A DNA stretch of 64,000 nt from an uncultured Clostridia bacterium (lineage in GTDB: Bacteria > Bacillota > Clostridia > Christensenellales > UBA1242), in NCBI GenBank assembly GCA_944381135.1, contig CALWJY010000013.1:39957-103956 (forward strand), written 5' to 3'. Below are positions 1-64,000 of this stretch, in pieces. Below the pieces are notes generated by a model that was not told the origin of the DNA, searched no databases, and worked only from the letters and a program-made list of their open reading frames with translations. The first letter of the stretch is position 1. Each line of letters opens with the position of its first letter. The translations under genes were made by a program, and so were the position numbers.

Positions 1-230
1 GTGTAGGAAATTGAGTTGTGAATGTTTGCTTCAACGCGCTTATAGTCCTTTGCTCCACAACGCTGTGCCACAATGGTGAACAATTTTCTGAGGTTGTGTA
101 TCAGTTCGGGTTGCTTAATTGCTTCTTTTACAGCTTCAAACATGTAAATGAAACCTGTTTGGTCGCACTTAATTCCAATGCGGATGAGTGCCAATTTTAC
201 GATTTTGTCAACTTCTGTCACTTCTTCCAT
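1..230 (-). CDS. Spo0A C-terminal-domain-like DNA-binding protein (partial at window edge)
   Basis: The minus-strand frame opens at ATG 230 after AGGAAGGTG and runs off the left edge; 76 codons are visible. Residues about 8-75 match the Spo0A effector domain pattern: a helix with IGI, then GFIYMFEAV, a PELI helix, and an IA-x-x-YxRVEANI recognition-helix region. In Spo0A this domain binds 0A boxes and follows a receiver domain. Here only seven residues precede it, so the receiver is absent unless a start far upstream is used, and there is no open frame for that. The family assignment is from pattern recognition; the function is inferred to be transcription control or a sporulation relict. Confidence 0.7.
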   Translation of the reverse strand, partial: MEEVTEVDKIVKLALIRIGIKCDQTGFIYMFEAVKEAIKQPELIHNLRKLFTIVAQRCGAKDYKRVEANIHNSISY

Positions 231-283
231 TTTTGTTTCACCTTCCTTTTCTTTGTTTTACGATTTGTGTCGTATTTAGTCAT

Positions 284-311
284 ATTTTATCATAAAGAAA
301 TGGTTTTACAA
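284..311 (-). promoter_or_regulatory. Putative sigma-A promoter for the Spo0A-C-like gene
   Basis: On the minus strand TTGTAA and TAAAAT are separated by 16 bases, about 55 bases upstream of the ATG at 230. The match is moderate. Confidence 0.45.
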
Positions 312-468
312 AACAATTTTCAATATTTTACAAATAAATTTGAAAAATTTTTCACAAAATGTTGTCAGGATGTTGTACTTAAAAAATGAAAATAAAGCGA
401 TTTTTGCTGTGAGAAATTGTGGTTTTGCTTGCAATATGTGAAAAAAGATGATAAAATGATTGAGTTTT

Positions 469-559
469 GGAGACGTATCGAAGTGGTCGCAACGAGCCGC
501 ACTCGAAATGCGGTTGTCGAGAAATCGGCACGTGGGTTCGAATCCCACCGTCTCCGCCA
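469..559 (+). tRNA. tRNA-Ser (anticodon CGA)
   Basis: The acceptor arms GGAGACG and CGTCTCC pair, the anticodon stem CCGCA/TGCGG encloses loop CTCGAAA with anticodon CGA, a long variable arm of the type II class is present, and the T arm has GGTTCGAATCC. The 3' GCCA is encoded. This reads UCG codons. Confidence 0.96.
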
Positions 560-1026
560 AAATGGCGAAAAACTGCACTGTTTGCTCATTTTGCCACATA
601 TATGGCAAAAGTTTCGCCCGGACGCTTGTTTTTCGCCATTCGCGACCAAACGAAAATTGCACAGAAGAAGGGAACCCAAAAATTTTAATTTTTGGGAAAA
701 GGAATAACCAAGCGTTTCTTGAGTGCTTGCGGAAAGCAAGCCGAATTTAAGCGTAGGTCATGACGCTGTCGCGACTCTCCTAACGAAGAAGGAGATTCTA
801 AGGGGTGAGTTGAGAAATCTAATTGCTTTTTGCAAAACTTTGTTTTGCACGAACCTATGTTCCGTGGCTGTGACCGAGCGAAAGTGAGAGTGATCACTTG
901 ATTGACTTGCGGCAAACCTTATTGAAAATTTAGGCACATTTTTAGGCACAAAAATATAATATTTGTAAAAAATGATTATCAAAGTGGTGTATAAAACTGT
1001 TTTGTTAAAAATGGGAGGAAGGAATC
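560..1026. other. Gene-free spacer with several perfect hairpins
   Basis: No convincing coding frame is present. Visible inverted repeats are CCCAAAAATT/AATTTTTGGG at 675-696, GCTTGC/GCAAGC at 725-741, TCTCCT/AGGAGA at 776-795 and TGCAAAAC/GTTTTGCA at 831-849. A phrase TGACGCTGTC near 761-770 is shared with the palindrome-containing sites at 10458 and, with one change, 62527. A structured transcript or decayed repeat element are both possible. No riboswitch, RNase P, tmRNA or 6S signature was recognised. Confidence 0.4.
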
Positions 1027-1887
1027 GTGAACACTTTCTGGTCAAAAAGCGTTCAATCAACTGAACTGTTGGACACTTCTCGAAAAGAGAAATTCAACGA
1101 GGACAACAGAAAATTTTGGTTTGACCTGTTGCAAGTTGACGACAACTTAAAAATTTTGGAAGTTGGGTGTGGGAGCGGGCATTTCACCAACATGATTAAG
1201 ACATATTATCCATCTTGTGAAGTCTACGGAATTGATTTGGATGACAACCACATTAAGTTTGCAAAGCGTGAGAGCAAAAAGTTGAACCTTGATGTGCAAT
1301 ATCAAGTTGTAGATGTCAAACATTTGCCTTTTGAAGATGATGCTTTTGATGTCGTTTTTTCGCATACACTTGTTGAGCATCTGCCTTTCGATGATTTCAT
1401 CAAAGAACAAAAAAGGGTGCTTAAACCAGGCGGAAAACTGATTGTTATGCGTGTTGATATGGTTAAGAAAAACGATAAGCCATTCTCATTTTTGGAAGAC
1501 GAAATCAACGAGGTCTATGCCGGTTTGAATTATCCAAAGGGTGTGAGCGTTGGGCAATATGTTGAAGACCCAGATTTGACAATGAGAAGGCTTGATGAAC
1601 ACAAGTTTAAGAACATAAAATTTAACTATGACAGGATTATTTTCTATATGCCTGATGTTGAACCAAACAAGGAAGTTGCCATAAAACAAATTGAAAGAAA
1701 CTATCAAACTAAATTTTCCAACGCACTTTTCACAATTGACAGATGCAAGGTGGACGACGAGACAAAAAACAAATTGTTGGGTTTGTTAAAACGTCAATAT
1801 GAAGAAAGATTGAGGCTTTTGAACGCAAACAAAAAACTTTTTGATTTCCAATCTTCTTTGCTTATCACCATTTCTGCAGAGAAGTAG
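1027..1887 (+). CDS. Class I SAM-dependent methyltransferase
   Basis: A 286-residue cytoplasmic protein starting with GTG after GGGAGGAAGG. Motif I LEVGCGSGH (residues 44-52), an acidic residue ending strand 2 (GIDLDD, about 69-73), and the motif region DVVFSHTLVEHL followed by LKPGGKLIV define a Methyltransf_11/25-type Rossmann fold. The C-terminal 120 residues are family-unspecific. The substrate cannot be told; these enzymes act on small molecules, lipids or quinones. It is monocistronic, with a terminator at 2030. No neighbour suggests a pathway. Confidence 0.85.
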   Translation: MNTFWSKSVQSTELLDTSRKEKFNEDNRKFWFDLLQVDDNLKILEVGCGSGHFTNMIKTYYPSCEVYGIDLDDNHIKFAKRESKKLNLDVQYQVVDVKHLPFEDDAFDVVFSHTLVEHLPFDDFIKEQKRVLKPGGKLIVMRVDMVKKNDKPFSFLEDEINEVYAGLNYPKGVSVGQYVEDPDLTMRRLDEHKFKNIKFNYDRIIFYMPDVEPNKEVAIKQIERNYQTKFSNALFTIDRCKVDDETKNKLLGLLKRQYEERLRLLNANKKLFDFQSSLLITISAEK

Positions 1888-2029
1888 GGAAAATTTACAG
1901 AAAAAATCAAACTGACTTTGGATGATTTTTTGATTTTTCCAAATGAAATTGGGCTGATTAAATATGGGAAAATCTTGCAATGTGTGATTGCATAACAAAA
2001 CAAGTAAATTTTTGCAAAAAATTCAAATT

Positions 2030-2054
2030 AAGCACAGAGTTGTGCCTTTTTTGT
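2030..2054 (+). terminator. Rho-independent terminator after the methyltransferase
   Basis: GCACA/TGTGC stem with loop GAGT followed by six T residues. Confidence 0.7.
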
Positions 2055-2066
2055 TTTATTTTTATA

Positions 2067-2095
2067 TTGACAATCGACAGGTTTTGTTATAAAAT
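2067..2095 (+). promoter_or_regulatory. Sigma-A promoter of the IrrE-like/Fic gene
   Basis: TTGACA at 2067, 17-base spacer, TAAAAT at 2090, 18 bases before the start codon at 2114 and close to the GAGGTGGG ribosome site. Confidence 0.75.
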
Positions 2096-2113
2096 GAAAC
2101 AAAGAGGTGGGAT

Positions 2114-3712
2114 ATGCTTTCTGTTACAAGAAAATATATTGAAGATCTTTCAAGATATGACGAGAACGATGAGGTTGTTAAATATTTGTTTAAGAGGCTG
2201 GGGCTTAAACATAGTGTTGCAAACATGACACCAATTTATGATGTCTGCAGAAACCTTGGAATTAAAGTTGTCACGACAGATTTCAAGCGCGAGGGCGGTG
2301 ATGTTGCGCAATTTATTGAACGAGCAGACAAACAACCATACATTTGTGTTGATTCTTCCACAAATTGCAGAAAAGTTAGGTTCAACATTGCCACGATGGT
2401 TTATTGTGCACTGCATTCAAAAGGTTGCGACAAGTTTGTCATCACCAAAACGCCAGAAAGTCAAAATTTGCACAGAGCAAAAACCTTTGCCGCAAATTTA
2501 CTTATGCCAACGCCGGTTTTGAAAAAAGTTGTCTATGAAAAAGACCAAAACGGCGAATATAAATATTTGGTTAAATATAATGGAAAAGATGTGCTTCCTT
2601 TCAGAGCCATTCACTATATTGCAGAGCGTTTTGGTGTGGAGTTTTCTCAGTGCGCAAAAAGAATTTTCTATTCCAACATTGCATCAATTCGAAGAATCTC
2701 CGACAGATGCGAATTGAAACGCCGATTAAAAGGACCTGACGCTTCCGAGGCAATGAGAAGAAAACTTATTCCAAATTCTGAAAAGCATGACTATGTGCTT
2801 AGGTGCTATCTCATCAACAATCTCCACTTTCCAAAGATTACAAAAGTGAACGAGCAGATTTGTGAGAAACTGAGGCGCGAAACTGTCAAAAATGACACAA
2901 TCATTGAGGGCGTTTTGAGTTCTGCTTCACAAATTGAAAGGTTTTTGAACAAATATAAATCCGGAAAAGTTGAAGAGATGTATAAACTTCCAATCTCACA
3001 AAGAATTGTGATCGGGCATTATGAAACAATAAGAAATTTGGAAAACATCCCTTTCAACAAGCGTTTTTTCAACGAACTTCACGCAAGACTTTTTCAGTAT
3101 GCTGTTGAGACGGATGAGGAAAAAGAATGGTTGACAGACCCTGCACACTGCAATCGAGGCGAAAATGACAATTTCATTGATTTTGTTCCGGGACAATATC
3201 GACAAACTCAAAACATCATCAATGGAGCGTCTTTCATGACAGATTCGGTTTCTGACATCTATAACACCATGAGCAACATTTATTATGACACGGAATATCT
3301 CTTGTCAAGAAAGGACGAAATGAGCAATGTGGACTACATCAACAATGTCAACTATTTGGTGAACAGGTTTTGCGTTTGTCATCCTTTTGAAGATGGTAAC
3401 GGAAGAGTGTCCAGACTTTTCATGAACTATTTGTTCATTCAAAAAGGGTTGCCACCTGTTTATATTGATGCATCCAAGAAAAAAGCAGAATACATCGATG
3501 CATTGAGTGAATTGTCAGACGATTGCAGAAAAAAGTTGTATGAAAAAATTGACTATTCGCGTCTTAACAACATCATCATGCATGGCATGCTCGAAACGGA
3601 AAGCATTTTCTTTCCGCCTCAAGCAATGCTTTCTCAGCCACTTGAATACATCAACAATCAACTTAACAAACCAAAAAGTGCAACAAGTTCTGATGGGATG
3701 ACGAAAATTTAA
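2114..3712 (+). CDS. Fusion of a degenerate ImmA/IrrE-like domain and a Fic domain
   Basis: A 532-residue protein with GAGGTGGG before its ATG. Residues about 20-140 resemble ImmA/IrrE metallopeptidase domains (RFNIATM then KTFAANLLMP), but the zinc-binding HExxH helix is replaced by MVYCALH around 95-101, so peptidase activity is probably lost. Residues about 255-450 are a Fic domain: PGQYR at 359-363 and an intact active loop HPFEDGNGRVSR at 423-434, where His423 would deprotonate the target hydroxyl and the downstream Asn/Arg bind nucleotide phosphate. Fic enzymes usually AMPylate proteins. TIIEGV at 263-268 lies where class II inhibitory motifs sit, but the Ser/Thr four residues before Glu is Asp. 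It stands alone between its own promoter and terminator. A toxin, stress modifier or defence protein are options; the target is unknown. Confidence 0.85.
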   Translation: MLSVTRKYIEDLSRYDENDEVVKYLFKRLGLKHSVANMTPIYDVCRNLGIKVVTTDFKREGGDVAQFIERADKQPYICVDSSTNCRKVRFNIATMVYCALHSKGCDKFVITKTPESQNLHRAKTFAANLLMPTPVLKKVVYEKDQNGEYKYLVKYNGKDVLPFRAIHYIAERFGVEFSQCAKRIFYSNIASIRRISDRCELKRRLKGPDASEAMRRKLIPNSEKHDYVLRCYLINNLHFPKITKVNEQICEKLRRETVKNDTIIEGVLSSASQIERFLNKYKSGKVEEMYKLPISQRIVIGHYETIRNLENIPFNKRFFNELHARLFQYAVETDEEKEWLTDPAHCNRGENDNFIDFVPGQYRQTQNIINGASFMTDSVSDIYNTMSNIYYDTEYLLSRKDEMSNVDYINNVNYLVNRFCVCHPFEDGNGRVSRLFMNYLFIQKGLPPVYIDASKKKAEYIDALSELSDDCRKKLYEKIDYSRLNNIIMHGMLETESIFFPPQAMLSQPLEYINNQLNKPKSATSSDGMTKI

Positions 3713-3825
3713 GCATATTGCTTAAGAAATTAATTTTCAAATATGACAACTTGAGACGGATTTATGTTTTTTCTCTTGAAAAAGAATAAGTTTAAGGCTC
3801 GTAGTCTTTGGACTTAGCAAAAAAG

Positions 3826-3856
3826 ATAGTGGATATAATTTTTTCCACTATTTTTA
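3826..3856 (+). terminator. Rho-independent terminator
   Basis: ATAGTGGA pairs with TCCACTAT, followed by TTTTATATT; it lies 113 bases after the Fic fusion gene. Confidence 0.65.
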
Positions 3857-4059
3857 TATTAGATTGAAAAATGATTGAATAATTCATCCTTTTTTTATTT
3901 TTTGCAAATGCACGAATGTTAGTTATAGAAAATTTTATTTTTTTGTTTAAAAAATGCTTTTTAATGGAACTGATATTTGTTTTGCCGGGTGTTTTGGTTT
4001 TTATTAATTATTGTTTCGGTGATGACGAATTTTAATTTAAAAGTTTTTAACTATTTTGC

Positions 4060-4088
4060 TTGCAATTAATGCAAAGTTGTGATATGAT
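4060..4088 (+). promoter_or_regulatory. Sigma-A promoter of the glycosyltransferase gene
   Basis: TTGCAA, 17-base spacer, TATGAT; about 40 bases before the ATG at 4129. Confidence 0.7.
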
Positions 4089-4128
4089 GTTATAAAATAT
4101 TACAAAAAGGAAGAGGTCAATAAGGAAA

Positions 4129-5421
4129 ATGGATGCGGTTGTGATCATCAATTTTGTTGTTTCTGTGACACTTGCAGTTCTTTTTGCATATAAGTTCGTC
4201 ATCGGTCTTATTGGTCTTTTCACGAAGAAAAAATTTCCAGAGGCAAAGGAAAATCACACTTTTGCGGTGCTTATTGCTGGCCGAAATGAAGAAAAAGTGA
4301 TTGGAAATTTGATTGAAAGCATTGCAAATCAAAACTATGACAAAAGTTTGATCAGCGTTTTTGTGGTGGCAGACAATTGCACAGACAACACCGCCCTTGT
4401 TGCAAAACAAGCCATTGAAAAGTCCCAATTTGGCGGGTGGGGGATTTTTGAGCGTTTCAACAAAGAATTGGTTGGAAAAGGCTATGCGCTTGACTTTCTT
4501 CTTGACAAAATCAAAACTTCCAAAGAGATTGACGAAACAAAAATTGATGCTTTCTTAGTTTTTGATGCTGACAATCTTTTGGATGAAAATTTCATTTATG
4601 AAACAAACAAAGTCCTCGATGCAGGATATGACATTTCAACTTCATACAGAAATTCCAAAAATTTCAACACCAACACCATCTCTGCAAATTCAGGGATGAT
4701 CTTTTTGCGTGAGTGCCGTTTTATGCACACGCCAAGAGCAATTTTAAATTCAAGCACTTTCATTTCCGGTACAGGTTTCATGGTCAGCACCAAAATTCTG
4801 AACACAGAGACAGGTTGGAAATACACAACACTGACTGAGGACATTGAATTTTCCACTTGTCAAATTGCAAAAGGAAACAAAATTACATATTGTGACGATG
4901 CAATTTTTTATGACGAGCAACCTGTCACATTTAAAGCAAGCTGGAATCAAAGAATGAGATGGCAAAAGGGGTTCTATCAATGTTTTGCCAAGTATTTTTT
5001 ATTTCTCATTTCAACATTTTTCTCAAGCCATTGGTTTGCAAGTTATGAGATGATGTTGATGATTTTTCCATTTGCTCCAATAACACTTTTCTGGTCGGTT
5101 TTCTATTACATATATATGGGCGTCAAGCATCTTTTTGCTGGCGTTGCCTTTGCAAATTCACTGTTTATGAATGTTGTGGTGGGTCTTATTGCGGGGTTAA
5201 TCATTGGTTATGTTGCGCTTTTCTGCTATGGACTTTTGATTTTGATTGTGGAAAGAAAGCGTGTGAAAACAACTTTTTGGCAAAAAATCAGATACAGCCT
5301 CACTTTCCCAATTTTCATTGCAACCTATCTTCCAATCTCAATTGTTTGCCTGTTTAAAAAGGTTAAATGGAAACAAATTCCTCACACTGATTCCAGAAAA
5401 ATTGACGAGATAAACAAGTAA
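4129..5421 (+). CDS. Membrane-bound family 2 glycosyltransferase
   Basis: A 430-residue processive-type GT2 enzyme. One membrane segment (about 5-31) is followed by the GT-A domain: VLIAGRNEE (48-56), FDADNL with the metal/UDP-binding Asp146 and Asp148, TED at 236-238 as general base, and QRMRW at 264-268, the acceptor-site signature of cellulose, chitin and poly-GlcNAc synthases. Further hydrophobic segments near 275-300, 308-330, 340-372 and 388-408 anchor the C-terminus. It probably makes or extends a surface polysaccharide from UDP-sugars. The next two genes are a glycosidase-like and a phosphoesterase lipoprotein, consistent with an envelope polysaccharide role, but the sugar is unknown. 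Confidence 0.88.
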   Translation: MDAVVIINFVVSVTLAVLFAYKFVIGLIGLFTKKKFPEAKENHTFAVLIAGRNEEKVIGNLIESIANQNYDKSLISVFVVADNCTDNTALVAKQAIEKSQFGGWGIFERFNKELVGKGYALDFLLDKIKTSKEIDETKIDAFLVFDADNLLDENFIYETNKVLDAGYDISTSYRNSKNFNTNTISANSGMIFLRECRFMHTPRAILNSSTFISGTGFMVSTKILNTETGWKYTTLTEDIEFSTCQIAKGNKITYCDDAIFYDEQPVTFKASWNQRMRWQKGFYQCFAKYFLFLISTFFSSHWFASYEMMLMIFPFAPITLFWSVFYYIYMGVKHLFAGVAFANSLFMNVVVGLIAGLIIGYVALFCYGLLILIVERKRVKTTFWQKIRYSLTFPIFIATYLPISIVCLFKKVKWKQIPHTDSRKIDEINK

Positions 5422-5543
5422 GAGGTGAAACAAAAAGAGTGACAAGTCAGATTTGAAGACGGAAAATTTGTTTCAAAAGACAACGAAAAATAAAACATAA
5501 CAGTTTGTTCATAATAAAAACAAAAGAAAAAGGAGAAAAAACT

Positions 5544-8507
5544 ATGAAATGGAAAAAGTTTTTAGGAGTTGTTGCTTGTACGGTTTTGGTTGCAAGTTTT
5601 GGACTTGTTGTGACTGCATGCGGAAAGAAAGAGGCAACCTTGCCGGAAATTGATGAGGCACAACAGTCAATTTCGATGGAGGTTTCTGCAACAAGCGACA
5701 AAATGTTGATTGACATCACTTCAAACGAAGAGGATGTTGGAAATGCGGAAACGCAGGTGGTGGCACTGCCAGCATATGAATATCTTGTTGGCGACCAATA
5801 TTCTGGACTTTCTGAAGACATCATCGACATTGCAGATGCAACCGTGGTTGGAGAATATACCCTTGGCACAAATGCAACTGTTGAGTTTGACAGGGTGGAT
5901 GTAAGCGGATATGATGCAATTTATAATAAATATTACATAGTTGCGCAAGACAAAATTTTGAAAGGTCCAATTTACACAACCGACATTGAGGCAGAAGTTT
6001 CTGCAGAGCCAACTTTCAACGCACTTTCAAAGAAGGGTTTGCTTGGAGAAAGTGTTGAGGCATATGACGATTTGGGCTGTTCTTATGTGACACTCAACTT
6101 TGAAATCAATCGATTTGTTTATCCAAACGAAATTTTTGAAGATGGACAGGCAGTTGCACTTTCTCATCCAGACACCGCAATCGAATTTGTTTCAAACGGA
6201 AAAACATTCTATTTCAACCATGAAATGGTGGACTATTTTGACAGACTTGTGTCAAGTTATTATAACTTGGGTGCAAACATAACCGCAATCATCTATGCAC
6301 CAAACAATGGCGGGAATTGGGAAACTTTTCCTGAAAAATTGACCTATGCACCTTGGTCGGCACAAAACACAACATTGATGGCTCTTAACACATCAAATTC
6401 CTATGGGTTTGAATATTACATTGCAATCATTGAATTTTTGGCAGACAGATACACACAAAACAACCTTGAAAATGGATTTATCTCCAACTTCGTGATTGGA
6501 AATGAAATTGACTATGCAAAAGATTTCAACCGAATTTCAGAGAAACAAGTTTCTCTTGACACATATATGGAAGAATATTCTCGTCTTCTTCGTTTGGCAA
6601 ACTTGGCAGGGAAGAAATATCATGAAGACATCACAGTTTCCATTCCTCTCACACAGGCATGGGCAGAAAAGGGTTATGACAACACAGATGAAATTCAACC
6701 TTATGCTCCAAAAGACATGATTGAATGGTTGAATGCAAAAACAAAACAAGAGGGAGATTATGATTGGGGACTTGCTCCACACAGCTACACCTATGGGCTT
6801 GCTTCCTCTGAAGTGCTTTTGATGGACACACTTGTTGGCAAAACTGTTGGCATGACAGGTGATTTCAACACTTCTTCAAAAATCACTTTCTCCAACATTG
6901 AAATTTTGGATGAATATTTAAATCAAGACTATATGAAGTTTGACGGACAGGTGAGGTCGGTTTATTTGACAGAATCTGGCGTTTCTTCAAACACTGCTGA
7001 TGACGCAACAACAAGAGGCCAACAAGCAGGCTCAATTGCAGCAGTTTGGTATAAAATTTCTCAAATCGACTCCATTAAGGCATGGTTTTACTATCGTGTT
7101 CAAGATGCAGAAGGCGAAGCTGCCGCAAGTGCAAGACTTGGACTGATTGACCTTGAGGGAAACCGCAAACCTGCATATGATGTCTATAAATACATCGACA
7201 CACAATATTCTCGTCGTTTTGCAGACCAATATATTGGATACATTTCATATGTTGCTCCAGACGGAACAAACAAAACCTATGGCAACGGAATTTCCTCTTA
7301 CGCTGACTGTCTTGATGTTTTTGGCACAGGTTATGACTTTTCACATATGGACATGACAACTCCTGTCACAATTGACCCTGTTTATGAATGGGAAGATGTC
7401 ATTGACCTTGGCGATGTTGCTTTTGAAAGCAAAAACTTCCTCTATGACGGCACAGAGAAGAGCATTGCTGTCACAGGCTTGCCAGAAGGCGTCGATGTTG
7501 CATATGATGTCGAACCAACTCAAACAGAAGTTGGCTCAAAAACCATTCTTGCAACTTTCACACAAGATGGTGAGGTTGTAGGTCACAGAGAGGCAACCAT
7601 CACAGTTTCAAAACTTGCAACAAACAAAACAGTTTATGAATATGGCGAAAATGTCTATGTCACAACAACGCGCGAGGGTGAAGAGTTGACAAGTGACGCT
7701 TGGATTGGAATCTATCACAAAAATGCGGGTGTTGGCAATGTTGACGGCGGTAAAGTTTCTGTTTATTACTATTATTTCAACAACAATTCAGACGATTTCA
7801 TCCGAACGGTTTGCATCCAAGACCAAATTGACAACCAAATTGGTGGTTTGACCCCTGGTGAATATGTGATTTACTATTTTGTGACCGGCGAATATGAATA
7901 TAAATATTCCATTGAAATTGAAGTGCTTCCAGCAGGCGAGGACAATGGGTCAGCCAATCTTTCAAACATCACTTTCTCAGACAAAACAGTTGAGGGTGAC
8001 GGCTCAGAACAAAGCCTTGTGATAAGTGGAGAACTTCCAGAAGGCGTGAGTGTTTCCTATGAAAACAACACTGCAACTGCAACGGGAACATATCAAGCAG
8101 TTGCAATCTTCAGCCAAAATGGTGTTGAAATTGAAAGAAGATATGCAGTTTTGACTGTTGTTGACAGTTTGCTTATGCTTGAAAAAACAACATTCTATGT
8201 TGGTGAAACAATCAACGTGACAGCAAGTGCACCAGAAAGTTCTGCAAACGAACAATGGTGGGTTGGACTCTATCTTTCCACTGATTCCGTGGAGGAAGAC
8301 ACTTCAATCTATTGGTTCTATGTCAAAGATGACAACCATGTTTCTGGCGGAACTTACAACATCAAAGAGCAATCTCACAATGCCGACAGAGGCGACTATG
8401 CAGATTTGCCGGCTGGAGAATATAAAATGGTGCTTTTCAACACATCTGGCTATTCAATTCAACAAGTGATTGATTTCGAAATTGTTGAAGCGCCAACCGA
8501 AATTTAA
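5544..8507 (+). CDS. Large lipoprotein with DUF5722/glycosidase-like domain and C-terminal beta domains
   Basis: Start is ATG 5544 after AAGGAG, not the upstream in-frame ATG 5505. The 987-residue product has a lipoprotein signal ending VVTAC (Cys26). Residues about 145-590 look like a TIM-barrel glycosidase of the DUF5722 type: GNEID with Glu321 as candidate acid/base and LTESG with Glu477 as candidate nucleophile, the spacing typical of clan GH-A. Then follow alternating beta modules: YDGT-type MBG-like domains at about 627-690 and 807-874, and a Y/W-rich 100-residue module at about 697-794 and again at 876-983. The last module recurs at the N-terminus of the next protein. Extracellular, membrane-anchored; likely acts on a polysaccharide or glycan. 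Catalysis is inferred. Confidence 0.78.
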   Translation: MKWKKFLGVVACTVLVASFGLVVTACGKKEATLPEIDEAQQSISMEVSATSDKMLIDITSNEEDVGNAETQVVALPAYEYLVGDQYSGLSEDIIDIADATVVGEYTLGTNATVEFDRVDVSGYDAIYNKYYIVAQDKILKGPIYTTDIEAEVSAEPTFNALSKKGLLGESVEAYDDLGCSYVTLNFEINRFVYPNEIFEDGQAVALSHPDTAIEFVSNGKTFYFNHEMVDYFDRLVSSYYNLGANITAIIYAPNNGGNWETFPEKLTYAPWSAQNTTLMALNTSNSYGFEYYIAIIEFLADRYTQNNLENGFISNFVIGNEIDYAKDFNRISEKQVSLDTYMEEYSRLLRLANLAGKKYHEDITVSIPLTQAWAEKGYDNTDEIQPYAPKDMIEWLNAKTKQEGDYDWGLAPHSYTYGLASSEVLLMDTLVGKTVGMTGDFNTSSKITFSNIEILDEYLNQDYMKFDGQVRSVYLTESGVSSNTADDATTRGQQAGSIAAVWYKISQIDSIKAWFYYRVQDAEGEAAASARLGLIDLEGNRKPAYDVYKYIDTQYSRRFADQYIGYISYVAPDGTNKTYGNGISSYADCLDVFGTGYDFSHMDMTTPVTIDPVYEWEDVIDLGDVAFESKNFLYDGTEKSIAVTGLPEGVDVAYDVEPTQTEVGSKTILATFTQDGEVVGHREATITVSKLATNKTVYEYGENVYVTTTREGEELTSDAWIGIYHKNAGVGNVDGGKVSVYYYYFNNNSDDFIRTVCIQDQIDNQIGGLTPGEYVIYYFVTGEYEYKYSIEIEVLPAGEDNGSANLSNITFSDKTVEGDGSEQSLVISGELPEGVSVSYENNTATATGTYQAVAIFSQNGVEIERRYAVLTVVDSLLMLEKTTFYVGETINVTASAPESSANEQWWVGLYLSTDSVEEDTSIYWFYVKDDNHVSGGTYNIKEQSHNADRGDYADLPAGEYKMVLFNTSGYSIQQVIDFEIVEAPTEI

Positions 8508-8559
8508 AATTGTTGTTCATGATTTTATCTTGATTGAATTATAAAAGAAGAAGTGAAAA

Positions 8560-10185
8560 ATGAGTAAAGTTAGAAATTTGTCTTGTTTGATTTTGGTCTT
8601 ACTTTTGCTTTTCGTCTCAGTTCCATTTGGTTGCGGTAAGAAAACAACAGAAAATCCAGAATTTCAAGTTGCCACAAACAAAGCGGAATATTGTTTAAAC
8701 GAAGAAATTTATGTCACTGCAAGCGGGCTTGACAATTTTTGGGTGGGGGTCTATCGAGCGTCGGATGATGTGCAAACCCGTGAACCAATCAGATTTCGCC
8801 ACTTCAATGAAAATGGCTATCTTTCAGGTGAGACCTATTCAGTGCAAAAAAGTTATGTTGCCACAGAAAGACCTTTTCAAAATTTTCCACAAGGAAATTA
8901 TAAGGTGATTTTGTTTGATCAAAACGGCGAACAGAAAAGTTCTTGCAATTTCGCAATCACAACGGAGGAATTGGACATTCCAGAAGCGCCAACTTCAATT
9001 TTATATTCCATTGATGATTCAACCTCTGGACTTGCAAATGGAGAAGTGACAATTGAATTTGCGTCTGGTTTTCAGGCAACAGATGTGGTTTTCTATTGGG
9101 CAAATGAGGACGGTATTTTGGAGGAATATACAAGTCTTGCGCCTTTCAAAATTGTTTCCAACCCAATGGTTTTTGAAATGTATGAAAATACAATCATTCC
9201 TGCAGAGGCAACCAAACTTGTGGCATATGGGCTTAATGATGTTGGCATGAGTGAAGATTGTGCAGAGTTCATTCTTCCAACCGGCTGTCAATTTCAAGTG
9301 TCAAGTGAAGTTTTGTCAGAGTTTCAAGTTGTCAGCGACATCCATATTGCTGTTGCAGATTCGCATCTGGCGGCATCAAATTCCAAAGAAATCAACTCTC
9401 AGCATTTGCTTGACATGTGCAACGACATTGTTGAAGTCAGTCCAAACAGTGATGCACTCATCATTGCTGGCGACATTGCAAATTCAGGGAAGGAATATGA
9501 ATGGCAAGAGGCTTTGAGACTTCTTTCCTCAGTCAACGGATTGCCAGAAATCTATTTCTCTTTGGGCAATCACGATTTGTATGACGGAAATGGAATGGGG
9601 AACTATCAAACTCAAGTTGGCTATTTCAAAACCTATGCAAATGTTGATTCTGTATATTATGAAAAAGAGATTGACGGGTTCCACCACATCTTCCTCGGAA
9701 GTGAAAGCAGTGTCAGCAGTGTGGATGCAGATTTAAGCGATGCGCAATTGGAGTTTTTGGATGAAAGATTAAGTGCAATCATATCTGCCGAGCCTGGCAA
9801 ACCTGTGTTTGTTTATCTGCACCAATCTTTGTATGACACCATTGCCGGCAGTTTTGAGGGGCAAGGCTGGGACGGAGTGATTCAGGATGCCCAACTTAGG
9901 GCAATTTTGAAAAAGTATTCCGAAGTTTGCATGTTCAACGGACACAGCCATTGGGACATGAACACAAGAGGTTCGATGTATGTTGCCGACGAGGAACTTC
10001 CAAACATCTTCAACACCGCTTCAGTTGCATATTTGTGGACAAGTTACCACATCCCAACAGGAGAATATTTGGAAGGCTCGCAAGGATATTATGTCTATGT
10101 TTATGCGGACAAAGTTGTTGTTTTGGGACGAGATTTTGTCAGCAATCAATGGATTCCAAGTGCTTGTTTCGTGGCAACAATATAA
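8560..10185 (+). CDS. Lipoprotein metallophosphoesterase
   Basis: A 541-residue protein with a lipoprotein signal ending VPFGC (Cys25). Residues about 36-135 repeat the beta module found at the end of the preceding lipoprotein (NKAEYCLNEEIYVTAS... WVGVY). The calcineurin-like phosphoesterase domain covers about 255-520 with all metal ligands visible: DIH (Asp260, His262), GD (Asp305), GNHD (Asn337, His338), His421 and GHSH (His462, His464). It is exported and probably hydrolyses phosphate esters or cyclic/nucleotide substrates at the cell surface. It follows its neighbour by 52 bases and ends in a strong terminator, so both are one unit. Confidence 0.87.
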   Translation: MSKVRNLSCLILVLLLLFVSVPFGCGKKTTENPEFQVATNKAEYCLNEEIYVTASGLDNFWVGVYRASDDVQTREPIRFRHFNENGYLSGETYSVQKSYVATERPFQNFPQGNYKVILFDQNGEQKSSCNFAITTEELDIPEAPTSILYSIDDSTSGLANGEVTIEFASGFQATDVVFYWANEDGILEEYTSLAPFKIVSNPMVFEMYENTIIPAEATKLVAYGLNDVGMSEDCAEFILPTGCQFQVSSEVLSEFQVVSDIHIAVADSHLAASNSKEINSQHLLDMCNDIVEVSPNSDALIIAGDIANSGKEYEWQEALRLLSSVNGLPEIYFSLGNHDLYDGNGMGNYQTQVGYFKTYANVDSVYYEKEIDGFHHIFLGSESSVSSVDADLSDAQLEFLDERLSAIISAEPGKPVFVYLHQSLYDTIAGSFEGQGWDGVIQDAQLRAILKKYSEVCMFNGHSHWDMNTRGSMYVADEELPNIFNTASVAYLWTSYHIPTGEYLEGSQGYYVYVYADKVVVLGRDFVSNQWIPSACFVATI

Positions 10186-10270
10186 ATTGGAGTTGAAGAA
10201 CATCAAAAAATTGTTTTTCGTCGTCGATTAACAACAATTTATTTCCCAATTTTGCAACAAAAAAAATAGG

Positions 10271-10297
10271 ACACAGAGCGATTGCTCTGTGTTTTTC
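10271..10297 (+). terminator. Strong Rho-independent terminator
   Basis: ACACAGAGC/GCTCTGTGT with loop GATT, then TTTTT. Ends the glycosyltransferase-lipoprotein unit. Confidence 0.9.
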
Positions 10298-10449
10298 GTC
10301 TCAATCGTTTAATTTTGACATTCAAAATAAACCAATTTTTTTTCTGTTTTTATATTTGAAATCAATTCAGAATAAAAGAAGTGCGAATAGTTAAAAATAT
10401 GAAAATAAGCGCACAAATAAATTCATTATAAAAAGGTTTAAAATAAAAA

Positions 10450-10462
10450 GCGTCATTGACGC
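10450..10462. repeat. 13-bp covarying palindrome, copy 1
   Basis: GCGTC-ATT-GACGC. It is followed by TGTC and lies four bases beyond the 3' CCA of tRNA-Leu. Member of the dispersed palindrome family described in the findings. Confidence 0.75.
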
Positions 10463-10466
10463 TGTC

Positions 10467-10552
10467 TGGTGCGGATGGAGAGGGTCGAACTCTCACAGTG
10501 TTGCCACCACAGGTACCTGAAACCTGCGCGTCTGCCATTCCGCCACATCCGC
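10467..10552 (-). tRNA. tRNA-Leu (anticodon CAG)
   Basis: On the minus strand GCGGATG pairs with CATCCGC; anticodon stem CAGGT/ACCTG encloses TTCAGGT with anticodon CAG; a type II variable arm and AGAGTTCGACCCTCT T arm follow; ACCA is encoded. Reads CUG codons. Confidence 0.96.
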
Positions 10553-10576
10553 ATATATTAAGTTTTTGTTGTTCCA

Positions 10577-10700
10577 TGGCGGAATGGCAAATGTTTTCTG
10601 TTTAAAAACTTTTGTTTGCGCAGGTTTTGAAACCTACGCGTCTGCCACTGACACCCTTAAACAATGATGTTTTAAGGGAACCCGTCTCGCCACATCCGCA
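10577..10700. pseudogene. Scrambled, inverted tRNA-Leu remnants with an inserted hairpin
   Basis: On the minus strand 10700-10619 reads as the 5' end of tRNA-Leu (TGCGGATGTGGCG), then about 40 inserted bases containing CCCTTAAAACA/TGTTTAAGGG, then TGGCAGACGCG and AGGTTTCA of the D arm and anticodon arm. On the plus strand 10578-10589 (GGCGGAATGGCA) and 10619-10628 carry pieces of the same tRNA in the opposite direction. No intact acceptor, T arm or variable arm remains, so it is not a functional tRNA. Confidence 0.75.
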
Positions 10701-10898
10701 TTTTTCAACATGACGTTGAGTGATTGAATTGTGGTTGTTCTATGATTTAAGCAAAAATTTTTTAAGCAACATTTCAATCTGTCAACTCAAACATTTTAGC
10801 GTATTTTTCTTTTTTTGTCAATAAAAACCCCACTGATTTATGCTTTTTGTTGATTTATTCTTATTTTTGTGATAAACTTATTATGAATTTGAATTTGG
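10701..10898. other. AT-rich spacer before the GNAT gene
   Basis: No gene seen. A weak promoter candidate TTGTTG-17-TGATAA ends near 10875, about 40 bases before the GNAT start. Confidence 0.4.
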
Positions 10899-10916
10899 TT
10901 GAAATTAGGAGAAAGC

Positions 10917-11711
10917 ATGAATTTTGAGCATTACACTGAAATTTCTGAGATTTCTGGAAGAAACAGGCGTAAATTGAATGAGTTGGTGGAAGATTGCGGA
11001 ATTATTTATGACAAATCTTTGCCAGATTTGATTGATTCGACTGAAGACAAATCGGTGATTTGTGCTTTTGAAGACGATGAAATTTGTGGTTTTGCAACTT
11101 TGGAAGCGGATGATTTTTGCATAACTATTGACGAACTTTATGTTGATTCTGTCCACAGAAAACATGGCGTTGGAAAGGCACTTATGGAGCAAGCGAAAGA
11201 ATATGCGAAACAGAAAGGCATTCCAAAACTTGAACTTGCGGTTGGCATTGACAATTTGAAAGCAAGACATCTCTATGAAAAGTTGGGTTTTGTTTATGCC
11301 CGTCAAAACAGAAACAAGGTTGTGATGAGAAGCTTTGCTGATGAAAAGGTTATGCAGACGGCACAGGTGCTTTTTGAAATGAGCAAAAACATAGCCTCTC
11401 AAACAGATATGGACATTGGAAAAAATAAAACAGGAATTGACAAAAATAAATTTGAAAAAATTGATTTAAACCTTTTGGCTCACACAAATCAACTGCTTTC
11501 AGATTGTGAAGCAAATCCAGAAATTGACATCATAAAAAAAATCCAAACAGGGCATGTGAGTGAAGATGAAAAGAAAAGTTTTTCAGATGTGTTTTCATTG
11601 GAAGAATCTTTGAGAAAGCAGGTTGCGCTGAGTGCTGAGGCCTTTGAGTGTTTGGAAAGACAAGACGAAGTTTGCAAAAACATTGAAAATTTTGGCGCAA
11701 CGGTCTTGTGA
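10917..11711 (+). CDS. GNAT family N-acetyltransferase with uncharacterised C-terminal region
   Basis: ATG 10917 is chosen because AGGAGA sits five bases ahead; a TTG at 10899 lies upstream of that site. The 264-residue protein has a GNAT domain in about residues 1-145: strand ELYVDSVHRKHGVGKALMEQA carries the acetyl-CoA pyrophosphate loop (R/QxxGxG/A form, here RKHGVGKA), and NLKARHLYEKLGF is the typical C-terminal GNAT motif. Residues about 150-264 form a Lys/Asp-rich helical region with no recognised family. The acceptor is unknown. It precedes the RlmD-like gene by 51 bases and is probably cotranscribed with it. Confidence 0.85.
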   Translation: MNFEHYTEISEISGRNRRKLNELVEDCGIIYDKSLPDLIDSTEDKSVICAFEDDEICGFATLEADDFCITIDELYVDSVHRKHGVGKALMEQAKEYAKQKGIPKLELAVGIDNLKARHLYEKLGFVYARQNRNKVVMRSFADEKVMQTAQVLFEMSKNIASQTDMDIGKNKTGIDKNKFEKIDLNLLAHTNQLLSDCEANPEIDIIKKIQTGHVSEDEKKSFSDVFSLEESLRKQVALSAEAFECLERQDEVCKNIENFGATVL

Positions 11712-11762
11712 TTGAGATCTTAAAAAACAAGGTAAAAAAAAGAAAAATCGAAAAGAAAAAAT

Positions 11763-13070
11763 ATGAGAAAAGAAGAAAACAAATCAAGCAAAGAGTGTGT
11801 GGACATCTTTGATGTTTCATATGAGGGTGCAGGTGTCGGCAAAATTGGCGGACAGATTGTTTTTGTGCCTAAAACTTTGCCAGAAGAGCAAGTTGAAGTT
11901 GAAATTGTCAAAAGAAGCAAATCTTTTCTGAATGGCAGACTTTTGGGCGTGAAAGTCTCAAATCAACTCCGGATAGAACCAAAATGTCCATATTTTGAAA
12001 TGTGTGGAGGTTGTGATTTTCAGCACTGCGACAGAGAATATGAACTTTTTCTTAAGCAAAAAATCTTAAAGTCAGAACTTGCAAAAGTTGGTTTTTGTGG
12101 GGATGCCAAAATGAATGTGGCTCCACAGCGTTATGCCTACCGCAACAAAGTTAAGTTTGAAATTAAAGACGGAAAATTGGGGTATTTCAAGCCCAAAAGT
12201 CACGTCTTTTTTGAAGTGAAATTTTGTCCAATTGCATGTGAAGAAATCAATCAGATAATTCCAAAAATTGAGCAATTTTTGACTGAAAATCGATTGAAAT
12301 TTTTGAAGAACGTTTACATAAAGAAAGTTGATGGAAACATTGCAATTTGCTTTCTTTTTGACAAAAACGCAGAAAAGATGCAAAAAAATGTCAAAAATTT
12401 GTCAATTTTGGATGATTTTTTCGTATTTTTTGCCTATGGTGATGTTTTGGAAAGCAACAAAACAAAAGTTGAGACGCTTAAAACAAGAAAAAGTGGAAGC
12501 ACAAAACTGAGTCAAAATGTTTATGGGATGAATGTCTCAGTGGATGTTTCGGCGTTCAACCAAGTCAACGACGGCGTGGCAAAACTTCTTTATGACTTTG
12601 TTGTGGAAGAGACAAAAGGTTTGAGAGTTGTGAATGCTTATTCTGGGCAAGGGCTTTTGAGCGCGCTCATCTGTCAAAATGCAAAATTTGTGTATGGAAT
12701 TGAAGTACAAAGGTCGGCGCACGAGTCTGCTGAAGATTTGCGAAAAGAGTTGTGGAAAGATGAATTTCGCATGGAAAACATCTGTGGGCTTGTGGAAGAG
12801 GAACTTTCAAAAATTGTGTTGAGAGACAAGATTGACTGCATTGTGCTTGACCCGGCGCGTGAGGGGTGCAAAAGAGAGGTGCTTGAGGTGATTTTGCACT
12901 CCGGAATTGACAAAACAATTTATATTTCCTGCAATTTCTCGACCCTGACGAGAGACTTGAGGTTTTTGACACCAAATTTTGACATTGTTTCAGTGCAAAT
13001 TTTCGATATGTTTCCTTGCACAGCGAACCTTGAAACAGTTGTGGTTTTAAGACAAAAGAAAGAGATTTGA
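11763..13070 (+). CDS. rlmD: 23S rRNA (uracil-5-)-methyltransferase, RlmD/RumA type
   Basis: A 435-residue enzyme that methylates C5 of uridine in 23S rRNA with SAM. A TRAM-like RNA-binding domain (about 10-65) precedes a 4Fe-4S ligand set CPYFEMCGGC...C (Cys75, Cys81, Cys84, Cys89). The catalytic domain has DPAREGC and YISCNFSTLTRDL, where Cys390 is the nucleophile. Length and order match RlmD/RlmCD; which uridines are modified cannot be read from the sequence, and Gram-positive homologues may do two sites. The frame opens shortly after the GNAT gene and ends inside a terminator stem. Confidence 0.9.
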   Translation: MRKEENKSSKECVDIFDVSYEGAGVGKIGGQIVFVPKTLPEEQVEVEIVKRSKSFLNGRLLGVKVSNQLRIEPKCPYFEMCGGCDFQHCDREYELFLKQKILKSELAKVGFCGDAKMNVAPQRYAYRNKVKFEIKDGKLGYFKPKSHVFFEVKFCPIACEEINQIIPKIEQFLTENRLKFLKNVYIKKVDGNIAICFLFDKNAEKMQKNVKNLSILDDFFVFFAYGDVLESNKTKVETLKTRKSGSTKLSQNVYGMNVSVDVSAFNQVNDGVAKLLYDFVVEETKGLRVVNAYSGQGLLSALICQNAKFVYGIEVQRSAHESAEDLRKELWKDEFRMENICGLVEEELSKIVLRDKIDCIVLDPAREGCKREVLEVILHSGIDKTIYISCNFSTLTRDLRFLTPNFDIVSVQIFDMFPCTANLETVVVLRQKKEI

Positions 13071-13101
13071 GAGGATGTTTTGAGCCTTCTCAAATTTTTT
13101 A
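13066..13101 (+). terminator. Rho-independent terminator overlapping the rlmD stop codon
   Basis: TTTGAGAGG/CCTTCTCAAA (one bulge) followed by TTTTTT. The stop codon TGA lies in the left arm. Confidence 0.75.
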
Positions 13102-13180
13102 TTTTGCCATTTGGTTTTAAACAAATTTTGCTGTCATAAAATGATTTTATAAATATTTAAAAATATTTAACTATTTTTTG

Positions 13181-13209
13181 TTGACATGTTTTTGGGTTTG
13201 TGATATGAT
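13181..13209 (+). promoter_or_regulatory. Strong sigma-A promoter for the surface-protein pair
   Basis: TTGACA, 17-base spacer, TATGAT. Transcription would start near 13216, giving a leader of about 220 bases before the GTG at 13439. Confidence 0.85.
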
Positions 13210-13215
13210 TATATC

Positions 13216-13438
13216 ATCCAATTTGAGCTTGTTTTTTGCGAAGATGTGGCATGCGTGGAAAATAAAGGCAAATTGAGCGCCATTTTTGGAACTTTATTTT
13301 CAAAAATTGACGAAAAACAAAGATGAAAATTAAAAATTTAGCAACAAATTTTTTATTTTGTCAAGATTTTTGGCAAATGTGAAGTGATATTTTTGAAACA
13401 AACTTAAAAAACTATTTTATTTAAAATTGGAGTTGTCT
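13216..13438 (+). other. Long AT-rich 5' leader
   Basis: No reading frame with a ribosome site and no known riboswitch core was seen. The length is unusual next to the short leaders of neighbouring genes. Confidence 0.4.
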
Positions 13439-14374
13439 GTGACAATAAAATATAAACAAACTATTTCTACGCTTTTGGTTTTGCTCATCGCGGTGGTGAC
13501 AGGCGTTTCTGTCGGCAAAATTTATGTCGATTCTTTGGAAGTTGCGCCAATTGTTGCTGCAAGCGAAGAAGCACTGAGGGCAAATGACGATGTTGAAGCA
13601 TTGGTTGCAAGAGCAAAATTTTCCTCTGTCACTTCTTTCACTCAGGTGGAACTTTATCTCATTGCCGAACACAACCTCAACAACAGCCCAGAGTTCTATA
13701 AGATTATGACTGGCACAGTTTATGCCACACTTGGAATCACACAGCCAATGAAAGGTGAAAGGTTGAAGACGAACGGAAAGTTGATTTACAACAAACTCAG
13801 CCCTTCCACATCTTCTTTTGCACCAGCAATTTGCTCGAGAGTGATTTATGACTATGCCACTCCAGACGAGGTGACAGTCATTCCAACAGGCACTTTTGCA
13901 AGCACAAGTCCAGACCTTATTGGAAATTTCAATTCTGCGGATGCGGATGTTTACACACTTGATGAATATAGAGAAACTTTCAACACTTTTCCAACAACTG
14001 TGCTTCCATACATCATCACAAGCATCACATGCGCTGACGCAGACAACATCAGCGAAGTGACTGACAATGGTGATGACACCTATTCTTTTTCCATTTCGCT
14101 CAGTGGGTCAAGTCTCGCCATGGCAGGACTTTATTATGCATATGAAATCAGATTTTCTTCTGGAATGTCCGACCTTCCAAGCTGGACTTCAATGACAATG
14201 GAAGTGACAATTGATTCTTCTTTCAATTTTGTGGAAATTTCATATAATGAAACATACCGCATGAACGCTCCTGCAATTGGAATGACACCGGTGACCGATG
14301 AATTTGTTGACCGTTTCTATTTTGACGAAGAGACAATTCAGCAGGCTTATGAAGCCATTGGGGAGGTGCAATGA
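13439..14374 (+). CDS. Secreted or membrane-anchored protein of unknown function
   Basis: The start is taken as GTG 13439 because GGAG lies six bases before it; an in-frame TTG at 13427 overlaps that site. The 311-residue product opens with a basic N-terminus and one hydrophobic segment (about 8-28) ending without a lipobox Cys, so it is a signal anchor or signal peptide. The rest is soluble, Thr/Ser-rich and beta-like, with two Cys in the middle. No family was recognised. Its stop codon overlaps the start of the 2170-residue gene (ATGA), so translation is coupled and the two products probably work together at the cell surface. Confidence 0.75.
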   Translation: MTIKYKQTISTLLVLLIAVVTGVSVGKIYVDSLEVAPIVAASEEALRANDDVEALVARAKFSSVTSFTQVELYLIAEHNLNNSPEFYKIMTGTVYATLGITQPMKGERLKTNGKLIYNKLSPSTSSFAPAICSRVIYDYATPDEVTVIPTGTFASTSPDLIGNFNSADADVYTLDEYRETFNTFPTTVLPYIITSITCADADNISEVTDNGDDTYSFSISLSGSSLAMAGLYYAYEIRFSSGMSDLPSWTSMTMEVTIDSSFNFVEISYNETYRMNAPAIGMTPVTDEFVDRFYFDEETIQQAYEAIGEVQ

Positions 14375-17300
14375 TGGACGATAGACAAATCAAGAGGCCA
14401 AACAAAACCTTTCCAAAAATGTTCAGGACATTCACAACCTACATTTTTGCCACACTTTTTGTTTTCTTTGGATATGTGCAGATTTTCGGCGATGTGAAGC
14501 CAACAATCATCACTCTTCCAACAGATGACGCTGGTGCGGATGAAGAAAATGTGTTTGGCGATTTTGTTCAAAGTTTTGGAAGGTTTGAAAACATCGACAC
14601 AGACATCAACTTGTCTTTCTCAAATGCTGACGGAACAATTAATTTAGAGCTTGGTGGAAATGTTGTCTATGCCGACAGCGGAATCCAATTGGATTTGGAT
14701 TTGAACTATAACAATCAAAATTTTGACGTTCAGGCATCATATGTCAATTCAAACTTATATTTGACAATTGATGAAAACACCTATAAATTCGACACAAAAA
14801 CGGTTGCAGGAGAAACTTCGGTTGGTGCTTCAAGTGCGGAAAGTTCAAGTGGCGATGAAGCAAACGATGAAGTTGCCGAAGAAAGTGGATTGAATGTTTC
14901 TGAAATTTTGAATTTTGTTTTAAACACATTGGGCATTGACACTTCTTTCATTGAAGGCCTTGAAAACACTCTCGGTTTCACATTTGATGACCCAAATTCC
15001 TTGTTGGCGCAACTGAGGACGGACGAGTCCAAACAACTTGAGGATGGCTCATATGACATCAGAATCAGACTTGGCAACCTCATTTATGTGCAAGTGCTTT
15101 GCGATTCAAATTTCAACATAACTTCAGCACGCACAGTCAACAGTGTTTTGATTGAAAACAACGCCCTTCAGTTCAATGCAAATGTCAACCGCATGAACAA
15201 TGTTGATGTTTCAACAGGTGAAGAAAATGTGGTTGAAGTGACATATGAGGAAACGGGTGACGAAATTGACCTCAGTGGTCTTGGAAAATATGTCACATAT
15301 GTTTCAAACTTGTTTGCAAACAACTTTGTTTCTGCTGATGTCACTTTAACTTTGCAGGGCAACGATTATGCAGGAAAACTTCTTGTTGATTTGAGTGATG
15401 GTGTGAAAGTTCAACTTGGCACAGAAATTGAAGGCTTGAATGTGCAATTGACATACGCTGACGAAGTTGTCTTTCTGGATGCAAATGGACTGAAAATTAA
15501 ATTCAACATCAATGACTATCAGACATGGAAAGACAAGATTGATGGGCTTGTTCAGACTGAAACAGGAAAGACAATCGAGCAACTTCTTGACGAATTTGTT
15601 GAAAAAATCAAGCAAGAGTATGTGGGTCTTGAGGATGCGGATGCCAACGAAATTTTGATGAGCATTTTGGGTGGATTTTTCTCCAATTCTGAAAATGTTT
15701 CAGATTTCTTGCCATCTGATGCTGTTGAAACTGAAGAGGGATATAAACTTCTTTGGGGCGGAGCGACAATTCTTTTGACTGAAGAAAATGGCATGTTGAA
15801 ATCGGTTGAAGCGCAATATCAAGATGTCAAAATCAATTCAACTTTCGCTGTTGCAGAAAGCGGAGTTGAAATTGAGGATGAGCACTATGATGTCACAAAC
15901 CTCTTGCCACTTGTTGATGTTGTGGAAGAAATTTTGATTGCAGACCAATTTGGTGGAAACATTGCAGTTGAAATTGACGGACACACAATAGACACAACAT
16001 ATGTTGTTGATTTCAAAGAAGACATAAAGGCAAAAATTTCCTCAAATGCATTTGGTGAAGATGTTGCAATCTATTTGTCTGGAAGAGATGTTTTGATTGC
16101 CGTTGGCGTTGTTGTGATTTCTGGCAGTCTGGACAATTTGGAAACTTTCATGCAGAAGATTGACGAGATTTTTGGTTTGGACATTGCTGGGCAACTTGGC
16201 GATGTGAATGTGCTTGCTTTCAGCGGAATTGTGTCAACTGTTGCAAATATATTGGAAGATGTTTCTGTTCTTAAAGAAACTATGAGCAGTTCTGATTCCG
16301 ACAATGTGTTGATGCTTGTCACATATCTTGCAGACAACTATGGCGAAATTTCAATTGACGGAAATTCGGCAAAAATCAAACTTTCAGCTGTTGTTGATGG
16401 TTTGGCAGTGGCTGGAGAAATTGAAGCCTTGGCAACATATGAAAACATTTTCATTCCAACAGCAAATGAAAAAGTTGAAGATGTTTTAAGCAAAATTGAA
16501 AACATCAAGAATTTTGTTGAAAGCAAGAAGTATGCGTTTGATTTTGCACTTTCTTATGCTGAAAACCTTTCAATTTCTGGAAACATTCAAATTGACCTTG
16601 AAAACAACATCTTTGATGTGAGCGGAGTTGAACTTTTTGGCGACATTTTGGGTGTGAGATATGAAAACGGATGGACATATGTCACATACGGAGAAAACAA
16701 AGTCAAAGTTCAAACAGAAAACCTTGGGTCTGTCGCAAAGATTGTTGAGGGTATCATCAATTCCAACCTTTCTCAAGAAGATGAAGCCGGAAGCGATGTT
16801 GAAGTTTCTGAAAATGAAGACATTTTGACAAACCTTTTGATTGAAATTTTTGGCGAAGATGTGACAACACTTTCTGTGGAAGAGGCTTTGCAAAGACTCT
16901 CGATTAATGTGACCGGAACATTGAACAACTTGGTTCTTGACATCACATTCAATTCTGAAAAACAATTGTCTGCAAGCGCGCAACTTGAGTTTGTTGAAAA
17001 TGAAATTGCAGAGGTCTCTTTGCAAATGTCCGACCTTTCAGCAACGCTGAAAATAGCAGGTTTCGGATTGACAGAAATTGCTGAAGAAGAATTTTATAAC
17101 CTCACTTCTGCACAAAAAGGAACACTTGTTTTGATGTGTTCATATAAGGAAACGCTTTCTGATGGAACCGTTCAAGACAAAGAGTTGCAAATTGTCGCAG
17201 ATGTTGAGTTTGATTTGACGAATAAGATCTATCTTCACATTTTCACTCAAATTCTTGGCGAAGATGTTGAACTTGTGCTTTTGAATAACAAACTCAGCAT

Positions 17301-20300
17301 TTCAATTGGCACACTTTCACTTGGAGCAGATTTGAAAAACGCAAGTGAAATTTATTCGACAGTTGTTGATTTATTTGAAATTGCATTGCCTCAAGGAAGT
17401 TCAGGATTTGACTTGGCAAAACTGAAAGGAATTTTGACTTCACTTGACCTTTCAAAACCAATTCAAATTGACGGTCTTGAAATGGCAATTTCAGGACAGC
17501 AAGGGCTTTTGGTTGAATATGCAATCTGTGATGGGCTGAATTTGTCATTCAATTTAAAAGACGAACAAGAAATTGAACTTGTGGAAATTCCAGAAACGGC
17601 CGAAGATGTGCAAACAATTCTGCCAAAAATCAAAAATGTGATGGACTATGTTGAAAAAGGCGTGTTCGAATTTGACTTCACAGCACAATATAATGGTTGG
17701 AACTTCAACGGTTCATTCAAGTTCTTTGATGGTGACATTGAAATTCAAATCACTGATGTGTGCGGTGAGAGCGTGATTTTGAGGTTGCACGAAGATTGGA
17801 TTTATATCTCCTATGGCAACATGAAAATCAAAGCACCAATCACAAAATCGGGTGGCGAGGCAATCAGTTTTGCAGATGTTCAAAGTGTGCTTGACGAAAT
17901 CATGTCTGAAACCTTTGGCGTGAAGATTGATTTTGGTGTGTTTGAAGAACTTCTAAACATCATCAAGACCTACACCTTGTCAGACTATTTTGAAAACACA
18001 ACACTTGAAATTTCTGGCACAACACAAAACATTGGCATCAAACTTTCAAACAAGTTGAAATATTCTTCTTTCCCAATCATTTCTTTGGGCGTGAAATTTG
18101 ATGAAAACAACATGCCACAAGGCGCAGAATTTGTGATTTTTGATGGAATCATCAGCGGAAATGCCACAATAAACATGGTTGAAAACTCCACTCTTGCACC
18201 TTTTGATGAAGAGGAATATGCATCATATGCCACAAACTTTGTGGACGGAATGCTTGACAGTTTGAAACTTGAAAACACCGGCTCAGAACAAGATGTCTAT
18301 GCATTCTCAAGCGACATTGCAATCAGATACAGCACCAACAACTTCTATGGCAATCTCACCGCAATGCTGATTGAAACAGAAGACGGAATGCTGTTTGGAA
18401 AATACACTCCAGCAATTTCACTTCACACAACCTCGCTTGGACTTAACACATTCATCTATTTGATTTGTGATGATGTCTATGTTGACATTCATGGACTTCA
18501 AGTTTGGGCAAATCTTAATGAGGCAACAATTGACGAAATCATGAATTTCGTGCTTGACAATTTTGGACAGTTCATCAATCCAGAAGAGGCAATTGACGAA
18601 AGTGGAGAAGTTTCCACTTTGGATGTTGGTGGACAGGTTGAAACATTGGAAGAAACAGCCAACGCATTCAGAGTGATTTTGCCTGCACTCGACCAAATTT
18701 ATGGCTCGTGGGTCAGCACAATTATGGACGGAATGACAATTGACGGCGTTCAGATTGACATTAAGGACGACTTGTGGTATGCGGGAAACTCGCGCTTCTA
18801 TGACATGGTTTTGCAGGTGTTCATTGAAAACCTTGACAGCACAATCATTCCAACAAAGATTGTGCTTGGCGCAAACATTGACGACCCTAACACCACTGTC
18901 TATGAAGACGGCTATGCAGACAGTTTGCTGACTTGCGAAGATGCTGTGACAAGCAACCTGAACTTTGCGGTTTATTTCAACAACATTGTTGTCGGCAAAA
19001 ACATGGAAGAAACATCACTTTCGGAAATCTTTGTCAGCGATTTGGCAGGATATCAAAACATTGTTGCACTCAAATCAAACTATGGCACAACACAACTTTC
19101 TGATTTCAATTCATATCAAACTTTGCTTGAAACAGTGGAAGCAACTTATGATTATGTGATGCAGAATGGAAGAACGGACTCGACTGAAAATCCAACTGCA
19201 CAAAATTCGTTGGGATATCAAATTGGCATTGATGCCACAATTTCCAGCAAGACTTCTCAGACCACAATTGGCGGAGATGTGACTGTTCAGATTGGAGATT
19301 TGGCAGAGGGCGTAGAAAGCCAAAGCGGGTTCACGCTTTTCGGAAATAAATATCTGAAAGTTTATGGAAACAATTTGACTGTTCAAAACCAAAGCCTTGA
19401 GGGCGCAACAGAGACTGTCAACAACACTCACATCATTGACTTGATGTATGAAAGTGATGGCACGGATCCTGCGTTCTATCTCACTTACACACATTCCAAC
19501 TATGCTGATGACACAGATTTGAATGACAACATTGAAAGCGGAAATGCTTTCAGAGCCAAAATCAACAACAGCAACTTGAGTGGCATCATTTCAATGGTTT
19601 TGGCACTTGCAAATGTCAATTTGGGCGAAAATATTATGGGTGAAAACGGGCTTAATCTTCCTGAAAACACCACCGATTTCACATTCCTTCAAAGTTTGCT
19701 TGGAATTAAAGAAAATGATGTCAGTGATTCGACCTCTCAGGTTGACCAAATTTTAAGTTCGGTTGAAAATGTCACAAAACTCATAAAACAAATCAAGTTG
19801 ACAGAAAGCGCACTCACAATAAGCCTCGATTTGCAGGAGGACGGAAACATTGCCGTTGTGGCACTCAACTTCACGGGCAGTGGCGAGAGCAAAAAACTTC
19901 AATCAATCACTATTGAAAATTTGGCAATCAATGAAATTTCGACGATTGACAATCTCACGCTCACAATTGGGCATTTCAGCGAAAGTAATTTTGATTATTT
20001 TGAAACCAATTCAAAAGATTCGCACATTGACTTCAGTCAACTTTCATCCTTTGTTGATGTTGCAGTAAACACTTTGAACACAAAAGGCTTAAATTTCAAT
20101 GGTTCAACAACTGTCAGCATACCTTTGATTGGAGACATTAATGTTGGCTTTGATGTGGAAATTAAACTTGATGCAAACAACAAACTTGAAATGTATATGG
20201 AACTTGATGTTGGCTCTAAACGCGAAGTGACATGGACGGCAGTTAAAAATAATGACACTTACACAACCTATAATGTTGTTCTGTTTACTGAGGCGTGGTC

Positions 20301-20883
20301 AAAGAGAATCTCGACGCTTGAATATAGAAATGGACTTTTGAGCATTGTCAACACAACATATGATAGTCGGTCATCAGATTTAAGTTCGCCAAAAGATATT
20401 GTCAAAACATATTCATACACAACTGATCAGATTGGTGAGAATATAATGCTTATTGTCACTCAGGCTTTGGGACTGACAAATGCGGCATATGACATCATTG
20501 AATTTGCCATAAGTATGATGGAATCACATCCAACGCTTGAACGTTCATTGCTTGGTTTCTCATATGATGAAAACACATCAACATATTCTCTCACAATCAA
20601 TGCAGAAAACCTTACAGGCATGAGCGGAATGAACAACATCACTTTAAACATTGGCACAAGTCAAGTTTACAAAACAGGACTGAATTCTGGTGATGTGAAA
20701 GAACATAAGTTCATTGACAACATAACAACAAATATCGGCATTGGAGACAACATAATCACAATTCCATTGACACTCAATTCTGTTTCAGGACAAGAATATG
20801 TGACGGGCAGTGGAAAAACATTGAAAACCAATGAATATTATCGAACTGAATATATCAACACCATTGGAAAACTTATTGTATAA
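14371..20883 (+). CDS. Giant repetitive cell-surface protein
   Basis: A 2170-residue acidic protein starting with ATG after GGGGAGGTG. One hydrophobic segment (about 20-42) anchors or exports it. The remainder consists of repeated units of roughly 200-300 residues with the pattern of long amphipathic beta strands, phrases such as W/xYVTYGENKVKV and WIYISYGNMKIKA, and helices like LPKIKNVMDYVEKG between them. This looks like tandem LolA/LppX-like half-barrels that bind lipids, but that is an impression from strand patterns. No LPxTG, SLH or C-terminal membrane anchor is visible; the chain ends in GKLIV. Cys is very rare. A role in lipid or glycolipid transport across a thick envelope or in adhesion is conceivable; none is shown. 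Confidence 0.8.
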   Translation: MMDDRQIKRPNKTFPKMFRTFTTYIFATLFVFFGYVQIFGDVKPTIITLPTDDAGADEENVFGDFVQSFGRFENIDTDINLSFSNADGTINLELGGNVVYADSGIQLDLDLNYNNQNFDVQASYVNSNLYLTIDENTYKFDTKTVAGETSVGASSAESSSGDEANDEVAEESGLNVSEILNFVLNTLGIDTSFIEGLENTLGFTFDDPNSLLAQLRTDESKQLEDGSYDIRIRLGNLIYVQVLCDSNFNITSARTVNSVLIENNALQFNANVNRMNNVDVSTGEENVVEVTYEETGDEIDLSGLGKYVTYVSNLFANNFVSADVTLTLQGNDYAGKLLVDLSDGVKVQLGTEIEGLNVQLTYADEVVFLDANGLKIKFNINDYQTWKDKIDGLVQTETGKTIEQLLDEFVEKIKQEYVGLEDADANEILMSILGGFFSNSENVSDFLPSDAVETEEGYKLLWGGATILLTEENGMLKSVEAQYQDVKINSTFAVAESGVEIEDEHYDVTNLLPLVDVVEEILIADQFGGNIAVEIDGHTIDTTYVVDFKEDIKAKISSNAFGEDVAIYLSGRDVLIAVGVVVISGSLDNLETFMQKIDEIFGLDIAGQLGDVNVLAFSGIVSTVANILEDVSVLKETMSSSDSDNVLMLVTYLADNYGEISIDGNSAKIKLSAVVDGLAVAGEIEALATYENIFIPTANEKVEDVLSKIENIKNFVESKKYAFDFALSYAENLSISGNIQIDLENNIFDVSGVELFGDILGVRYENGWTYVTYGENKVKVQTENLGSVAKIVEGIINSNLSQEDEAGSDVEVSENEDILTNLLIEIFGEDVTTLSVEEALQRLSINVTGTLNNLVLDITFNSEKQLSASAQLEFVENEIAEVSLQMSDLSATLKIAGFGLTEIAEEEFYNLTSAQKGTLVLMCSYKETLSDGTVQDKELQIVADVEFDLTNKIYLHIFTQILGEDVELVLLNNKLSISIGTLSLGADLKNASEIYSTVVDLFEIALPQGSSGFDLAKLKGILTSLDLSKPIQIDGLEMAISGQQGLLVEYAICDGLNLSFNLKDEQEIELVEIPETAEDVQTILPKIKNVMDYVEKGVFEFDFTAQYNGWNFNGSFKFFDGDIEIQITDVCGESVILRLHEDWIYISYGNMKIKAPITKSGGEAISFADVQSVLDEIMSETFGVKIDFGVFEELLNIIKTYTLSDYFENTTLEISGTTQNIGIKLSNKLKYSSFPIISLGVKFDENNMPQGAEFVIFDGIISGNATINMVENSTLAPFDEEEYASYATNFVDGMLDSLKLENTGSEQDVYAFSSDIAIRYSTNNFYGNLTAMLIETEDGMLFGKYTPAISLHTTSLGLNTFIYLICDDVYVDIHGLQVWANLNEATIDEIMNFVLDNFGQFINPEEAIDESGEVSTLDVGGQVETLEETANAFRVILPALDQIYGSWVSTIMDGMTIDGVQIDIKDDLWYAGNSRFYDMVLQVFIENLDSTIIPTKIVLGANIDDPNTTVYEDGYADSLLTCEDAVTSNLNFAVYFNNIVVGKNMEETSLSEIFVSDLAGYQNIVALKSNYGTTQLSDFNSYQTLLETVEATYDYVMQNGRTDSTENPTAQNSLGYQIGIDATISSKTSQTTIGGDVTVQIGDLAEGVESQSGFTLFGNKYLKVYGNNLTVQNQSLEGATETVNNTHIIDLMYESDGTDPAFYLTYTHSNYADDTDLNDNIESGNAFRAKINNSNLSGIISMVLALANVNLGENIMGENGLNLPENTTDFTFLQSLLGIKENDVSDSTSQVDQILSSVENVTKLIKQIKLTESALTISLDLQEDGNIAVVALNFTGSGESKKLQSITIENLAINEISTIDNLTLTIGHFSESNFDYFETNSKDSHIDFSQLSSFVDVAVNTLNTKGLNFNGSTTVSIPLIGDINVGFDVEIKLDANNKLEMYMELDVGSKREVTWTAVKNNDTYTTYNVVLFTEAWSKRISTLEYRNGLLSIVNTTYDSRSSDLSSPKDIVKTYSYTTDQIGENIMLIVTQALGLTNAAYDIIEFAISMMESHPTLERSLLGFSYDENTSTYSLTINAENLTGMSGMNNITLNIGTSQVYKTGLNSGDVKEHKFIDNITTNIGIGDNIITIPLTLNSVSGQEYVTGSGKTLKTNEYYRTEYINTIGKLIV

Positions 20884-20885
20884 AG

Positions 20886-20918
20886 AAAAAAGAACCTAAA
20901 ATTTTAGGTTCTTTTTTA
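20886..20918. terminator. Bidirectional Rho-independent terminator between converging genes
   Basis: GAACCTAAAA/TTTTAGGTTC with flanking A and T runs, two bases after the stop of the giant gene. The A run would make it work for metG as well, though metG ends 147 bases away. Confidence 0.88.
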
Positions 20919-21064
20919 TGTCAAAAAATTGTGTGCTGAGACATTATAGAGGCAAAAATTTAAAATGAAATTTGTCTTACAAAATGAAAAAAGATTGATT
21001 TGTGTTTTTAAATTTCAAACTTCGCTTTCAGTTTGTGCTTAGTCATTTCGCCCCTGTAAAATTG

Positions 21065-22762
21065 TTAATTCCCTTCCAACTCTTGTTTATAGCGGGCGAT
21101 GGTGTCGTCGTCAATACGGGCAAAGAGTGGTTTTGGTGGGTTGACTTTGTGTGTTTTTGAAACGTTGATTTTGCTTGCGTCTTCCCATCTTCCAGAGTCT
21201 GCTGGGTTGCCTTCAAAGTTCAACTGCTCAGTCCAAATTTCTGCAGTTCTGTTTGGCAGAATTGGGCTTCCAACAATTGCCAATGCTTTTGCCATATTTA
21301 AACATAAATAGAGCACTTTTTTGGCGTTTTCAACATCGTCATTCTTAATCATTGTCCATGGGGCGCTCTTTTCAAGATAGGTGTTTCCAACAGAAGCAAA
21401 ATTCATGATTTCTTTATATCCAGCGCGAAATTCAGTCTTTGCAAAAAGTTCGGCAATCTTTTCAGGATAGGTTTCAACGGCTTCAATCATCTCTTTGTCA
21501 ACTTCATTCAAAAGTGGTTGAATTTCGTTGAAGTCAACATCTAAAGCACCAGCAAAGTTTTTGTTAATCATGTTCAAAGTGCGGTTGAAGAAGTTGCCAT
21601 ATTTGCCCACAAGTTCGGAGTTTGTGTTCAGTTTGAAGCCTTCATATGTGAAGTCGCTGTCCTTGTTTTCAGGGAAAATTGACACCAAATATGCACGCAG
21701 GGCATCAATGTCAACATCACTTTCAATCAACTTGTCGCAGAAAATTCCAATATGGTTTGATTTTGAGAATTTTTTGCCCTCAAAGTTCAAGAAATTGAAG
21801 CCAACAACATTTGTGGCAAGATTGTATTTCTTGCAGGCAAGTTCCATGCTTGGAAAGAAAATTGCGTGAAAATCGATGTTGTCTTTGCCGATGAAGTTGT
21901 AAATTTCACATTCGTCATTTTGCCAACGGTCTTTCACAAGTTCGTCTCCACCAAGTTCTTTTGTGATGGAGATGTAGCCAATTGGAGCGTCAAACCAAAC
22001 ATAGAAAACTTTGTTTTCAAAACCTTTGAGCGGAACTTTAATTCCCCAAGGAATGTCACGGGTGATGCAACGAGGCTTCAACCCCTCTTTAAACCACTTG
22101 TTTGTCATGCTGTAAACATGTGGGCGCCAAATGTCTTTCTTGCTTTCCACCCACTCTTGAAGTTGACCTTGCAGTTTGTCCAGACTGATGTAGATGTGAT
22201 TTGTTGATTTTTTCACGGCACTTTCGCCACAGAAGGAGCATTTTGGGTCAATCAAGTCGTCAAGTTCGTATGTTTTTCCGCAGTTGTCGCATTGGTCGCC
22301 ATACGCTTTGTCATATCCGCAATATGGACAAACGCCATACACAAAGCGGTCAGCAAGGGCGATGTGGTCGTGCTCGCAATAGAGCATGTTGTCTGACTTG
22401 ATTTCAGTGTAGCCATTTTTATAGATTTCATTGAAAAAGTCAAGTGTCACTTCTTCATGAATTTTTGTGTTTGTGCCACTGAATTTGTCAAATTTGATGC
22501 CAAGTTTGTCAGCAATCACTTTCATTTTGTTGTTCATCATGGAGATATAGTCCTCGGTTTTCATACCTGCTTCTTTGGCAGAGATATAACTTGTTGTGCC
22601 GTGGTCGTCAGTTCCGCTGACGTACAAAACATCATCACCATAAGTTCGGTGAAAACGCGTGAAGACATCTCCCGGAAGCCAACAGCCCACCACATGACCA
22701 AGGTGTGGCAACCCGTTGACATAGAGAAGTGCCGAAGTGACCAAAATCTTTTTCTTTTTCAT
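21065..22762 (-). CDS. metG: Methionyl-tRNA synthetase
   Basis: A 565-residue class I synthetase charging tRNA-Met. The HIGH element is HLGH within LPHLGHVVG (about 18-26). A connective zinc domain has four CxxC pairs (CPYC, CDNC, CSFC plus an upstream Cys set), and the KMSKS element is KFSKS. The helical anticodon-binding domain follows; the C-terminal tRNA-binding (Arc1p-like) domain seen in longer MetRS proteins is absent. TAGGAG precedes the ATG. Transcribed toward the 21 kb convergence point. Confidence 0.96.
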   Translation of the reverse strand: MKKKKILVTSALLYVNGLPHLGHVVGCWLPGDVFTRFHRTYGDDVLYVSGTDDHGTTSYISAKEAGMKTEDYISMMNNKMKVIADKLGIKFDKFSGTNTKIHEEVTLDFFNEIYKNGYTEIKSDNMLYCEHDHIALADRFVYGVCPYCGYDKAYGDQCDNCGKTYELDDLIDPKCSFCGESAVKKSTNHIYISLDKLQGQLQEWVESKKDIWRPHVYSMTNKWFKEGLKPRCITRDIPWGIKVPLKGFENKVFYVWFDAPIGYISITKELGGDELVKDRWQNDECEIYNFIGKDNIDFHAIFFPSMELACKKYNLATNVVGFNFLNFEGKKFSKSNHIGIFCDKLIESDVDIDALRAYLVSIFPENKDSDFTYEGFKLNTNSELVGKYGNFFNRTLNMINKNFAGALDVDFNEIQPLLNEVDKEMIEAVETYPEKIAELFAKTEFRAGYKEIMNFASVGNTYLEKSAPWTMIKNDDVENAKKVLYLCLNMAKALAIVGSPILPNRTAEIWTEQLNFEGNPADSGRWEDASKINVSKTHKVNPPKPLFARIDDDTIARYKQELEGN

Positions 22763-22920
22763 CTTTTTCTCCTATTTTCTTGTTTTTTTAATTTTTTGTT
22801 AATTTATGAGTTTTTAATAAGATTTCATTTTTGCTTTCGCTTGTTGTTTGCTTTCAATCAAACTTTAAGGATCTGAATAGATTTCATTTTTTGTGATTAA
22901 ACAAGCCTTGATTTCTTTTG

Positions 22921-22929
22921 TTATCCACA
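22921..22929 (+). promoter_or_regulatory. DnaA box (consensus match)
   Basis: TTATCCACA, in the AT-rich metG-hisS spacer. See the cluster at 24384. Confidence 0.5.
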
Positions 22930-23000
22930 ATTTATAAAAATTTAATAAAATTTCAAATTTTTTATTAATTTCTTTAATTTTTTAATACAATTTTTAGTTT

Positions 23001-24302
23001 TTAATATTGAATTTTTTTTATTATTTCTTCAATTGTAAGAGAAATTTGTTCTCCGCTTTCCATGTCTTTCAAAGCAAATTTTTGTGATTTGACTTCGTCT
23101 GAGCCCACAATCAAAACATATTTGACTTGGCGCTTGTTTGCCTCTTTCATTTTGGATTTGAAAGATTTGTTTTCGCTGAAAACTTCCGCCTTGACACCAT
23201 TTTTTCTTAATGTTTGCATGACTTTCAATCCGTCAGCAAGAGTTTCGTCAAAATTTATGATTGCAACATCAATTTCGCTGGTTTTTGAAATGTCAAAATA
23301 GCCATCTGACAAAAGCAAATCAAACAGGCGGGTGATGCCAACGCTCATGCCGACACCAGGCATTTTCTTATCTGAAAAATAACTGCACAAATTTTCAAAT
23401 CTTCCACCGCCACCAACGGCTTCTTTGCGATTTTTAAGGAACCCTTCAAAAACTGTTCCGGTGTAGTAATTATGTCCGCGGATGACAGAAAGGTTGTAGG
23501 TGACGCTTGTTGAGCCTAAACTTTTAAGATATGTGTCCAATTCTTGCAATTCTTCAAGACCTATTTGAAAAAGTTGATTTTGACAAAAATTGCGCAAATT
23601 TTGCATAATTTCTTCAATTTTTCCGCTTGTTTTTGTCAATTTTATGATTTTTTCACATTCTTCACTTTTCAACCCAATTTCAGAAAGTTCTTGCATGGCC
23701 TCTTCAAGTGGAATTTTGTCCAACTTGTCAAGCACAATCAAAATGTCAGTCATATGATCGTTTTGACCAATTTCTTCAATGAAGCCCGAGAGAATTTTTC
23801 TGTTTGAAACCTCAATTCTTGTTTTAAGCCCAAGTGCGTCAAAACATTGTTCAAACATGTTCACACACTCGGCGTCAGCAACAAGCGAAAGTTCTCCATC
23901 ACCAATGATGTCGGCATCGCACTGATAAAATTCTCTGAATCTGCCTTTTTGAGGGCGTTCACCACGATACACTTTGCCAATTTGAAATCTTTTAAATGGG
24001 AAATTGAGTTCGTTTTGGTGCATTGCCACAAACCTTGCAAGTGGAACCGTGAGGTCATATCTCATACACATGTCTGCATCGCCCTTGGTGAAGCGGAAAA
24101 CCTGTTTGTCTGTTTCTCCTCCACTTTTTGCCAAAAGTGTTTCGCTGTATTCCAATACAGGTGTGTCAAGTGGCACAAAGCAATTTGCTTTGAAAACCTC
24201 TTCAATTTTCGAAAGGAGCGAAGAAAAAAGCATCTGCTCTTTTGGCATAAGTTCCCAAAAACCTTTCAGTTTGCGTGGTGTGATGAGTTTTGTTTTTTCC
24301 AT
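23001..24302 (-). CDS. hisS: Histidyl-tRNA synthetase
   Basis: A 433-residue class II synthetase. ATG 24302 follows GGAGAAAG; a TTG inside that site is rejected. Motif 2 appears as RYDLTVPLARFVA and FRKxQIG-like FKRFQIGKVYRGERPQKGRFREFYQ; the histidine-specific signatures LSVIRGHNYYTGTVFEG and VGGGGRFENL are intact. The C-terminal anticodon-binding domain (VAIINFDETLADGL onward) is present. No T-box leader was found; the promoter at 24337 lies directly ahead and a DnaA-box cluster lies upstream of it. Confidence 0.96.
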   Translation of the reverse strand: MEKTKLITPRKLKGFWELMPKEQMLFSSLLSKIEEVFKANCFVPLDTPVLEYSETLLAKSGGETDKQVFRFTKGDADMCMRYDLTVPLARFVAMHQNELNFPFKRFQIGKVYRGERPQKGRFREFYQCDADIIGDGELSLVADAECVNMFEQCFDALGLKTRIEVSNRKILSGFIEEIGQNDHMTDILIVLDKLDKIPLEEAMQELSEIGLKSEECEKIIKLTKTSGKIEEIMQNLRNFCQNQLFQIGLEELQELDTYLKSLGSTSVTYNLSVIRGHNYYTGTVFEGFLKNRKEAVGGGGRFENLCSYFSDKKMPGVGMSVGITRLFDLLLSDGYFDISKTSEIDVAIINFDETLADGLKVMQTLRKNGVKAEVFSENKSFKSKMKEANKRQVKYVLIVGSDEVKSQKFALKDMESGEQISLTIEEIIKKIQY

Positions 24303-24336
24303 TTTTTCTTTCTCCAAAACATTTCAATTTATTGCA

Positions 24337-24366
24337 ATTTTAAAACAAAAAACGACATTTTGTCAA
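24337..24366 (-). promoter_or_regulatory. Sigma-A promoter of hisS
   Basis: On the minus strand TTGACA (24366-24361), 18-base spacer, TAAAAT (24342-24337), 34 bases before the start codon. Confidence 0.7.
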
Positions 24367-24383
24367 GCATATAGATGTTAAAG

Positions 24384-24520
24384 TTATACACTATGAATTT
24401 CCACTTATCCACAAATTTATAAATATACATTCGAATTTATGAATATTCATGCGCTTTAAAATGGGGGCAAATGGGGAAAAAGTGGGCAAGTTATCCACAT
24501 TTCCACATTTTTGTGGACAA
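24384..24520. promoter_or_regulatory. DnaA-box cluster upstream of hisS
   Basis: Consensus boxes TTATCCACA lie at 24405-24413 and 24491-24499, an inverted box (TTGTCCACA on the minus strand) at 24512-24520, and a near match TTATACACT at 24384-24392. Very AT-rich DNA follows to about 24720. This could be a DnaA-regulated promoter, a DnaA-titrating locus or an origin-like region. The genes dnaA and dnaN are not in this window. Confidence 0.55.
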
Positions 24521-24791
24521 ATTTTTCTATATTATGGTTTTGTGATGAAATTTTTTTGATTTTACGACCATTTTTGAGAATTTTGTCACTTTAAATTTTT
24601 GGTTTGAAAACAAATTGTTTTTTTATTATTTTGAAAATAATTTAAGATTAAAATTTTTATGCAAAATGTTTGTATATAAATTCATGCACATGCAAAACGA
24701 TTTTTGATTTGCATTTTGGTTGTGATTGAGTTTGCCAGAAAACGAATTGCAAACCAAATTGAAAAAGCATCATGAAACTTTTGCTTTCAGC
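24521..24791. other. AT-rich spacer between helD and the DnaA boxes
   Basis: No gene is visible. A weak hairpin with AAAGCA/TGCTTT arms just after the helD stop (about 24763-24789) may act as its terminator. Confidence 0.4.
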
Positions 24792-26825
24792 CTATTTTGT
24801 TTTCTTTTGTTGTTGGGTTTTCATCAAAAACTTGCTTGGGGTGGAATCGCTCAAGAAGAAAAGTCTGTGGAGGGCGCGGGTGGAGGAGACATATAAGAGG
24901 TTGCGGTCAAGTTCGTTGTGATAGTTTTCTTTGGTTGTAAATGGAACAATCACGCAGTCAAATTCCACACCTTTTGCATTTGCAGGTGTTGTGATGATTT
25001 TTTTGTCTCCAACTTTATTGTTTTCAAGCAGTTTAAATTTTTTGATGACTGCGCTTTCTTTTTGAAGGCTTTTGATTTCCTCTTTTGTTTTACATATGAT
25101 TGCCACACTTTGCTTTTTGTCAATTTTTTGCAAAATTTTTTCAATTTCTGTTGCGCAATTCTTTGTGCGGATGCATTCCACTTCCTCGCCGTTTCGGTTC
25201 ACATTGTTTGCAATGTGTTTTCCAAGAATTTTTTGCGAGAACAGTGAAATTTGCATTGTGCTTCGATATGACTTAGTCAAAAATTTAATTTTCGACTTTG
25301 TCAGTTTGGCAAGATTGGATAGGTATGATGCAGGCAATGTGCGGTCTATGCTTTGGTTGATGTCGCCAAGATAGAGTTTGCTGCACTTCCAAATTTTGTC
25401 AAAAAGGAAAAAGTGGCAAGGGGTGTAGTCTTGCATTTCGTCCACAATGACATATTTTGCATCATAGTTGTTTTTAAGTCCAACAAGATTTTCTTTGATG
25501 AGAAGAATTGGTGCGATGTCGTATGCGCCAATCTCTTCCACCTCTTCAAGTTCGACACTGCCCAAGAAGAGATTGTAGATTTTCAACAAATCTGTCGTTA
25601 GAAATTTGTTATACAAAATCTTTTTTGCTCTTTTAATCAAATCTGGACGCTTATGGGAGGAAACTTTGAATTTGTCCGAAATATATTCCGCCAGAACTTC
25701 AATTCTTTTATGAATTTGCAAGTTTTTGAGTTTTTCAAAATAGATGTCATAAATTTCTTCTTTTGTGATGACAACATCGCCAAAAACCATTGTCTTTGGG
25801 ATGAAAAGATTGCATATGTCATGGCTTAGAAATTTCTTTAAATCATTCAAAAATTCAAAACTTGATTTGATGGCAATGTTTTCGAAGTCTTTTTGCGATT
25901 GCTCGCCGATGACTTTTTCAAGAAGTTGCTCACGCGTTTGATAGTCTTGTCCCAAAAGACGTTTGGCCATAGATGAAAAAGTGGTGGTGAAAGATTTTTC
26001 TTCACCAAGTGCTGGCAGAACCTCACTTAAATAGTCCGAGAAAAGTTCGGATGGTGACAAAATGAGAATGTCCTCACTTTTCAGTTGTTTGCGGTATTTA
26101 TAAAGAAGATATGAAACTCTGTGCATGGCAACTGAGGTTTTTCCAGAGCCTGCCACGCCTTGCACAATTGTGTTTTCAAAGTCTTCAGCACGAATCAAAA
26201 CATTTTGTTCTTTCTGAATGGTGGAGACAATGTCATGCATTTTGGATGTGGCATTTTTTGAAAGTTGTTCCATCAAAATGTCGTCATCAATCACCATGTT
26301 GCTGTCAAGATAATACGAAAGTTCGCCATTTTCAATTTTGAATTGTCTTTTCAGCGTCACTTCACCTTTAATTTCACCATCTGGGCAGGTGTAGGACGTC
26401 TTTCCAATTTTGTCGTCATAATAAAGAGAGCAAATGTCTGCACGCCAATCATAGATGAGATTGACTGAATTTTCATCCTGAACAAGCCCAAGTCCAATGT
26501 AAAACTTTTGAGGCTCGGTTTCGCTATTCGTCCTAAAATCGAAGCGTCCAAAATATGGATTTGCCTTTTGCTTTGTCAAGCGGGCATTTTCTTTTGTCAT
26601 AAACAGATTTTGATTTTCTAAATTTTCAATTTGGAGGTTGACATCGGCAAGTTCATCACCTTCTTTTTTTATGTCATAAAAATTTTCGACAAAAAAGTTT
26701 TTGAAAAACGCGATGCTTTCTTTGTTTTTCTTAATTTTTTTGCTGTTTCTGTCTTTAAGTTTGACAATGCTCGAAAGCACATTTCCAAGATATTCTTTTT
26801 CTTGTTCAAGCGTTTTTTTGTTCAT
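24792..26825 (-). CDS. helD: HelD-type superfamily 1 helicase (RNA polymerase recycling factor)
   Basis: ATG 26825 follows GGAGAAAG; a TTG in the site is rejected. The 677-residue protein begins with a coiled-coil arm (about 1-90), the secondary-channel arm region of HelD, followed by a segment with YDWRADICSLYYD typical of the family. Walker A is VAGSGKTSVAMHR; VDEMQDYTPC is the Walker B region; later motifs include LTKSYRST and TPANAKGVEFDCVIVP. HelD removes stalled RNA polymerase from DNA using ATP. It follows gyrA by 82 bases on the same strand. Confidence 0.88.
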   Translation of the reverse strand: MNKKTLEQEKEYLGNVLSSIVKLKDRNSKKIKKNKESIAFFKNFFVENFYDIKKEGDELADVNLQIENLENQNLFMTKENARLTKQKANPYFGRFDFRTNSETEPQKFYIGLGLVQDENSVNLIYDWRADICSLYYDDKIGKTSYTCPDGEIKGEVTLKRQFKIENGELSYYLDSNMVIDDDILMEQLSKNATSKMHDIVSTIQKEQNVLIRAEDFENTIVQGVAGSGKTSVAMHRVSYLLYKYRKQLKSEDILILSPSELFSDYLSEVLPALGEEKSFTTTFSSMAKRLLGQDYQTREQLLEKVIGEQSQKDFENIAIKSSFEFLNDLKKFLSHDICNLFIPKTMVFGDVVITKEEIYDIYFEKLKNLQIHKRIEVLAEYISDKFKVSSHKRPDLIKRAKKILYNKFLTTDLLKIYNLFLGSVELEEVEEIGAYDIAPILLIKENLVGLKNNYDAKYVIVDEMQDYTPCHFFLFDKIWKCSKLYLGDINQSIDRTLPASYLSNLAKLTKSKIKFLTKSYRSTMQISLFSQKILGKHIANNVNRNGEEVECIRTKNCATEIEKILQKIDKKQSVAIICKTKEEIKSLQKESAVIKKFKLLENNKVGDKKIITTPANAKGVEFDCVIVPFTTKENYHNELDRNLLYVSSTRALHRLFFLSDSTPSKFLMKTQQQKKTK

Positions 26826-26907
26826 TATGGCTTTCTCCAATGCATAAAGCGGTTTAAAATTTTAAAATTTTAATTAAATTTTCAGTCTTTAGTTCTATTT
26901 GCCTTCA

Positions 26908-29520
26908 TTATTCGTCTTCAGGTGACTCTTCATTTGAATGCAAAGATTCTTGCGTGACTATGGAAGTTTCTGTCTGGTTTTCAATTTGAGAATTTTCAAG
27001 TTGTGAGGGCGTGCCATTTTCGGTTTCGGAAAGAGCACCTTCACTTGCCTCTTCGGTTTCTTCTTTTTCAGTGAGTGCAACACTTGTGATTTTGGAATCG
27101 TTTTTCAGTTTCATCACTCTCACACCTTGGCTGACACGAGAGAATGTGCTTATGTCGTCCACAGGGGTGCGGATGATGACTCCGCTATCGGTGATTGCCA
27201 AGAGGTCGCAAGGCTCGTCAATTTGTCTGAGTGCAACAAGTTTTCCTGTCTTTTCAGTGAACGCACCAGCCTTAATTCCCATTCCACCGCGTTGTTGCAG
27301 TCTGAATTCGCTTGTTGGGCTGAGTTTTCCATATCCATTTTCTGAGATTGTCAAAATTTGTGTGTCATCATGCACAATTGCCATGTCCACAACAAAGTCT
27401 TCAGGTGCAAGTTTCATGCTTCGCACACCTTGACTGTCTCTTCCCACAACACGCACATCGGTTTCGTTGAAGCGTATGCATTTGCCTTCGTGAGACGCAA
27501 TCAAAATGTCGTCTCTTCCGCTTGTGATGGCAACGCCGATAAGTTCGTCACCTTCAAGCAGTTTGATGGCAATTTTTCCACCTTTTCTGATGTTTTCATA
27601 TTCAGAAAGTGGAGTTTTCTTGATGAGCCCAAGTTTTGTTGCCATAATCAAATTGCCTTTGTCATCACTCTTCATTGGAATGATTGTGTTGACTTTTTCG
27701 CCAAGCGAAAGTTGCAACAGGTTGATGATGGCGCGCCCTTTGGCTTGTCTTTGTGCTTCTGGAATTTCATACGCTTTGGCAGAATATACCTTTCCAAGAT
27801 TTGTGAAGAACAGAAGCGTGTCATGAGTTGAGGTGACAAACATCTTCTCCACAAAGTCTTCATCTTTTGTCTTGTGAGCGGTGATTCCCACGCCACCGCG
27901 GTGTTGAGCCTTATATTCATCTGTGGACATGCGTTTAATGTAGCCCATATGTGTCATGGAAACGATGACATTTTCTTCGGCAATCAAATCTTCAACATCA
28001 ATTCCGCCCATCTCCATGGAAATTTCTGTTTTGCGGGCGTCACCAAAGTTGATTTTGACTTGTTCCAAATCGTCACGGATGATTTTCAAAACGCGTTCTG
28101 GCTTGTCCAAAATGTCTTTAAGGTCGGCAATCAGGGCTTCAAGTTCGGCAAGTTCTTCTTTCAATTTTTCAACTTCCAAACTTGTCAATTTTGAAAGTCT
28201 CATTTCCAAGATTGCGTTGGCTTGAATTTCATCCAATTCAAATTGAGTTGTGAGGTTGATGACTGCCTCTTGCTTGTCTTTCGAACTTTTGATGACTTTA
28301 ATCACTTCATCAATGCTTGCAAGGGCAATCACTAAACCTTTGACAATATGTTCGCGCTCTTGTGCTTTTTTGAGGTCAAACTTGGTTTTTCTGACGCAAA
28401 CCTCTTTTTGATGTTCAAGATAATAATAGAGCATTTCTTTAAGGTTGAGCACTTTTGGTTCGCCTTTCACAAGTGCAAGCATGATGATTCCGCTGCTTTG
28501 TTGAAGCATGGTGTGTTTATAGAGAAGATTGAGCACAACTTGAGCGTTGGCATCTTTCTTGATGTCCACAACAACTCTAAGTCCGTCACGGTCGGACTCT
28601 TCCTTGATGTCGCTTATGCCTTCAATTTTCTTGTTTTTCACAAGGTCGGCAATTTGGGTTATGAAGCGCGCTTTGTTGACGCCATATGGAAGTTCGGTGA
28701 TGACAATTCGTTGTTTCCCGCTGGAAGTTTCTTCAATTTCCGCGCGTCCTCTCACCAAAATCCCGCCACGACCTGTTTTGTAGGCGTGTTTAACCGCCGT
28801 TCTTCCCATGATTATGCCACCGGTTGGATAGTCTGGGGCAGGGATGATTTTAATCAATTCGTCAATGTCGATGTCTGGGTTGTCAATGAGTGCCTGAACG
28901 CCGTTGATGACCTCGGTCAAGTTGTGAGGTGGAATGTTTGTTGCCATTCCGACAGCAATTCCGTCAGCGCCATTCACCAAAAGGTTTGGAAATTTTGCAG
29001 GCAGAACGGACGGTTGCATGAGGGTGTCGTCAAAGTTTGGATAGAAATCCACCGTTTCCTTGTCGATGTCCTCAAGCATAAGCCCAGCAATTTTTGAAAG
29101 ACGCGCCTCAGTGTATCTCATCGCGGCTGCAGGGTCGCCATCCACAGAACCAAAGTTTCCATGCCCGTCCACAAGAGGATATCGAATTGAGAAGTCTTGT
29201 GCAAGGCGCACCAATGCGTCATAGATGGAACTGTCACCATGTGGGTGATATTTTCCCATAACTTCACCGACAATTCTTGCCGATTTTTTGTGCGGGCTGT
29301 TGTAGAAATTGTTGAGTTCGCCCATGGAATAAAGAATTCTTCTGTGCACAGGCTTCAAACCGTCACGCACATCCGGAATGGCACGGCTGACATTCACCGC
29401 CATGGCATAGGCGATGAAAGACCTTTTAAGTTCTCCAACAACTTCAATTGGTTGAACTTTCTCTTTCTCAATCAATTCCTTTAAATTTTGTCTGCTTGTT
29501 TCTTCGTCTTTCTTACTCAT
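26908..29520 (-). CDS. gyrA: DNA gyrase subunit A
   Basis: An 870-residue type IIA topoisomerase subunit that cuts and rejoins DNA with GyrB. The catalytic Tyr136 is in [10 protein letters not shown]. The quinolone region reads [13 protein letters not shown] with Ser97 and Asp101 at the positions of E. coli Ser83 and Asp87, the unmutated, susceptible-type residues. The C-terminal beta-pinwheel is present, with the GyrA-box visible as the degenerate QHRGGVG (GyrA consensus QRRGGRG). After about residue 830 comes an acidic, Gln/Ser-rich tail. ParC is an alternative, but the gyrB neighbour favours GyrA. Confidence 0.94.
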
Positions 29521-29569
29521 GTTTTTCCTCGTTTTTTAATTTTCTTTGCGAACTTTCTGTGATGTCCGT

Positions 29570-30091
29570 CTATTCCTTTCCTTGTTGATTTCTCACTCTG
29601 TCTTTTTCCATGACAGTTTGAAGTTTTTGTTTCAAATTTTGCTTGTTTTCTTGAACTTTTGCTTCTCTTTCAAAACCTGCTTCTTCAATTTTGACGCCAA
29701 GACTCATCTCCAGCCAAGAGGCGACCAAAAATCTATGACAAAATTCTGTTGGTTTTTCAAAGCACACCAAAACCGCATTTTCACCAAGTTCTTCAAAAAC
29801 TTGGGCGGGGTCTTGTGGTTTCAAAACTTTCTCATAGAATTTTTGGATGTAGTCGTTTTGATTTTCTTCTTTCAATTTTGCATATTCAGCAAAATCAATC
29901 TTGCCTCGCTCGAAAGCCCTTTCAATTTCAACTTCTCGTGCTTTCCAGATTTTGAAAAACGGGTAGGGCGACAATTTTCGCATTCCTTTGCCCTCAAAAC
30001 CTGCAAGTTTGCCTTCATCACCAGAAATTGCAACAGGCACATTTTTTGTCAAATCAAGATTTCTCAAATTTGCATAGTATGAAGTTTTCAT
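29570..30091 (-). CDS. DUF488 family protein
   Basis: A 173-residue protein with AAAGGATG before ATG. The conserved C-terminal DUF488 signature AVLVCFEKPTEFCHRFLVASWLE (about 107-129) with the Cys-His-Arg triad is present, and the N-terminal YYANLRNL segment fits. The family's biochemical activity is not established. The final 35 residues are charged and probably helical. It sits between the MazG-like genes and gyrA on the same strand. Confidence 0.8.
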   Translation of the reverse strand: MKTSYYANLRNLDLTKNVPVAISGDEGKLAGFEGKGMRKLSPYPFFKIWKAREVEIERAFERGKIDFAEYAKLKEENQNDYIQKFYEKVLKPQDPAQVFEELGENAVLVCFEKPTEFCHRFLVASWLEMSLGVKIEEAGFEREAKVQENKQNLKQKLQTVMEKDRVRNQQGKE

Positions 30092-30121
30092 TTTTCATCC
30101 TTTCGTTTTAAAATTCAAATT

Positions 30122-30631
30122 TCATTTGTCATTAAAATTTTGATTATATTTTTTTGAATATGCTTTTGCAAGTTTGTTGGTGACACTCTCATCAAATCCA
30201 AATTCTTTGTCATATTTTTTTGCAAGCGTTTCAGTGTCATAAACTTCTTTCGCAACATTTTTCTTTTTCGCTTTTGTTTTTGCGGTTGTTTGAGAGGTTG
30301 CAAGGTTTTGGAGCGTTTTTTGACTGTCAACTTTTTTTAAAAACTCCTCTGCTCTTTCAGCACCTTTTTCAATTTTGATTTGTTTGATTTCTTCAACTTC
30401 GTCAAAACCGTTAAACATAAACTTCAATTCTTCCAAACAAATTTCCATGTCGGCAATGCCGTCCAAAATTTTGGTGATAAGTTCGTTTTCATCTTTGGAA
30501 ACATCAATATCCTTACGCTTAAATTTGCTGATTGCCTTAATCAGTTCGCTTGCCTCTTCGATTGAGATTTGGAGGATGTATTCGTCTCCAAAAGTTTTCA
30601 TAAACTTTTCATATGGATTTTTCTTTTTCAT
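30122..30631 (-). CDS. MazG-like nucleotide pyrophosphohydrolase homologue, long form
   Basis: A 169-residue protein. Residues about 18-85 carry the all-alpha NTP pyrophosphatase pattern: ISIEEASELIKAISKFKR, then ILDGIADMEICLEEL, giving the ExxE and ExxD-like metal-binding helices. The rest (about 100-169) is Lys/Thr-rich followed by a helical tail. MazG proteins clean nucleotide pools or lower ppGpp, but this short form's substrate is unknown. It resembles the next gene and probably arose by duplication. Confidence 0.75.
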   Translation of the reverse strand: MKKKNPYEKFMKTFGDEYILQISIEEASELIKAISKFKRKDIDVSKDENELITKILDGIADMEICLEELKFMFNGFDEVEEIKQIKIEKGAERAEEFLKKVDSQKTLQNLATSQTTAKTKAKKKNVAKEVYDTETLAKKYDKEFGFDESVTNKLAKAYSKKYNQNFNDK

Positions 30632-30739
30632 ATTTTCCCTTTTATTTCTTTTTGTTTTTTATTTGCAATTTTCATCGCTTATTCATTTAATTTCAGTTTT
30701 AGCAATTTTAAATTTGAAAGGGTTTGCAAGTTTTGCATT

Positions 30740-31069
30740 TTAGGTGTCAGAGCCAACTTCTTTTTCAAGACGCCTGATTGTTTTTTCAAGTTTGTCTTTT
30801 CTAATTTCGTCAACTTCTTCTTCGCCAAAAATGCGTCTGACTTGCTCTGCACAATTCAGCACATCGGCTGTTTCTTCAACGATGTTCTTTTTTATTTTTT
30901 CAATTGCTTTATTGTTTTCTTCTGACTTTGGGCGCTTTTGAAATCTGATCAGTTTGCACAATTCTTTCGTAAGTTCGCTCATCTCTTCAATGCACATTTG
31001 AATTTGGCTTTCTTCGCCCCAAACCTCAATAAATCTGTCATAAATTGCGTCAAGTTTTTGTTTGTCCAT
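30740..31069 (-). CDS. MazG-like nucleotide pyrophosphohydrolase homologue, short form
   Basis: ATG 31069 follows AAGGAG; an upstream in-frame start is less supported. The 109-residue protein has QMCIEEMSELTKELCKL and IVEETADVLNCAEQVRRIFG, the two metal-binding helices of the MazG fold, and ends shortly after. Located 36 bases downstream of gyrB, so it is probably cotranscribed with it. Paralogue of the gene at 30122. Confidence 0.78.
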   Translation of the reverse strand: MDKQKLDAIYDRFIEVWGEESQIQMCIEEMSELTKELCKLIRFQKRPKSEENNKAIEKIKKNIVEETADVLNCAEQVRRIFGEEEVDEIRKDKLEKTIRRLEKEVGSDT

Positions 31070-31105
31070 TGTTTTCTCCTTTTCGCAAAAGATTTTCTTC
31101 AAAAA

Positions 31106-33214
<2,109 letters not shown>

Positions 33215-33344
33215 TTATATCATATAATAGGAAAAATTTAAAGCAAAAACATCAAATTTTTAAGATTAAATCAGAAGAAATTGGTTTGTTAATTTGTTTA
33301 GTGATAAATTTTTCACAACGGGAATATATTTTTTAGGAAAACAC

Positions 33345-33373
33345 TTGACAAAATGTGCAAGAATGAATATAAT
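33345..33373 (+). promoter_or_regulatory. Consensus sigma-A promoter of tRNA-fMet
   Basis: TTGACA, 17-base spacer, TATAAT: a perfect consensus, fitting a stable RNA gene that starts at 33389. Confidence 0.9.
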
Positions 33374-33388
33374 ATAAGTGTTTTATGA

Positions 33389-33465
33389 CGCGAGGTAGAG
33401 CAGTCCGGAAGCTCGCCGGGCTCATAACCCGGAGGTCAGTGGTTCAAATCCGCTCCTCGCAACCA
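33389..33465 (+). tRNA. Initiator tRNA-fMet (anticodon CAT)
   Basis: CGCGAGG and CCTCGCA form the acceptor stem with an unpaired C1-A72, the initiator hallmark. The anticodon stem has three G-C pairs (CCGGG CTCATAA CCCGG), also diagnostic. ACCA is encoded. Confidence 0.96.
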
Positions 33466-33471
33466 AATTTA

Positions 33472-33520
33472 AAAACCGCTAAATTTTCGTGAAATACGGA
33501 TGTTTAGCGGTTTTCTCTTT
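33472..33520 (+). terminator. Rho-independent terminator of tRNA-fMet
   Basis: AAAACCGCTAAA/TTTAGCGGTTTT followed by a C/T-rich run. Confidence 0.85.
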
Positions 33521-33591
33521 TTTCTCTGTTCTATTAAATTTTTTGATTTTTGTGTTTAAAAATCATGATGTGTGAGAAAAGTGTGAGATTT

Positions 33592-33631
33592 TGAAGAAAA
33601 ATAAAGTGCAGATTTTTGTTTTCTGCACTTT
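33592..33631 (-). terminator. Terminator of the membrane-protein gene
   Basis: On the minus strand AAAGTGCAG/CTGCACTTT followed by ATTTTTC. Confidence 0.75.
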
Positions 33632-33655
33632 AACAATTTTATAAATGTTTTAGGT

Positions 33656-34498
33656 TTAGATAAGAATTGTGGCAATCATCAAAAACATTGAGGCAAAATA
33701 TATGAGGTGATTGAACCTGTTTTTGAGATAGATTTCCATCAAAACATAAATTGCAAACAAGAGCGCGCCCAATGAGAAGAGGATGTTTGGAAGGGCGAGG
33801 GAATACATCAGCGCCAAAATCACGCACGCAAGAAGCAGTCCAGCACTGACAAAAAAGAGGAATTTTTCAAGGTAGATTGCCCAAATTTGTCCACTTGTTG
33901 TTGCTTTTTTGTGAGACTTTCGTATGATTTCGTCCAAAAATGTCAACGCGAAACCAATTGCAATTCCAGCCAAGATTCCATACACCGATTCCACGCCGAG
34001 ATAGAGCGCGCAGAAAACTATGCATATTGCAGACAACATCAAAGAAACTCCCGCAACCAAATTGCCATATTTCTCAAAGATGTTGACCGGCACAAAAGCG
34101 TTGATTTTTTCTTGTGATTGTTGATTTTCCAAATTTTCAGTTTGTAATTTGTTATTTTCTTGACTTTTAATCGTCTCAGCCTCTAAACTTTCTTCAGATT
34201 CATCATTTTCTTGATTTTCAGATTTTTTTGGTTGATTTTTTTGGTTTTCAATTTGTTTTCTTTCCGAACTTGAAAAGCCAACTTTCAAAAACATTGGAGT
34301 TATGCTTAAAATCAGCAGGATGACATATAAAGAAAAATCGTTTTGACGGCTTGCACACACAATGCAAAGGCAAATGAGTGCAATCAGTGACAAAAACGAA
34401 AGAAAAAGATTTGCAAACTTGTTTCGACTTGTGAAACACACTGCAACTGCCAAAGCCAAACATGCAACAAAAAGGCAAACAATTGATGCAATCATCAT
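33656..34498 (-). CDS. Polytopic membrane protein of unknown function
   Basis: About 280 residues if ATG 34498 is used. Three or so hydrophobic segments at the N-terminus (within about 1-75), a central cytoplasmic or external stretch of about 70 residues very rich in Gln, Asn, Glu and Ser (about 75-135), then four or more hydrophobic segments to the C-terminus. No family recognised. The frame remains open to 34558, but a TATAAT -10 box at 34510-34505 with TTGGAC 18 bases upstream would start transcription at or next to ATG 34498, so this start would make the mRNA leaderless. Confidence 0.65.
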   Translation of the reverse strand: MMIASIVCLFVACLALAVAVCFTSRNKFANLFLSFLSLIALICLCIVCASRQNDFSLYVILLILSITPMFLKVGFSSSERKQIENQKNQPKKSENQENDESEESLEAETIKSQENNKLQTENLENQQSQEKINAFVPVNIFEKYGNLVAGVSLMLSAICIVFCALYLGVESVYGILAGIAIGFALTFLDEIIRKSHKKATTSGQIWAIYLEKFLFFVSAGLLLACVILALMYSLALPNILFSLGALLFAIYVLMEIYLKNRFNHLIYFASMFLMIATILI

Positions 34499-34504
34499 GT
34501 CTTT

Positions 34505-34534
34505 ATTATAGACAAAATTTTTAAGTTTGTCCAA
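34505..34534 (-). promoter_or_regulatory. Promoter that would give a leaderless mRNA
   Basis: Minus strand TTGGAC, 18-base spacer, TATAAT, then six bases to ATG 34498. Confidence 0.5.
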
Positions 34535-34541
34535 CAAAAAA

Positions 34542-34574
34542 GCACAAAAAAAGCGCATGTTTTTTCATACGCTT
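34542..34574 (-). terminator. Terminator downstream of glnS
   Basis: On the minus strand AAGCGTATG/CATGCGCTT (one G-T pair) with loop AAAAAA, followed by TTTTTTGTGC. It lies 94 bases past the glnS stop and overlaps the promoter of the next gene. Confidence 0.8.
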
Positions 34575-34667
34575 AATTTTTTGAATGTTGAAAGATTTAA
34601 TTTTCAATTTTAAGGACTCCAAATTGGCGTTTTGCCTCTTGTTTAAGATTGGACTTGCAAAAGAAAA

Positions 34668-36368
34668 TTAATTGCTTTTTGGAACTTTGAAACCATCTTT
34701 CAAAGAGATTGTGAAGTTGAAGATGAGGTTGTTTTTTGTGGAGTCCTTATCCACGCAATAATAGCCCTTGCGCATAAATTGGAATTTGTCCTCAACTTTT
34801 GCATTTTTCAAAAAGTTTTCAGCAAGGGCTGTTCTTTCTGTGAGAGAATTTGGCTCAAGCAGTTCGCTGATTTCAATGCCGTCAGCAAGTGCTTTTGCAG
34901 GGCTTTTATATTCGGTTTTGATGAGGTTTTTAAACTCTCTGACAGTGATTTTAAAGCAGTTGTCTGCCGAAACAAAATGAATTGTGCCTTTGCACTTGAT
35001 TCCAGAATTGTCTTGTCCACTTTTCGTGCCAGGGATGTATTCACATTCCAAATGGTCGATTTCGCCATTTTTGTCAAAAATCACTTTGTTGCACTTGATG
35101 ATGTAAGCGCCTTTAAGTCTGACAATTCCGCCCTCCACAAGTCTGTTATATTTTGGAGGTGGGTTGAGGCTGAAATCTTCTTTCTCGATGAAAATTTCTT
35201 TGCTGAAAAGCCCTTTGTGAGTGCCGACATTTTCGGCATTTGGGTTGTTTTCAAGTTCAATTTCCTCGACTCCATCAAAATTGGTTATGACAACTTTCAA
35301 TGGATCAAGGACAACCATTGCGCGTGTGGCAATTTTGTTTAAATCTTCACGGACATAGTGCTCCAGCGCGGAAAATGGCACTGTCACTTCAATGGTGCTT
35401 CCCCAGCCAACCGACTTGACAAAATCTTTGACGGCTTTTGCGGTGTAGCCTCGTCTTCGAATGCCAACAAGCGTTGGAAAACGTGGGTCGTCCCAGCCAC
35501 TCACAGCACCACTGTTGACAAGTTGTTTCAAATATCTTTTTCCGGTCAAAACATTTTCAATGACAAGACGGCTGAACTCTCTTTGTTTTGGCGCATATTT
35601 TTTACCCCAGCCATGCTCGACAAACCATTCATAGACAATTCGGTGGTCTTGGAAACCTTTGTCGCAAAGGCTGTAGGTTGTGCCCTCAAGGCAGTCTTCC
35701 ATTGGGTGAACAAAGTCATATTGTGGCCAAATGCACCACTTGTCGCCAACACGATAGTGATGTTGTCTTGCAATTTTATACATGACAGGGTCACGCATGT
35801 TGATGTTTGGATGCGCCATGTCAATTTTTGCGCGCAAAGTTCTGCTTCCGTCTGAGAATTTTCCGTCACGCATTTCTCTGAAAAGTTTAAGGTTTTCTTC
35901 TGGCGTTCGGTTGCGATATGGGCTTTCTTTTCCAGGTTCTGTCAAAGTGCCTCTTGTTTGAGAAACTTCCTCAGCAGAAAGGTCGCAAACATAGGCGTCA
36001 CCATTTTGAATCATTTTTTCGGCAATTTCATAGATGTCGTCAAAATATGACTCACTTGCATAGACAAGTTTTTCAGGCTTAAAACCAAGCCACTCCAAAT
36101 CTGCCATATAACTGTCCGCAAATTCGCCATCCTCTTTGGTTGGATTGGAGTCATCCATGCGCAGATATGTTTTTCCGCCAAATTTTTGCGCGGTTTCAAA
36201 GTTGATTGTCCACGCTTTGACATGGCCAATATACCAATATCCACTTGGCTCTGGGGGACATCTTGTGATGACTTCTTTTGTTCTGCCAGCCTTGATGTCC
36301 GTAATGATTTCTTCTTCCAATTCATTTTCCGGAACAATTTTGTCGATGTCAATATCTTTCAAACTCAT
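34668..36368 (-). CDS. glnS: Glutaminyl-tRNA synthetase
   Basis: ATG 36368 follows AGGAG. The 566-residue class I enzyme has PPEPSGYWYIGHVKAWTIN (HIGH element YIGH, residues 46-49), LRMDDSNPTKED, and SGWDDPRFPTLVGIRRRGYT, the GlnRS-specific segment that separates it from GluRS. The usual VMSKRKL loop reads VLTGKRYLKQ, a departure in the KMSKS element. The C-terminal beta-barrel anticodon domains follow. It charges tRNA-Gln directly, so the organism need not rely only on GatCAB for Gln-tRNA. Confidence 0.93.
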   Translation of the reverse strand: MSLKDIDIDKIVPENELEEEIITDIKAGRTKEVITRCPPEPSGYWYIGHVKAWTINFETAQKFGGKTYLRMDDSNPTKEDGEFADSYMADLEWLGFKPEKLVYASESYFDDIYEIAEKMIQNGDAYVCDLSAEEVSQTRGTLTEPGKESPYRNRTPEENLKLFREMRDGKFSDGSRTLRAKIDMAHPNINMRDPVMYKIARQHHYRVGDKWCIWPQYDFVHPMEDCLEGTTYSLCDKGFQDHRIVYEWFVEHGWGKKYAPKQREFSRLVIENVLTGKRYLKQLVNSGAVSGWDDPRFPTLVGIRRRGYTAKAVKDFVKSVGWGSTIEVTVPFSALEHYVREDLNKIATRAMVVLDPLKVVITNFDGVEEIELENNPNAENVGTHKGLFSKEIFIEKEDFSLNPPPKYNRLVEGGIVRLKGAYIIKCNKVIFDKNGEIDHLECEYIPGTKSGQDNSGIKCKGTIHFVSADNCFKITVREFKNLIKTEYKSPAKALADGIEISELLEPNSLTERTALAENFLKNAKVEDKFQFMRKGYYCVDKDSTKNNLIFNFTISLKDGFKVPKSN

Positions 36369-36425
36369 GTTTTTTCTCCTGTCACATTTGTTTAACAATT
36401 TGGGTTTTCATTTTAAATATTAAAT

Positions 36426-36455
36426 ATTTTAGACCACAAATTGCATTTTTGTCAA
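36426..36455 (-). promoter_or_regulatory. Sigma-A promoter of glnS
   Basis: Minus strand TTGACA, 18-base spacer, TAAAAT, about 58 bases before the start. Confidence 0.7.
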
Positions 36456-36505
36456 ATATTTGGTGTTTTTAAATGATTTTTTCTTTTTTTGCATAAATTC
36501 AAAAA

Positions 36506-37114
36506 TCAATCGGCATTTTTCTTGAGTTGTTGCCTAAGTTTTGTCTTGATTCGCGAGAGGCTGTTGTCAATTGATTTTTTTGAAATCTTCAAGTTGTTTG
36601 CAATTTCTTTGTATGTATATCCCTGCAAATATTGCACCAAAACCTTAAGTTCAAGTTCGGTGAGGCTGTCTTTGATGATTTTTTTCAGGGTTTCAAAATT
36701 TTCTTTGTCAATCACTTTTTCATCAGGTGTGGAATTTAAAATCAGTTCCACAGGGAGATAGTCAACATTTTCAGAGTTTGGAGTGAAATCTTGAAGAGAA
36801 ACTGCAGACGAAAGCGGTTTGTTTTTGTTTGTGTTTGCACGCTTGATTGCCGACTGAATTTGATGTTTTATGCAAATGACGGCAAAGGTCTTGAAAGAGG
36901 TTTCTTTGTGCGTGCTGTATCCTCGCACAGCCTTATAGAGCCCAATCATCCCTTCTTGAACAATGTCCTCAATGTCGCCACCAACAATGAAAAACCCACG
37001 GCTGATTTTGACAACCAAATCTTTATATCTTTCAAAAAGTTCGTTTTCGGCATCGCCGTCACCACTTTTGATTTTTTCAACAAGTTCTTCATCTCGAAGA
37101 GCAGAAATGTCCAT
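36506..37114 (-). CDS. sigH: RNA polymerase sigma factor SigH (Spo0H) type
   Basis: ATG 37114 follows AAAGGAAA. The 202-residue sigma-70 family protein has region 2 (FERYKDLVVKISRGFFIVGGDIEDIVQEGMIGLYKAVRGY, then FKTFAVICIKHQIQSAIKRA) and region 4 (LTELELKVLVQYLQGYTYKEIANNLKISKKSIDNSLSRIK). The phrase GGDIEDIVQEGMIGLYKA is close to Bacillus SigH, which controls entry into sporulation and competence. Position downstream of mrnC and rlmB is the same as in Bacillus. A promoter lies 34 bases upstream. Confidence 0.9.
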   Translation of the reverse strand: MDISALRDEELVEKIKSGDGDAENELFERYKDLVVKISRGFFIVGGDIEDIVQEGMIGLYKAVRGYSTHKETSFKTFAVICIKHQIQSAIKRANTNKNKPLSSAVSLQDFTPNSENVDYLPVELILNSTPDEKVIDKENFETLKKIIKDSLTELELKVLVQYLQGYTYKEIANNLKISKKSIDNSLSRIKTKLRQQLKKNAD

Positions 37115-37147
37115 ATCTTTTTCCTTTGAATTTAAATTTTGTTTTAA

Positions 37148-37177
37148 ATCATATAGCACTAAATTTTTGTGAAGCAA
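37148..37177 (-). promoter_or_regulatory. Putative promoter of sigH
   Basis: Minus strand TTGCTT, 18-base spacer, TATGAT. Confidence 0.45.
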
Positions 37178-37295
37178 AGTGATTTCAAAATGCAAAAAAC
37201 ATGAAAAATTGTGAAGAAAATCAAAAAAAATTTAAATTTTTTCTTGTTTTTTTTCTAATTTTATTATTTTTTTCTTATTTTTTGACATTTTAATT

Positions 37296-38024
37296 TTATT
37301 TTTCAAAAGTTCTTTGGCGCAAAATTTCATAGATGCAAATTCCGGCTGACACACTTGCGTTGAGACTGTTCACAGAGCCATGCATTGGCAGGGTGACAAT
37401 GTCGTCACAATAGGTGCGCAAAGATTGTTTGATTCCGTTGCCCTCAGAGCCAATAACAATGCCAATTGGACCGGTCAGTTTTTGAGAATAAATTCCCTTT
37501 CCGCCAAGTTCGCAGGCATAAATCCAAAGTCCATGTTCTTTGAGGTTGTCAATTGCCTCTTTCAAATTGACAACTCTGGCAATCTTCATGTGTGAAATTG
37601 CACCAGCACTTGTGCGGACAACTGTTTCGTTCACTCCACAAGCACGCATTTTTGGAATGATGATGCCATGCACCCCGGCGCACTCGCAAGTACGGATGAT
37701 TGCACCAAGGTTGTGAGGGTCTTCAATGCCATCCAAAAGCACAACAAATGGGGTTTCTCCGCGCTCTTTTGCCAAGTTTAAGATTTCATCAATGTCGCAA
37801 TATTCAAAATCGACAGTTTCGGCAATATATCCCTGATGATGTCCTGTCACAGACTTTGTGTCCAAAATTTTCTTTGGCAAAAATTCAATTTTAAGTTTGT
37901 TTTTGCGTGCAAGAGAGATGACATCATCCTTGCGCGTGGCAAAGTTTTTGTCAATCAAAATTCTGTTGATTGTGGCATTGTTTTTGATTGCCTCAATCAC
38001 TTGGTTTTTCCCTTCAATGTTCAT
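37296..38024 (-). CDS. rlmB: 23S rRNA (guanosine-2'-O-)-methyltransferase RlmB / TrmH family
   Basis: A 242-residue SpoU-family knotted methyltransferase with AAGGAG before ATG. Residues 1-75 form the substrate-binding L30e-like domain. The SPOUT domain has the three family motifs: DGIEDPHNLGAIIRTCECAG, IGIVIGSEGNGI and LPMHGSVNSLNASVSAGICIYEI. The family member in Bacillus (YacO) modifies G2251-equivalent in 23S rRNA. It follows mrnC by 58 bases and precedes sigH. Confidence 0.93.
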   Translation of the reverse strand: MNIEGKNQVIEAIKNNATINRILIDKNFATRKDDVISLARKNKLKIEFLPKKILDTKSVTGHHQGYIAETVDFEYCDIDEILNLAKERGETPFVVLLDGIEDPHNLGAIIRTCECAGVHGIIIPKMRACGVNETVVRTSAGAISHMKIARVVNLKEAIDNLKEHGLWIYACELGGKGIYSQKLTGPIGIVIGSEGNGIKQSLRTYCDDIVTLPMHGSVNSLNASVSAGICIYEILRQRTFEK

Positions 38025-38082
38025 GTTTTCTCCTTAATTTTTTGCTTCTGCGTTGAAAAACAAATTTGACAAATTTTATCTT

Positions 38083-38454
38083 TTATTCTTTTATTGAAGC
38101 ATTCAAAATTTCTTTCAATCTGTCCATTTTTTCGTTAAGATAGAGCCAGCCGACAAGTGCTTCAAACGAGGTGGCTTTTTTGTAGGTTTTTTCATCACAA
38201 TTTTTTGCAGTGTGCTTGTTGTGGCAGTTGCGCGCCTTGCGGACAACTTCGTTTTCTTCATCAGTCAGAAGCGGTTGCAGGCGTTCAAGTGCGTTTGCTT
38301 GAGCCTGAGCATTGCAAAACTTTTTTGCCTCGTTGTGATAGGTGTTCATTTTGTCTTTTTGTTTCAGAAGAACCTCGCGTCTGACATATGCGGTGTGGAT
38401 GGCGTCTCCCATAAATGCCCAAGCAAGAGGGGACAGATTGTCGATTTTTTCCAT
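38083..38454 (-). CDS. mrnC: Mini-ribonuclease 3
   Basis: ATG 38454 follows TTGGAGAAAAG; a TTG inside that site is rejected. The 123-residue RNase III catalytic domain without a dsRNA-binding domain matures 23S rRNA ends in Gram-positive bacteria. SPLAWAFMGDAIHTAYVRRE carries the catalytic Asp in GDA, and the C-terminal FEALVGWLYL holds the second acidic residue region. Gene order mrnC-rlmB-sigH matches Bacillus. Confidence 0.9.
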   Translation of the reverse strand: MEKIDNLSPLAWAFMGDAIHTAYVRREVLLKQKDKMNTYHNEAKKFCNAQAQANALERLQPLLTDEENEVVRKARNCHNKHTAKNCDEKTYKKATSFEALVGWLYLNEKMDRLKEILNASIKE

Positions 38455-38490
38455 TCTTTTCTCCAAATTTTTTGCTTATAATTATAATGG

Positions 38491-38514
38491 TGTCACTGAC
38501 AGCGTCACTGACGC
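38491..38514. repeat. Two adjoining palindromes (copies 2 and 3)
   Basis: TGTC-ACT-GACA at 38491-38501 (outer pair lost) then GCGTC-ACT-GACGC at 38502-38514, in the mrnC-ychF spacer. Confidence 0.75.
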
Positions 38515-38574
38515 AAGTTAAATTAAAATTATTTTCAAGGAATTATTTTTAAGTTAAGGACTCTATGTTAAAGA

Positions 38575-38609
38575 GTGTCACTGACACATTTAGAAGGCGT
38601 CAACGACGC
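38575..38609. repeat. Two palindromes abutting the ychF stop codon (copies 4 and 5)
   Basis: GTGTC-ACT-GACAC at 38575-38587 and GCGTC-AAC-GACGC at 38597-38609; the latter ends at the base before the ychF stop. They may serve as its transcript end, since no other terminator is visible. Confidence 0.75.
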
Positions 38610-39707
38610 TTACACGTTAAAGCGGAAAAGCATAACATCGCCATCTTGCACAACATAGTCCTTGCCTTCCATGCGCACTTTTCCTTTTTCTTTGGCTTTC
38701 AAGAAACTTCCCGCTTCCACAAGGTCTTGATATGACACCACTTCCGCCTTGATGAAACCTTTTTCAAAATCGGTGTGAATTTTCCCCGCTGCTTGAGGCG
38801 CTTTTGTGCCTTTTGTGATTGTCCAAGCACGAACCTCTTTTTCACCGGCGGTGAGATAGCTCTGAAGCCCCAAAAGGTCATAACTTGCCACGACAAGTTG
38901 TTCAAGTCCGCTTTGTGAAATGCCAAGTTCTGTCTTGAACATTTCGCGCTCGTCCTTGTCAAGAGAAACAAGTTCTTCCTCAATTTTTGCGCACAAAACA
39001 ACCACGCCAGCACCTTCGTTTGACGCAATTTCTTTCACAGTTTTCATATATGCGTTGTCAGTTTTTGAGGCGAGGTCGTCTTCTGAGATGTTTGCCACAT
39101 AGATGACAGGTTTTGCGGTGAGAAGTGCAAAGTTTTTCAAAAGTTTTTGTTCGTCTTCATTGAATGACAAAAGTCTTGCCTGTTTTCCAACTTCCAAGGC
39201 TTCTTTAATGCGGGACATCATTTCCACACTTTGCAAAAGGCTTTTGTCTTTGTTTTGTCTTGCCACTTTTTCGTTTTTATCCAGAAATTTTGTCACTTGC
39301 TCGAGGTCTGAAAGGGCAAGTTCCATTTCAATTGTCTCTATGTCGCGTTTTGGGTCAACCGAGCCACTGACATGAATGATTTTTTCGTTGTCAAAACATC
39401 TGACAACATGCACAATGGCGTCACATTCGCGTATGTGGCTTAAAAACTTGTTTCCAAGTCCTTCGCCGTGGCTTGCACCAGCCACAAGCCCTGCAATGTC
39501 CACAAATTCGATGCTTGCAGGGGTGATTTTTTGTGTGTTATACATTTTTCCCAAAACTTGCAATCTCTCGTCTGGCACATCCACCACGCCAACATTTGGC
39601 TCGATTGTGCAGAAAGGATAGTTGGCACTTTCTGCGCCAGCCTCTGTGATTGCGTTGAAAAGTGAACTTTTGCCAACATTTGGCAGTCCAACAACTCCAA
39701 TTTTCAT
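38610..39707 (-). CDS. ychF: Ribosome-binding ATPase YchF (OLA1 family)
   Basis: ATG 39707 follows TTGGAGAGA. The 365-residue protein has G1 [15 protein letters not shown]3 [10 protein letters not shown] with the Leu that replaces the catalytic Gln in this family, and NISEDDLA at the position of NKxD, consistent with ATP rather than GTP preference. A coiled-coil insertion (about 130-200) and a C-terminal TGS domain ([21 protein letters not shown]...) are intact. Confidence 0.95.
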
Positions 39708-39841
39708 TTTTCTCTCCAATTAAAGTTCGCAAGGTGCAATTTTGTGGTTTTGACGCGCCACACACCTTGCGAAATCAGTTTTTTGTAGGTTAAATAAATA
39801 GTTTTTTTGACAAACATATTTTATTTATTTTGAAAACTATA

Positions 39842-42800
39842 TCATGCTGACATTCCTCCGCGGCCGGAGAATGTTTTTGCATCCATTTGTTTCTTTCTTG
39901 CCTTTTTGGCTGATTCTTCGCTTTTATCTTCTTCTTTTTGGGCGTTTTTGTCCTCTGGAAGATGATATTCTCTAAGCAAAGCATCCACACCACCTCGTGT
40001 TTTTGTGCTTCCAGAAGGAATGTAACTGATTGAGCCATCTGAATTGATTGTCAAATCGTTAATGCTTGGGTTTTTAGCTCGGCTTTTATTAGACTCCAAG
40101 ATCCTTTTTGCTTCTTCAGTCACTCTGCTTTCATTGTCAATCACTTGTTGCCTTTCGTTTTGCTGTCTTGCAGTTTTCTGTTGAAGTGCTGAAAGTTCAT
40201 CTTTTGCTCTTTCAAGTGTTTGTTTTACTTGAGCTTGTTCGCGCTGAACGTTGATGTGTTCTTCGCGCGCTGTGTCAAATGCCGTTCTTGCAACGGTGAC
40301 TTCTCTTTCTGCCGAATCTCTTTCTCTTTGTTTGTTTTCAATTTCGTCAAGTGTGTTTTCTGCGTTTTTAAATTCGTCTGATGCTTCAAAGTCTGAAAGT
40401 TCTTTTTCGGCGTTTTTGACATCTTCCCGAGCTGAACTTGACCTGCTTTTTGCAGAGGAAATGACAGCATCAATTTCTCTTGTGCTTAGGCCAATTCCTG
40501 TTTTCATTCCATGTTTTTCACGCAGTTGTCTGAGTCTCTTTTTCTGTTCTTCAGTCAGCTCACTTTCGGAAATTTCTGCAAGAGCACGCATTTCGGCTTC
40601 ATCTTCGCTAAGCTCTCTAAGTGCTTTTTCTGCCTCTGTGCGAGCGTTTTCCTTTTCTCTAACTTTCTTATTAAGGTCATCATGTTTTTTGGAAACTTCT
40701 TCAATCTTGTTCAATTTTTCTTTGGTTTCATCTGATGTCAACTCATTTTCGCGTGCTGTCAGTTTTCTTTCTGCATTTTGAAGCGTTGTCATGCTTTCAT
40801 TTTCTCTGTTTTTTGCAGAGGATTCACGAGCATTGATTCCAACCAAATTGTTTTCCATGCCAGCAATTTGATTTTGCAGTTCTTCAAGTGAATGTTGTTC
40901 TTGACTTGTCAGCAAAGCATGTTCTTTCTCAAGACGAGAAACAACTTGTTTCTGACTTCTTTTGTCTTGCTGTGCATAGAGGTTGTTTAGTTGACTTTCT
41001 TCAAGACGTTGTTTCCCTTGAAGCTCGGCAATTTCTCCCCTCAAAATGAGACGTTTTTCTTCAAGTTTTGCTCTTTTCTTTGCTTTTTGTCTTTCGCTCA
41101 ATTTTGGATTTGAATTGACTTTTGCAATTGCAGTGTTGACTGCGTTGTGCTCTTGAATTTTTTGGTTGAGCTTTTCGTTTGTTCTCACTCGTTGTCTGAT
41201 GAGAGTTTTTTCTTTTGTTTTTTTGGCTTCAACGGTCTTTTCTTTTGATTTGGCATCCTTTGCCCACCATCTTTTGATTCTTTCAATTGGTTGAATTTCC
41301 GTTATAACTCCGCCACAGAAGAAGGCAATTGCAAAAACTTGAGCCCCCGGAACGATGCACGAAACAATCACTGAAAGAATTGCCAAAATGAAGAACCCAC
41401 GCCTAAGTTTTTCGTCAACACTTTTGTCTTTTCGTTTTGGTTTTTCATTCTTCTTCGGCTTTGGTGGGGCATTCTGCGTCTGTTGATTTTCTTCTTGAGC
41501 AGGGGTTTCAACTGTTGGGTTTGCAATGGTTGGGTTTGGTCTTTCTGCCGGTGCTGGGTCTGTGATGCTTATGCCAGAAGAAATTTCTCTTTCTGGGTCG
41601 GCAATTCTTTCAGGAATTGGAAGAGGAGCAGAGTCATCATCTGTGTCCGCTGGTGGTGTGACAACAGGCTCGTCAACGGGTTCGGCTGAAGGTTCGCTTG
41701 CCGTCCTTGACATTGCAATCACGCGGTCTCCAAGTGAGAACGGAACAGCAACTTGTTCGGTGTTTCGATTGTATACTGCAAAAGAGTTTTCTGCGTTCAT
41801 TTTCTTGTCAGGTTGATTTTTTATGTCCGCAGAAGAACCATCAATGTGCATGTCATAGACTTCAAAGTTGGACTTATCAGCTTCTGCACTTTGTGTTGGG
41901 GCGCGGAATTTGTCTTTTGCAATGCGCTTCAGTTCGTTGATTGCGGAAACATTGGTGGCGTCAGTGAAGTCAACTTCCAAACTTAGTGTAGATTTTCCCA
42001 CTTCGCCAGAGCCAAACCCGAAGCACAGGGCAGTGTTGGCGTTTTCTGACATAATGTCAGATGAATTTGTTGCTTCCAAAAAGACAGATTTGATTTCTTC
42101 ATATTTTGGTGCTGAATAGGCAATTCTGTTTTTTGTTTTGTTTTGTGTTTGGAAAAACAAGGAAACTTTTCCGTCTTGTTTTTTGACATTCAGGAAAGTG
42201 CGCTGTTTTGTTCCGTCAGCCGTTTTCAGATTGATTGGAATGGAATAGAGCTCAATTTTCTTGTCTTCTTCTTTTTTGGCTGTTGATTTTGGGTCAGGAA
42301 TTTCCATTGAAATGGTTTGAGAACGAATGTTGTTCATTCTTCTCGTGTTTGCAATCATGTTGTTGACTTCGTCAATCAAAGCGTTTTGCTCTGCGGTGTT
42401 TTCTTTTCGAGTTTCCCAGGAATTTTCATTCTTTAAAGCGTTTTCAAGCACCTCATTCAAAAATTCAGAGCCCGGTTTACCTTGCGTCCAACCATAATCT
42501 TCAAGGCGACTTGCAACACTTTCGCGCTGCTCTTTTGTGATTTGCCAACCATTGCGAACAAACAATGTTTCATTTTGACTTTCTCGTCTGTTTCTCATGT
42601 TGTTGGAAACGGAAATCATAAGTGCCGAGAAAACAGGCTCTTCTCTTGAAATTTCGCATCCATTTTTGCTGGCAAGGGCATCTTTGATGAAATCGGTTGA
42701 AACGCCAATGTCATTTGGTGTTTTTGTGGTGTTTGCGTTTCTGACAATTGCGCGCTGTTTGCTTGAGCTGTTGATTGCTTGCACGCCAAGTGCGGAAAAC

Positions 42801-45727
42801 AAAACTGAAACTTCTCTTCCCAGACCTTTGATTTCGACATCTTGAATGTTGAGGTCTTTTGAAAGTTGAAGTTTGTCAACATCATAGCGATAGAACACTT
42901 CACCACCAATTTTGGTGTGAGAGCCAACTTCAACAACTTCGCCTTCATTTCCTGTTGGAAGAATTCCATCGTTTTGAGCATTAAGTTGGTCAACGGTTTC
43001 TTTGCTTAAATAAAGCGAAATTCTCTCTGCACCAGAAATGCTTGTTTCTTTCAAGAAGAGTGCAACTTTTTTGTCTTCAGTGGAGGTTGAACCGTCTGGA
43101 TTTGTTGTTGAAACTTGATTTGTGACTGAAAGCAGAAGTTTGTTTTTGGTTTTTTGCTCTTCATAAACAGTGAGTTTTTGAGATTTTTCAAGTCCAAGAC
43201 TTTCATTCAATTTGATTTCTTGGCTTAAGCCAGCAATGTTTGTTGTTCCAATCTTTATGGCTTCATCAATTTGGACGGTTTCTTTTGTCAGTTCTTGCCC
43301 TTTTTGCCCGCCTCTTGGTTTTATAATTCTGTCTGCGCCGTCAAGACCAGGGGTTTCAGGCGCTGGCTCTTCTGTTTCTTCTCTTACTGGAGTGTTTGGA
43401 ATTTCCATTGAAGGAATATAATAAAAGTTTGCAATTTTTGGAAGTTTGGTTGCATCAATTGAGGTTGAGGAAATTGGACTGTTTGAAAGAAGTGTTTGCA
43501 AGTTTGAAAGCACCATTTCATTTCCTGCTTCTTGAATTGGAAGTCTGAGGGTGTGTTTTGCGCCTTGATAGGAAAGTTCCAATGCAAGCACATTGCGTTC
43601 TCCCATTGGTTTGAAAGATGCACCCAAAATTTCGCAAGTTGTTGGTGTGGTTGGACTGCTTGCATCAAGTCCAAGCATGTTGATGAAAGTTTTTCCATTT
43701 TTTTGCATGACGCGGAAATGTGTTGGGTTTCCGTTTGGCATTTTGTATTCCAAAAAGTGATAGTTCACTCCGTCTTTGGCATAGAGAAGATTTCCGCTTA
43801 AGGTGGTTGTGTTTCTTTCAAGTTCCATTGAAGGAGAAAAAACAAAGTTTTCAACATGTGGCAAGTCAAAACTTTCAATTGCTTTTGCAGGCAAGTCTCT
43901 GTTGCCACTCAAAAGATTTATGCCGTTCACAATGCTTTGATTGTTTTCATATTGAATTGGCAATGCAAGTGTTTGGGTTATGCCTTGATGCGAAACCTGA
44001 AGTGCAACAATTTGGTTTCCGCCAACAGTTGCCATTTTTGCACCCAGAACCTGACATGTGGTTGGGCTTGTTGGATTTAAAGCGTTAATTCCAAGCAAGT
44101 TGATGTAGGTCGCGCCATTAAATCTCATTGCGCGCAAATATTGCACATTTGTTTGCCCGTTCACTATGGAAGTGTATGGAAGGTGAAAATAGTCCACGCC
44201 GGAATTGCGATATATAAGTGCATGCAATTGAGTTGGAATTTCAAGTCTTGAATCATATGAAAAGTTTGCAATGTTTGGACAGTGTGAGGCGTCAACATTG
44301 TTTGCTGGCATTGCTCTTCCATTTATGAGTGATTGCAAATCTGACAAAACATAAAAGTTATCGTCCTTTGGAATTGGAAGTGCAACAGAACGCTCTTTGC
44401 CGTTATAGAACAAATCCATTTTCAAAAGATTTCTTCCACCAATTGCTTGAAAACTTGCGTCAAAAATTTCGCAGGTTGTTGTGCTTGTTGGGTTGTTTGC
44501 GTCAAGACCATCCATATTGATGTATGTCTTGCCATTTTTTTGCATAACTCTCAAATATGGTTGTGGCGGTCTTGTTTCCCATGGAGCCGTGACTCTGTCA
44601 GATGGGATGTTGTATGGCAAGAAGAAATAGTCCACTCCTTCTTGTGAAAGGTGGAGATTGACTCTGTCTGCGTCTCTCAGCGGAGCGCGTTCTGGAGCGG
44701 TTACTCGTGTTGATGCGCAAATTGCAGGTCTGCTTGCACTTTCAGAGAAAAGGTCCAAGTTTGAAGAAATGTCAAAAAGGTTGACATTGTCAGCCATTGT
44801 TCTTCTTTGGTTTAAAAGGTTTCTGAATGTGTCAAGGGCTTGACAGTTTGTGGAATTTAAAGGAAGTTCAACTTCTTCAAAAGAAGAGCCAATTTCAGCA
44901 AGAAGATATGTTTTTCCATCTCTTTCTTGCCAAAAAGTTGGGTTTTCTGGAGTGCCTATGTTTTGAAGAGTGCCAGTCACAACATTTCCGTCTGGTTTTT
45001 GAAATTTGACATTCAAAATTGGAGGTTGCCCATTTTGAGTGATGACATCATATTCAAAAAACTTTGTCTGCCCATCTTCAGTTTTGTATGGTGTGAAATA
45101 GGTTGTGGCAACGCCACCACTTGAAAGTGTGTTTGAGAAAATTCTGATTTTGTTTGGTTCGATCAAACTTTCAGAAGTGACAGGAGTTTCATCGGCTGTT
45201 TCTTCATGGGTTTCTTCATGGGTTTCTCTTGCGCGAGTTGCACCAAGAGTGTTTCCAAGAAGAATTGGTGAGATTGTGCAAACTGCAGGTTTGTCAAGAT
45301 GAGCCGTCAAGGTGGCTTCATCAAGTCTTTTGACAATGTTGTCTTCAAAACGAGGGAAAGTTTCAAAAACGTGGCAGATTCCACTGTTTGTTTCGTTGAT
45401 TGGAAGCACAACACTGGAGATTTGGTCTGGGTGGGCAGAGTCAACGCTACGACAGTTGACAAAAAATCTTCCGTCAGAAGTCTTGCCGAAAATGTTGTCG
45501 GCTTCATCCTTAATTGGTTGTGCATTTATGCTTCTGCCGTGTGCGTCAACAAAACGGAGGCGATAGTTTCCTTCAATGAAACTTTCAACGCCAAGTTGAA
45601 CAAACCTCACTTCTCCCCTTGCATCTTTATATGGGAAAAGATAGCACTGAACTGTTTTGCCACTTTCTGTGGAATATGAACCAGATTCAACATTTTTAAG
45701 TTCTTCATCAATTCTTGCTGCAGCCAT
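39842..45727 (-). CDS. Giant repeat-containing membrane protein with long coiled coil, function unknown
   Basis: A 1961-residue protein with a strong AAGGAGG before ATG and no signal peptide. Five related beta-rich units begin near residues 29, 212, 362, 514 and 657, each with a YxxLPY/FPY-type start and, in units 3-5, KNGKTYINM/L-GLDA-NPT-TTCE and an ending like PNIANFSY-EIP. A sixth looser unit begins near 1160. Then a Pro/acidic linker (about 1340-1440), a hydrophobic hairpin or double membrane span at about 1445-1485, a charged helical coiled coil of nearly 400 residues (about 1500-1890), and a disordered tail ending GRGGMSA. No enzyme motif was found. Without a signal peptide the repeats are probably cytoplasmic, unless the internal span exports them. 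Confidence 0.75.
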   Translation of the reverse strand: MAAARIDEELKNVESGSYSTESGKTVQCYLFPYKDARGEVRFVQLGVESFIEGNYRLRFVDAHGRSINAQPIKDEADNIFGKTSDGRFFVNCRSVDSAHPDQISSVVLPINETNSGICHVFETFPRFEDNIVKRLDEATLTAHLDKPAVCTISPILLGNTLGATRARETHEETHEETADETPVTSESLIEPNKIRIFSNTLSSGGVATTYFTPYKTEDGQTKFFEYDVITQNGQPPILNVKFQKPDGNVVTGTLQNIGTPENPTFWQERDGKTYLLAEIGSSFEEVELPLNSTNCQALDTFRNLLNQRRTMADNVNLFDISSNLDLFSESASRPAICASTRVTAPERAPLRDADRVNLHLSQEGVDYFFLPYNIPSDRVTAPWETRPPQPYLRVMQKNGKTYINMDGLDANNPTSTTTCEIFDASFQAIGGRNLLKMDLFYNGKERSVALPIPKDDNFYVLSDLQSLINGRAMPANNVDASHCPNIANFSYDSRLEIPTQLHALIYRNSGVDYFHLPYTSIVNGQTNVQYLRAMRFNGATYINLLGINALNPTSPTTCQVLGAKMATVGGNQIVALQVSHQGITQTLALPIQYENNQSIVNGINLLSGNRDLPAKAIESFDLPHVENFVFSPSMELERNTTTLSGNLLYAKDGVNYHFLEYKMPNGNPTHFRVMQKNGKTFINMLGLDASSPTTPTTCEILGASFKPMGERNVLALELSYQGAKHTLRLPIQEAGNEMVLSNLQTLLSNSPISSTSIDATKLPKIANFYYIPSMEIPNTPVREETEEPAPETPGLDGADRIIKPRGGQKGQELTKETVQIDEAIKIGTTNIAGLSQEIKLNESLGLEKSQKLTVYEEQKTKNKLLLSVTNQVSTTNPDGSTSTEDKKVALFLKETSISGAERISLYLSKETVDQLNAQNDGILPTGNEGEVVEVGSHTKIGGEVFYRYDVDKLQLSKDLNIQDVEIKGLGREVSVLFSALGVQAINSSSKQRAIVRNANTTKTPNDIGVSTDFIKDALASKNGCEISREEPVFSALMISVSNNMRNRRESQNETLFVRNGWQITKEQRESVASRLEDYGWTQGKPGSEFLNEVLENALKNENSWETRKENTAEQNALIDEVNNMIANTRRMNNIRSQTISMEIPDPKSTAKKEEDKKIELYSIPINLKTADGTKQRTFLNVKKQDGKVSLFFQTQNKTKNRIAYSAPKYEEIKSVFLEATNSSDIMSENANTALCFGFGSGEVGKSTLSLEVDFTDATNVSAINELKRIAKDKFRAPTQSAEADKSNFEVYDMHIDGSSADIKNQPDKKMNAENSFAVYNRNTEQVAVPFSLGDRVIAMSRTASEPSAEPVDEPVVTPPADTDDDSAPLPIPERIADPEREISSGISITDPAPAERPNPTIANPTVETPAQEENQQTQNAPPKPKKNEKPKRKDKSVDEKLRRGFFILAILSVIVSCIVPGAQVFAIAFFCGGVITEIQPIERIKRWWAKDAKSKEKTVEAKKTKEKTLIRQRVRTNEKLNQKIQEHNAVNTAIAKVNSNPKLSERQKAKKRAKLEEKRLILRGEIAELQGKQRLEESQLNNLYAQQDKRSQKQVVSRLEKEHALLTSQEQHSLEELQNQIAGMENNLVGINARESSAKNRENESMTTLQNAERKLTARENELTSDETKEKLNKIEEVSKKHDDLNKKVREKENARTEAEKALRELSEDEAEMRALAEISESELTEEQKKRLRQLREKHGMKTGIGLSTREIDAVISSAKSRSSSAREDVKNAEKELSDFEASDEFKNAENTLDEIENKQRERDSAEREVTVARTAFDTAREEHINVQREQAQVKQTLERAKDELSALQQKTARQQNERQQVIDNESRVTEEAKRILESNKSRAKNPSINDLTINSDGSISYIPSGSTKTRGGVDALLREYHLPEDKNAQKEEDKSEESAKKARKKQMDAKTFSGRGGMSA

Positions 45728-45779
45728 TCTTCCTCCTTAACTTATAAGAGAATGATTTGATTTTTTATTTATAGATAAG

Positions 45780-45808
45780 ATTATATCACAATTAATGCTT
45801 ATTGTCAA
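45780..45808 (-). promoter_or_regulatory. Consensus promoter of the 1961-residue protein gene
   Basis: Minus strand TTGACA, 17-base spacer, TATAAT, giving a leader of about 45 bases. Confidence 0.88.
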
Positions 45809-45904
45809 ATTTTGACTTAAAATGAATTAAAATATCTTTTCTTTTTGTTTTTTGTGCTAAAAACCTTAAAAACACACCAAAATCAACACAAAATCAGCAA
45901 AAAT

Positions 45905-45933
45905 TGTTGTGTTTTTTTGTTATTTTTGATAAA
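45905..45933 (+). promoter_or_regulatory. Possible promoter of secA
   Basis: TTGTTG, 17-base spacer, TGATAA; about 30 bases before the start at 45964. The -10 match is weak and GATAAA is an alternative. Confidence 0.35.
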
Positions 45934-45963
45934 ATGTTGTAAATTATGTAATCAGAGGTATTT

Positions 45964-48678
45964 ATGGGACTTTTTGGAAATGAAAACAAATCTCAAGTGA
46001 AAAAACTTATGAAAATTGCTGACAAGGTGGTGGCACTTGAGGACAAATTTAAAAAATATTCAGATGAAGAACTGAAAAATTGCACGCAAGAATTCAAGAA
46101 TCGCCTTGCAAATGGTGAAACGCTGGACGACATTTTGCCAGAGGCATATGCTGTTGTGCGTGAGGCAGGCGACAGAGTTTTGAACATGCGTCATTTCTAT
46201 GTGCAGATTTTGGGTGGAATTGCACTTCATCAGGGGCGTATTGCAGAAATGGCAACCGGTGAAGGAAAAACTTTGGTGGCAACGCTTCCTGCATATCTCA
46301 ATGCGCTTTCTGGACTTGGCGTGCATGTGGTGACGGTGAATGAATATTTGGCAAAGCGTGACGCAGAATGGATGGGAAAGGTCTATCGTTTCCTTGGGCT
46401 TTCTGTTGGAGTGATTGTGTCTGGAATGGATGAGAAAGCAAAGAAACAGGCATATGCGTGCGACATCACTTATTGCACCAACAACGAACTTGGTTTTGAC
46501 TATCTTCGTGACAACATGGCAATCATGAAAGAACAACGTGTTCAGCGTGGACACAACTTTGCCATTGTGGACGAAGTGGACAGCATTTTGATTGATGAAG
46601 CAAGAACGCCACTCATCATTTCTGGCAGAGGCATGAAGTCAAGCGACAACTATGTGAAAGCGCAAAAGTTTGCCAAGACTTTAAAGCCAGAGGACTATGA
46701 AAAAGACGAAAAAACAAAGGCGCTCAATCTCACTGAAAGTGGTGTTGCAAAGGCAGAACGGTTCTATGGCACGGACAACCTTTCGGATGTCAACAACATC
46801 GAACTTAATCACTACATTAACAATGCTTTGAAAGCAAACTTTGTGATGTTTAAGGATGAAAACTACATTGTCAAAGACGGCGAGGTTGTCATTGTTGACG
46901 AGTTCACCGGGCGTCTTATGCCGGGCAGAAGATATAACGACGGGCTCCACCAAGCAATTGAAGCAAAAGAGGGTGTGGAAATTAAGGACGAAAACAAAAC
47001 TCTTGCCACCATCACTTTCCAAAACTATTTCAGAATTTATAAAAAACTTTCCGGCATGACGGGAACTGCCAAAACGGAAGAGGGCGAATTTAGGGCAATC
47101 TATAAATTGGATGTTGTCACAATTCCAACCAACAAACCAAACATCCGCATTGACGAGCCAGACATTGTTTTCACAACGGAAAATGGCAAAATCAGGGCGA
47201 TTGTGGAGGAAATCAAACGCCGTCATGAAAAAGGTCAACCAATTCTTGTCGGCACAATCACCATTGAAAAGAGTGAACTTTTGTCCAAGGCGCTGAAAGA
47301 AAACAAAATCAAACACACCGTCTTGAATGCCAAAAATCATGAACAAGAAAGTTTGATTGTGGCGCAGGCGGGGCGTAAAGGTGCTGTGACAATTGCCACA
47401 AACATGGCGGGTCGTGGAACGGACATTCTTTTGGGTGGAAACCCAGAATTTATGGCAAAAAAGAAGATGCAGGAAGAGGAATTTTCGGAAGAGCAAATTT
47501 CCTATGCCACTGCTTTCAACACCATTGATGATGAAGAAATGAACAAGGCGCGCGCAAGATTTCAAGAACTCTATTCCGAGTTTAAGAAAATCACTGACGC
47601 CGAAAAAGAAGAGGTGAAGAAGGCGGGCGGACTTCACATTGTCGGCACGGAAAGACACGAGTCAAGGCGTATTGACAACCAGCTTCGTGGGCGTGCTTCG
47701 CGTCAAGGCGACCCGGGCTCAAGCGTGTTTTTCTTGTCTTTGGAAGACGACCTCATCCGCAGATTTGGTGGCGACAGATTGAAGAAGATTGCAGAGTTTT
47801 TCAGATTGGAAGAGGGGACACCAATTCAACTTAAAATTCTTTCCAAACAAATTGAAAATGCACAGAAAAAAATTGAAATTCAAAACTTTGCAATGCGTAA
47901 AACCGTTTTGCAATTTGACGATGTCATGAATGCTCAGCGTGAAGTCATTTATGCCGAAAGAAACAAAGTTTTGGATGGGCTTGATGTGCATGATCAAATT
48001 ATGGGCATGTTTCCGGGGGTCATTTCCAAAGTGTGCGACAAGTGCGTGAATGACGAAAAACCATATTTTGAATGGGACTATGCAAAAATTAATCAAGAGC
48101 TTGAGCGCGGACTTTTGGAAAGAGGCAAAAATGTCATCACAGAAGATTTTTGCGAGGGGTTTGACCGCGAAGATTTGGAAGAAGCGGTGATGACTCTTGT
48201 CAGAAACAGATATAACGAGCGCATGAATGAAGCGGGAAGTTATGGCATTGATTTCGAGAAGATTGAGCGCTTTGTGCTTTTGAAAGTTGTTGACAGCAAT
48301 TGGATGAACCACATTGACAACATGCAAATCATGAAAAATGAAATTTTTGCAAGAGGTTTTGGAAATCAAGACCCAATTCTTGCATACAAAAAAGATGGCT
48401 ATGAACTTTTTGATGATATGATTGAAAGAATTAGAGAAACCACATGCATTGTGCTTCTCAACACAAGCATTCAAATCAGGCGTCCAGAACCTAAACCAGA
48501 GCCACAGCAAAAATTCCAAGAGGCAAGAGTGTATGACCCAGCGGCAGCACAACAGCGCCCACAAGAAATCAAAAAACAACAAACCGTGAAAAACACCGAA
48601 AAGAAAGTGGGACGCAACGACCCATGTCCATGCGGAAGCGGAAAGAAATATAAAAATTGTTGTGGAAGAAATGTATAA
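45964..48678 (+). CDS. secA: Preprotein translocase ATPase SecA
   Basis: A 904-residue motor that drives proteins through SecYEG. GAGGT precedes ATG. Walker A EMATGEGKTLVA, helicase box DEVDSILIDEARTPLIISG, IATNMAGRGTDILLGG and QLRGRASRQGDPGSSVFFLSLEDDL are intact, as are the preprotein cross-linking and helical scaffold regions. The C-terminus has the zinc motif CPCGSGKKYKNCC, which contacts ribosomes and SecB-like partners. A single copy of standard length, probably monocistronic, ending at the terminator at 48769. Confidence 0.97.
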   Translation: MGLFGNENKSQVKKLMKIADKVVALEDKFKKYSDEELKNCTQEFKNRLANGETLDDILPEAYAVVREAGDRVLNMRHFYVQILGGIALHQGRIAEMATGEGKTLVATLPAYLNALSGLGVHVVTVNEYLAKRDAEWMGKVYRFLGLSVGVIVSGMDEKAKKQAYACDITYCTNNELGFDYLRDNMAIMKEQRVQRGHNFAIVDEVDSILIDEARTPLIISGRGMKSSDNYVKAQKFAKTLKPEDYEKDEKTKALNLTESGVAKAERFYGTDNLSDVNNIELNHYINNALKANFVMFKDENYIVKDGEVVIVDEFTGRLMPGRRYNDGLHQAIEAKEGVEIKDENKTLATITFQNYFRIYKKLSGMTGTAKTEEGEFRAIYKLDVVTIPTNKPNIRIDEPDIVFTTENGKIRAIVEEIKRRHEKGQPILVGTITIEKSELLSKALKENKIKHTVLNAKNHEQESLIVAQAGRKGAVTIATNMAGRGTDILLGGNPEFMAKKKMQEEEFSEEQISYATAFNTIDDEEMNKARARFQELYSEFKKITDAEKEEVKKAGGLHIVGTERHESRRIDNQLRGRASRQGDPGSSVFFLSLEDDLIRRFGGDRLKKIAEFFRLEEGTPIQLKILSKQIENAQKKIEIQNFAMRKTVLQFDDVMNAQREVIYAERNKVLDGLDVHDQIMGMFPGVISKVCDKCVNDEKPYFEWDYAKINQELERGLLERGKNVITEDFCEGFDREDLEEAVMTLVRNRYNERMNEAGSYGIDFEKIERFVLLKVVDSNWMNHIDNMQIMKNEIFARGFGNQDPILAYKKDGYELFDDMIERIRETTCIVLLNTSIQIRRPEPKPEPQQKFQEARVYDPAAAQQRPQEIKKQQTVKNTEKKVGRNDPCPCGSGKKYKNCCGRNV

Positions 48679-48768
48679 GTCATTCATAATGGCGTTTTAA
48701 CCATTCGCAACGGCACTTAGTTTTAAATGTCATTCAGAAAAAATCTAAAAAACTTAATAATTTTATTA

Positions 48769-48796
48769 AAAAAATCGCAATTTTTGCGATTTTTTG
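48769..48796 (+). terminator. Strong Rho-independent terminator after secA
   Basis: AAAAAATCGCAA/TTGCGATTTTTT with a TTT loop. Confidence 0.9.
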
Positions 48797-48807
48797 TGTC
48801 CATGACG

Positions 48808-48820
48808 GCATCAGGGATGC
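48808..48820. repeat. 13-bp palindrome, copy 6
   Basis: GCATC-AGG-GATGC preceded by TGACG. Confidence 0.7.
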
Positions 48821-48862
48821 ATTTTGTTTGTCATATATAACGACATTCTTAACTCTTCACCC

Positions 48863-48955
48863 GTCATTCTGAGCCGACATCGTCAGATGTCGTGTCGAAG
48901 AATCTCATTTTCTTACTTAAATCCGAGACCCTTCGACTTCGCTCAGGGTGACGGC
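48863..48955. repeat. Inverted repeat element with internal hairpin
   Basis: Left arm 48863-48906 begins GTCATTCTGAGCC, contains GACATC/GATGTC hairpin, and ends GTCGAAGAATCTC. Right arm 48925-48955 is the imperfect inverse (GAGACCCTTCGAC...GCTCAGGGTGACGGC). The arms are 18 bases apart. Related copies lie at 62.3-62.9 kb. Confidence 0.85.
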
Positions 48956-49021
48956 GTTTGATTTAGTTAATGGGTTACGTTCAGTGTGACAAATATGGTT
49001 TGAAATATAGATAAATAGAAA

Positions 49022-49061
49022 GCATCACTGATGCCGTCAATGACGCTTCGAAGAATCTCTT
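49022..49061. repeat. Palindrome copies 7 and 8 fused to a repeat-arm fragment
   Basis: GCATC-ACT-GATGC at 49022-49034 followed by CGTC-AAT-GACG at 49035-49045, then TTCGAAGAATCTC, the end of the larger repeat's left arm. Confidence 0.75.
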
Positions 49062-49074
49062 TTTAAACTCCATA

Positions 49075-49103
49075 TTGACATGTGCCATAAAGGGTGATAT
49101 AAT
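49075..49103 (+). promoter_or_regulatory. Consensus sigma-A promoter
   Basis: TTGACA, 17-base spacer, TATAAT, 37 bases before ATG 49141. Confidence 0.88.
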
Positions 49104-49140
49104 TTTCATAAATTGCAGATGAAAAGAGGTGAAATAATTT

Positions 49141-49836
49141 ATGGAACAAAGTTTTCAAAGACAAAAGAAAATTCGAAGAATGGCGGCCGTCACAGCAAAA
49201 TGGTGGGCTGACAGAATCAGTGGGCAGGTTTGCGATTTGATTTTTTCAAAAGAGACAATTGACAAATATAAACTCATCAAAATTTGTCTTGAAGATCCAA
49301 TCACTTTTCAAGTGGCTGCAACAACTTCAACTCCAGCGTTTGTTAACGGAGTTGAAAAGATGTTGATTGTTGCAAAAAAGATTGGTGTTTCTCCAACAGA
49401 TTTGATGCGCTACAGCATGGAAAACTCGCTCAATGATTTGGAGAAAAAGAACAAAAACAATGCAGTTTCTTGGGCACAAAGAGAACTTTTTGAAGCAAAC
49501 TTGAACGAATTGATTGTGCAGGAAATTGAAAAGAATGGTTTTGCTTATCTCCATTCAGACAGAGATGGCACAAGTTGCAACATTTTGAGTTATGCAGGTG
49601 ACAGAAGCGGAATTGACTGTGGAAAAGACGGCGTCTTCACATTTGCAGAATATGTTGACATGTTTGTGGATGCGGACAAGGTTGTTGTACGTTTTGACAA
49701 AGTTGAAAAATATGAAGAAATTTGCAATTCAAGTTCAAGTTTGGACGATGCAAACAAAAATATGGGAAGTTGCAGGCAAGGCAAAGAATTCATTGAAAAC
49801 GCCATTTTTGGAAATGAAAAGGATAGAAGTTTGTGA
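49141..49836 (+). CDS. Uncharacterised 231-residue protein
   Basis: A soluble protein with GAGGTG before ATG. The N-terminus is basic and aromatic (RQKKIRRMAAVTAKWWADRI), the middle is helical with a GVSPTDLMRYSMENSL phrase, and the C-terminal part holds most of the Cys residues and ends in a charged, Ser-rich tail. No signal peptide, membrane segment or recognised domain was seen. It has its own consensus promoter, which suggests strong expression, and is followed by the promoter of rpsF. Codon usage resembles its neighbours. Confidence 0.75.
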   Translation: MEQSFQRQKKIRRMAAVTAKWWADRISGQVCDLIFSKETIDKYKLIKICLEDPITFQVAATTSTPAFVNGVEKMLIVAKKIGVSPTDLMRYSMENSLNDLEKKNKNNAVSWAQRELFEANLNELIVQEIEKNGFAYLHSDRDGTSCNILSYAGDRSGIDCGKDGVFTFAEYVDMFVDADKVVVRFDKVEKYEEICNSSSSLDDANKNMGSCRQGKEFIENAIFGNEKDRSL

Positions 49837-49865
49837 CTTTTTTGCTTGATTTTGCACTTTTTTGC

Positions 49866-49894
49866 TTGACAAGAGGTGAAATTTATGATATGAT
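49866..49894 (+). promoter_or_regulatory. Sigma-A promoter of the rpsF-ssb-rpsR operon
   Basis: TTGACA, 17-base spacer, TATGAT, giving a leader of about 95 bases. Confidence 0.85.
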
Positions 49895-49947
49895 TTGTGA
49901 CAGCAGTATGAAATTTAAATATTAATTTTTGAAAAGATACTGTCCTT

Positions 49948-49967
49948 GCTCTTGCAAACACAAGAGC
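49948..49967 (+). promoter_or_regulatory. Hairpin in the rpsF leader, possible S6:S18 control element
   Basis: GCTCTTG/CAAGAGC with a six-base loop lies 13 bases before the GGAGG of rpsF. S6:S18 complexes are known to bind rpsF leaders in many bacteria; whether this hairpin has the specific CCG-containing bulge was not established. Confidence 0.4.
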
Positions 49968-49994
49968 CATAAGTCCAAAAGGAGGTAAGAGAAG

Positions 49995-50276
49995 ATGAAC
50001 AAATACGAGCTTATGTTTATCGTTGCCAGCGATGTGCCAGAAGAAAAGCGTGAAGAACTCATCGCAAAACAAAAGGCATATGTCGAAGCACACAAAGGTG
50101 TTGTTGAAGGCGTTGAGAAGATTGGCATGAAAAAGTTTGCGTATCCAATCAACTTCAAAAATGAAGGGTTCTATTGCTTGATGAACATTCAACTTGACCC
50201 AGCAGAAGTTGACGCCATGAACAAACTCATGAACATCACCGATGGAATTGTCCGTCAAATTTTCGTAAGAAAGTAA
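49995..50276 (+). CDS. rpsF: 30S ribosomal protein S6
   Basis: A 93-residue protein with AAAGGAGGT before ATG. NKYELMFIVASDVPEE at the N-terminus, KKFAYPI and the YCLMNIQLDPAEVDAMNKLMNI strand-helix region match S6, which pairs with S18 in the small-subunit platform. First gene of the rpsF-ssb-rpsR set. Confidence 0.95.
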   Translation: MNKYELMFIVASDVPEEKREELIAKQKAYVEAHKGVVEGVEKIGMKKFAYPINFKNEGFYCLMNIQLDPAEVDAMNKLMNITDGIVRQIFVRK

Positions 50277-50343
50277 GAAAAAATTGAAAATTTTGCAGTT
50301 TTTGTTTAAATGACATTATTCTTGCAAAAAAGAGGAGAGAAAA

Positions 50344-50772
50344 ATGAATAAGGTTGTTTTAATTGGAAATTTGACAAGAGACCCAGAACTTCAAACCACA
50401 AACAGTGGAGTTTCTGTTTGCAGATTTTCACTTGCAGTCACAAGAAGATTTGCCAATGCAGATGGCGAAAGAGACGCTGATTTCATCAACATTGTTGTTT
50501 GGAGAAATCAGGCAGAAAATTGCCATAAATATTTAAAGAAAGGCTCAAAGTGTGCCGTTGTTGGAAGAATTCAAACTTCAAGTTATGACGCTCCAGACGG
50601 CTCAAAGAGATATACAACCGATGTTGTTGCAGATGAAGTTGAATTTATCGGCTCTCGCAACAGCGCAGAAAGCGGTGATGTTGGCGGGAATTCATATTCT
50701 GCACCAAGTCAACCAAAACCAAAGCAAACTGCCGAACTTGAAGAAATTGATGACGACAGTTTGCCATTCTAA
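50344..50772 (+). CDS. ssb: Single-stranded DNA-binding protein
   Basis: A 142-residue SSB. The OB fold spans about 1-105, beginning MNKVVLIGNLTRDPELQTT and including INIVVWRNQAENCHKYLKKG. A Gly/Ser/Gln/Pro linker leads to the acidic tip DDDSLPF, which recruits replication and repair partners. AGGAGAG precedes ATG. Located between rpsF and rpsR as in most Gram-positive bacteria. Confidence 0.97.
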   Translation: MNKVVLIGNLTRDPELQTTNSGVSVCRFSLAVTRRFANADGERDADFINIVVWRNQAENCHKYLKKGSKCAVVGRIQTSSYDAPDGSKRYTTDVVADEVEFIGSRNSAESGDVGGNSYSAPSQPKPKQTAELEEIDDDSLPF

Positions 50773-50903
50773 CCACCACCTTCATTGATGGTTTTTAGGG
50801 TTAAAAAATCAATTGCACTAAACGCATTCAAATTTGAATTCGTCAGGGCAAGTTAAAATTTGAAAATCAAAAAATTCGTGGCATTGCCACAAAGGAGAGA
50901 AAA

Positions 50904-51164
50904 ATGAGCGAAGTTGCTAAGACCGAAGAAAAGGTCGTAAAGAAATATCGTAAACCTGCAAAGAAAAAAGTTTGCGCTTTCTGTGTTGCAGGCGAAAAGA
51001 CAATTGACTATAAAGATGTTGCAAAAATCAGAAAATACATCACAGAGAAAGGCAAAATTTTGCCAAGACGCCAAACAGGTGTTTGCTCTTATCATCAAAG
51101 AGAACTTTCAAACGCAATCAAAAGAGCAAGAGTTATGGCGCTTCTTCCATACATTGGAGATTAA
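50904..51164 (+). CDS. rpsR: 30S ribosomal protein S18
   Basis: An 86-residue protein with AAGGAGAG before [11 protein letters not shown], then [50 protein letters not shown] is the S18 core that binds S6 and 16S rRNA. The retained Cys pair CAFC suggests the zinc-capable form, though the remaining ligands are not complete. Confidence 0.96.
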
Positions 51165-51178
51165 GAGGAGAGTTTAAG

Positions 51179-51385
51179 ATGAAAAAAGACACACATCCAG
51201 CATATCATGAAGTGACTGTTGTTTGCGCTTGCGGAAACACATTCAAAACAGGTTCTTGCGTGAAAGGAGACACAATCAAAGTTGACATTTGCAACAAATG
51301 CCATCCTTTCTTCACTGGAAAGAAGAAAGTTGTTGACTCCAGCGGAACTGTTGAAAACTTCAAGAAAAAATATGGCTTGCAATAA
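51179..51385 (+). CDS. rpmE: 50S ribosomal protein L31, zinc-containing form
   Basis: A 68-residue protein starting 15 bases after rpsR with [39 protein letters not shown] and [14 protein letters not shown] mark L31. The CxC and CxxC ligands are present, so it is the zinc-binding (C+) type. It lies in the same transcript as rpsF-ssb-rpsR, before the terminator at 51376. Confidence 0.95.
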
Positions 51386-51402
51386 TTTGCAAGTTTTTTT
51401 TA
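51376..51402 (+). terminator. Terminator of the rpsF-rpmE operon
   Basis: CTTGCAA/TTGCAAG followed by eight T residues. The left arm includes the last rpmE codons. Confidence 0.85.
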
Positions 51403-51444
51403 TTTGAAAACGGTTGAGAGCAAAAATTTAATACAGTTGAAAAC

Positions 51445-51475
51445 AAAAAAACAGCCAAATTCTGACTGTTTTTGT
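51445..51475 (-). terminator. Terminator of the 217-residue protein gene
   Basis: On the minus strand AAAAACAG/CTGTTTTTTT with an 11-base loop; it could also back up rpmE in the other direction. Confidence 0.6.
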
Positions 51476-51548
51476 TTTGTCAAAAATTAATAAAGTTAGT
51501 TTTATCATCTAAATTTTAGAGATTCTTTCAACTTCAGAAAATTTTGTT

Positions 51549-52202
51549 CTATCTTTTAAGACCATTGTCTCCATCACTATTTGTCTTTCCATCTTCTTTT
51601 GGAGGAAATTCTGGGTGCATGTCAACTGAGCAATTTACAACGTAATTGTTTAATGCATTTAAATATTTCACATATTCGCGTGAAACACCATTTTGAAATT
51701 CTTGAATGTCTTTTTTCCCAATTGCATGATCTTTATCGTTTGCATATTCGACTGCATATTCAATTGTTTGAAAGTTTATTTCGTTTTCCAAAAGATCCTT
51801 AATTGGCTCGCCATTCTTTTCAAGGAGATAAAACGCTGGTGGCATATATAGGACACAGTTTGGAAGATCTTCAGCTTTCAAATCATATTTCTCTTTATGA
51901 ATTAAATCTCTGTGAGCCATCGTGACAATTTTCTTTGCACTTGCCTTTGAAATGTGCACAATAAAACAATCAATCAAGCTTTCTTCATCATATGTTGGGG
52001 AGTTAAATGTTGCAGAAAAGATGGCTTGGGTTCCTTCTTTGTTCATTTTTGAAAATTTGCATTTTCCATCTTTCAAAACTTCAATCCTGAAACCTTTGAA
52101 GATGCCTTCTGTGATTGTCATTGTGTCGGGGTCGACATTCATGTGGTCCAAAAATTCAAAAGAAAAATTGCTGTTAAACAAAGTGACATGTTTCTTTTTC
52201 AT
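51549..52202 (-). CDS. Uncharacterised 217-residue protein
   Basis: ATG 52202 follows AAAGGAG; a TTG in that site is rejected. A soluble protein: beta-rich N-terminal half (HVTLFNSNFSFEFLDHM... GIFKGFRIEVLKDGKCKF), helical C-terminal half, and a polar Pro/Asp/Asn tail. No signal peptide, membrane segment or known domain was recognised. It is monocistronic with a consensus promoter and its own terminator, divergent from the PrmC fusion gene. Confidence 0.72.
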   Translation of the reverse strand: MKKKHVTLFNSNFSFEFLDHMNVDPDTMTITEGIFKGFRIEVLKDGKCKFSKMNKEGTQAIFSATFNSPTYDEESLIDCFIVHISKASAKKIVTMAHRDLIHKEKYDLKAEDLPNCVLYMPPAFYLLEKNGEPIKDLLENEINFQTIEYAVEYANDKDHAIGKKDIQEFQNGVSREYVKYLNALNNYVVNCSVDMHPEFPPKEDGKTNSDGDNGLKR

Positions 52203-52235
52203 ATCTAAATCTCCTTTCAATATATGAACGCAATT

Positions 52236-52264
52236 ATTATATCACAAAAACACCTTTTTGTCAA
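52236..52264 (-). promoter_or_regulatory. Consensus promoter of the 217-residue protein gene
   Basis: Minus strand TTGACA, 17-base spacer, TATAAT. Its -35 box is nine bases from the presumed start of the opposite gene. Confidence 0.88.
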
Positions 52265-52272
52265 GATTAAAA

Positions 52273-54009
52273 ATGGACTTGGACGGCAATAATTATTTCA
52301 TGTTTAAAATTGTCTTTCCAACTTCAAATGGGGTTGTGGTGCAAAGTGGTGAGAAAAAGGTGATTTCTGTCACAAATTGTGATGGTCAGAAGAAACTTAA
52401 AAGTTTTCTTGACAAAAACAAAATCATCTTTTGGCATTTTCCATTTATGCGTGGAATACAATATTTTCTCTGCGGAATTTATGCTCAGTTTTGCGCTTTG
52501 ATTATGTGTGCAGACCTGTGCGGAACAAAGCAAAAGGTCAAAGAGAGCAAATTGAAAAAATATTACACCAAAAAACTTATCATTTTGGTTTTGGTTGCGG
52601 TGGGCGCGGTGATTTTTGCAAGTGTTGGTCTTGGGGTTGCACCGGGAAAGTTGGGCTATCTTTTGGTGGACTATCATGGAAGCACAATTTTAAGAAACTT
52701 TGTGATTATGTTGTTAAAAATTGCATTTTTTTATGTTTTTTTGCTTTTTTTGCGTGTTTTTCCTTCTGTTTGCGAGTTTTTTCGCTTCAATCGTGCCGGA
52801 GATGTTGCATTTTTTGGTGGAAATTCAGTGAAGAACAAGAGAAAATGTCCTGCAAGACCACTTAATTTTTTGAATTTCGTCATTTTTGTTTTTGTTTTGG
52901 ACTTTGCTGTGATATCATTATGTGGAGCAAGTTTTGGTTTTTGGTTTAACCTTCTGTTTCATGTGGCAATTCTTTTGTTGTGTATGAGTGTTGGCTTTGA
53001 AATTTTAAACCTTTTGGAAAAGTGCAAAATTGCATGGATTAAGAATTTGGCATATGTCACGGCGGGGCTTGTCTATGCCAAACCGTCCACCACTCACATT
53101 GAGACGGCATTGGTTGCATTCACAGAACTTGGCTTGCTTGAAAATCAAAAAGGAAGAGAGTTTATGAGTGACGAAAGTCGGGCTTTTTCTGTGGTGTATA
53201 ACGAGGTGAAAAACAAACTTGCCTCTGCGGGTGTCAACGACAAAAGCGAAACTGATTGGCTTATTGCCACGGTTTTGGGCAAAAATCGCGCAGAAATCAA
53301 GTTGGTTTCCACCATAACTGAAAGGCAATATCAAGACATCATGAAAGCCACAGCGCGCAGAGCCAAAGGTGAAAGTTTGGACAACATTTTTGGGTTCACC
53401 GAATTTTATGGGTTGACGTTTGATGTCAACAAGAAAGTGCTGACGCCAAGAATGGAAACCGAAATTTTGGTGGAACAAGTGCTTAAATGCGCAAAAAACT
53501 TTAAAAATCCAACCATTTTGGACTTGGGAACAGGTTCCGGAGCAATTGCTGTGGCTGTGGCAAAAAATTGTGATGCGGAGGTGACGGCAATTGACATCAG
53601 TAAAAACGCACTTGCAACTGCGGAAGAAAATGCCAGAAAAAATGGTGTAAAAATTGAATTTTTGCATTCAAATTTGTTTGACGGCTTGAAAAGAAAGAGA
53701 AAGTTTGATATAATAGTTTCAAATCCGCCATACATTGCAAGTGAAGACATAAAGGGACTTGACAAAAATGTGCGAGAGTGTGACCCAATTCTTGCTTTAG
53801 ACGGCGGTGAGGATGGTTTGGATTTCTATCGTTCAATCATTCCAACTTCAACAAAAAGGCTGAATGCTGGAGGAAAGCTTTTCTTGGAAATTGGCAAGGG
53901 GCAAGGACGAGATGTCCGAAAAATTATGAGAGAGTGCGGATTTGATGAAATCAAGACAATCAAAGACTATAACAAAATTGAAAGGGTGATTTGTGGAAAA
54001 TATAAGTAA
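52273..54009 (+). CDS. prmC: DUF1385 membrane domain fused to release-factor glutamine methyltransferase PrmC
   Basis: A protein of about 578 residues. Residues 1-285 resemble DUF1385 (YqhQ-like): a SNGVVVQSGEKK start, FPFMRGIQYF, then four or so membrane segments. Residues about 290-578 are PrmC/HemK: a helical N-terminal domain (SETDWLIATVLGKNRAEI), SAM motif LDLGTGSGAIAVAVA near 414, and NPPY with Asn484. PrmC methylates the Gln of the GGQ motif in RF1/RF2, and prfA overlaps its end by 17 bases. The two domains are usually separate adjacent genes. ATG 52273 is the first ATG but has no clear ribosome site, so the start is uncertain. Confidence 0.85.
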   Translation: MDLDGNNYFMFKIVFPTSNGVVVQSGEKKVISVTNCDGQKKLKSFLDKNKIIFWHFPFMRGIQYFLCGIYAQFCALIMCADLCGTKQKVKESKLKKYYTKKLIILVLVAVGAVIFASVGLGVAPGKLGYLLVDYHGSTILRNFVIMLLKIAFFYVFLLFLRVFPSVCEFFRFNRAGDVAFFGGNSVKNKRKCPARPLNFLNFVIFVFVLDFAVISLCGASFGFWFNLLFHVAILLLCMSVGFEILNLLEKCKIAWIKNLAYVTAGLVYAKPSTTHIETALVAFTELGLLENQKGREFMSDESRAFSVVYNEVKNKLASAGVNDKSETDWLIATVLGKNRAEIKLVSTITERQYQDIMKATARRAKGESLDNIFGFTEFYGLTFDVNKKVLTPRMETEILVEQVLKCAKNFKNPTILDLGTGSGAIAVAVAKNCDAEVTAIDISKNALATAEENARKNGVKIEFLHSNLFDGLKRKRKFDIIVSNPPYIASEDIKGLDKNVRECDPILALDGGEDGLDFYRSIIPTSTKRLNAGGKLFLEIGKGQGRDVRKIMRECGFDEIKTIKDYNKIERVICGKYK

Positions 54010-55078
54010 AGAACTTTTGCAAAAGACGGAAAAATCTAAGGTCAGGTTTGACGAACTGACCAATCTTATTTCACGCCCTGAGGTGATTGCGGACAACAGA
54101 GAGTGGAAAAAACTTGTCAAAGAGAGAAATGGGCTTGAAGATTTGGCAAATGCGCATGAAAAATTGGGAGAGTTGATTGAAAATTATGAAAACTGCCAAA
54201 AAGATTTGAGTAAAGAAACTGATCCGGAAATGAAAGCGCTTTTTGAGACGGAAATTGCAGATTTAGACGAAAAAATTGAGCAAAAAACAGAAGAAATTAA
54301 AATTTTGCTTCTTCCAAAAGATGAAAACGATGAAAGCAATGCAATTTTGGAAATTCGATCGGCGGCAGGTGGAGAGGAAAGTGCCTTGTTTTGTATGGAA
54401 CTTTGCAGGATGTATTCTCACTATGCAGAAAAGAAGCATTGGAGAGTGGAATACATTGACATGTCTGAAACAGAAATTGGCGGTGTGAAAGAAGCCACAA
54501 TCATGGTGAAAGGAAAGGGGGTGTATGCGCGTCTTAAATATGAAAGTGGTGTGCACCGCGTGCAAAGGGTGCCAGAGACGGAAAGTCAGGGACGCATTCA
54601 CACCTCAACTGCCACCGTTGCGGTTTTGCCTGAAGTTGAAGATGTTGATTTTGAAATTCTGGACAAGGACTTGCGAATTGATACATATCATTCGGGCGGT
54701 GCAGGAGGACAGAATGTCAACAAGGTGGAAACTGCCATTCGCATAACATATCTTCCGCTTAACATTGTTGTCACATGTCAAGATGAGAGGTCTCAACTTA
54801 AAAACAAAGAAAAAGCCATGAACATTCTGAAAGCAAAACTTTATGACTATTATGAAGAGCAGAGAAGAAGCACACTTGAAGCCGACCGCAAAAGCCAAGT
54901 TGGAAGAGGAAATCGAAACGAACGCATCAGGACATACAACTATCCTCAAGGCCGTGTGACAGATCACCGTACAAACCTTTCTTCATATGATTTGGAGGGT
55001 GTTTTGGAAGGAGACATAGACCAATTTATTGACGCCATGATTTTGAAAGAGCGCACAGAAATGCTTGCAAAAGCATAA
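53993..55078 (+). CDS. prfA: Peptide chain release factor 1
   Basis: A 361-residue class I release factor starting with GTG after AAAGGGTG. It recognises UAA and UAG. The GGQ loop is SGGAGGQNVNK with Gln240, the substrate of PrmC encoded just upstream. The codon-recognition PxT tripeptide reads PET in RVPETESQGRIHTSTATVAVLPE, and the RF1-type hydrophobic signature supports RF1 over RF2. Overlap with prmC implies coupled translation. Confidence 0.95.
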   Translation: MENISKELLQKTEKSKVRFDELTNLISRPEVIADNREWKKLVKERNGLEDLANAHEKLGELIENYENCQKDLSKETDPEMKALFETEIADLDEKIEQKTEEIKILLLPKDENDESNAILEIRSAAGGEESALFCMELCRMYSHYAEKKHWRVEYIDMSETEIGGVKEATIMVKGKGVYARLKYESGVHRVQRVPETESQGRIHTSTATVAVLPEVEDVDFEILDKDLRIDTYHSGGAGGQNVNKVETAIRITYLPLNIVVTCQDERSQLKNKEKAMNILKAKLYDYYEEQRRSTLEADRKSQVGRGNRNERIRTYNYPQGRVTDHRTNLSSYDLEGVLEGDIDQFIDAMILKERTEMLAKA

Positions 55079-55543
55079 TTGTCTTGAAAATTAAATTTTA
55101 TAGAAAAAATAATAAAAACAAAAAACAATAAAAAACAAGTAAAAAATATGCAAAAATTATGAAAAAACAAATAAAAAATTAAAAAAAACAATAGAAAATA
55201 AATTAATTTAATAAAAAATAATTCCAAATTAATATTTTATTTTTTATGTTGTGTTTAATGGCTAAATTATTTAAAATTTAAGAAAAATGAACAAAAAAAG
55301 AAAAAACAACTAAATAAATCAAAAAAAACACCTAAAAGGTGTTTTTTAATTATCTTTTGATGGTTTTTATTGAATAAAATGCCGATTTTTCTTTTTAATA
55401 TTCAACAATTTGTTTAAAAATTAAAAAATTGAATCTTTTAATTATTTTTCTTAATTTTTATTTTATTTTTCATTAAAATTTAATTCATTTTGTCAAATTT
55501 AAAACAAAATGATTTCAATTTGTTTAGAATTAATTTCAGGAAA
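55079..55543. other. Extremely A-rich spacer with a terminator
   Basis: From about 55085 to 55320 the plus strand is nearly all A and T with long A runs on the plus strand. No gene is seen. The only clear structure is the terminator at 55323. Confidence 0.6.
55323..55348. terminator. Rho-independent terminator
   Basis: AAAAAACACCT/AGGTGTTTTTT with an AAA loop; symmetric enough to serve prfA and the small minus-strand gene. Confidence 0.85.
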
Positions 55544-55714
55544 TTATACAAAATTTTGGAAGCAACGGCATCCCGATGTGTTCACAAAGTTGTTGTTTGT
55601 GTTTGATAAGCCAAGCAAAAGCAGAAGTAAGATGTTTGTGTTTGTTGCAAGGTTTGTGTCATTTGCAGAACTCAAAACCGACAGCAAAAACACCCATAAA
55701 AAGTCTGATGTCAT
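55544..55714 (-). CDS. Small hydrophobic protein with CRC motif
   Basis: A 56-residue frame supported by a perfect AAAGGAGG seven bases before its ATG. The N-terminus is hydrophobic (FLWVFLLSVL), the centre has a six-Leu run followed by Gly and an Asn-rich stretch, and the end carries SGCRCFQ. Small Leu-rich, Asn-rich, Cys-ending proteins are common but uncharacterised in Clostridia, some linked to spore coats. Too short for routine gene calling. The opposite strand has an open frame of 99 codons but without a ribosome site. Confidence 0.6.
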   Translation of the reverse strand: MTSDFLWVFLLSVLSSANDTNLATNTNILLLLLLGLSNTNNNFVNTSGCRCFQNFV

Positions 55715-55886
55715 AGATTTTCCTCCTTTTTCAACAAATTCTTACATTTTTAGTGCAAAAGGAAAAAATTTTCCTTTGACTTTTCTTCTTTTGTTTGGCA
55801 AAATATGAATATCGATGTTGACTATTTTTATTTATGTCAGAAAAAACATTTGTGTGACAAAAAGAAAACATGAAAGAGGTGAAACA

Positions 55887-56222
55887 ATGAACAAACTTTT
55901 AAGGATAAGTGAAAGAAACAAGTTTGAAATGCAAGACTTGCTTCCAAGCGATGACTGCACAAATAAGCTGGCGCTCTATTTTCAAAATTTTTCAGACCAA
56001 ACAAGATTGAAAATTCTGTCTGCGCTTTCCATCAAAGATTTGTGCGTCAATGACTTGTCAAAAATTTTGAACATAAATCAAACCACAATTTCACATCAAC
56101 TGAAAACTTTGAAAGACCAAGATGTTGTGGACTATCGGCGCGAGGGCAAAATTTTGATTTATCGCATCAAGTCTCCAATTGTCAACGAGATGATGAACTA
56201 TGCAGTCAAAACCTTGGGTTGA
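55887..56222 (+). CDS. ArsR/SmtB family transcription regulator
   Basis: ATG 55887 follows AAAGAGGTG. The 111-residue winged-helix protein has DQTRLKILSALSIKDLCVNDLSKILNINQTTISHQLKTLKDQDVVDYRREGKILIYRI, the full ArsR DNA-binding fold. The usual metal site ELCVCDL is reduced to DLCVNDL, so the alpha-3 Cys pair is lost; any metal would use other residues. ArsR proteins repress adjacent operons, but the next gene, queH, has its own promoter and is not an obvious target. Confidence 0.85.
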   Translation: MNKLLRISERNKFEMQDLLPSDDCTNKLALYFQNFSDQTRLKILSALSIKDLCVNDLSKILNINQTTISHQLKTLKDQDVVDYRREGKILIYRIKSPIVNEMMNYAVKTLG

Positions 56223-56302
56223 TTTTGATTTCGCGACTTTGAAGCAAAAATATTTAAAAGAAGATTTAATTTTCGCTATCTTTGTCAAAACCATTGTATG
56301 AC

Positions 56303-56331
56303 TTGACAAAATGGTTTGTTTAATATAAAAT
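56303..56331 (+). promoter_or_regulatory. Promoter giving a near-leaderless queH mRNA
   Basis: TTGACA, 17-base spacer, TAAAAT; the last -10 base is nine bases before ATG 56341, so the transcript would begin about at the start codon. No ribosome site is present. Confidence 0.6.
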
Positions 56332-56340
56332 ATCATCATT

Positions 56341-56907
56341 ATGAAAAAGTTGCTTTTGCATTCTTGTTGTGGTCCATGTTCCACAGTTGTGATTGAAAGG
56401 TTGCGCGAAAGATTTGACGTGACCGTGTTTTATTATAATCCAAACATCGAGCCATATGAAGAATATGAAAAGCGAAAAGAGGAACAAAAGAAAGTTTGCC
56501 AATTTTTTGATATTCCTTTCATAGATTGCGACTATGAAAATGAAAAGTGGAGAGATTTTGTCTGCGGTCTTGAAAACGAGCTTGAGGGTGGTGCTCGCTG
56601 TGAAAAGTGTTTCCTTTGTCGCTTAAAAAAGACGGCAGAATATGCAAAACTTCACAATTTTGACATTTTTGCCGCAACACTTTCAGTCAGTCCTCACAAA
56701 AACACTGAAGTCATAAACAAAGTGGGAGAAAGTTTGAGTTTGGAAACGGGAGTGGAATTTTTGCCAGAAAGTTTCAAGAAGAAAGATGGATATTTACGAA
56801 GCATAAATCTTTCCAAAGAACTTGAACTCTACAGGCAAAACTATTGCGGTTGTTTGTTTGCGCTTAGAGCATTTGAAAACAAAAAATCTCAAAAAGTTGA
56901 GTCTTGA
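56341..56907 (+). CDS. queH: Epoxyqueuosine reductase QueH
   Basis: A 188-residue enzyme of the last queuosine step, reducing epoxyqueuosine to queuosine in tRNA, the non-orthologous replacement of QueG. HSCCGPCS (Cys9, Cys10, Cys13) and CEKCFLCR (Cys87, Cys90, Cys93) bind the iron-sulfur cluster and metal; YNPNIEPYEEYEKRKEEQ is the family phrase. Length is normal. The start lies just after a promoter, see the preceding entry. No other queuosine genes are in the window. Confidence 0.93.
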   Translation: MKKLLLHSCCGPCSTVVIERLRERFDVTVFYYNPNIEPYEEYEKRKEEQKKVCQFFDIPFIDCDYENEKWRDFVCGLENELEGGARCEKCFLCRLKKTAEYAKLHNFDIFAATLSVSPHKNTEVINKVGESLSLETGVEFLPESFKKKDGYLRSINLSKELELYRQNYCGCLFALRAFENKKSQKVES

Positions 56908-56965
56908 TTGCAAGATTGCAAAATGCGGAAAAATGTGCTAAAAAATTTAATTTTTGGAGAAGAAT

Positions 56966-57874
56966 TTGAAAGATTTTAATGATGAAGATTTCATTAGATA
57001 TAGTGACAAGAAAGTCAAGGAAGAGACGCACAACCTTGCTTTCTATCTTGCCACGCGAATTTCGTTTTACATCATTTTGCTTTTCTTTGCAATTTTCTTT
57101 TGTTGGTACACAGTCTTTGTCAGCACTCACAGTTTTTATGCTGTTTCTGGTCCATCCATGATGTCCACCTTAAATGGAGACATCACAGACGAGATGTTGC
57201 ACACGGAGGATGTCAGCGATGTTTCATATGACGCCGTATATGTTGACAGATTCACAAGTCCAAAAATTTTTGACATCATTGTTGTTTCGCGCCCCGGCAC
57301 AACAAGCATTGTGAAAAGGCTGATGGCAACGGCTGGAGACTATGTCACAATTGCCAAAACAAGCGATGCTGATGGAGGAGAGCATTTTGTGTTCTATCGC
57401 ATTCCAAATGGTTCCGATTTAACCACTTTCACAGATGAAGATGCAGAGGTTGACGAGTTGAGTGGTGCGAATGGCTATTCAATCTACAGTGCTGAAGATT
57501 GGAATGCTGAAAGGTCGACATACAGCATTAATGTTGACGGATTTTCAGATTTTTCCTATGAAGATAACTTTTTCTACACATTTTTGGCAGATTTCTTCAT
57601 TGGACAAGAAAGCGGGAATGGAGATTATGAATATGAATTTGAATATCACGTTTCTTCTCAAGGACTTGTCTATGTGAGAGTGCCTGAAGGGCAGTTTTTC
57701 TATATGGGCGACAATCGCGGACACAGCACAGACGCGCGCGAAAATGGTTTTATGAATGTGGACAACATTGTGGGAAGAGCGGAATTTATTGTCTATGACT
57801 ATAATTTCGGCAACAGACTTTGGGAGGTCATCAAGTTCTATTTCCGAGAAATCGAGAAATTTTTTGCAAGATAG
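56966..57874 (+). CDS. lepB: Signal peptidase I
   Basis: The start is taken as TTG 56966, five bases after GGAGA; a TTG at 56954 overlaps the site. The 302-residue enzyme cleaves signal peptides of secreted proteins. One membrane span (about 30-55) precedes SGPSMMSTL with catalytic Ser64; the general base Lys117 is in SIVKRLMATAGD; FYMGDNRGHSTDAREN is the third signature. An acidic, Tyr-rich insertion of about 80 residues (about 140-220) enlarges the beta domain relative to typical Gram-positive SipS. Confidence 0.92.
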   Translation: MKDFNDEDFIRYSDKKVKEETHNLAFYLATRISFYIILLFFAIFFCWYTVFVSTHSFYAVSGPSMMSTLNGDITDEMLHTEDVSDVSYDAVYVDRFTSPKIFDIIVVSRPGTTSIVKRLMATAGDYVTIAKTSDADGGEHFVFYRIPNGSDLTTFTDEDAEVDELSGANGYSIYSAEDWNAERSTYSINVDGFSDFSYEDNFFYTFLADFFIGQESGNGDYEYEFEYHVSSQGLVYVRVPEGQFFYMGDNRGHSTDARENGFMNVDNIVGRAEFIVYDYNFGNRLWEVIKFYFREIEKFFAR

Positions 57875-57884
57875 GCAATTTTGT

Positions 57885-57914
57885 TTGCAAAATATTGATG
57901 TTTTGTGGTATGAT
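57885..57914 (+). promoter_or_regulatory. Promoter of the HU gene
   Basis: TTGCAA, 18-base spacer, TATGAT; 48 bases before ATG 57963. Confidence 0.65.
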
Positions 57915-57962
57915 GAAAGTAGCATAAATAAATGCAAAAACATCATCAAAAGGAGAATTATT

Positions 57963-58238
57963 ATGAATAAAGGTGAGTTCATTAAGGCAGTTGCTGAAAC
58001 AGCAAATTGCACACAGAAAGACGCTGGCGTTGTGTTTGATGCAATCATTGACACAATTGTAAGCGAACTTAAAAAAGGAGAGAAAATTCAAATTCCTGGA
58101 TTTGGTTCTTTTGAAATTGTTTCAAAACCAGCAACAACAAAAATCAATCCTTTGACAAAGAAGCCTGTTAAGGTTGCTGCGTGCAAAGCACCTAAATTCA
58201 AATTTGGCAAAAGCTTCAAAGCTCAATTCAATGCCTAA
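57963..58238 (+). CDS. hup: DNA-binding protein HU
   Basis: A 91-residue nucleoid protein with AAAAGGAG before ATG. MNKGEFIKAVAE, FDAIIDTIVSELKKGEKIQIPGFGSFEI and INPLTKKPVKV match HU. The beta-arm is slightly altered: the usual ARxGRNPxTG reads TTKINPLTKK, with intact Pro for DNA intercalation. Own promoter and bidirectional terminator. Confidence 0.96.
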   Translation: MNKGEFIKAVAETANCTQKDAGVVFDAIIDTIVSELKKGEKIQIPGFGSFEIVSKPATTKINPLTKKPVKVAACKAPKFKFGKSFKAQFNA

Positions 58239-58264
58239 TTTGGTTTGAAAATTCATCTTATCAA

Positions 58265-58295
58265 AAAAACATCATCTTTTGATGATGTTTTTGTC
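58265..58295. terminator. Bidirectional terminator between HU and rubrerythrin
   Basis: AAAAACATCATC/GATGATGTTTTT with a TTTT loop, flanked by A and T runs. Confidence 0.88.
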
Positions 58296-58317
58296 TTTTT
58301 TATTTGCAAATTTCAAA

Positions 58318-58923
58318 TTATTCGTGTTGGTCCTGAAGTTCTTTTTCAAAATCAATGATGACGTAGCCTTGTGGCATGTTGCACAGAGGACATTCTTTAA
58401 ATCCGTCTTTTGAAATTGAAACATATCCGCAATTTGAGCATTTCCATTCTGTTGGCGTGTCGCGTCGATACATTTTCCTTTTGGAATAGAGAGAGGCAAG
58501 ATATTTCAAGATTTGGTGGTGAGTTGCTTCCACATTTGCCACCATTTCAAAAGATTTGGCAATGTCGGCAAAGCCCTCATCTTTTGCAATGCGGGCAAAA
58601 CTTGGATATATGTTGTTGGCTTCGGCCTCTTCAATTTTGCTTTCTTCCAACAGACTGCTTTCAAGTTTTGGTTCGTCAAAAGGAAAGCCTGCCTCAATTG
58701 AGATGTTTTTGACACTTCCACCGCTATTGTTTAGAATGTGGTCATAGAAAACTTTGGCGTGTGCCATCTCATTCTTTGCCAGCGTTTTCATGGTGTCAGA
58801 CAAGAATTTTTGTTGGTCTTGAAGAGCCATTTTTGACATAAATTGATATCTTGCTCCTGCTTGGCATTCAGCTGAAAAAGAACGCGCAAGATTTGTTTTT
58901 GTCACACTTTCGTTAAAATCCAT
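58318..58923 (-). CDS. rbr: Rubrerythrin
   Basis: A 201-residue peroxide-reducing non-heme iron protein of anaerobes; AAAAGGAG precedes ATG. The ferritin-like domain supplies diiron ligands in ECQAGARYQF, NEMAHAKVFYDH, EEAEANNIYPSF and VEATHHQIL. The C-terminal rubredoxin-like domain has WKCSNCGYVSISKDGFKECPLCNMPQGY with two CxxC pairs. Suggests an obligate anaerobe coping with oxidative stress. Confidence 0.94.
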   Translation of the reverse strand: MDFNESVTKTNLARSFSAECQAGARYQFMSKMALQDQQKFLSDTMKTLAKNEMAHAKVFYDHILNNSGGSVKNISIEAGFPFDEPKLESSLLEESKIEEAEANNIYPSFARIAKDEGFADIAKSFEMVANVEATHHQILKYLASLYSKRKMYRRDTPTEWKCSNCGYVSISKDGFKECPLCNMPQGYVIIDFEKELQDQHE

Positions 58924-59007
58924 GTTTAGAATCTCCTTTTAAATTTTTTGATTGATACACATCTTAATATTGACTTAAATATTCCTTTTAAAACATTTGC
59001 TTTTTTT

Positions 59008-59036
59008 TTGTTTTTTGTTTAGAATAATATTATAAT
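59008..59036 (+). promoter_or_regulatory. Promoter of the CYTH-like gene
   Basis: TTGTTT, 17-base spacer, TATAAT; about 47 bases before ATG 59084. Confidence 0.5.
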
Positions 59037-59083
59037 TAATTTGACAATGCCTAAGATGGACTTAAGACAATTGAGGAGAGGTT

Positions 59084-59887
59084 ATGTTTATTGGAGATAA
59101 GGGAAAACCAAACAAATTCCACAGTGTGCGAAGAAATTATGACATTGTCATTGACAATGAAAAATTCACTTTGCAGAAATTGATGACAAGGCTTGGGTTT
59201 TATACAATCATAAATCAAGGCAAATTCAAGGAAACTGAAATTGTCTATGACACCGAACGCAAACTTTTGAGTGGTGCAGGCTTGATTTTGCGAAAAAAAA
59301 TCACTGCAAAGAGGGTCTATTTTTCGCTTGTCAGGATAAGTTCCATGAGTAATGTTGAAAACCGAGAGAAAAAATCTTTTCTTGGTGAGTGCGAAGAAAA
59401 AGACCAGCCAAGCGATTTTCCTGTGCAAATTGCCACGGAAATCAACCGCATTTTCAACAATGTTTTCACAATTGACTTAGTTGATGTGGTGAAGCACAGT
59501 TCGCCATACATTAAATATGAAATTGTTGGCAATAAATATAAAATTGTCAGCGGAACAGGTTATGAGGCAGAAATTTCGTTTGAAACCTTAAAAATCAAGG
59601 ATTTACGCACTGGTGTCAGAGCAAAAAAACGCAATTTTTCATTAAAAATGGAGATTGACCCAAACTATGCAAAGGAAAGAGAGCAAATTCTTTACACAAT
59701 TGAAAGGTGGTGCAAAGAACTTGTGTTTGTCAACCGAAACCGATTTGAAATTGCTGAAGTTGCAGTGAGGATCCCTGAAGTTAAAGAAGAAGACGGAAAG
59801 AAAGGTTCAAACGCAGATCAAAATAAGAAAAGAAAAAGCAGAAAAGAAATCAAACAAGAGTTGGAGCAAAATCAAGAAGGGGCATAA
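59084..59887 (+). CDS. Possible CYTH-like domain protein
   Basis: A 267-residue soluble protein with GAGGAGAGG before ATG. Residues about 28-75 (LMTRLGFYTIINQGKFKETEIVYDTERKLLSGAGLILRKKI) resemble the Y-DT-x-L-x-LR core of CYTH triphosphatases or their polyphosphate-binding relatives, but the N-terminal ExExK metal motif is missing or altered. A second half has alternating strands with many Lys/Arg, and the tail (about 235-267) is a Lys/Glu-rich disordered stretch. The assignment is tentative; an unknown family is equally possible. Confidence 0.6.
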   Translation: MFIGDKGKPNKFHSVRRNYDIVIDNEKFTLQKLMTRLGFYTIINQGKFKETEIVYDTERKLLSGAGLILRKKITAKRVYFSLVRISSMSNVENREKKSFLGECEEKDQPSDFPVQIATEINRIFNNVFTIDLVDVVKHSSPYIKYEIVGNKYKIVSGTGYEAEISFETLKIKDLRTGVRAKKRNFSLKMEIDPNYAKEREQILYTIERWCKELVFVNRNRFEIAEVAVRIPEVKEEDGKKGSNADQNKKRKSRKEIKQELEQNQEGA

Positions 59888-59900
59888 ATTGCCTCTTTTT
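59876..59900 (+). terminator. Probable terminator of the CYTH-like gene
   Basis: GGCA/TGCC stem with flanking G-T/A-T extension, followed by CTCTTTTTT. Overlaps the stop codon. Confidence 0.55.
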
Positions 59901-60117
59901 TATTTTTGTTTTTTGGTGAAAAAAGTTTCTTTTTGTGCCGATTTAAGTTAAAAACATTCAATTTCAACAGATTTGTTTTTTTTGCAAAATTTAAACCAAT
60001 TTTTCAAGCAAATCCATTCAATTCTTCAAACAAAGTTTTGCTTTTTTAAATTAAAATTGAAATCAAATTCGTGGTTTTGAAAGCATAAAGTTTCTGCTTG
60101 TCCGCATAAAATGTAGG

Positions 60118-61710
60118 GTGAAGAAAAAGCAAAAATTGAATTTCAGCACAAAACTTTGTTATGGAATGGGGAATTTGGGATATGGCTCCATGGGACAGAC
60201 TGTCTCAAGTTTCATCATGTTTTTTGGGACAAGCGTGCTTGGCATACCTGGCATTTTGGTGGGCATTACAATTGCAATCACTTCACTTTGGGACGGGCTT
60301 TCGGACCCGTTGATTGGCTATCTTTCCGACCGCACGCGAAGCAAGCGTTTCGGCAGGAGGCTTGGGCACATGATTTTTGCAAGTTTTGCGCTTGCAATCA
60401 ACAACATATTGCTTTGGTCTTGCCCAATTTCTGACAACAATGCGGTGATGATTTTGTGGCTTTTGGTCTTTCTGCTTTTGCAGGAGACATTCAACACATT
60501 TTTTGCAACTCCATATTCCGCTCTTTGCATCGACATTGCACCGGACTATAACGACCAAACAAAAATGCAGGGGTTTAAAACAGTTTTCTACATCATGGGG
60601 TTGATTATGCCAAGCATTTTAATGTATTCTTTCATGCCGGCAGGCTCGGGAATTGGCACACAAGCACAATTTGACAAACAAGGCTACATCAACATCGCGC
60701 TTGTCAACTCGGCTTTGGTTTTGATTTGTGGTTTTGCCACCATAATTGGAACGCGTAAGCGCGTCCGCTCAATGCCGAACTATGATGAAGCATTGATTGA
60801 AAACGAAAGTGCTCAAGAAATGTTGCCAGAAAACGCAACTGAAAATAAAAACATAATTGAAGAAAAATTTGAAAAAGATGAAAAAGTTGAAAAAACAGCA
60901 AAAAATGGCGAAAAAACAAGAGGAAATCGCAAAAAAACAAGGAAAAACAAGTCAAACAAGAAGAAAAGTTTAAGTTTGATTATGGCTGGCTATGTTGAAA
61001 CATTCAAGAAAAAAGATTTTCGTTGTGTCATGCTTGGATATTCCGTCTCTCTCATTGCATCTGTTTTCATCACATCCGTGGGCATGCATCTTTTCACTTT
61101 TTGCTATCACTTTTCCAGCGTGCAGATTTCCACTCTCATGATTTGCCTTTTTGGCGGGGCAATTCTTTCGCAACTTTTGTGGGTTAATGTTGTCAAAGAG
61201 TATGACAAAAAACAGACGCTCATTTTTGCGCTTTGTGTCATGCTTTTTGGAATTGCCATGACAAGCATAACTTTTCTTTTCAGAACTTACACCACTCCAA
61301 ATGTCATTTTTTGGTATGTTTTGCCTTGCCTTTTCATTTGCGGAATTGGCTCGGGCGCGCTCTATTCTCTTCCGCATTCCATGTATGCAGATGTTGTCAC
61401 AATGGAACAATACAAAACAGGCACAAACAATGCGGGAAGATATACGGGATATTACACTTTCACCTACAATTTTTCAAACTCAATCGCACTTCTTTTCATT
61501 GGACTTTTACTTGATTTGGTGAAGTTTGACTCTTCTCAGCCTGTTCAAGCGCTTTCGGTGCAGACAGGGCTTGGGCGTATCGTCTTTTTCGGAAGCGCCA
61601 TTGCTCTGACCATTGCCATTTTGATTTTTTCAAAATATTCCATCAAGCGTTCGGATGTTTTGAAAGTGCAAATCAAGGCACATGAAAATGAAGAAAAACA
61701 ACAGCCATAG
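60118..61710 (+). CDS. GPH/MelB-type sugar-cation symporter (MFS)
   Basis: A 530-residue transporter with about 12 membrane segments. KLCYGMGNLGYGSMGQ at the N-terminus and WDGLSDPLIGYLSDRTRSKRFGRRLGHMIF form the family's helix 2 and loop 2-3 signature with the cation-site Asp. The C-terminal half shows YADVVTMEQYKTGTNNAGRYTGYYTF. A central loop of about 75 residues (about 220-290), rich in Lys, Glu and Asn, is longer than in MelB. Glycosides or uronides are likely substrates. GTG start without a good ribosome site, so the start is uncertain. Confidence 0.85.
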   Translation: MKKKQKLNFSTKLCYGMGNLGYGSMGQTVSSFIMFFGTSVLGIPGILVGITIAITSLWDGLSDPLIGYLSDRTRSKRFGRRLGHMIFASFALAINNILLWSCPISDNNAVMILWLLVFLLLQETFNTFFATPYSALCIDIAPDYNDQTKMQGFKTVFYIMGLIMPSILMYSFMPAGSGIGTQAQFDKQGYINIALVNSALVLICGFATIIGTRKRVRSMPNYDEALIENESAQEMLPENATENKNIIEEKFEKDEKVEKTAKNGEKTRGNRKKTRKNKSNKKKSLSLIMAGYVETFKKKDFRCVMLGYSVSLIASVFITSVGMHLFTFCYHFSSVQISTLMICLFGGAILSQLLWVNVVKEYDKKQTLIFALCVMLFGIAMTSITFLFRTYTTPNVIFWYVLPCLFICGIGSGALYSLPHSMYADVVTMEQYKTGTNNAGRYTGYYTFTYNFSNSIALLFIGLLLDLVKFDSSQPVQALSVQTGLGRIVFFGSAIALTIAILIFSKYSIKRSDVLKVQIKAHENEEKQQP

Positions 61711-61814
61711 TGCAGTTGTTTTTTTGAAATGTCTTTGAAGTGAATGGGCAGAAAATGAAAGACTGTATTACGAATGCCCTGAATATTTTTTGTTAAACTA
61801 TTTAAACTAAAATC

Positions 61815-62336
61815 ATGAAAAAGATTTTCAAATTTGTCTTGATTTTTGTTTTGTGCGTTTTTCCAACATTGTTTTTGGGAGGTTGTGGAGGAAAAGAACT
61901 TTCGTCTGCCACAATCACAAGAGACGATGCGCGCACGGGCGGAAGTTTAAGTTTTGTCTATGACAAGAATTTGCGAACAATTCAGATTGGCGGAGAAGGT
62001 GAAGTGGTGCAATATTCTTCCGAAAATTTGGGCAAGGGCATTGAAGAAGGGTGCAGAGTTGGTCTCAAAGTGACGGCGCCAGACGAAAGTCTCAATTTGG
62101 AAAATGCCACACTTGAGATGAATGGCGTGCACTATTCCTCCGGCGATTTTTTGGAAACAATCAATGGACAAAAACAACGCTTTTTCAACATCTATCCTCT
62201 TGTTTCTGAAAACGATGAAAAAATTAAGTTTATTGTTTGCTGGGAGGATGGAACAAAAGAGCAAGAATATGAAATCATCATCATGGACGGCACGCGTTTC
62301 ATGAACAAAGATGGCTCTGTCAGCGAGAGTCAGTGA
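61815..62336 (+). CDS. Small lipoprotein of unknown function
   Basis: A 173-residue protein with a lipoprotein signal MKKIFKFVLIFVLCVFPTLF then LGGC at about Cys24. The mature part is acidic and beta-rich. No family recognised. No ribosome site is visible before ATG; a TAAAAT box lies one base upstream, so the mRNA could be leaderless or the start may be further in. Its last codons (DGSVSESQ) run into a repeat palindrome that supplies the stop codon, so the original C-terminus may have been altered. Confidence 0.72.
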   Translation: MKKIFKFVLIFVLCVFPTLFLGGCGGKELSSATITRDDARTGGSLSFVYDKNLRTIQIGGEGEVVQYSSENLGKGIEEGCRVGLKVTAPDESLNLENATLEMNGVHYSSGDFLETINGQKQRFFNIYPLVSENDEKIKFIVCWEDGTKEQEYEIIIMDGTRFMNKDGSVSESQ

Positions 62337-62339
62337 CTC
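62327..62339. repeat. 13-bp palindrome, copy 9, overlapping a stop codon
   Basis: GAGTC-AGT-GACTC; the TGA within it (62334-62336) ends the lipoprotein gene. Confidence 0.75.
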
Positions 62340-62382
62340 TTTCTATTTTTTCACATTTTATGCAGCCCTATATAAACGACTC

Positions 62383-62469
62383 GTCATTCTGAGCCGACAT
62401 CGTTAGATGTCGTGTCGAAGAATCTCAGAGACCCTTCGACTACGCTCAGGATGACGGCATCATTGATGC
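62383..62469. repeat. Inverted repeat element followed by palindrome copy 10
   Basis: Left arm 62383-62426 with inner hairpin GACATC/GATGTC; right arm 62428-62458; arms nearly touch. It runs into GCATC-ATT-GATGC at 62457-62469. Confidence 0.85.
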
Positions 62470-62519
62470 GTTTTATTTTTTACATTTTGTTTTTTACACT
62501 CTTGTCTTTTAAACAGAAA

Positions 62520-62532
62520 GCGTCATGGACGC
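62520..62532. repeat. 13-bp palindrome, copy 11
   Basis: GCGTC-ATG-GACGC followed by TGTC, like copy 1. Confidence 0.75.
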
Positions 62533-62564
62533 TGTCAAATCTCAAACTCTTAATCATTCAAATT

Positions 62565-62637
62565 GTCATTCTGAGCCGACTTTTGAGATTGGTGTGAGAG
62601 AATAAAAAAGACATCAAAAGTCGCGTCGAAGAATCTC
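62565..62637. repeat. Left-arm repeat with enlarged inner hairpin
   Basis: GTCATTCTGAGCC ... GTCGAAGAATCTC with inner GACTTTTGA/TCAAAAGTC separated by 29 bases. A diverged inverse arm follows at 62651-62676. Confidence 0.8.
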
Positions 62638-62650
62638 GTTTTTTCTTTAT

Positions 62651-62676
62651 GGTTCTTCCACTTCGGTAAGAATGAC
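62651..62676. repeat. Diverged right-arm repeat
   Basis: Inverse of the arm: the minus strand reads GTCATTCTTACCGAAGTGGAAGAACC-like sequence, changed at several sites. Confidence 0.55.
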
Positions 62677-62694
62677 ATTCGGCAACAATTCTTC

Positions 62695-62734
62695 GTCATT
62701 CTGAGCCAGCCGACAGGCTGTGTCGAAGAATCTC
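62695..62734. repeat. Left-arm repeat with a third inner hairpin
   Basis: GTCATTCTGAGC then CAGCC/GGCTG hairpin then TGTCGAAGAATCTC. Confidence 0.82.
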
Positions 62735-62773
62735 AAAAAATTTATTTTTAATAACAACCGCTCCACATAAAAA

Positions 62774-62818
62774 GTGTCGTTGACACTTGAGCCCCTTCGA
62801 CTACGCTCAGGGTGACGG
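62774..62818. repeat. Palindrome copy 12 followed by a right arm
   Basis: GTGTC-GTT-GACAC at 62774-62786, then TTGAGCCCCTTCGACTACGC and CTCAGGGTGACGG. Confidence 0.8.
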
Positions 62819-62883
62819 TGGCGGTGTGAAACAATCAATCTCACTTTGAGAGTCGAGTCGTGATTAACGAGAAAAGGAAAGTT

Positions 62884-62910
62884 GAGACCCAACGGGCTAC
62901 GCTCAGGGAC
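62884..62910. repeat. Degenerate right-arm fragment
   Basis: GAGACCCAACGGGCTACGCT then CAGGGAC; partial match to the right arm. Confidence 0.6.
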
Positions 62911-62996
62911 ATAGATGAAAGAAAATGTGGCACAAAAAGACAACAAAAAAACATCTCGGATGAGATGTTTTTGCTTTATGCTTAAATTGTAGGGCG

Positions 62997-63371
62997 TTAT
63001 CTGATGAACATTCTGACTGCTTGACGGATGCTTTCGCCTGCAGTGTTGTCGATTTCAAAAACGCCGAATGCATCAAGAATTGCTGGCAAGAATGTGTTAA
63101 AGAACAAAATCAGGACAATAACAACAACAATCGACACAATGATGTTGACAAGTCTTTTCTTGTTTTCATCACGTTGTTCTGCAGAATCTGCTCTTGCCAT
63201 TTTTATGCCGACATAAACAGCATAAATTCCACCAGCAGCACCAACAAGTGCAAGAACTATCCAAAGTACTGTTGAAAGCGTACCCATCAAGGATTCAACC
63301 CAATCCCATTGATAAGCATCTCCCTGTGCTTTTCTTAATTGTTCAAACAAACCACTCCAACTGAAATTCAT
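62997..63371 (-). CDS. TrbC/VirB2-like pilin-type membrane protein
   Basis: A 124-residue protein with two membrane segments (about 30-55 and 73-97) joined by the cytoplasmic loop GIKMARADSAEQRDENKKRLVN, which is the pattern of pilin-like TrbC/VirB2 or Mbov_0395-type proteins of type IV secretion and related systems. No signal peptide is required by this class. No other secretion or conjugation genes are near, so it may be an orphan. A promoter lies upstream. Confidence 0.7.
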   Translation of the reverse strand: MNFSWSGLFEQLRKAQGDAYQWDWVESLMGTLSTVLWIVLALVGAAGGIYAVYVGIKMARADSAEQRDENKKRLVNIIVSIVVVIVLILFFNTFLPAILDAFGVFEIDNTAGESIRQAVRMFIR

Positions 63372-63459
63372 AGTCTTTGCCCTCCAATTAAAATTTTATT
63401 TTAATTTATTGTTTTCAAAACAAAGAAGAATATTCCTCTTTTGTTTCGATTACATGATT

Positions 63460-63487
63460 ATCATATCACATACAAAAAAAATCTCAA
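63460..63487 (-). promoter_or_regulatory. Promoter of the TrbC-like gene
   Basis: Minus strand TTGAGA, 16-base spacer, TATGAT; about 88 bases before the start. Confidence 0.6.
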
Positions 63488-63632
63488 AACGATTTTAACA
63501 AAAAAATATAAAAAATTTTAAATTATTTTTAAATTATTTTTTAATCGAGTTTTTTCGCAAGTGTTTTTCTTAATGAAAATATGATGAATTATGATTTAAA
63601 TAATTTTGAATTTAAATTCAAAAAACATTTAT

Positions 63633-63662
63633 TTGACAAAAATAAATAAAAAATGCTAAAAT
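63633..63662 (+). promoter_or_regulatory. Promoter of the ComF-like gene
   Basis: TTGACA, 18-base spacer, TAAAAT, 61 bases before ATG 63724. The remaining 63372-63720 spacer is AT-rich and holds no gene. Confidence 0.6.
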
Positions 63663-63723
63663 TTACATAAAAAAATTGATTTTTGATGATTTTTTGTTTT
63701 TATTTATTTTTTAAGGTGCGTTT

Positions 63724-64000
63724 ATGTCAGACAAAGGAAAAATAAACAAACGTCCTGTTGGGAAACTCAGTCCAATGGTGAAAATGGAAGTTGCAGTCAA
63801 GAAACTTGGCAAGTTTTTTGTTGACTTGCTTTTTCCAGAGGACTTGAAATGCGTATTCTGCGGAACTGACATCCCAAATTTTGATGAAAAGCCATATTGT
63901 GAAGAATGCGAAAAGAATTTACCTTTCAACAATGGACACAGATGTGAAATTTGCGACCAGCCAATTCTCAACGAGGCGACAATTTGTGATTTTTGTCAGA
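63724..64000 (+). CDS. comFC: ComF family protein, N-terminal part (cut by window edge)
   Basis: The first 92 codons are visible, starting with ATG after AAGGTG. After a basic lead (about 1-30) comes LLFPEDLKCVFCG, then CEECEKNLPF and HRCEICDQPI...CDFC: the paired CxxC zinc-ribbon region that opens ComFC proteins, phosphoribosyltransferase-like factors needed for DNA uptake in competent bacteria. The PRT domain would lie past the window. Confidence 0.82.
   Translation, partial: MSDKGKINKRPVGKLSPMVKMEVAVKKLGKFFVDLLFPEDLKCVFCGTDIPNFDEKPYCEECEKNLPFNNGHRCEICDQPILNEATICDFCQ

Follow-up and report, generated by a model that had tools for sequence, protein, structure and literature searches.

What are the short palindromes scattered between the genes of this stretch of 64,000 nucleotides (hereafter, the window), how do they multiply, and why do their arms change in step? 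The host is an uncultured Clostridia bacterium known from its sequence only, with a 1.19-Mb genome available as a 98.5% complete draft. The first-pass annotation had described ten full sites and two shortened copies that share the form NNNTC, three bases, GANNN, and all twelve were recovered at the same positions (Table 1). The rule as written is too loose, because, of the 21 perfect NNNTCNNNGANNN palindromes in the window, 11 have AT-richer arms whose first letter is not G. We refer to the 13-bp hairpin as H.

For an unbiased count, every 5-3-5 palindrome was collected from a 464-kb sample of the genome, comprising the window and 20 further stretches, several of which had been picked for containing GCGTC matches; expectations came from a Markov model of this sample rather than from whole-genome shuffles, and genes were scripted longest-ORF calls with uncertain start positions. 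The GCGTC/GACGC hairpin occurred in 24 intergenic copies against a printed expectation of 0.0, and the next most enriched intergenic arms were GTGGC (8), GCATC (8), GGGTC (5), and GTGTC (5), each with a printed expectation of at most 0.02. Arms ending in TC numbered 47 between genes (7.5 expected) and 34 within ORFs (40.2 expected). The eleven stem words that we tried gave 57 intergenic copies in the sample, in keeping with the high-copy extragenic character of REPs. Hairpin densities compared among three genomes are biased, because known matches had partly guided the choice of stretches in each. Genome-wide, the pattern GYRKCNNNGMYRC was found at 85 places and its reversed form at 15; by our own count, 40 of 50 listed places (of the 85) were fully paired. 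Given the TC-arm enrichment and the 85 to 15 ratio, neither of the outcomes that the first-pass annotation had named as adverse, namely a chance-level frequency or an equal density inside genes, was seen. The hairpins are mainly intergenic, but an ORF extends at its 3' end into the copy at 62327. Collectively, 13-bp hairpins with covarying stems occur in this genome far beyond chance and mainly between genes.

The covariation was borne out by a whole-genome search in which four letters and the T-rich tail were held fixed: 22 of 25 sites were fully paired, with seven different stem words. The same type of search in 24 relatives returned 22 sites, 3 of them fully paired (paired sites were counted by eye in both cases). 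The covariation score was 0.432 compared with 0.132 after shuffling, none of 500 shuffles scored as high, and slid versions reached at most 0.228. The search behind this score fixed pairs 1 and 5 and is therefore silent on their constancy. The inner TC/GA pairs had been thought constant, which does not hold for the fourth stem pair, where T-A, G-C, and A-T all occur. H thus shares with REPs the use of alternative complementary stem residues, and two related stems were also found in genome G229. Either of the causes proposed at the outset, selection for the hairpin or a copying process that renews both arms, would explain both the palindromes and their covariation.

A T-rich flank on one side of H had been overlooked, and it allows the hairpins to be oriented. 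We analyzed the 30 hairpins in which the tail TTTCTATTT was strictly limited to one side, a selection that partly fixes the tail letters; for 15 of the 57 sample hairpins the tail side is not clear. Read in this orientation, the loops, earlier described as freely varying, proved constrained and directional: AGT accounted for 15 of the 30 and its reverse complement ACT for none, CAT occurred 4 times and ATG never, and AAT occurred 5 times and ATT once. The AGT loop is combined with six stem words. At the 30 oriented sites, the tail-side foot reads TTTYTRT, which is again partly fixed by site selection, and neither GTAG nor CGTC occurs in the 12 commonest 5-mers at the opposite foot; CGTC is present inside the GCGTC stem itself. 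The stem-loop spans 13 bp, or about 20-22 bp with the tail counted, and is thus smaller than the 20-40 bp of REPs.

Table 1. Positions of H hairpins, REP-like modules, and inverted-repeat arms in the window.
Feature	Position	Strand	Remarks
H hairpin GCGTC/GACGC, tail TTTTTATTTT	10450..10462	-	4 nt 3' of tRNA-Leu (10467-10552)
Shortened H copy GTGTCACTGACA	38490..38501	.	between ychF and small RNase III-domain gene
H hairpin GCGTC/GACGC	38502..38514	.	
H hairpin GTGTC/GACAC	38575..38587	.	
H hairpin GCGTC/GACGC	38597..38609	.	adjoins ychF stop
Left arm, long inverted repeat	48798..48832	.	80% complementary to 49010-49044
H hairpin GCATC/GATGC	48808..48820	+	tail on right
REP-like module A (GTCATTCTGAG-central hairpin-GTCGAAGAATCTC)	48863..48906	+	
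REP-like module B (GAGACCCTTCGACTTCGCTCAGGGTGAC)	48925..48952	-	minimal centre
Right arm, long inverted repeat	49010..49044	.	
H hairpin GCATC/GATGC	49022..49034	-	tail on left
Shortened H copy CGTCAATGACGC	49035..49046	.	immediately after 49022..49034 hairpin
H hairpin GAGTC/GACTC, then TTTCTATTTTTT	62327..62339	+	overlaps ORF 3' end
REP-like module A	62383..62426	+	
REP-like module B	62428..62455	-	
H hairpin GCATC/GATGC	62457..62469	+	
H hairpin GCGTC/GACGC	62520..62532	-	
REP-like module A	62565..62637	+	long central hairpin
REP-like module A	62695..62734	+	short central hairpin AGCC/GGCT
H hairpin GTGTC/GACAC	62774..62786	-	
REP-like module B	62789..62816	-	

A second repeat, GTCATTCTGAG...GAAGAATCTC, lies near the hairpins and resembles the published CGTC-tagged REP superfamily. 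With up to 2 mismatches, 17 of the 57 hairpins abut such a module, compared with 16 of 5000 random intergenic places; the remaining 40 abut none, and hairpins at L032 13891, in the ychF gap, and in G001 (three, before a gene resembling rpsM) occur with no modules. As in REP dimers and clusters, oriented neighbors less than 450 bp apart (18 pairs, counted, like gene-gap orientation, after removal of repeat-word ORFs of less than 130 codons) fall into ++ (5), +- (6), and -- (7) arrangements, with no -+ pair. Some inward-facing pairs are long inverted repeats that enclose REP-like modules. In three clusters (L029 3187/3459, L032 9094/9238, and L033 10541/10774), a single module A, by eye, supplies both outer feet, one from each of its ends, which is not so in window 62327/62774 and L032 8924/9365. 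Folding of window 48795-49047 gave z = -10.9 and a further folding z = -5.5; L038 reached only -1.4, and several clusters have hairpins that each fold on their own instead of pairing with a partner. The inverted repeat at 48798-49044, with its 35-nt arms, falls within the MITE size range of 70-300 bp, but module content differs between clusters. Partner hairpins frequently carry different stem words. A shared word within clusters was considered and dropped, as agreement in 4 of the 6 inward pairs of neighbors, at a chance of 0.23 per pair, is too few for a claim; among adjacent pairs of any orientation, 9 of 18 share a word, which local duplication could explain.

H has a higher copy number in this genome than in its relatives. 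The sequence GCGTCANTGACGC occurs here in 15 copies, in three relatives of the genus in 3, 3, and 1, and in none of the other 21 relatives (24 in all), and the ychF gap, with three full hairpins here, has none in nine relatives. Neither a module nor a tail is present within 50 bases on either side of the single GCGTCANTGACGC matches in G022 (L043) and in three further families (L040-L042). Two palindromes in relatives (L170 10125 in G010 and L155 625 in G001) look like DNA coding a GDG-NDAP motif, which we take to be that of a P-type ATPase. The REP-associated transposase-like gene suggested as a companion was not found: PF01797 (Y1_Tnp, RAYT-type) had no match in the host's own draft genome, whereas the same search was positive in 5 of 14 control genomes. 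With Rfam models, only three tRNAs in the window reached the gathering score and none matched H. A plasmid search with window 62327-62900 gave no match, viral contigs gave one, with no module in the stretch examined, and four module strings searched in published text returned matches that, by title, look like chance.

The first-pass annotation had matched the rule to none of the known REP or MITE families, a view that fails because complementary changes in REP stems have already been published: the REP survey of Di Nocera et al. (2013; PMC3733652) reports, for most GTAG families, subfamilies with alternative complementary stem residues and calls CGTC families as heterogeneous. As described there, GTAG REPs and BIMEs have in common with H that they are short intergenic palindromes with such residues, short loops, and inverted dimers or clusters, and that they favor unidirectional and convergent gaps; they differ in their 20-40 bp length and GTAG tag, and in that no PF01797 gene was found in the present host. 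The CGTC superfamily of the same survey, which includes Rickettsia RPE-4/RPE-6 and Neisseria dRS3, resembles the neighboring module A and not H. By eye, module A starts with CGTC in 21 of 31 copies, TGTC in 8, and AGTC in 2, and the AT after a CGTC or TGTC start agrees with the survey's description, but the CGTC REPs described there have stems of 8-9 bp and loops of 4-5 bases, whereas module A has ATTCT/AGAAT and a separate variable central hairpin. The survey names five phyla as hosts of CGTC repeats; Firmicutes appears neither among them nor in its main text. It also describes REPs inserted in palindromes (T. roseum GTAG-23, A. variabilis GTAG-15, and H. neapolitanus CGTC-1), where, as here, palindromes go together with REPs; those of T. 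roseum are small GC palindromes whose loops have 3-4 bases and whose complementary arms are degenerate. In those cases the REP sits inside the palindrome, whereas here separate small palindromes edge some REP-like clusters. Sponge mitochondrial repetitive hairpin elements, as characterized in PMC2800124, are likewise small, with copies that arise between genes and are inserted in tandem, but there the stems are conserved and the loops differ, whereas in H the stems vary and the loop and flank are kept.

Given these comparisons, H looks like a REP-like variant of 13 bp, free of the GTAG/CGTC tag, in a genome with no Y1_Tnp match. We favor, at a probability of about 0.6, that it is a small REP-like family, some copies of which mark the edges of mosaics; how it spreads and why its stems covary are what we infer. 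The unit consists of a G-N-N-N-C stem that encloses three loop bases, mostly AGT, AAT, or CAT, with T-rich sequence flanking it on one side only. Some copies sit at a mosaic edge: a GTCATTCTGAG...GAAGAATCTC repeat ends on the side opposite the tail, and the tail side continues into an AT-rich linker and more REP-like modules, in some cases also a second, inverted H. Clusters may spread and grow as DNA fold-backs, with older palindromes serving as the places where new units are inserted or copied. The stem would be kept as structure and the loop and flank as sequence, because unpaired copies would fail to spread or be selected against, possibly with help from the copying of one arm onto the other during replication. 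That these are mobile or self-renewing repeats whose stem is purely structure, with units placed into the centers of older palindromes to yield nested fold-backs without a dedicated transposase, is a tentative idea that we regard as rather unlikely.

Less probable still is that H is a compact intrinsic terminator, a 5-bp stem and U-rich tail multiplied because it is useful. The one-sided T-rich flank is consistent with this, as are the copy at 10450, whose tail points downstream of tRNA-Leu, and the one at 62327, at an ORF end with its tail downstream; moreover, 16 of 56 gap-placed sites (after exclusion of 6 sites inside ORFs and of another at the edge of a stretch) lie between convergent genes, compared with ~9 expected from intergenic length by our own arithmetic. 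However, strong-tail sites in tandem gaps are co-oriented with their genes in 13 cases and opposed in 11, so that directional termination was rejected as a general role even though the two single sites fit it; six sites lie between divergent genes, and six AGT-loop stems folded in isolation reached only -3.5 to -5.8 kcal/mol. In addition, termination alone fails to explain the common stem words, because the other terminator-like sites listed for positions 44001-64000 have mostly unrelated stems.

We give a similarly low chance to arm-to-arm copying by replication template switching at imperfect palindromes, which would renew stems with no selection on the hairpin. The tail-anchored set contains 15 fully paired sites with a non-GCGTC stem, compared with a lone family member that has a single mismatch; in an array at L027 1020-1235, the same pair occurs as A-T, as a mismatch, and as G-C in neighboring copies, and homogenization of short inverted repeats has been described (PMC8604942). 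At the GTCATTCTGAG junction, however, imperfect copies (3 of 10) are no rarer than compensated ones (2 that are fully paired and have a non-GCGTC stem), and the multiplication and the common loop and flank would be left unexplained. The oriented loop counts given above also give no sign of loop inversion, but this speaks against the reading only weakly, because the same paper saw spacer inversion only with arms >9 bp.

An RNA element, stabilizing mRNA or forming structure near ribosome-binding sites under RNA-level selection, is the least probable of these readings. By eye, hairpins at L021 10752, L036 2524, and window 50878 stand just 5' of apparent Shine-Dalgarno sites, as does the last of the three in G001, but the one-mismatch hairpins with a tail, some of them probably chance, carry 13 G-U, 9 A-C, and 6 other mismatches on the tail strand, with no clear form of the strand preference expected under RNA-level selection. 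A transcription-factor operator was rejected on the argument that many stem words, one loop, and an asymmetric T flank are unlike a symmetric site.

No known principle is overturned by a small REP-like family of this kind. The REP survey (PMC3733652) does not settle by what route REPs spread when they lack a dedicated transposase. In H, the stem, loop, tail, and neighboring module are separable and one small genome includes intermediate stems; therefore, selection for structure and arm-to-arm copying could be compared here with strain data.

The 10 full and 2 shortened 13-bp palindromes listed in the first-pass annotation were all located at their coordinates, and the original observation of these hairpins is sound. 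We refer to the element as H (a G-N-N-N-C stem, a three-base loop, and a T-rich tail on one side). It resides in a 1.19-Mb draft genome (98.5% complete) whose YchF is closest to those of uncultured Clostridia MAGs (best 83%, SVIR01000003.1) and is 71% identical to that of Candidatus Caccopulliclostridium.

The proposed covariation of the stems was borne out and is strong. When only G, C, G, C and the tail were fixed, 22 of 25 sites in this genome were fully paired, with left arms GCGTC, GCATC, GTGTC, GTGGC, GGGTC, GAGTC, and GCGAC, and the same search in 24 relatives gave 3 fully paired sites among 22. In the 23 distinct tail-anchored sequences, pairing holds in 95.7% of cells and 16 have changed on both sides; the covariation score was 0.432 versus 0.132 for shuffled data (0 of 500 shuffles as high), dropping to 0.017-0.228 after a slide of 1-3 columns. 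The number of stem pairs with two-sided change (three) is not unusual, being reached in 191 of 500 shuffles, and pairs 1 and 5 are invariant because the search fixed them. Anchoring a whole-genome search instead on GTCATTCTGAG followed by G...C...G...C yielded 10 sites, of which 7 were fully paired (5 GCGTC, 2 GTGGC) and 3 had one imperfect pair; 295 other genomes of the order contained 12 such sites, spread over three genomes. In one of them, G229, from another genus of the family, both sites have every pair intact and a stem new to the set, GCACC, and a third copy, GGCACT-TT-AGTGCC, shares their left flank. Its GTCATTCTGAG-hairpin-CGTGAGAATCTC repeats (L181 1500-2200; stems GCACC and GCACT) independently hint at covarying stems within constant flanks. 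A CACAC-type hairpin array (L027 1020-1235), whose neighbouring copies show A-T, a mismatch, and G-C at the second pair, is a natural series of stem intermediates.

The loops had been described as freely varying; we observed the opposite. Thirty sites whose T-rich flank was clear were oriented by it, and their loop was AGT in 15, AAT in 5, CAT in 4, and six others once each, while the reverse complements ACT, ATG, and ATT occurred 0, 0, and 1 times. AGT was found on six different stem words, so the loop keeps both its sequence and its orientation as the stem changes pairwise.

These elements exceed chance frequency. GYRKCNNNGMYRC occurred at 85 places genome-wide versus 15 for the reversed pattern, and 40 of the 50 places listed were fully paired by our count. 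In a 464,000-base sample (the window plus 20 stretches, several picked for GCGTC matches), with expectations from a first-order Markov model computed separately for ORFs and gaps, gaps contained 24 GCGTC, 8 GCATC, 8 GTGGC, 5 GTGTC, and 5 GGGTC hairpins, each against a printed expectation of ≤0.02. More generally, 5-3-5 palindromes with TC-ending arms numbered 47 versus 7.5 expected in intergenic DNA, and 34 versus 40.2 within ORFs.

Some copies of H are interwoven with REP-like modules. The foot opposite the tail is in some copies a module end (GTCATTCTGAG, GATTCTTCGACA, CTCAGGGTGACG, or close forms), found with ≤2 mismatches at 17 of 57 hairpins versus 16 of 5000 random intergenic places. Within the GTCATTCTGAG...GTCGAAGAATCTC modules, central hairpins of variable sequence (CGACATC, CAGCC, CACGAGC, CGACTTTTGA) were seen by eye, giving this genome another and larger repertoire of interchangeable hairpins. 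In three clusters, two H copies face inward and their outer feet are, by eye, both ends of one such module; at L031 1447/1844 the feet are two degraded inverted copies of one same end, and other clusters show neither arrangement. Oriented neighbours <450 bp apart (n = 18) were ++ in 5, +- in 6, -- in 7, and -+ in 0 cases. Four GGGTC hairpins at L033 9151-9458, spaced 94-106 bp with similar first and third spacers, resemble a duplicated unit with hairpin boundaries. At L039 16703-16760 and 18609-18650, hairpin and half-hairpin units with differing stem words are strung together without gaps, as though each new unit had been attached to the foot of an earlier one.

REP-like modules and module-ended H clusters
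Feature	Position	Description
REP-like module	window 48863-48906	outer arms alike across the four; central hairpins differ (CGACATC, CGACTTTTGA, AGCC)
REP-like module	window 62383-62426	as above
REP-like module	window 62565-62637	as above
REP-like module	window 62695-62734	as above
Cluster, feet are two ends of one module	L029 3187/3459	by eye
Cluster, feet are two ends of one module	L032 9094/9238	small differences; by eye
Cluster, feet are two ends of one module	L033 10541/10774	small differences; by eye

Taken alone, H stems fold weakly (-3.5 to -5.8 kcal/mol, six tried). Window 48798-48832 and 49010-49044 form arms that are 80% complementary, and the fold of 48795-49047 reached -107.4 kcal/mol (z -10.9; -8.5 with 25 shuffles). 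Other z values were -5.5 (L032 9083-9262), -3.9 (the ychF gap, between ychF and a small RNase III-domain gene), and -9.6 to -1.4 across 11 clusters with 25 shuffles each. In these folds certain H copies base-pair with another H, and others do so locally.

Single sites after tRNA-Leu and at an ORF end are compatible with terminators, but as a role for the whole set this is not supported by orientation (13 co-oriented versus 11 opposed). On the tail strand, mismatches in imperfect copies did not clearly favour G-U (13 G-U, 9 A-C, 6 other), so selection at the RNA level is not demonstrated. Of the H sites in gaps, 34 lay in tandem, 16 in convergent, and 6 in divergent gaps (intergenic lengths 47.9, 11.2, and 9.3 kb), a distribution resembling the gap-type preference published for REPs. 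Separately, GTGGCATTGCCAC at window 50878-50890 lies directly 5' of the Shine-Dalgarno-like site of a small ORF (ribosomal protein S18-like by eye), and GGGTC hairpins at L021 10752 and L036 2524 are placed likewise.

GCGTCANTGACGC occurred at 15 places in this genome, at 3, 3, and 1 in G001, G010, and G022 (none in the other 21 of 24 genus relatives), and as three single matches in 16 genomes of other families. A count of family stem words at any place gave 63 for this genome (464 kb), 11 for G001 (384 kb), and 5 for G010 (354 kb), densities that all rest on partly chosen stretches; some matches in relatives resemble coding DNA, and G001 has three hairpins just 5' of an rpsM-like gene. A 103-bp H-containing unit had 21 matches in this genome, of which many covered just its module portion; G173 had 5 matches and G329 had 1, and a search of 58 further genus genomes gave none. 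Four of the G173 loci were inspected and carry modules like A (with its own central hairpin) or B (with a minimal centre), but no stem word of the family; at one of them, L206, an A-like module contains a GACAC/GTGTC hairpin. The ychF gap contains three full hairpins in 143 bp in this genome and no such hairpin in nine relatives (gaps of -3 to 568 bp). Collectively, the counts in relatives and their hairpin-free ychF gaps indicate that the expansion of H is largely specific to the lineage of this genome.

In passages of Di Nocera et al. (2013, PMC3733652), REPs are described whose stems carry alternative but still complementary residues, and others that have inserted into palindromes. The same passages report a CGTC tag that can also read TGTC, and for REPs with this tag a dedicated transposase is apparently lacking. 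By eye, module A starts with CGTC in 21, TGTC in 8, and AGTC in 2 of 31 copies. A REP-associated transposase (RAYT), which the first-pass annotation had proposed looking for, gave no match in this genome when searched as PF01797 (Y1_Tnp). H departs from REPs in tag, size, and RAYT, and therefore we do not call it one; no description of it was found by title or abstract in the open-access literature searched. Still, H works like a REP and is a new variant within a known type of repeat.
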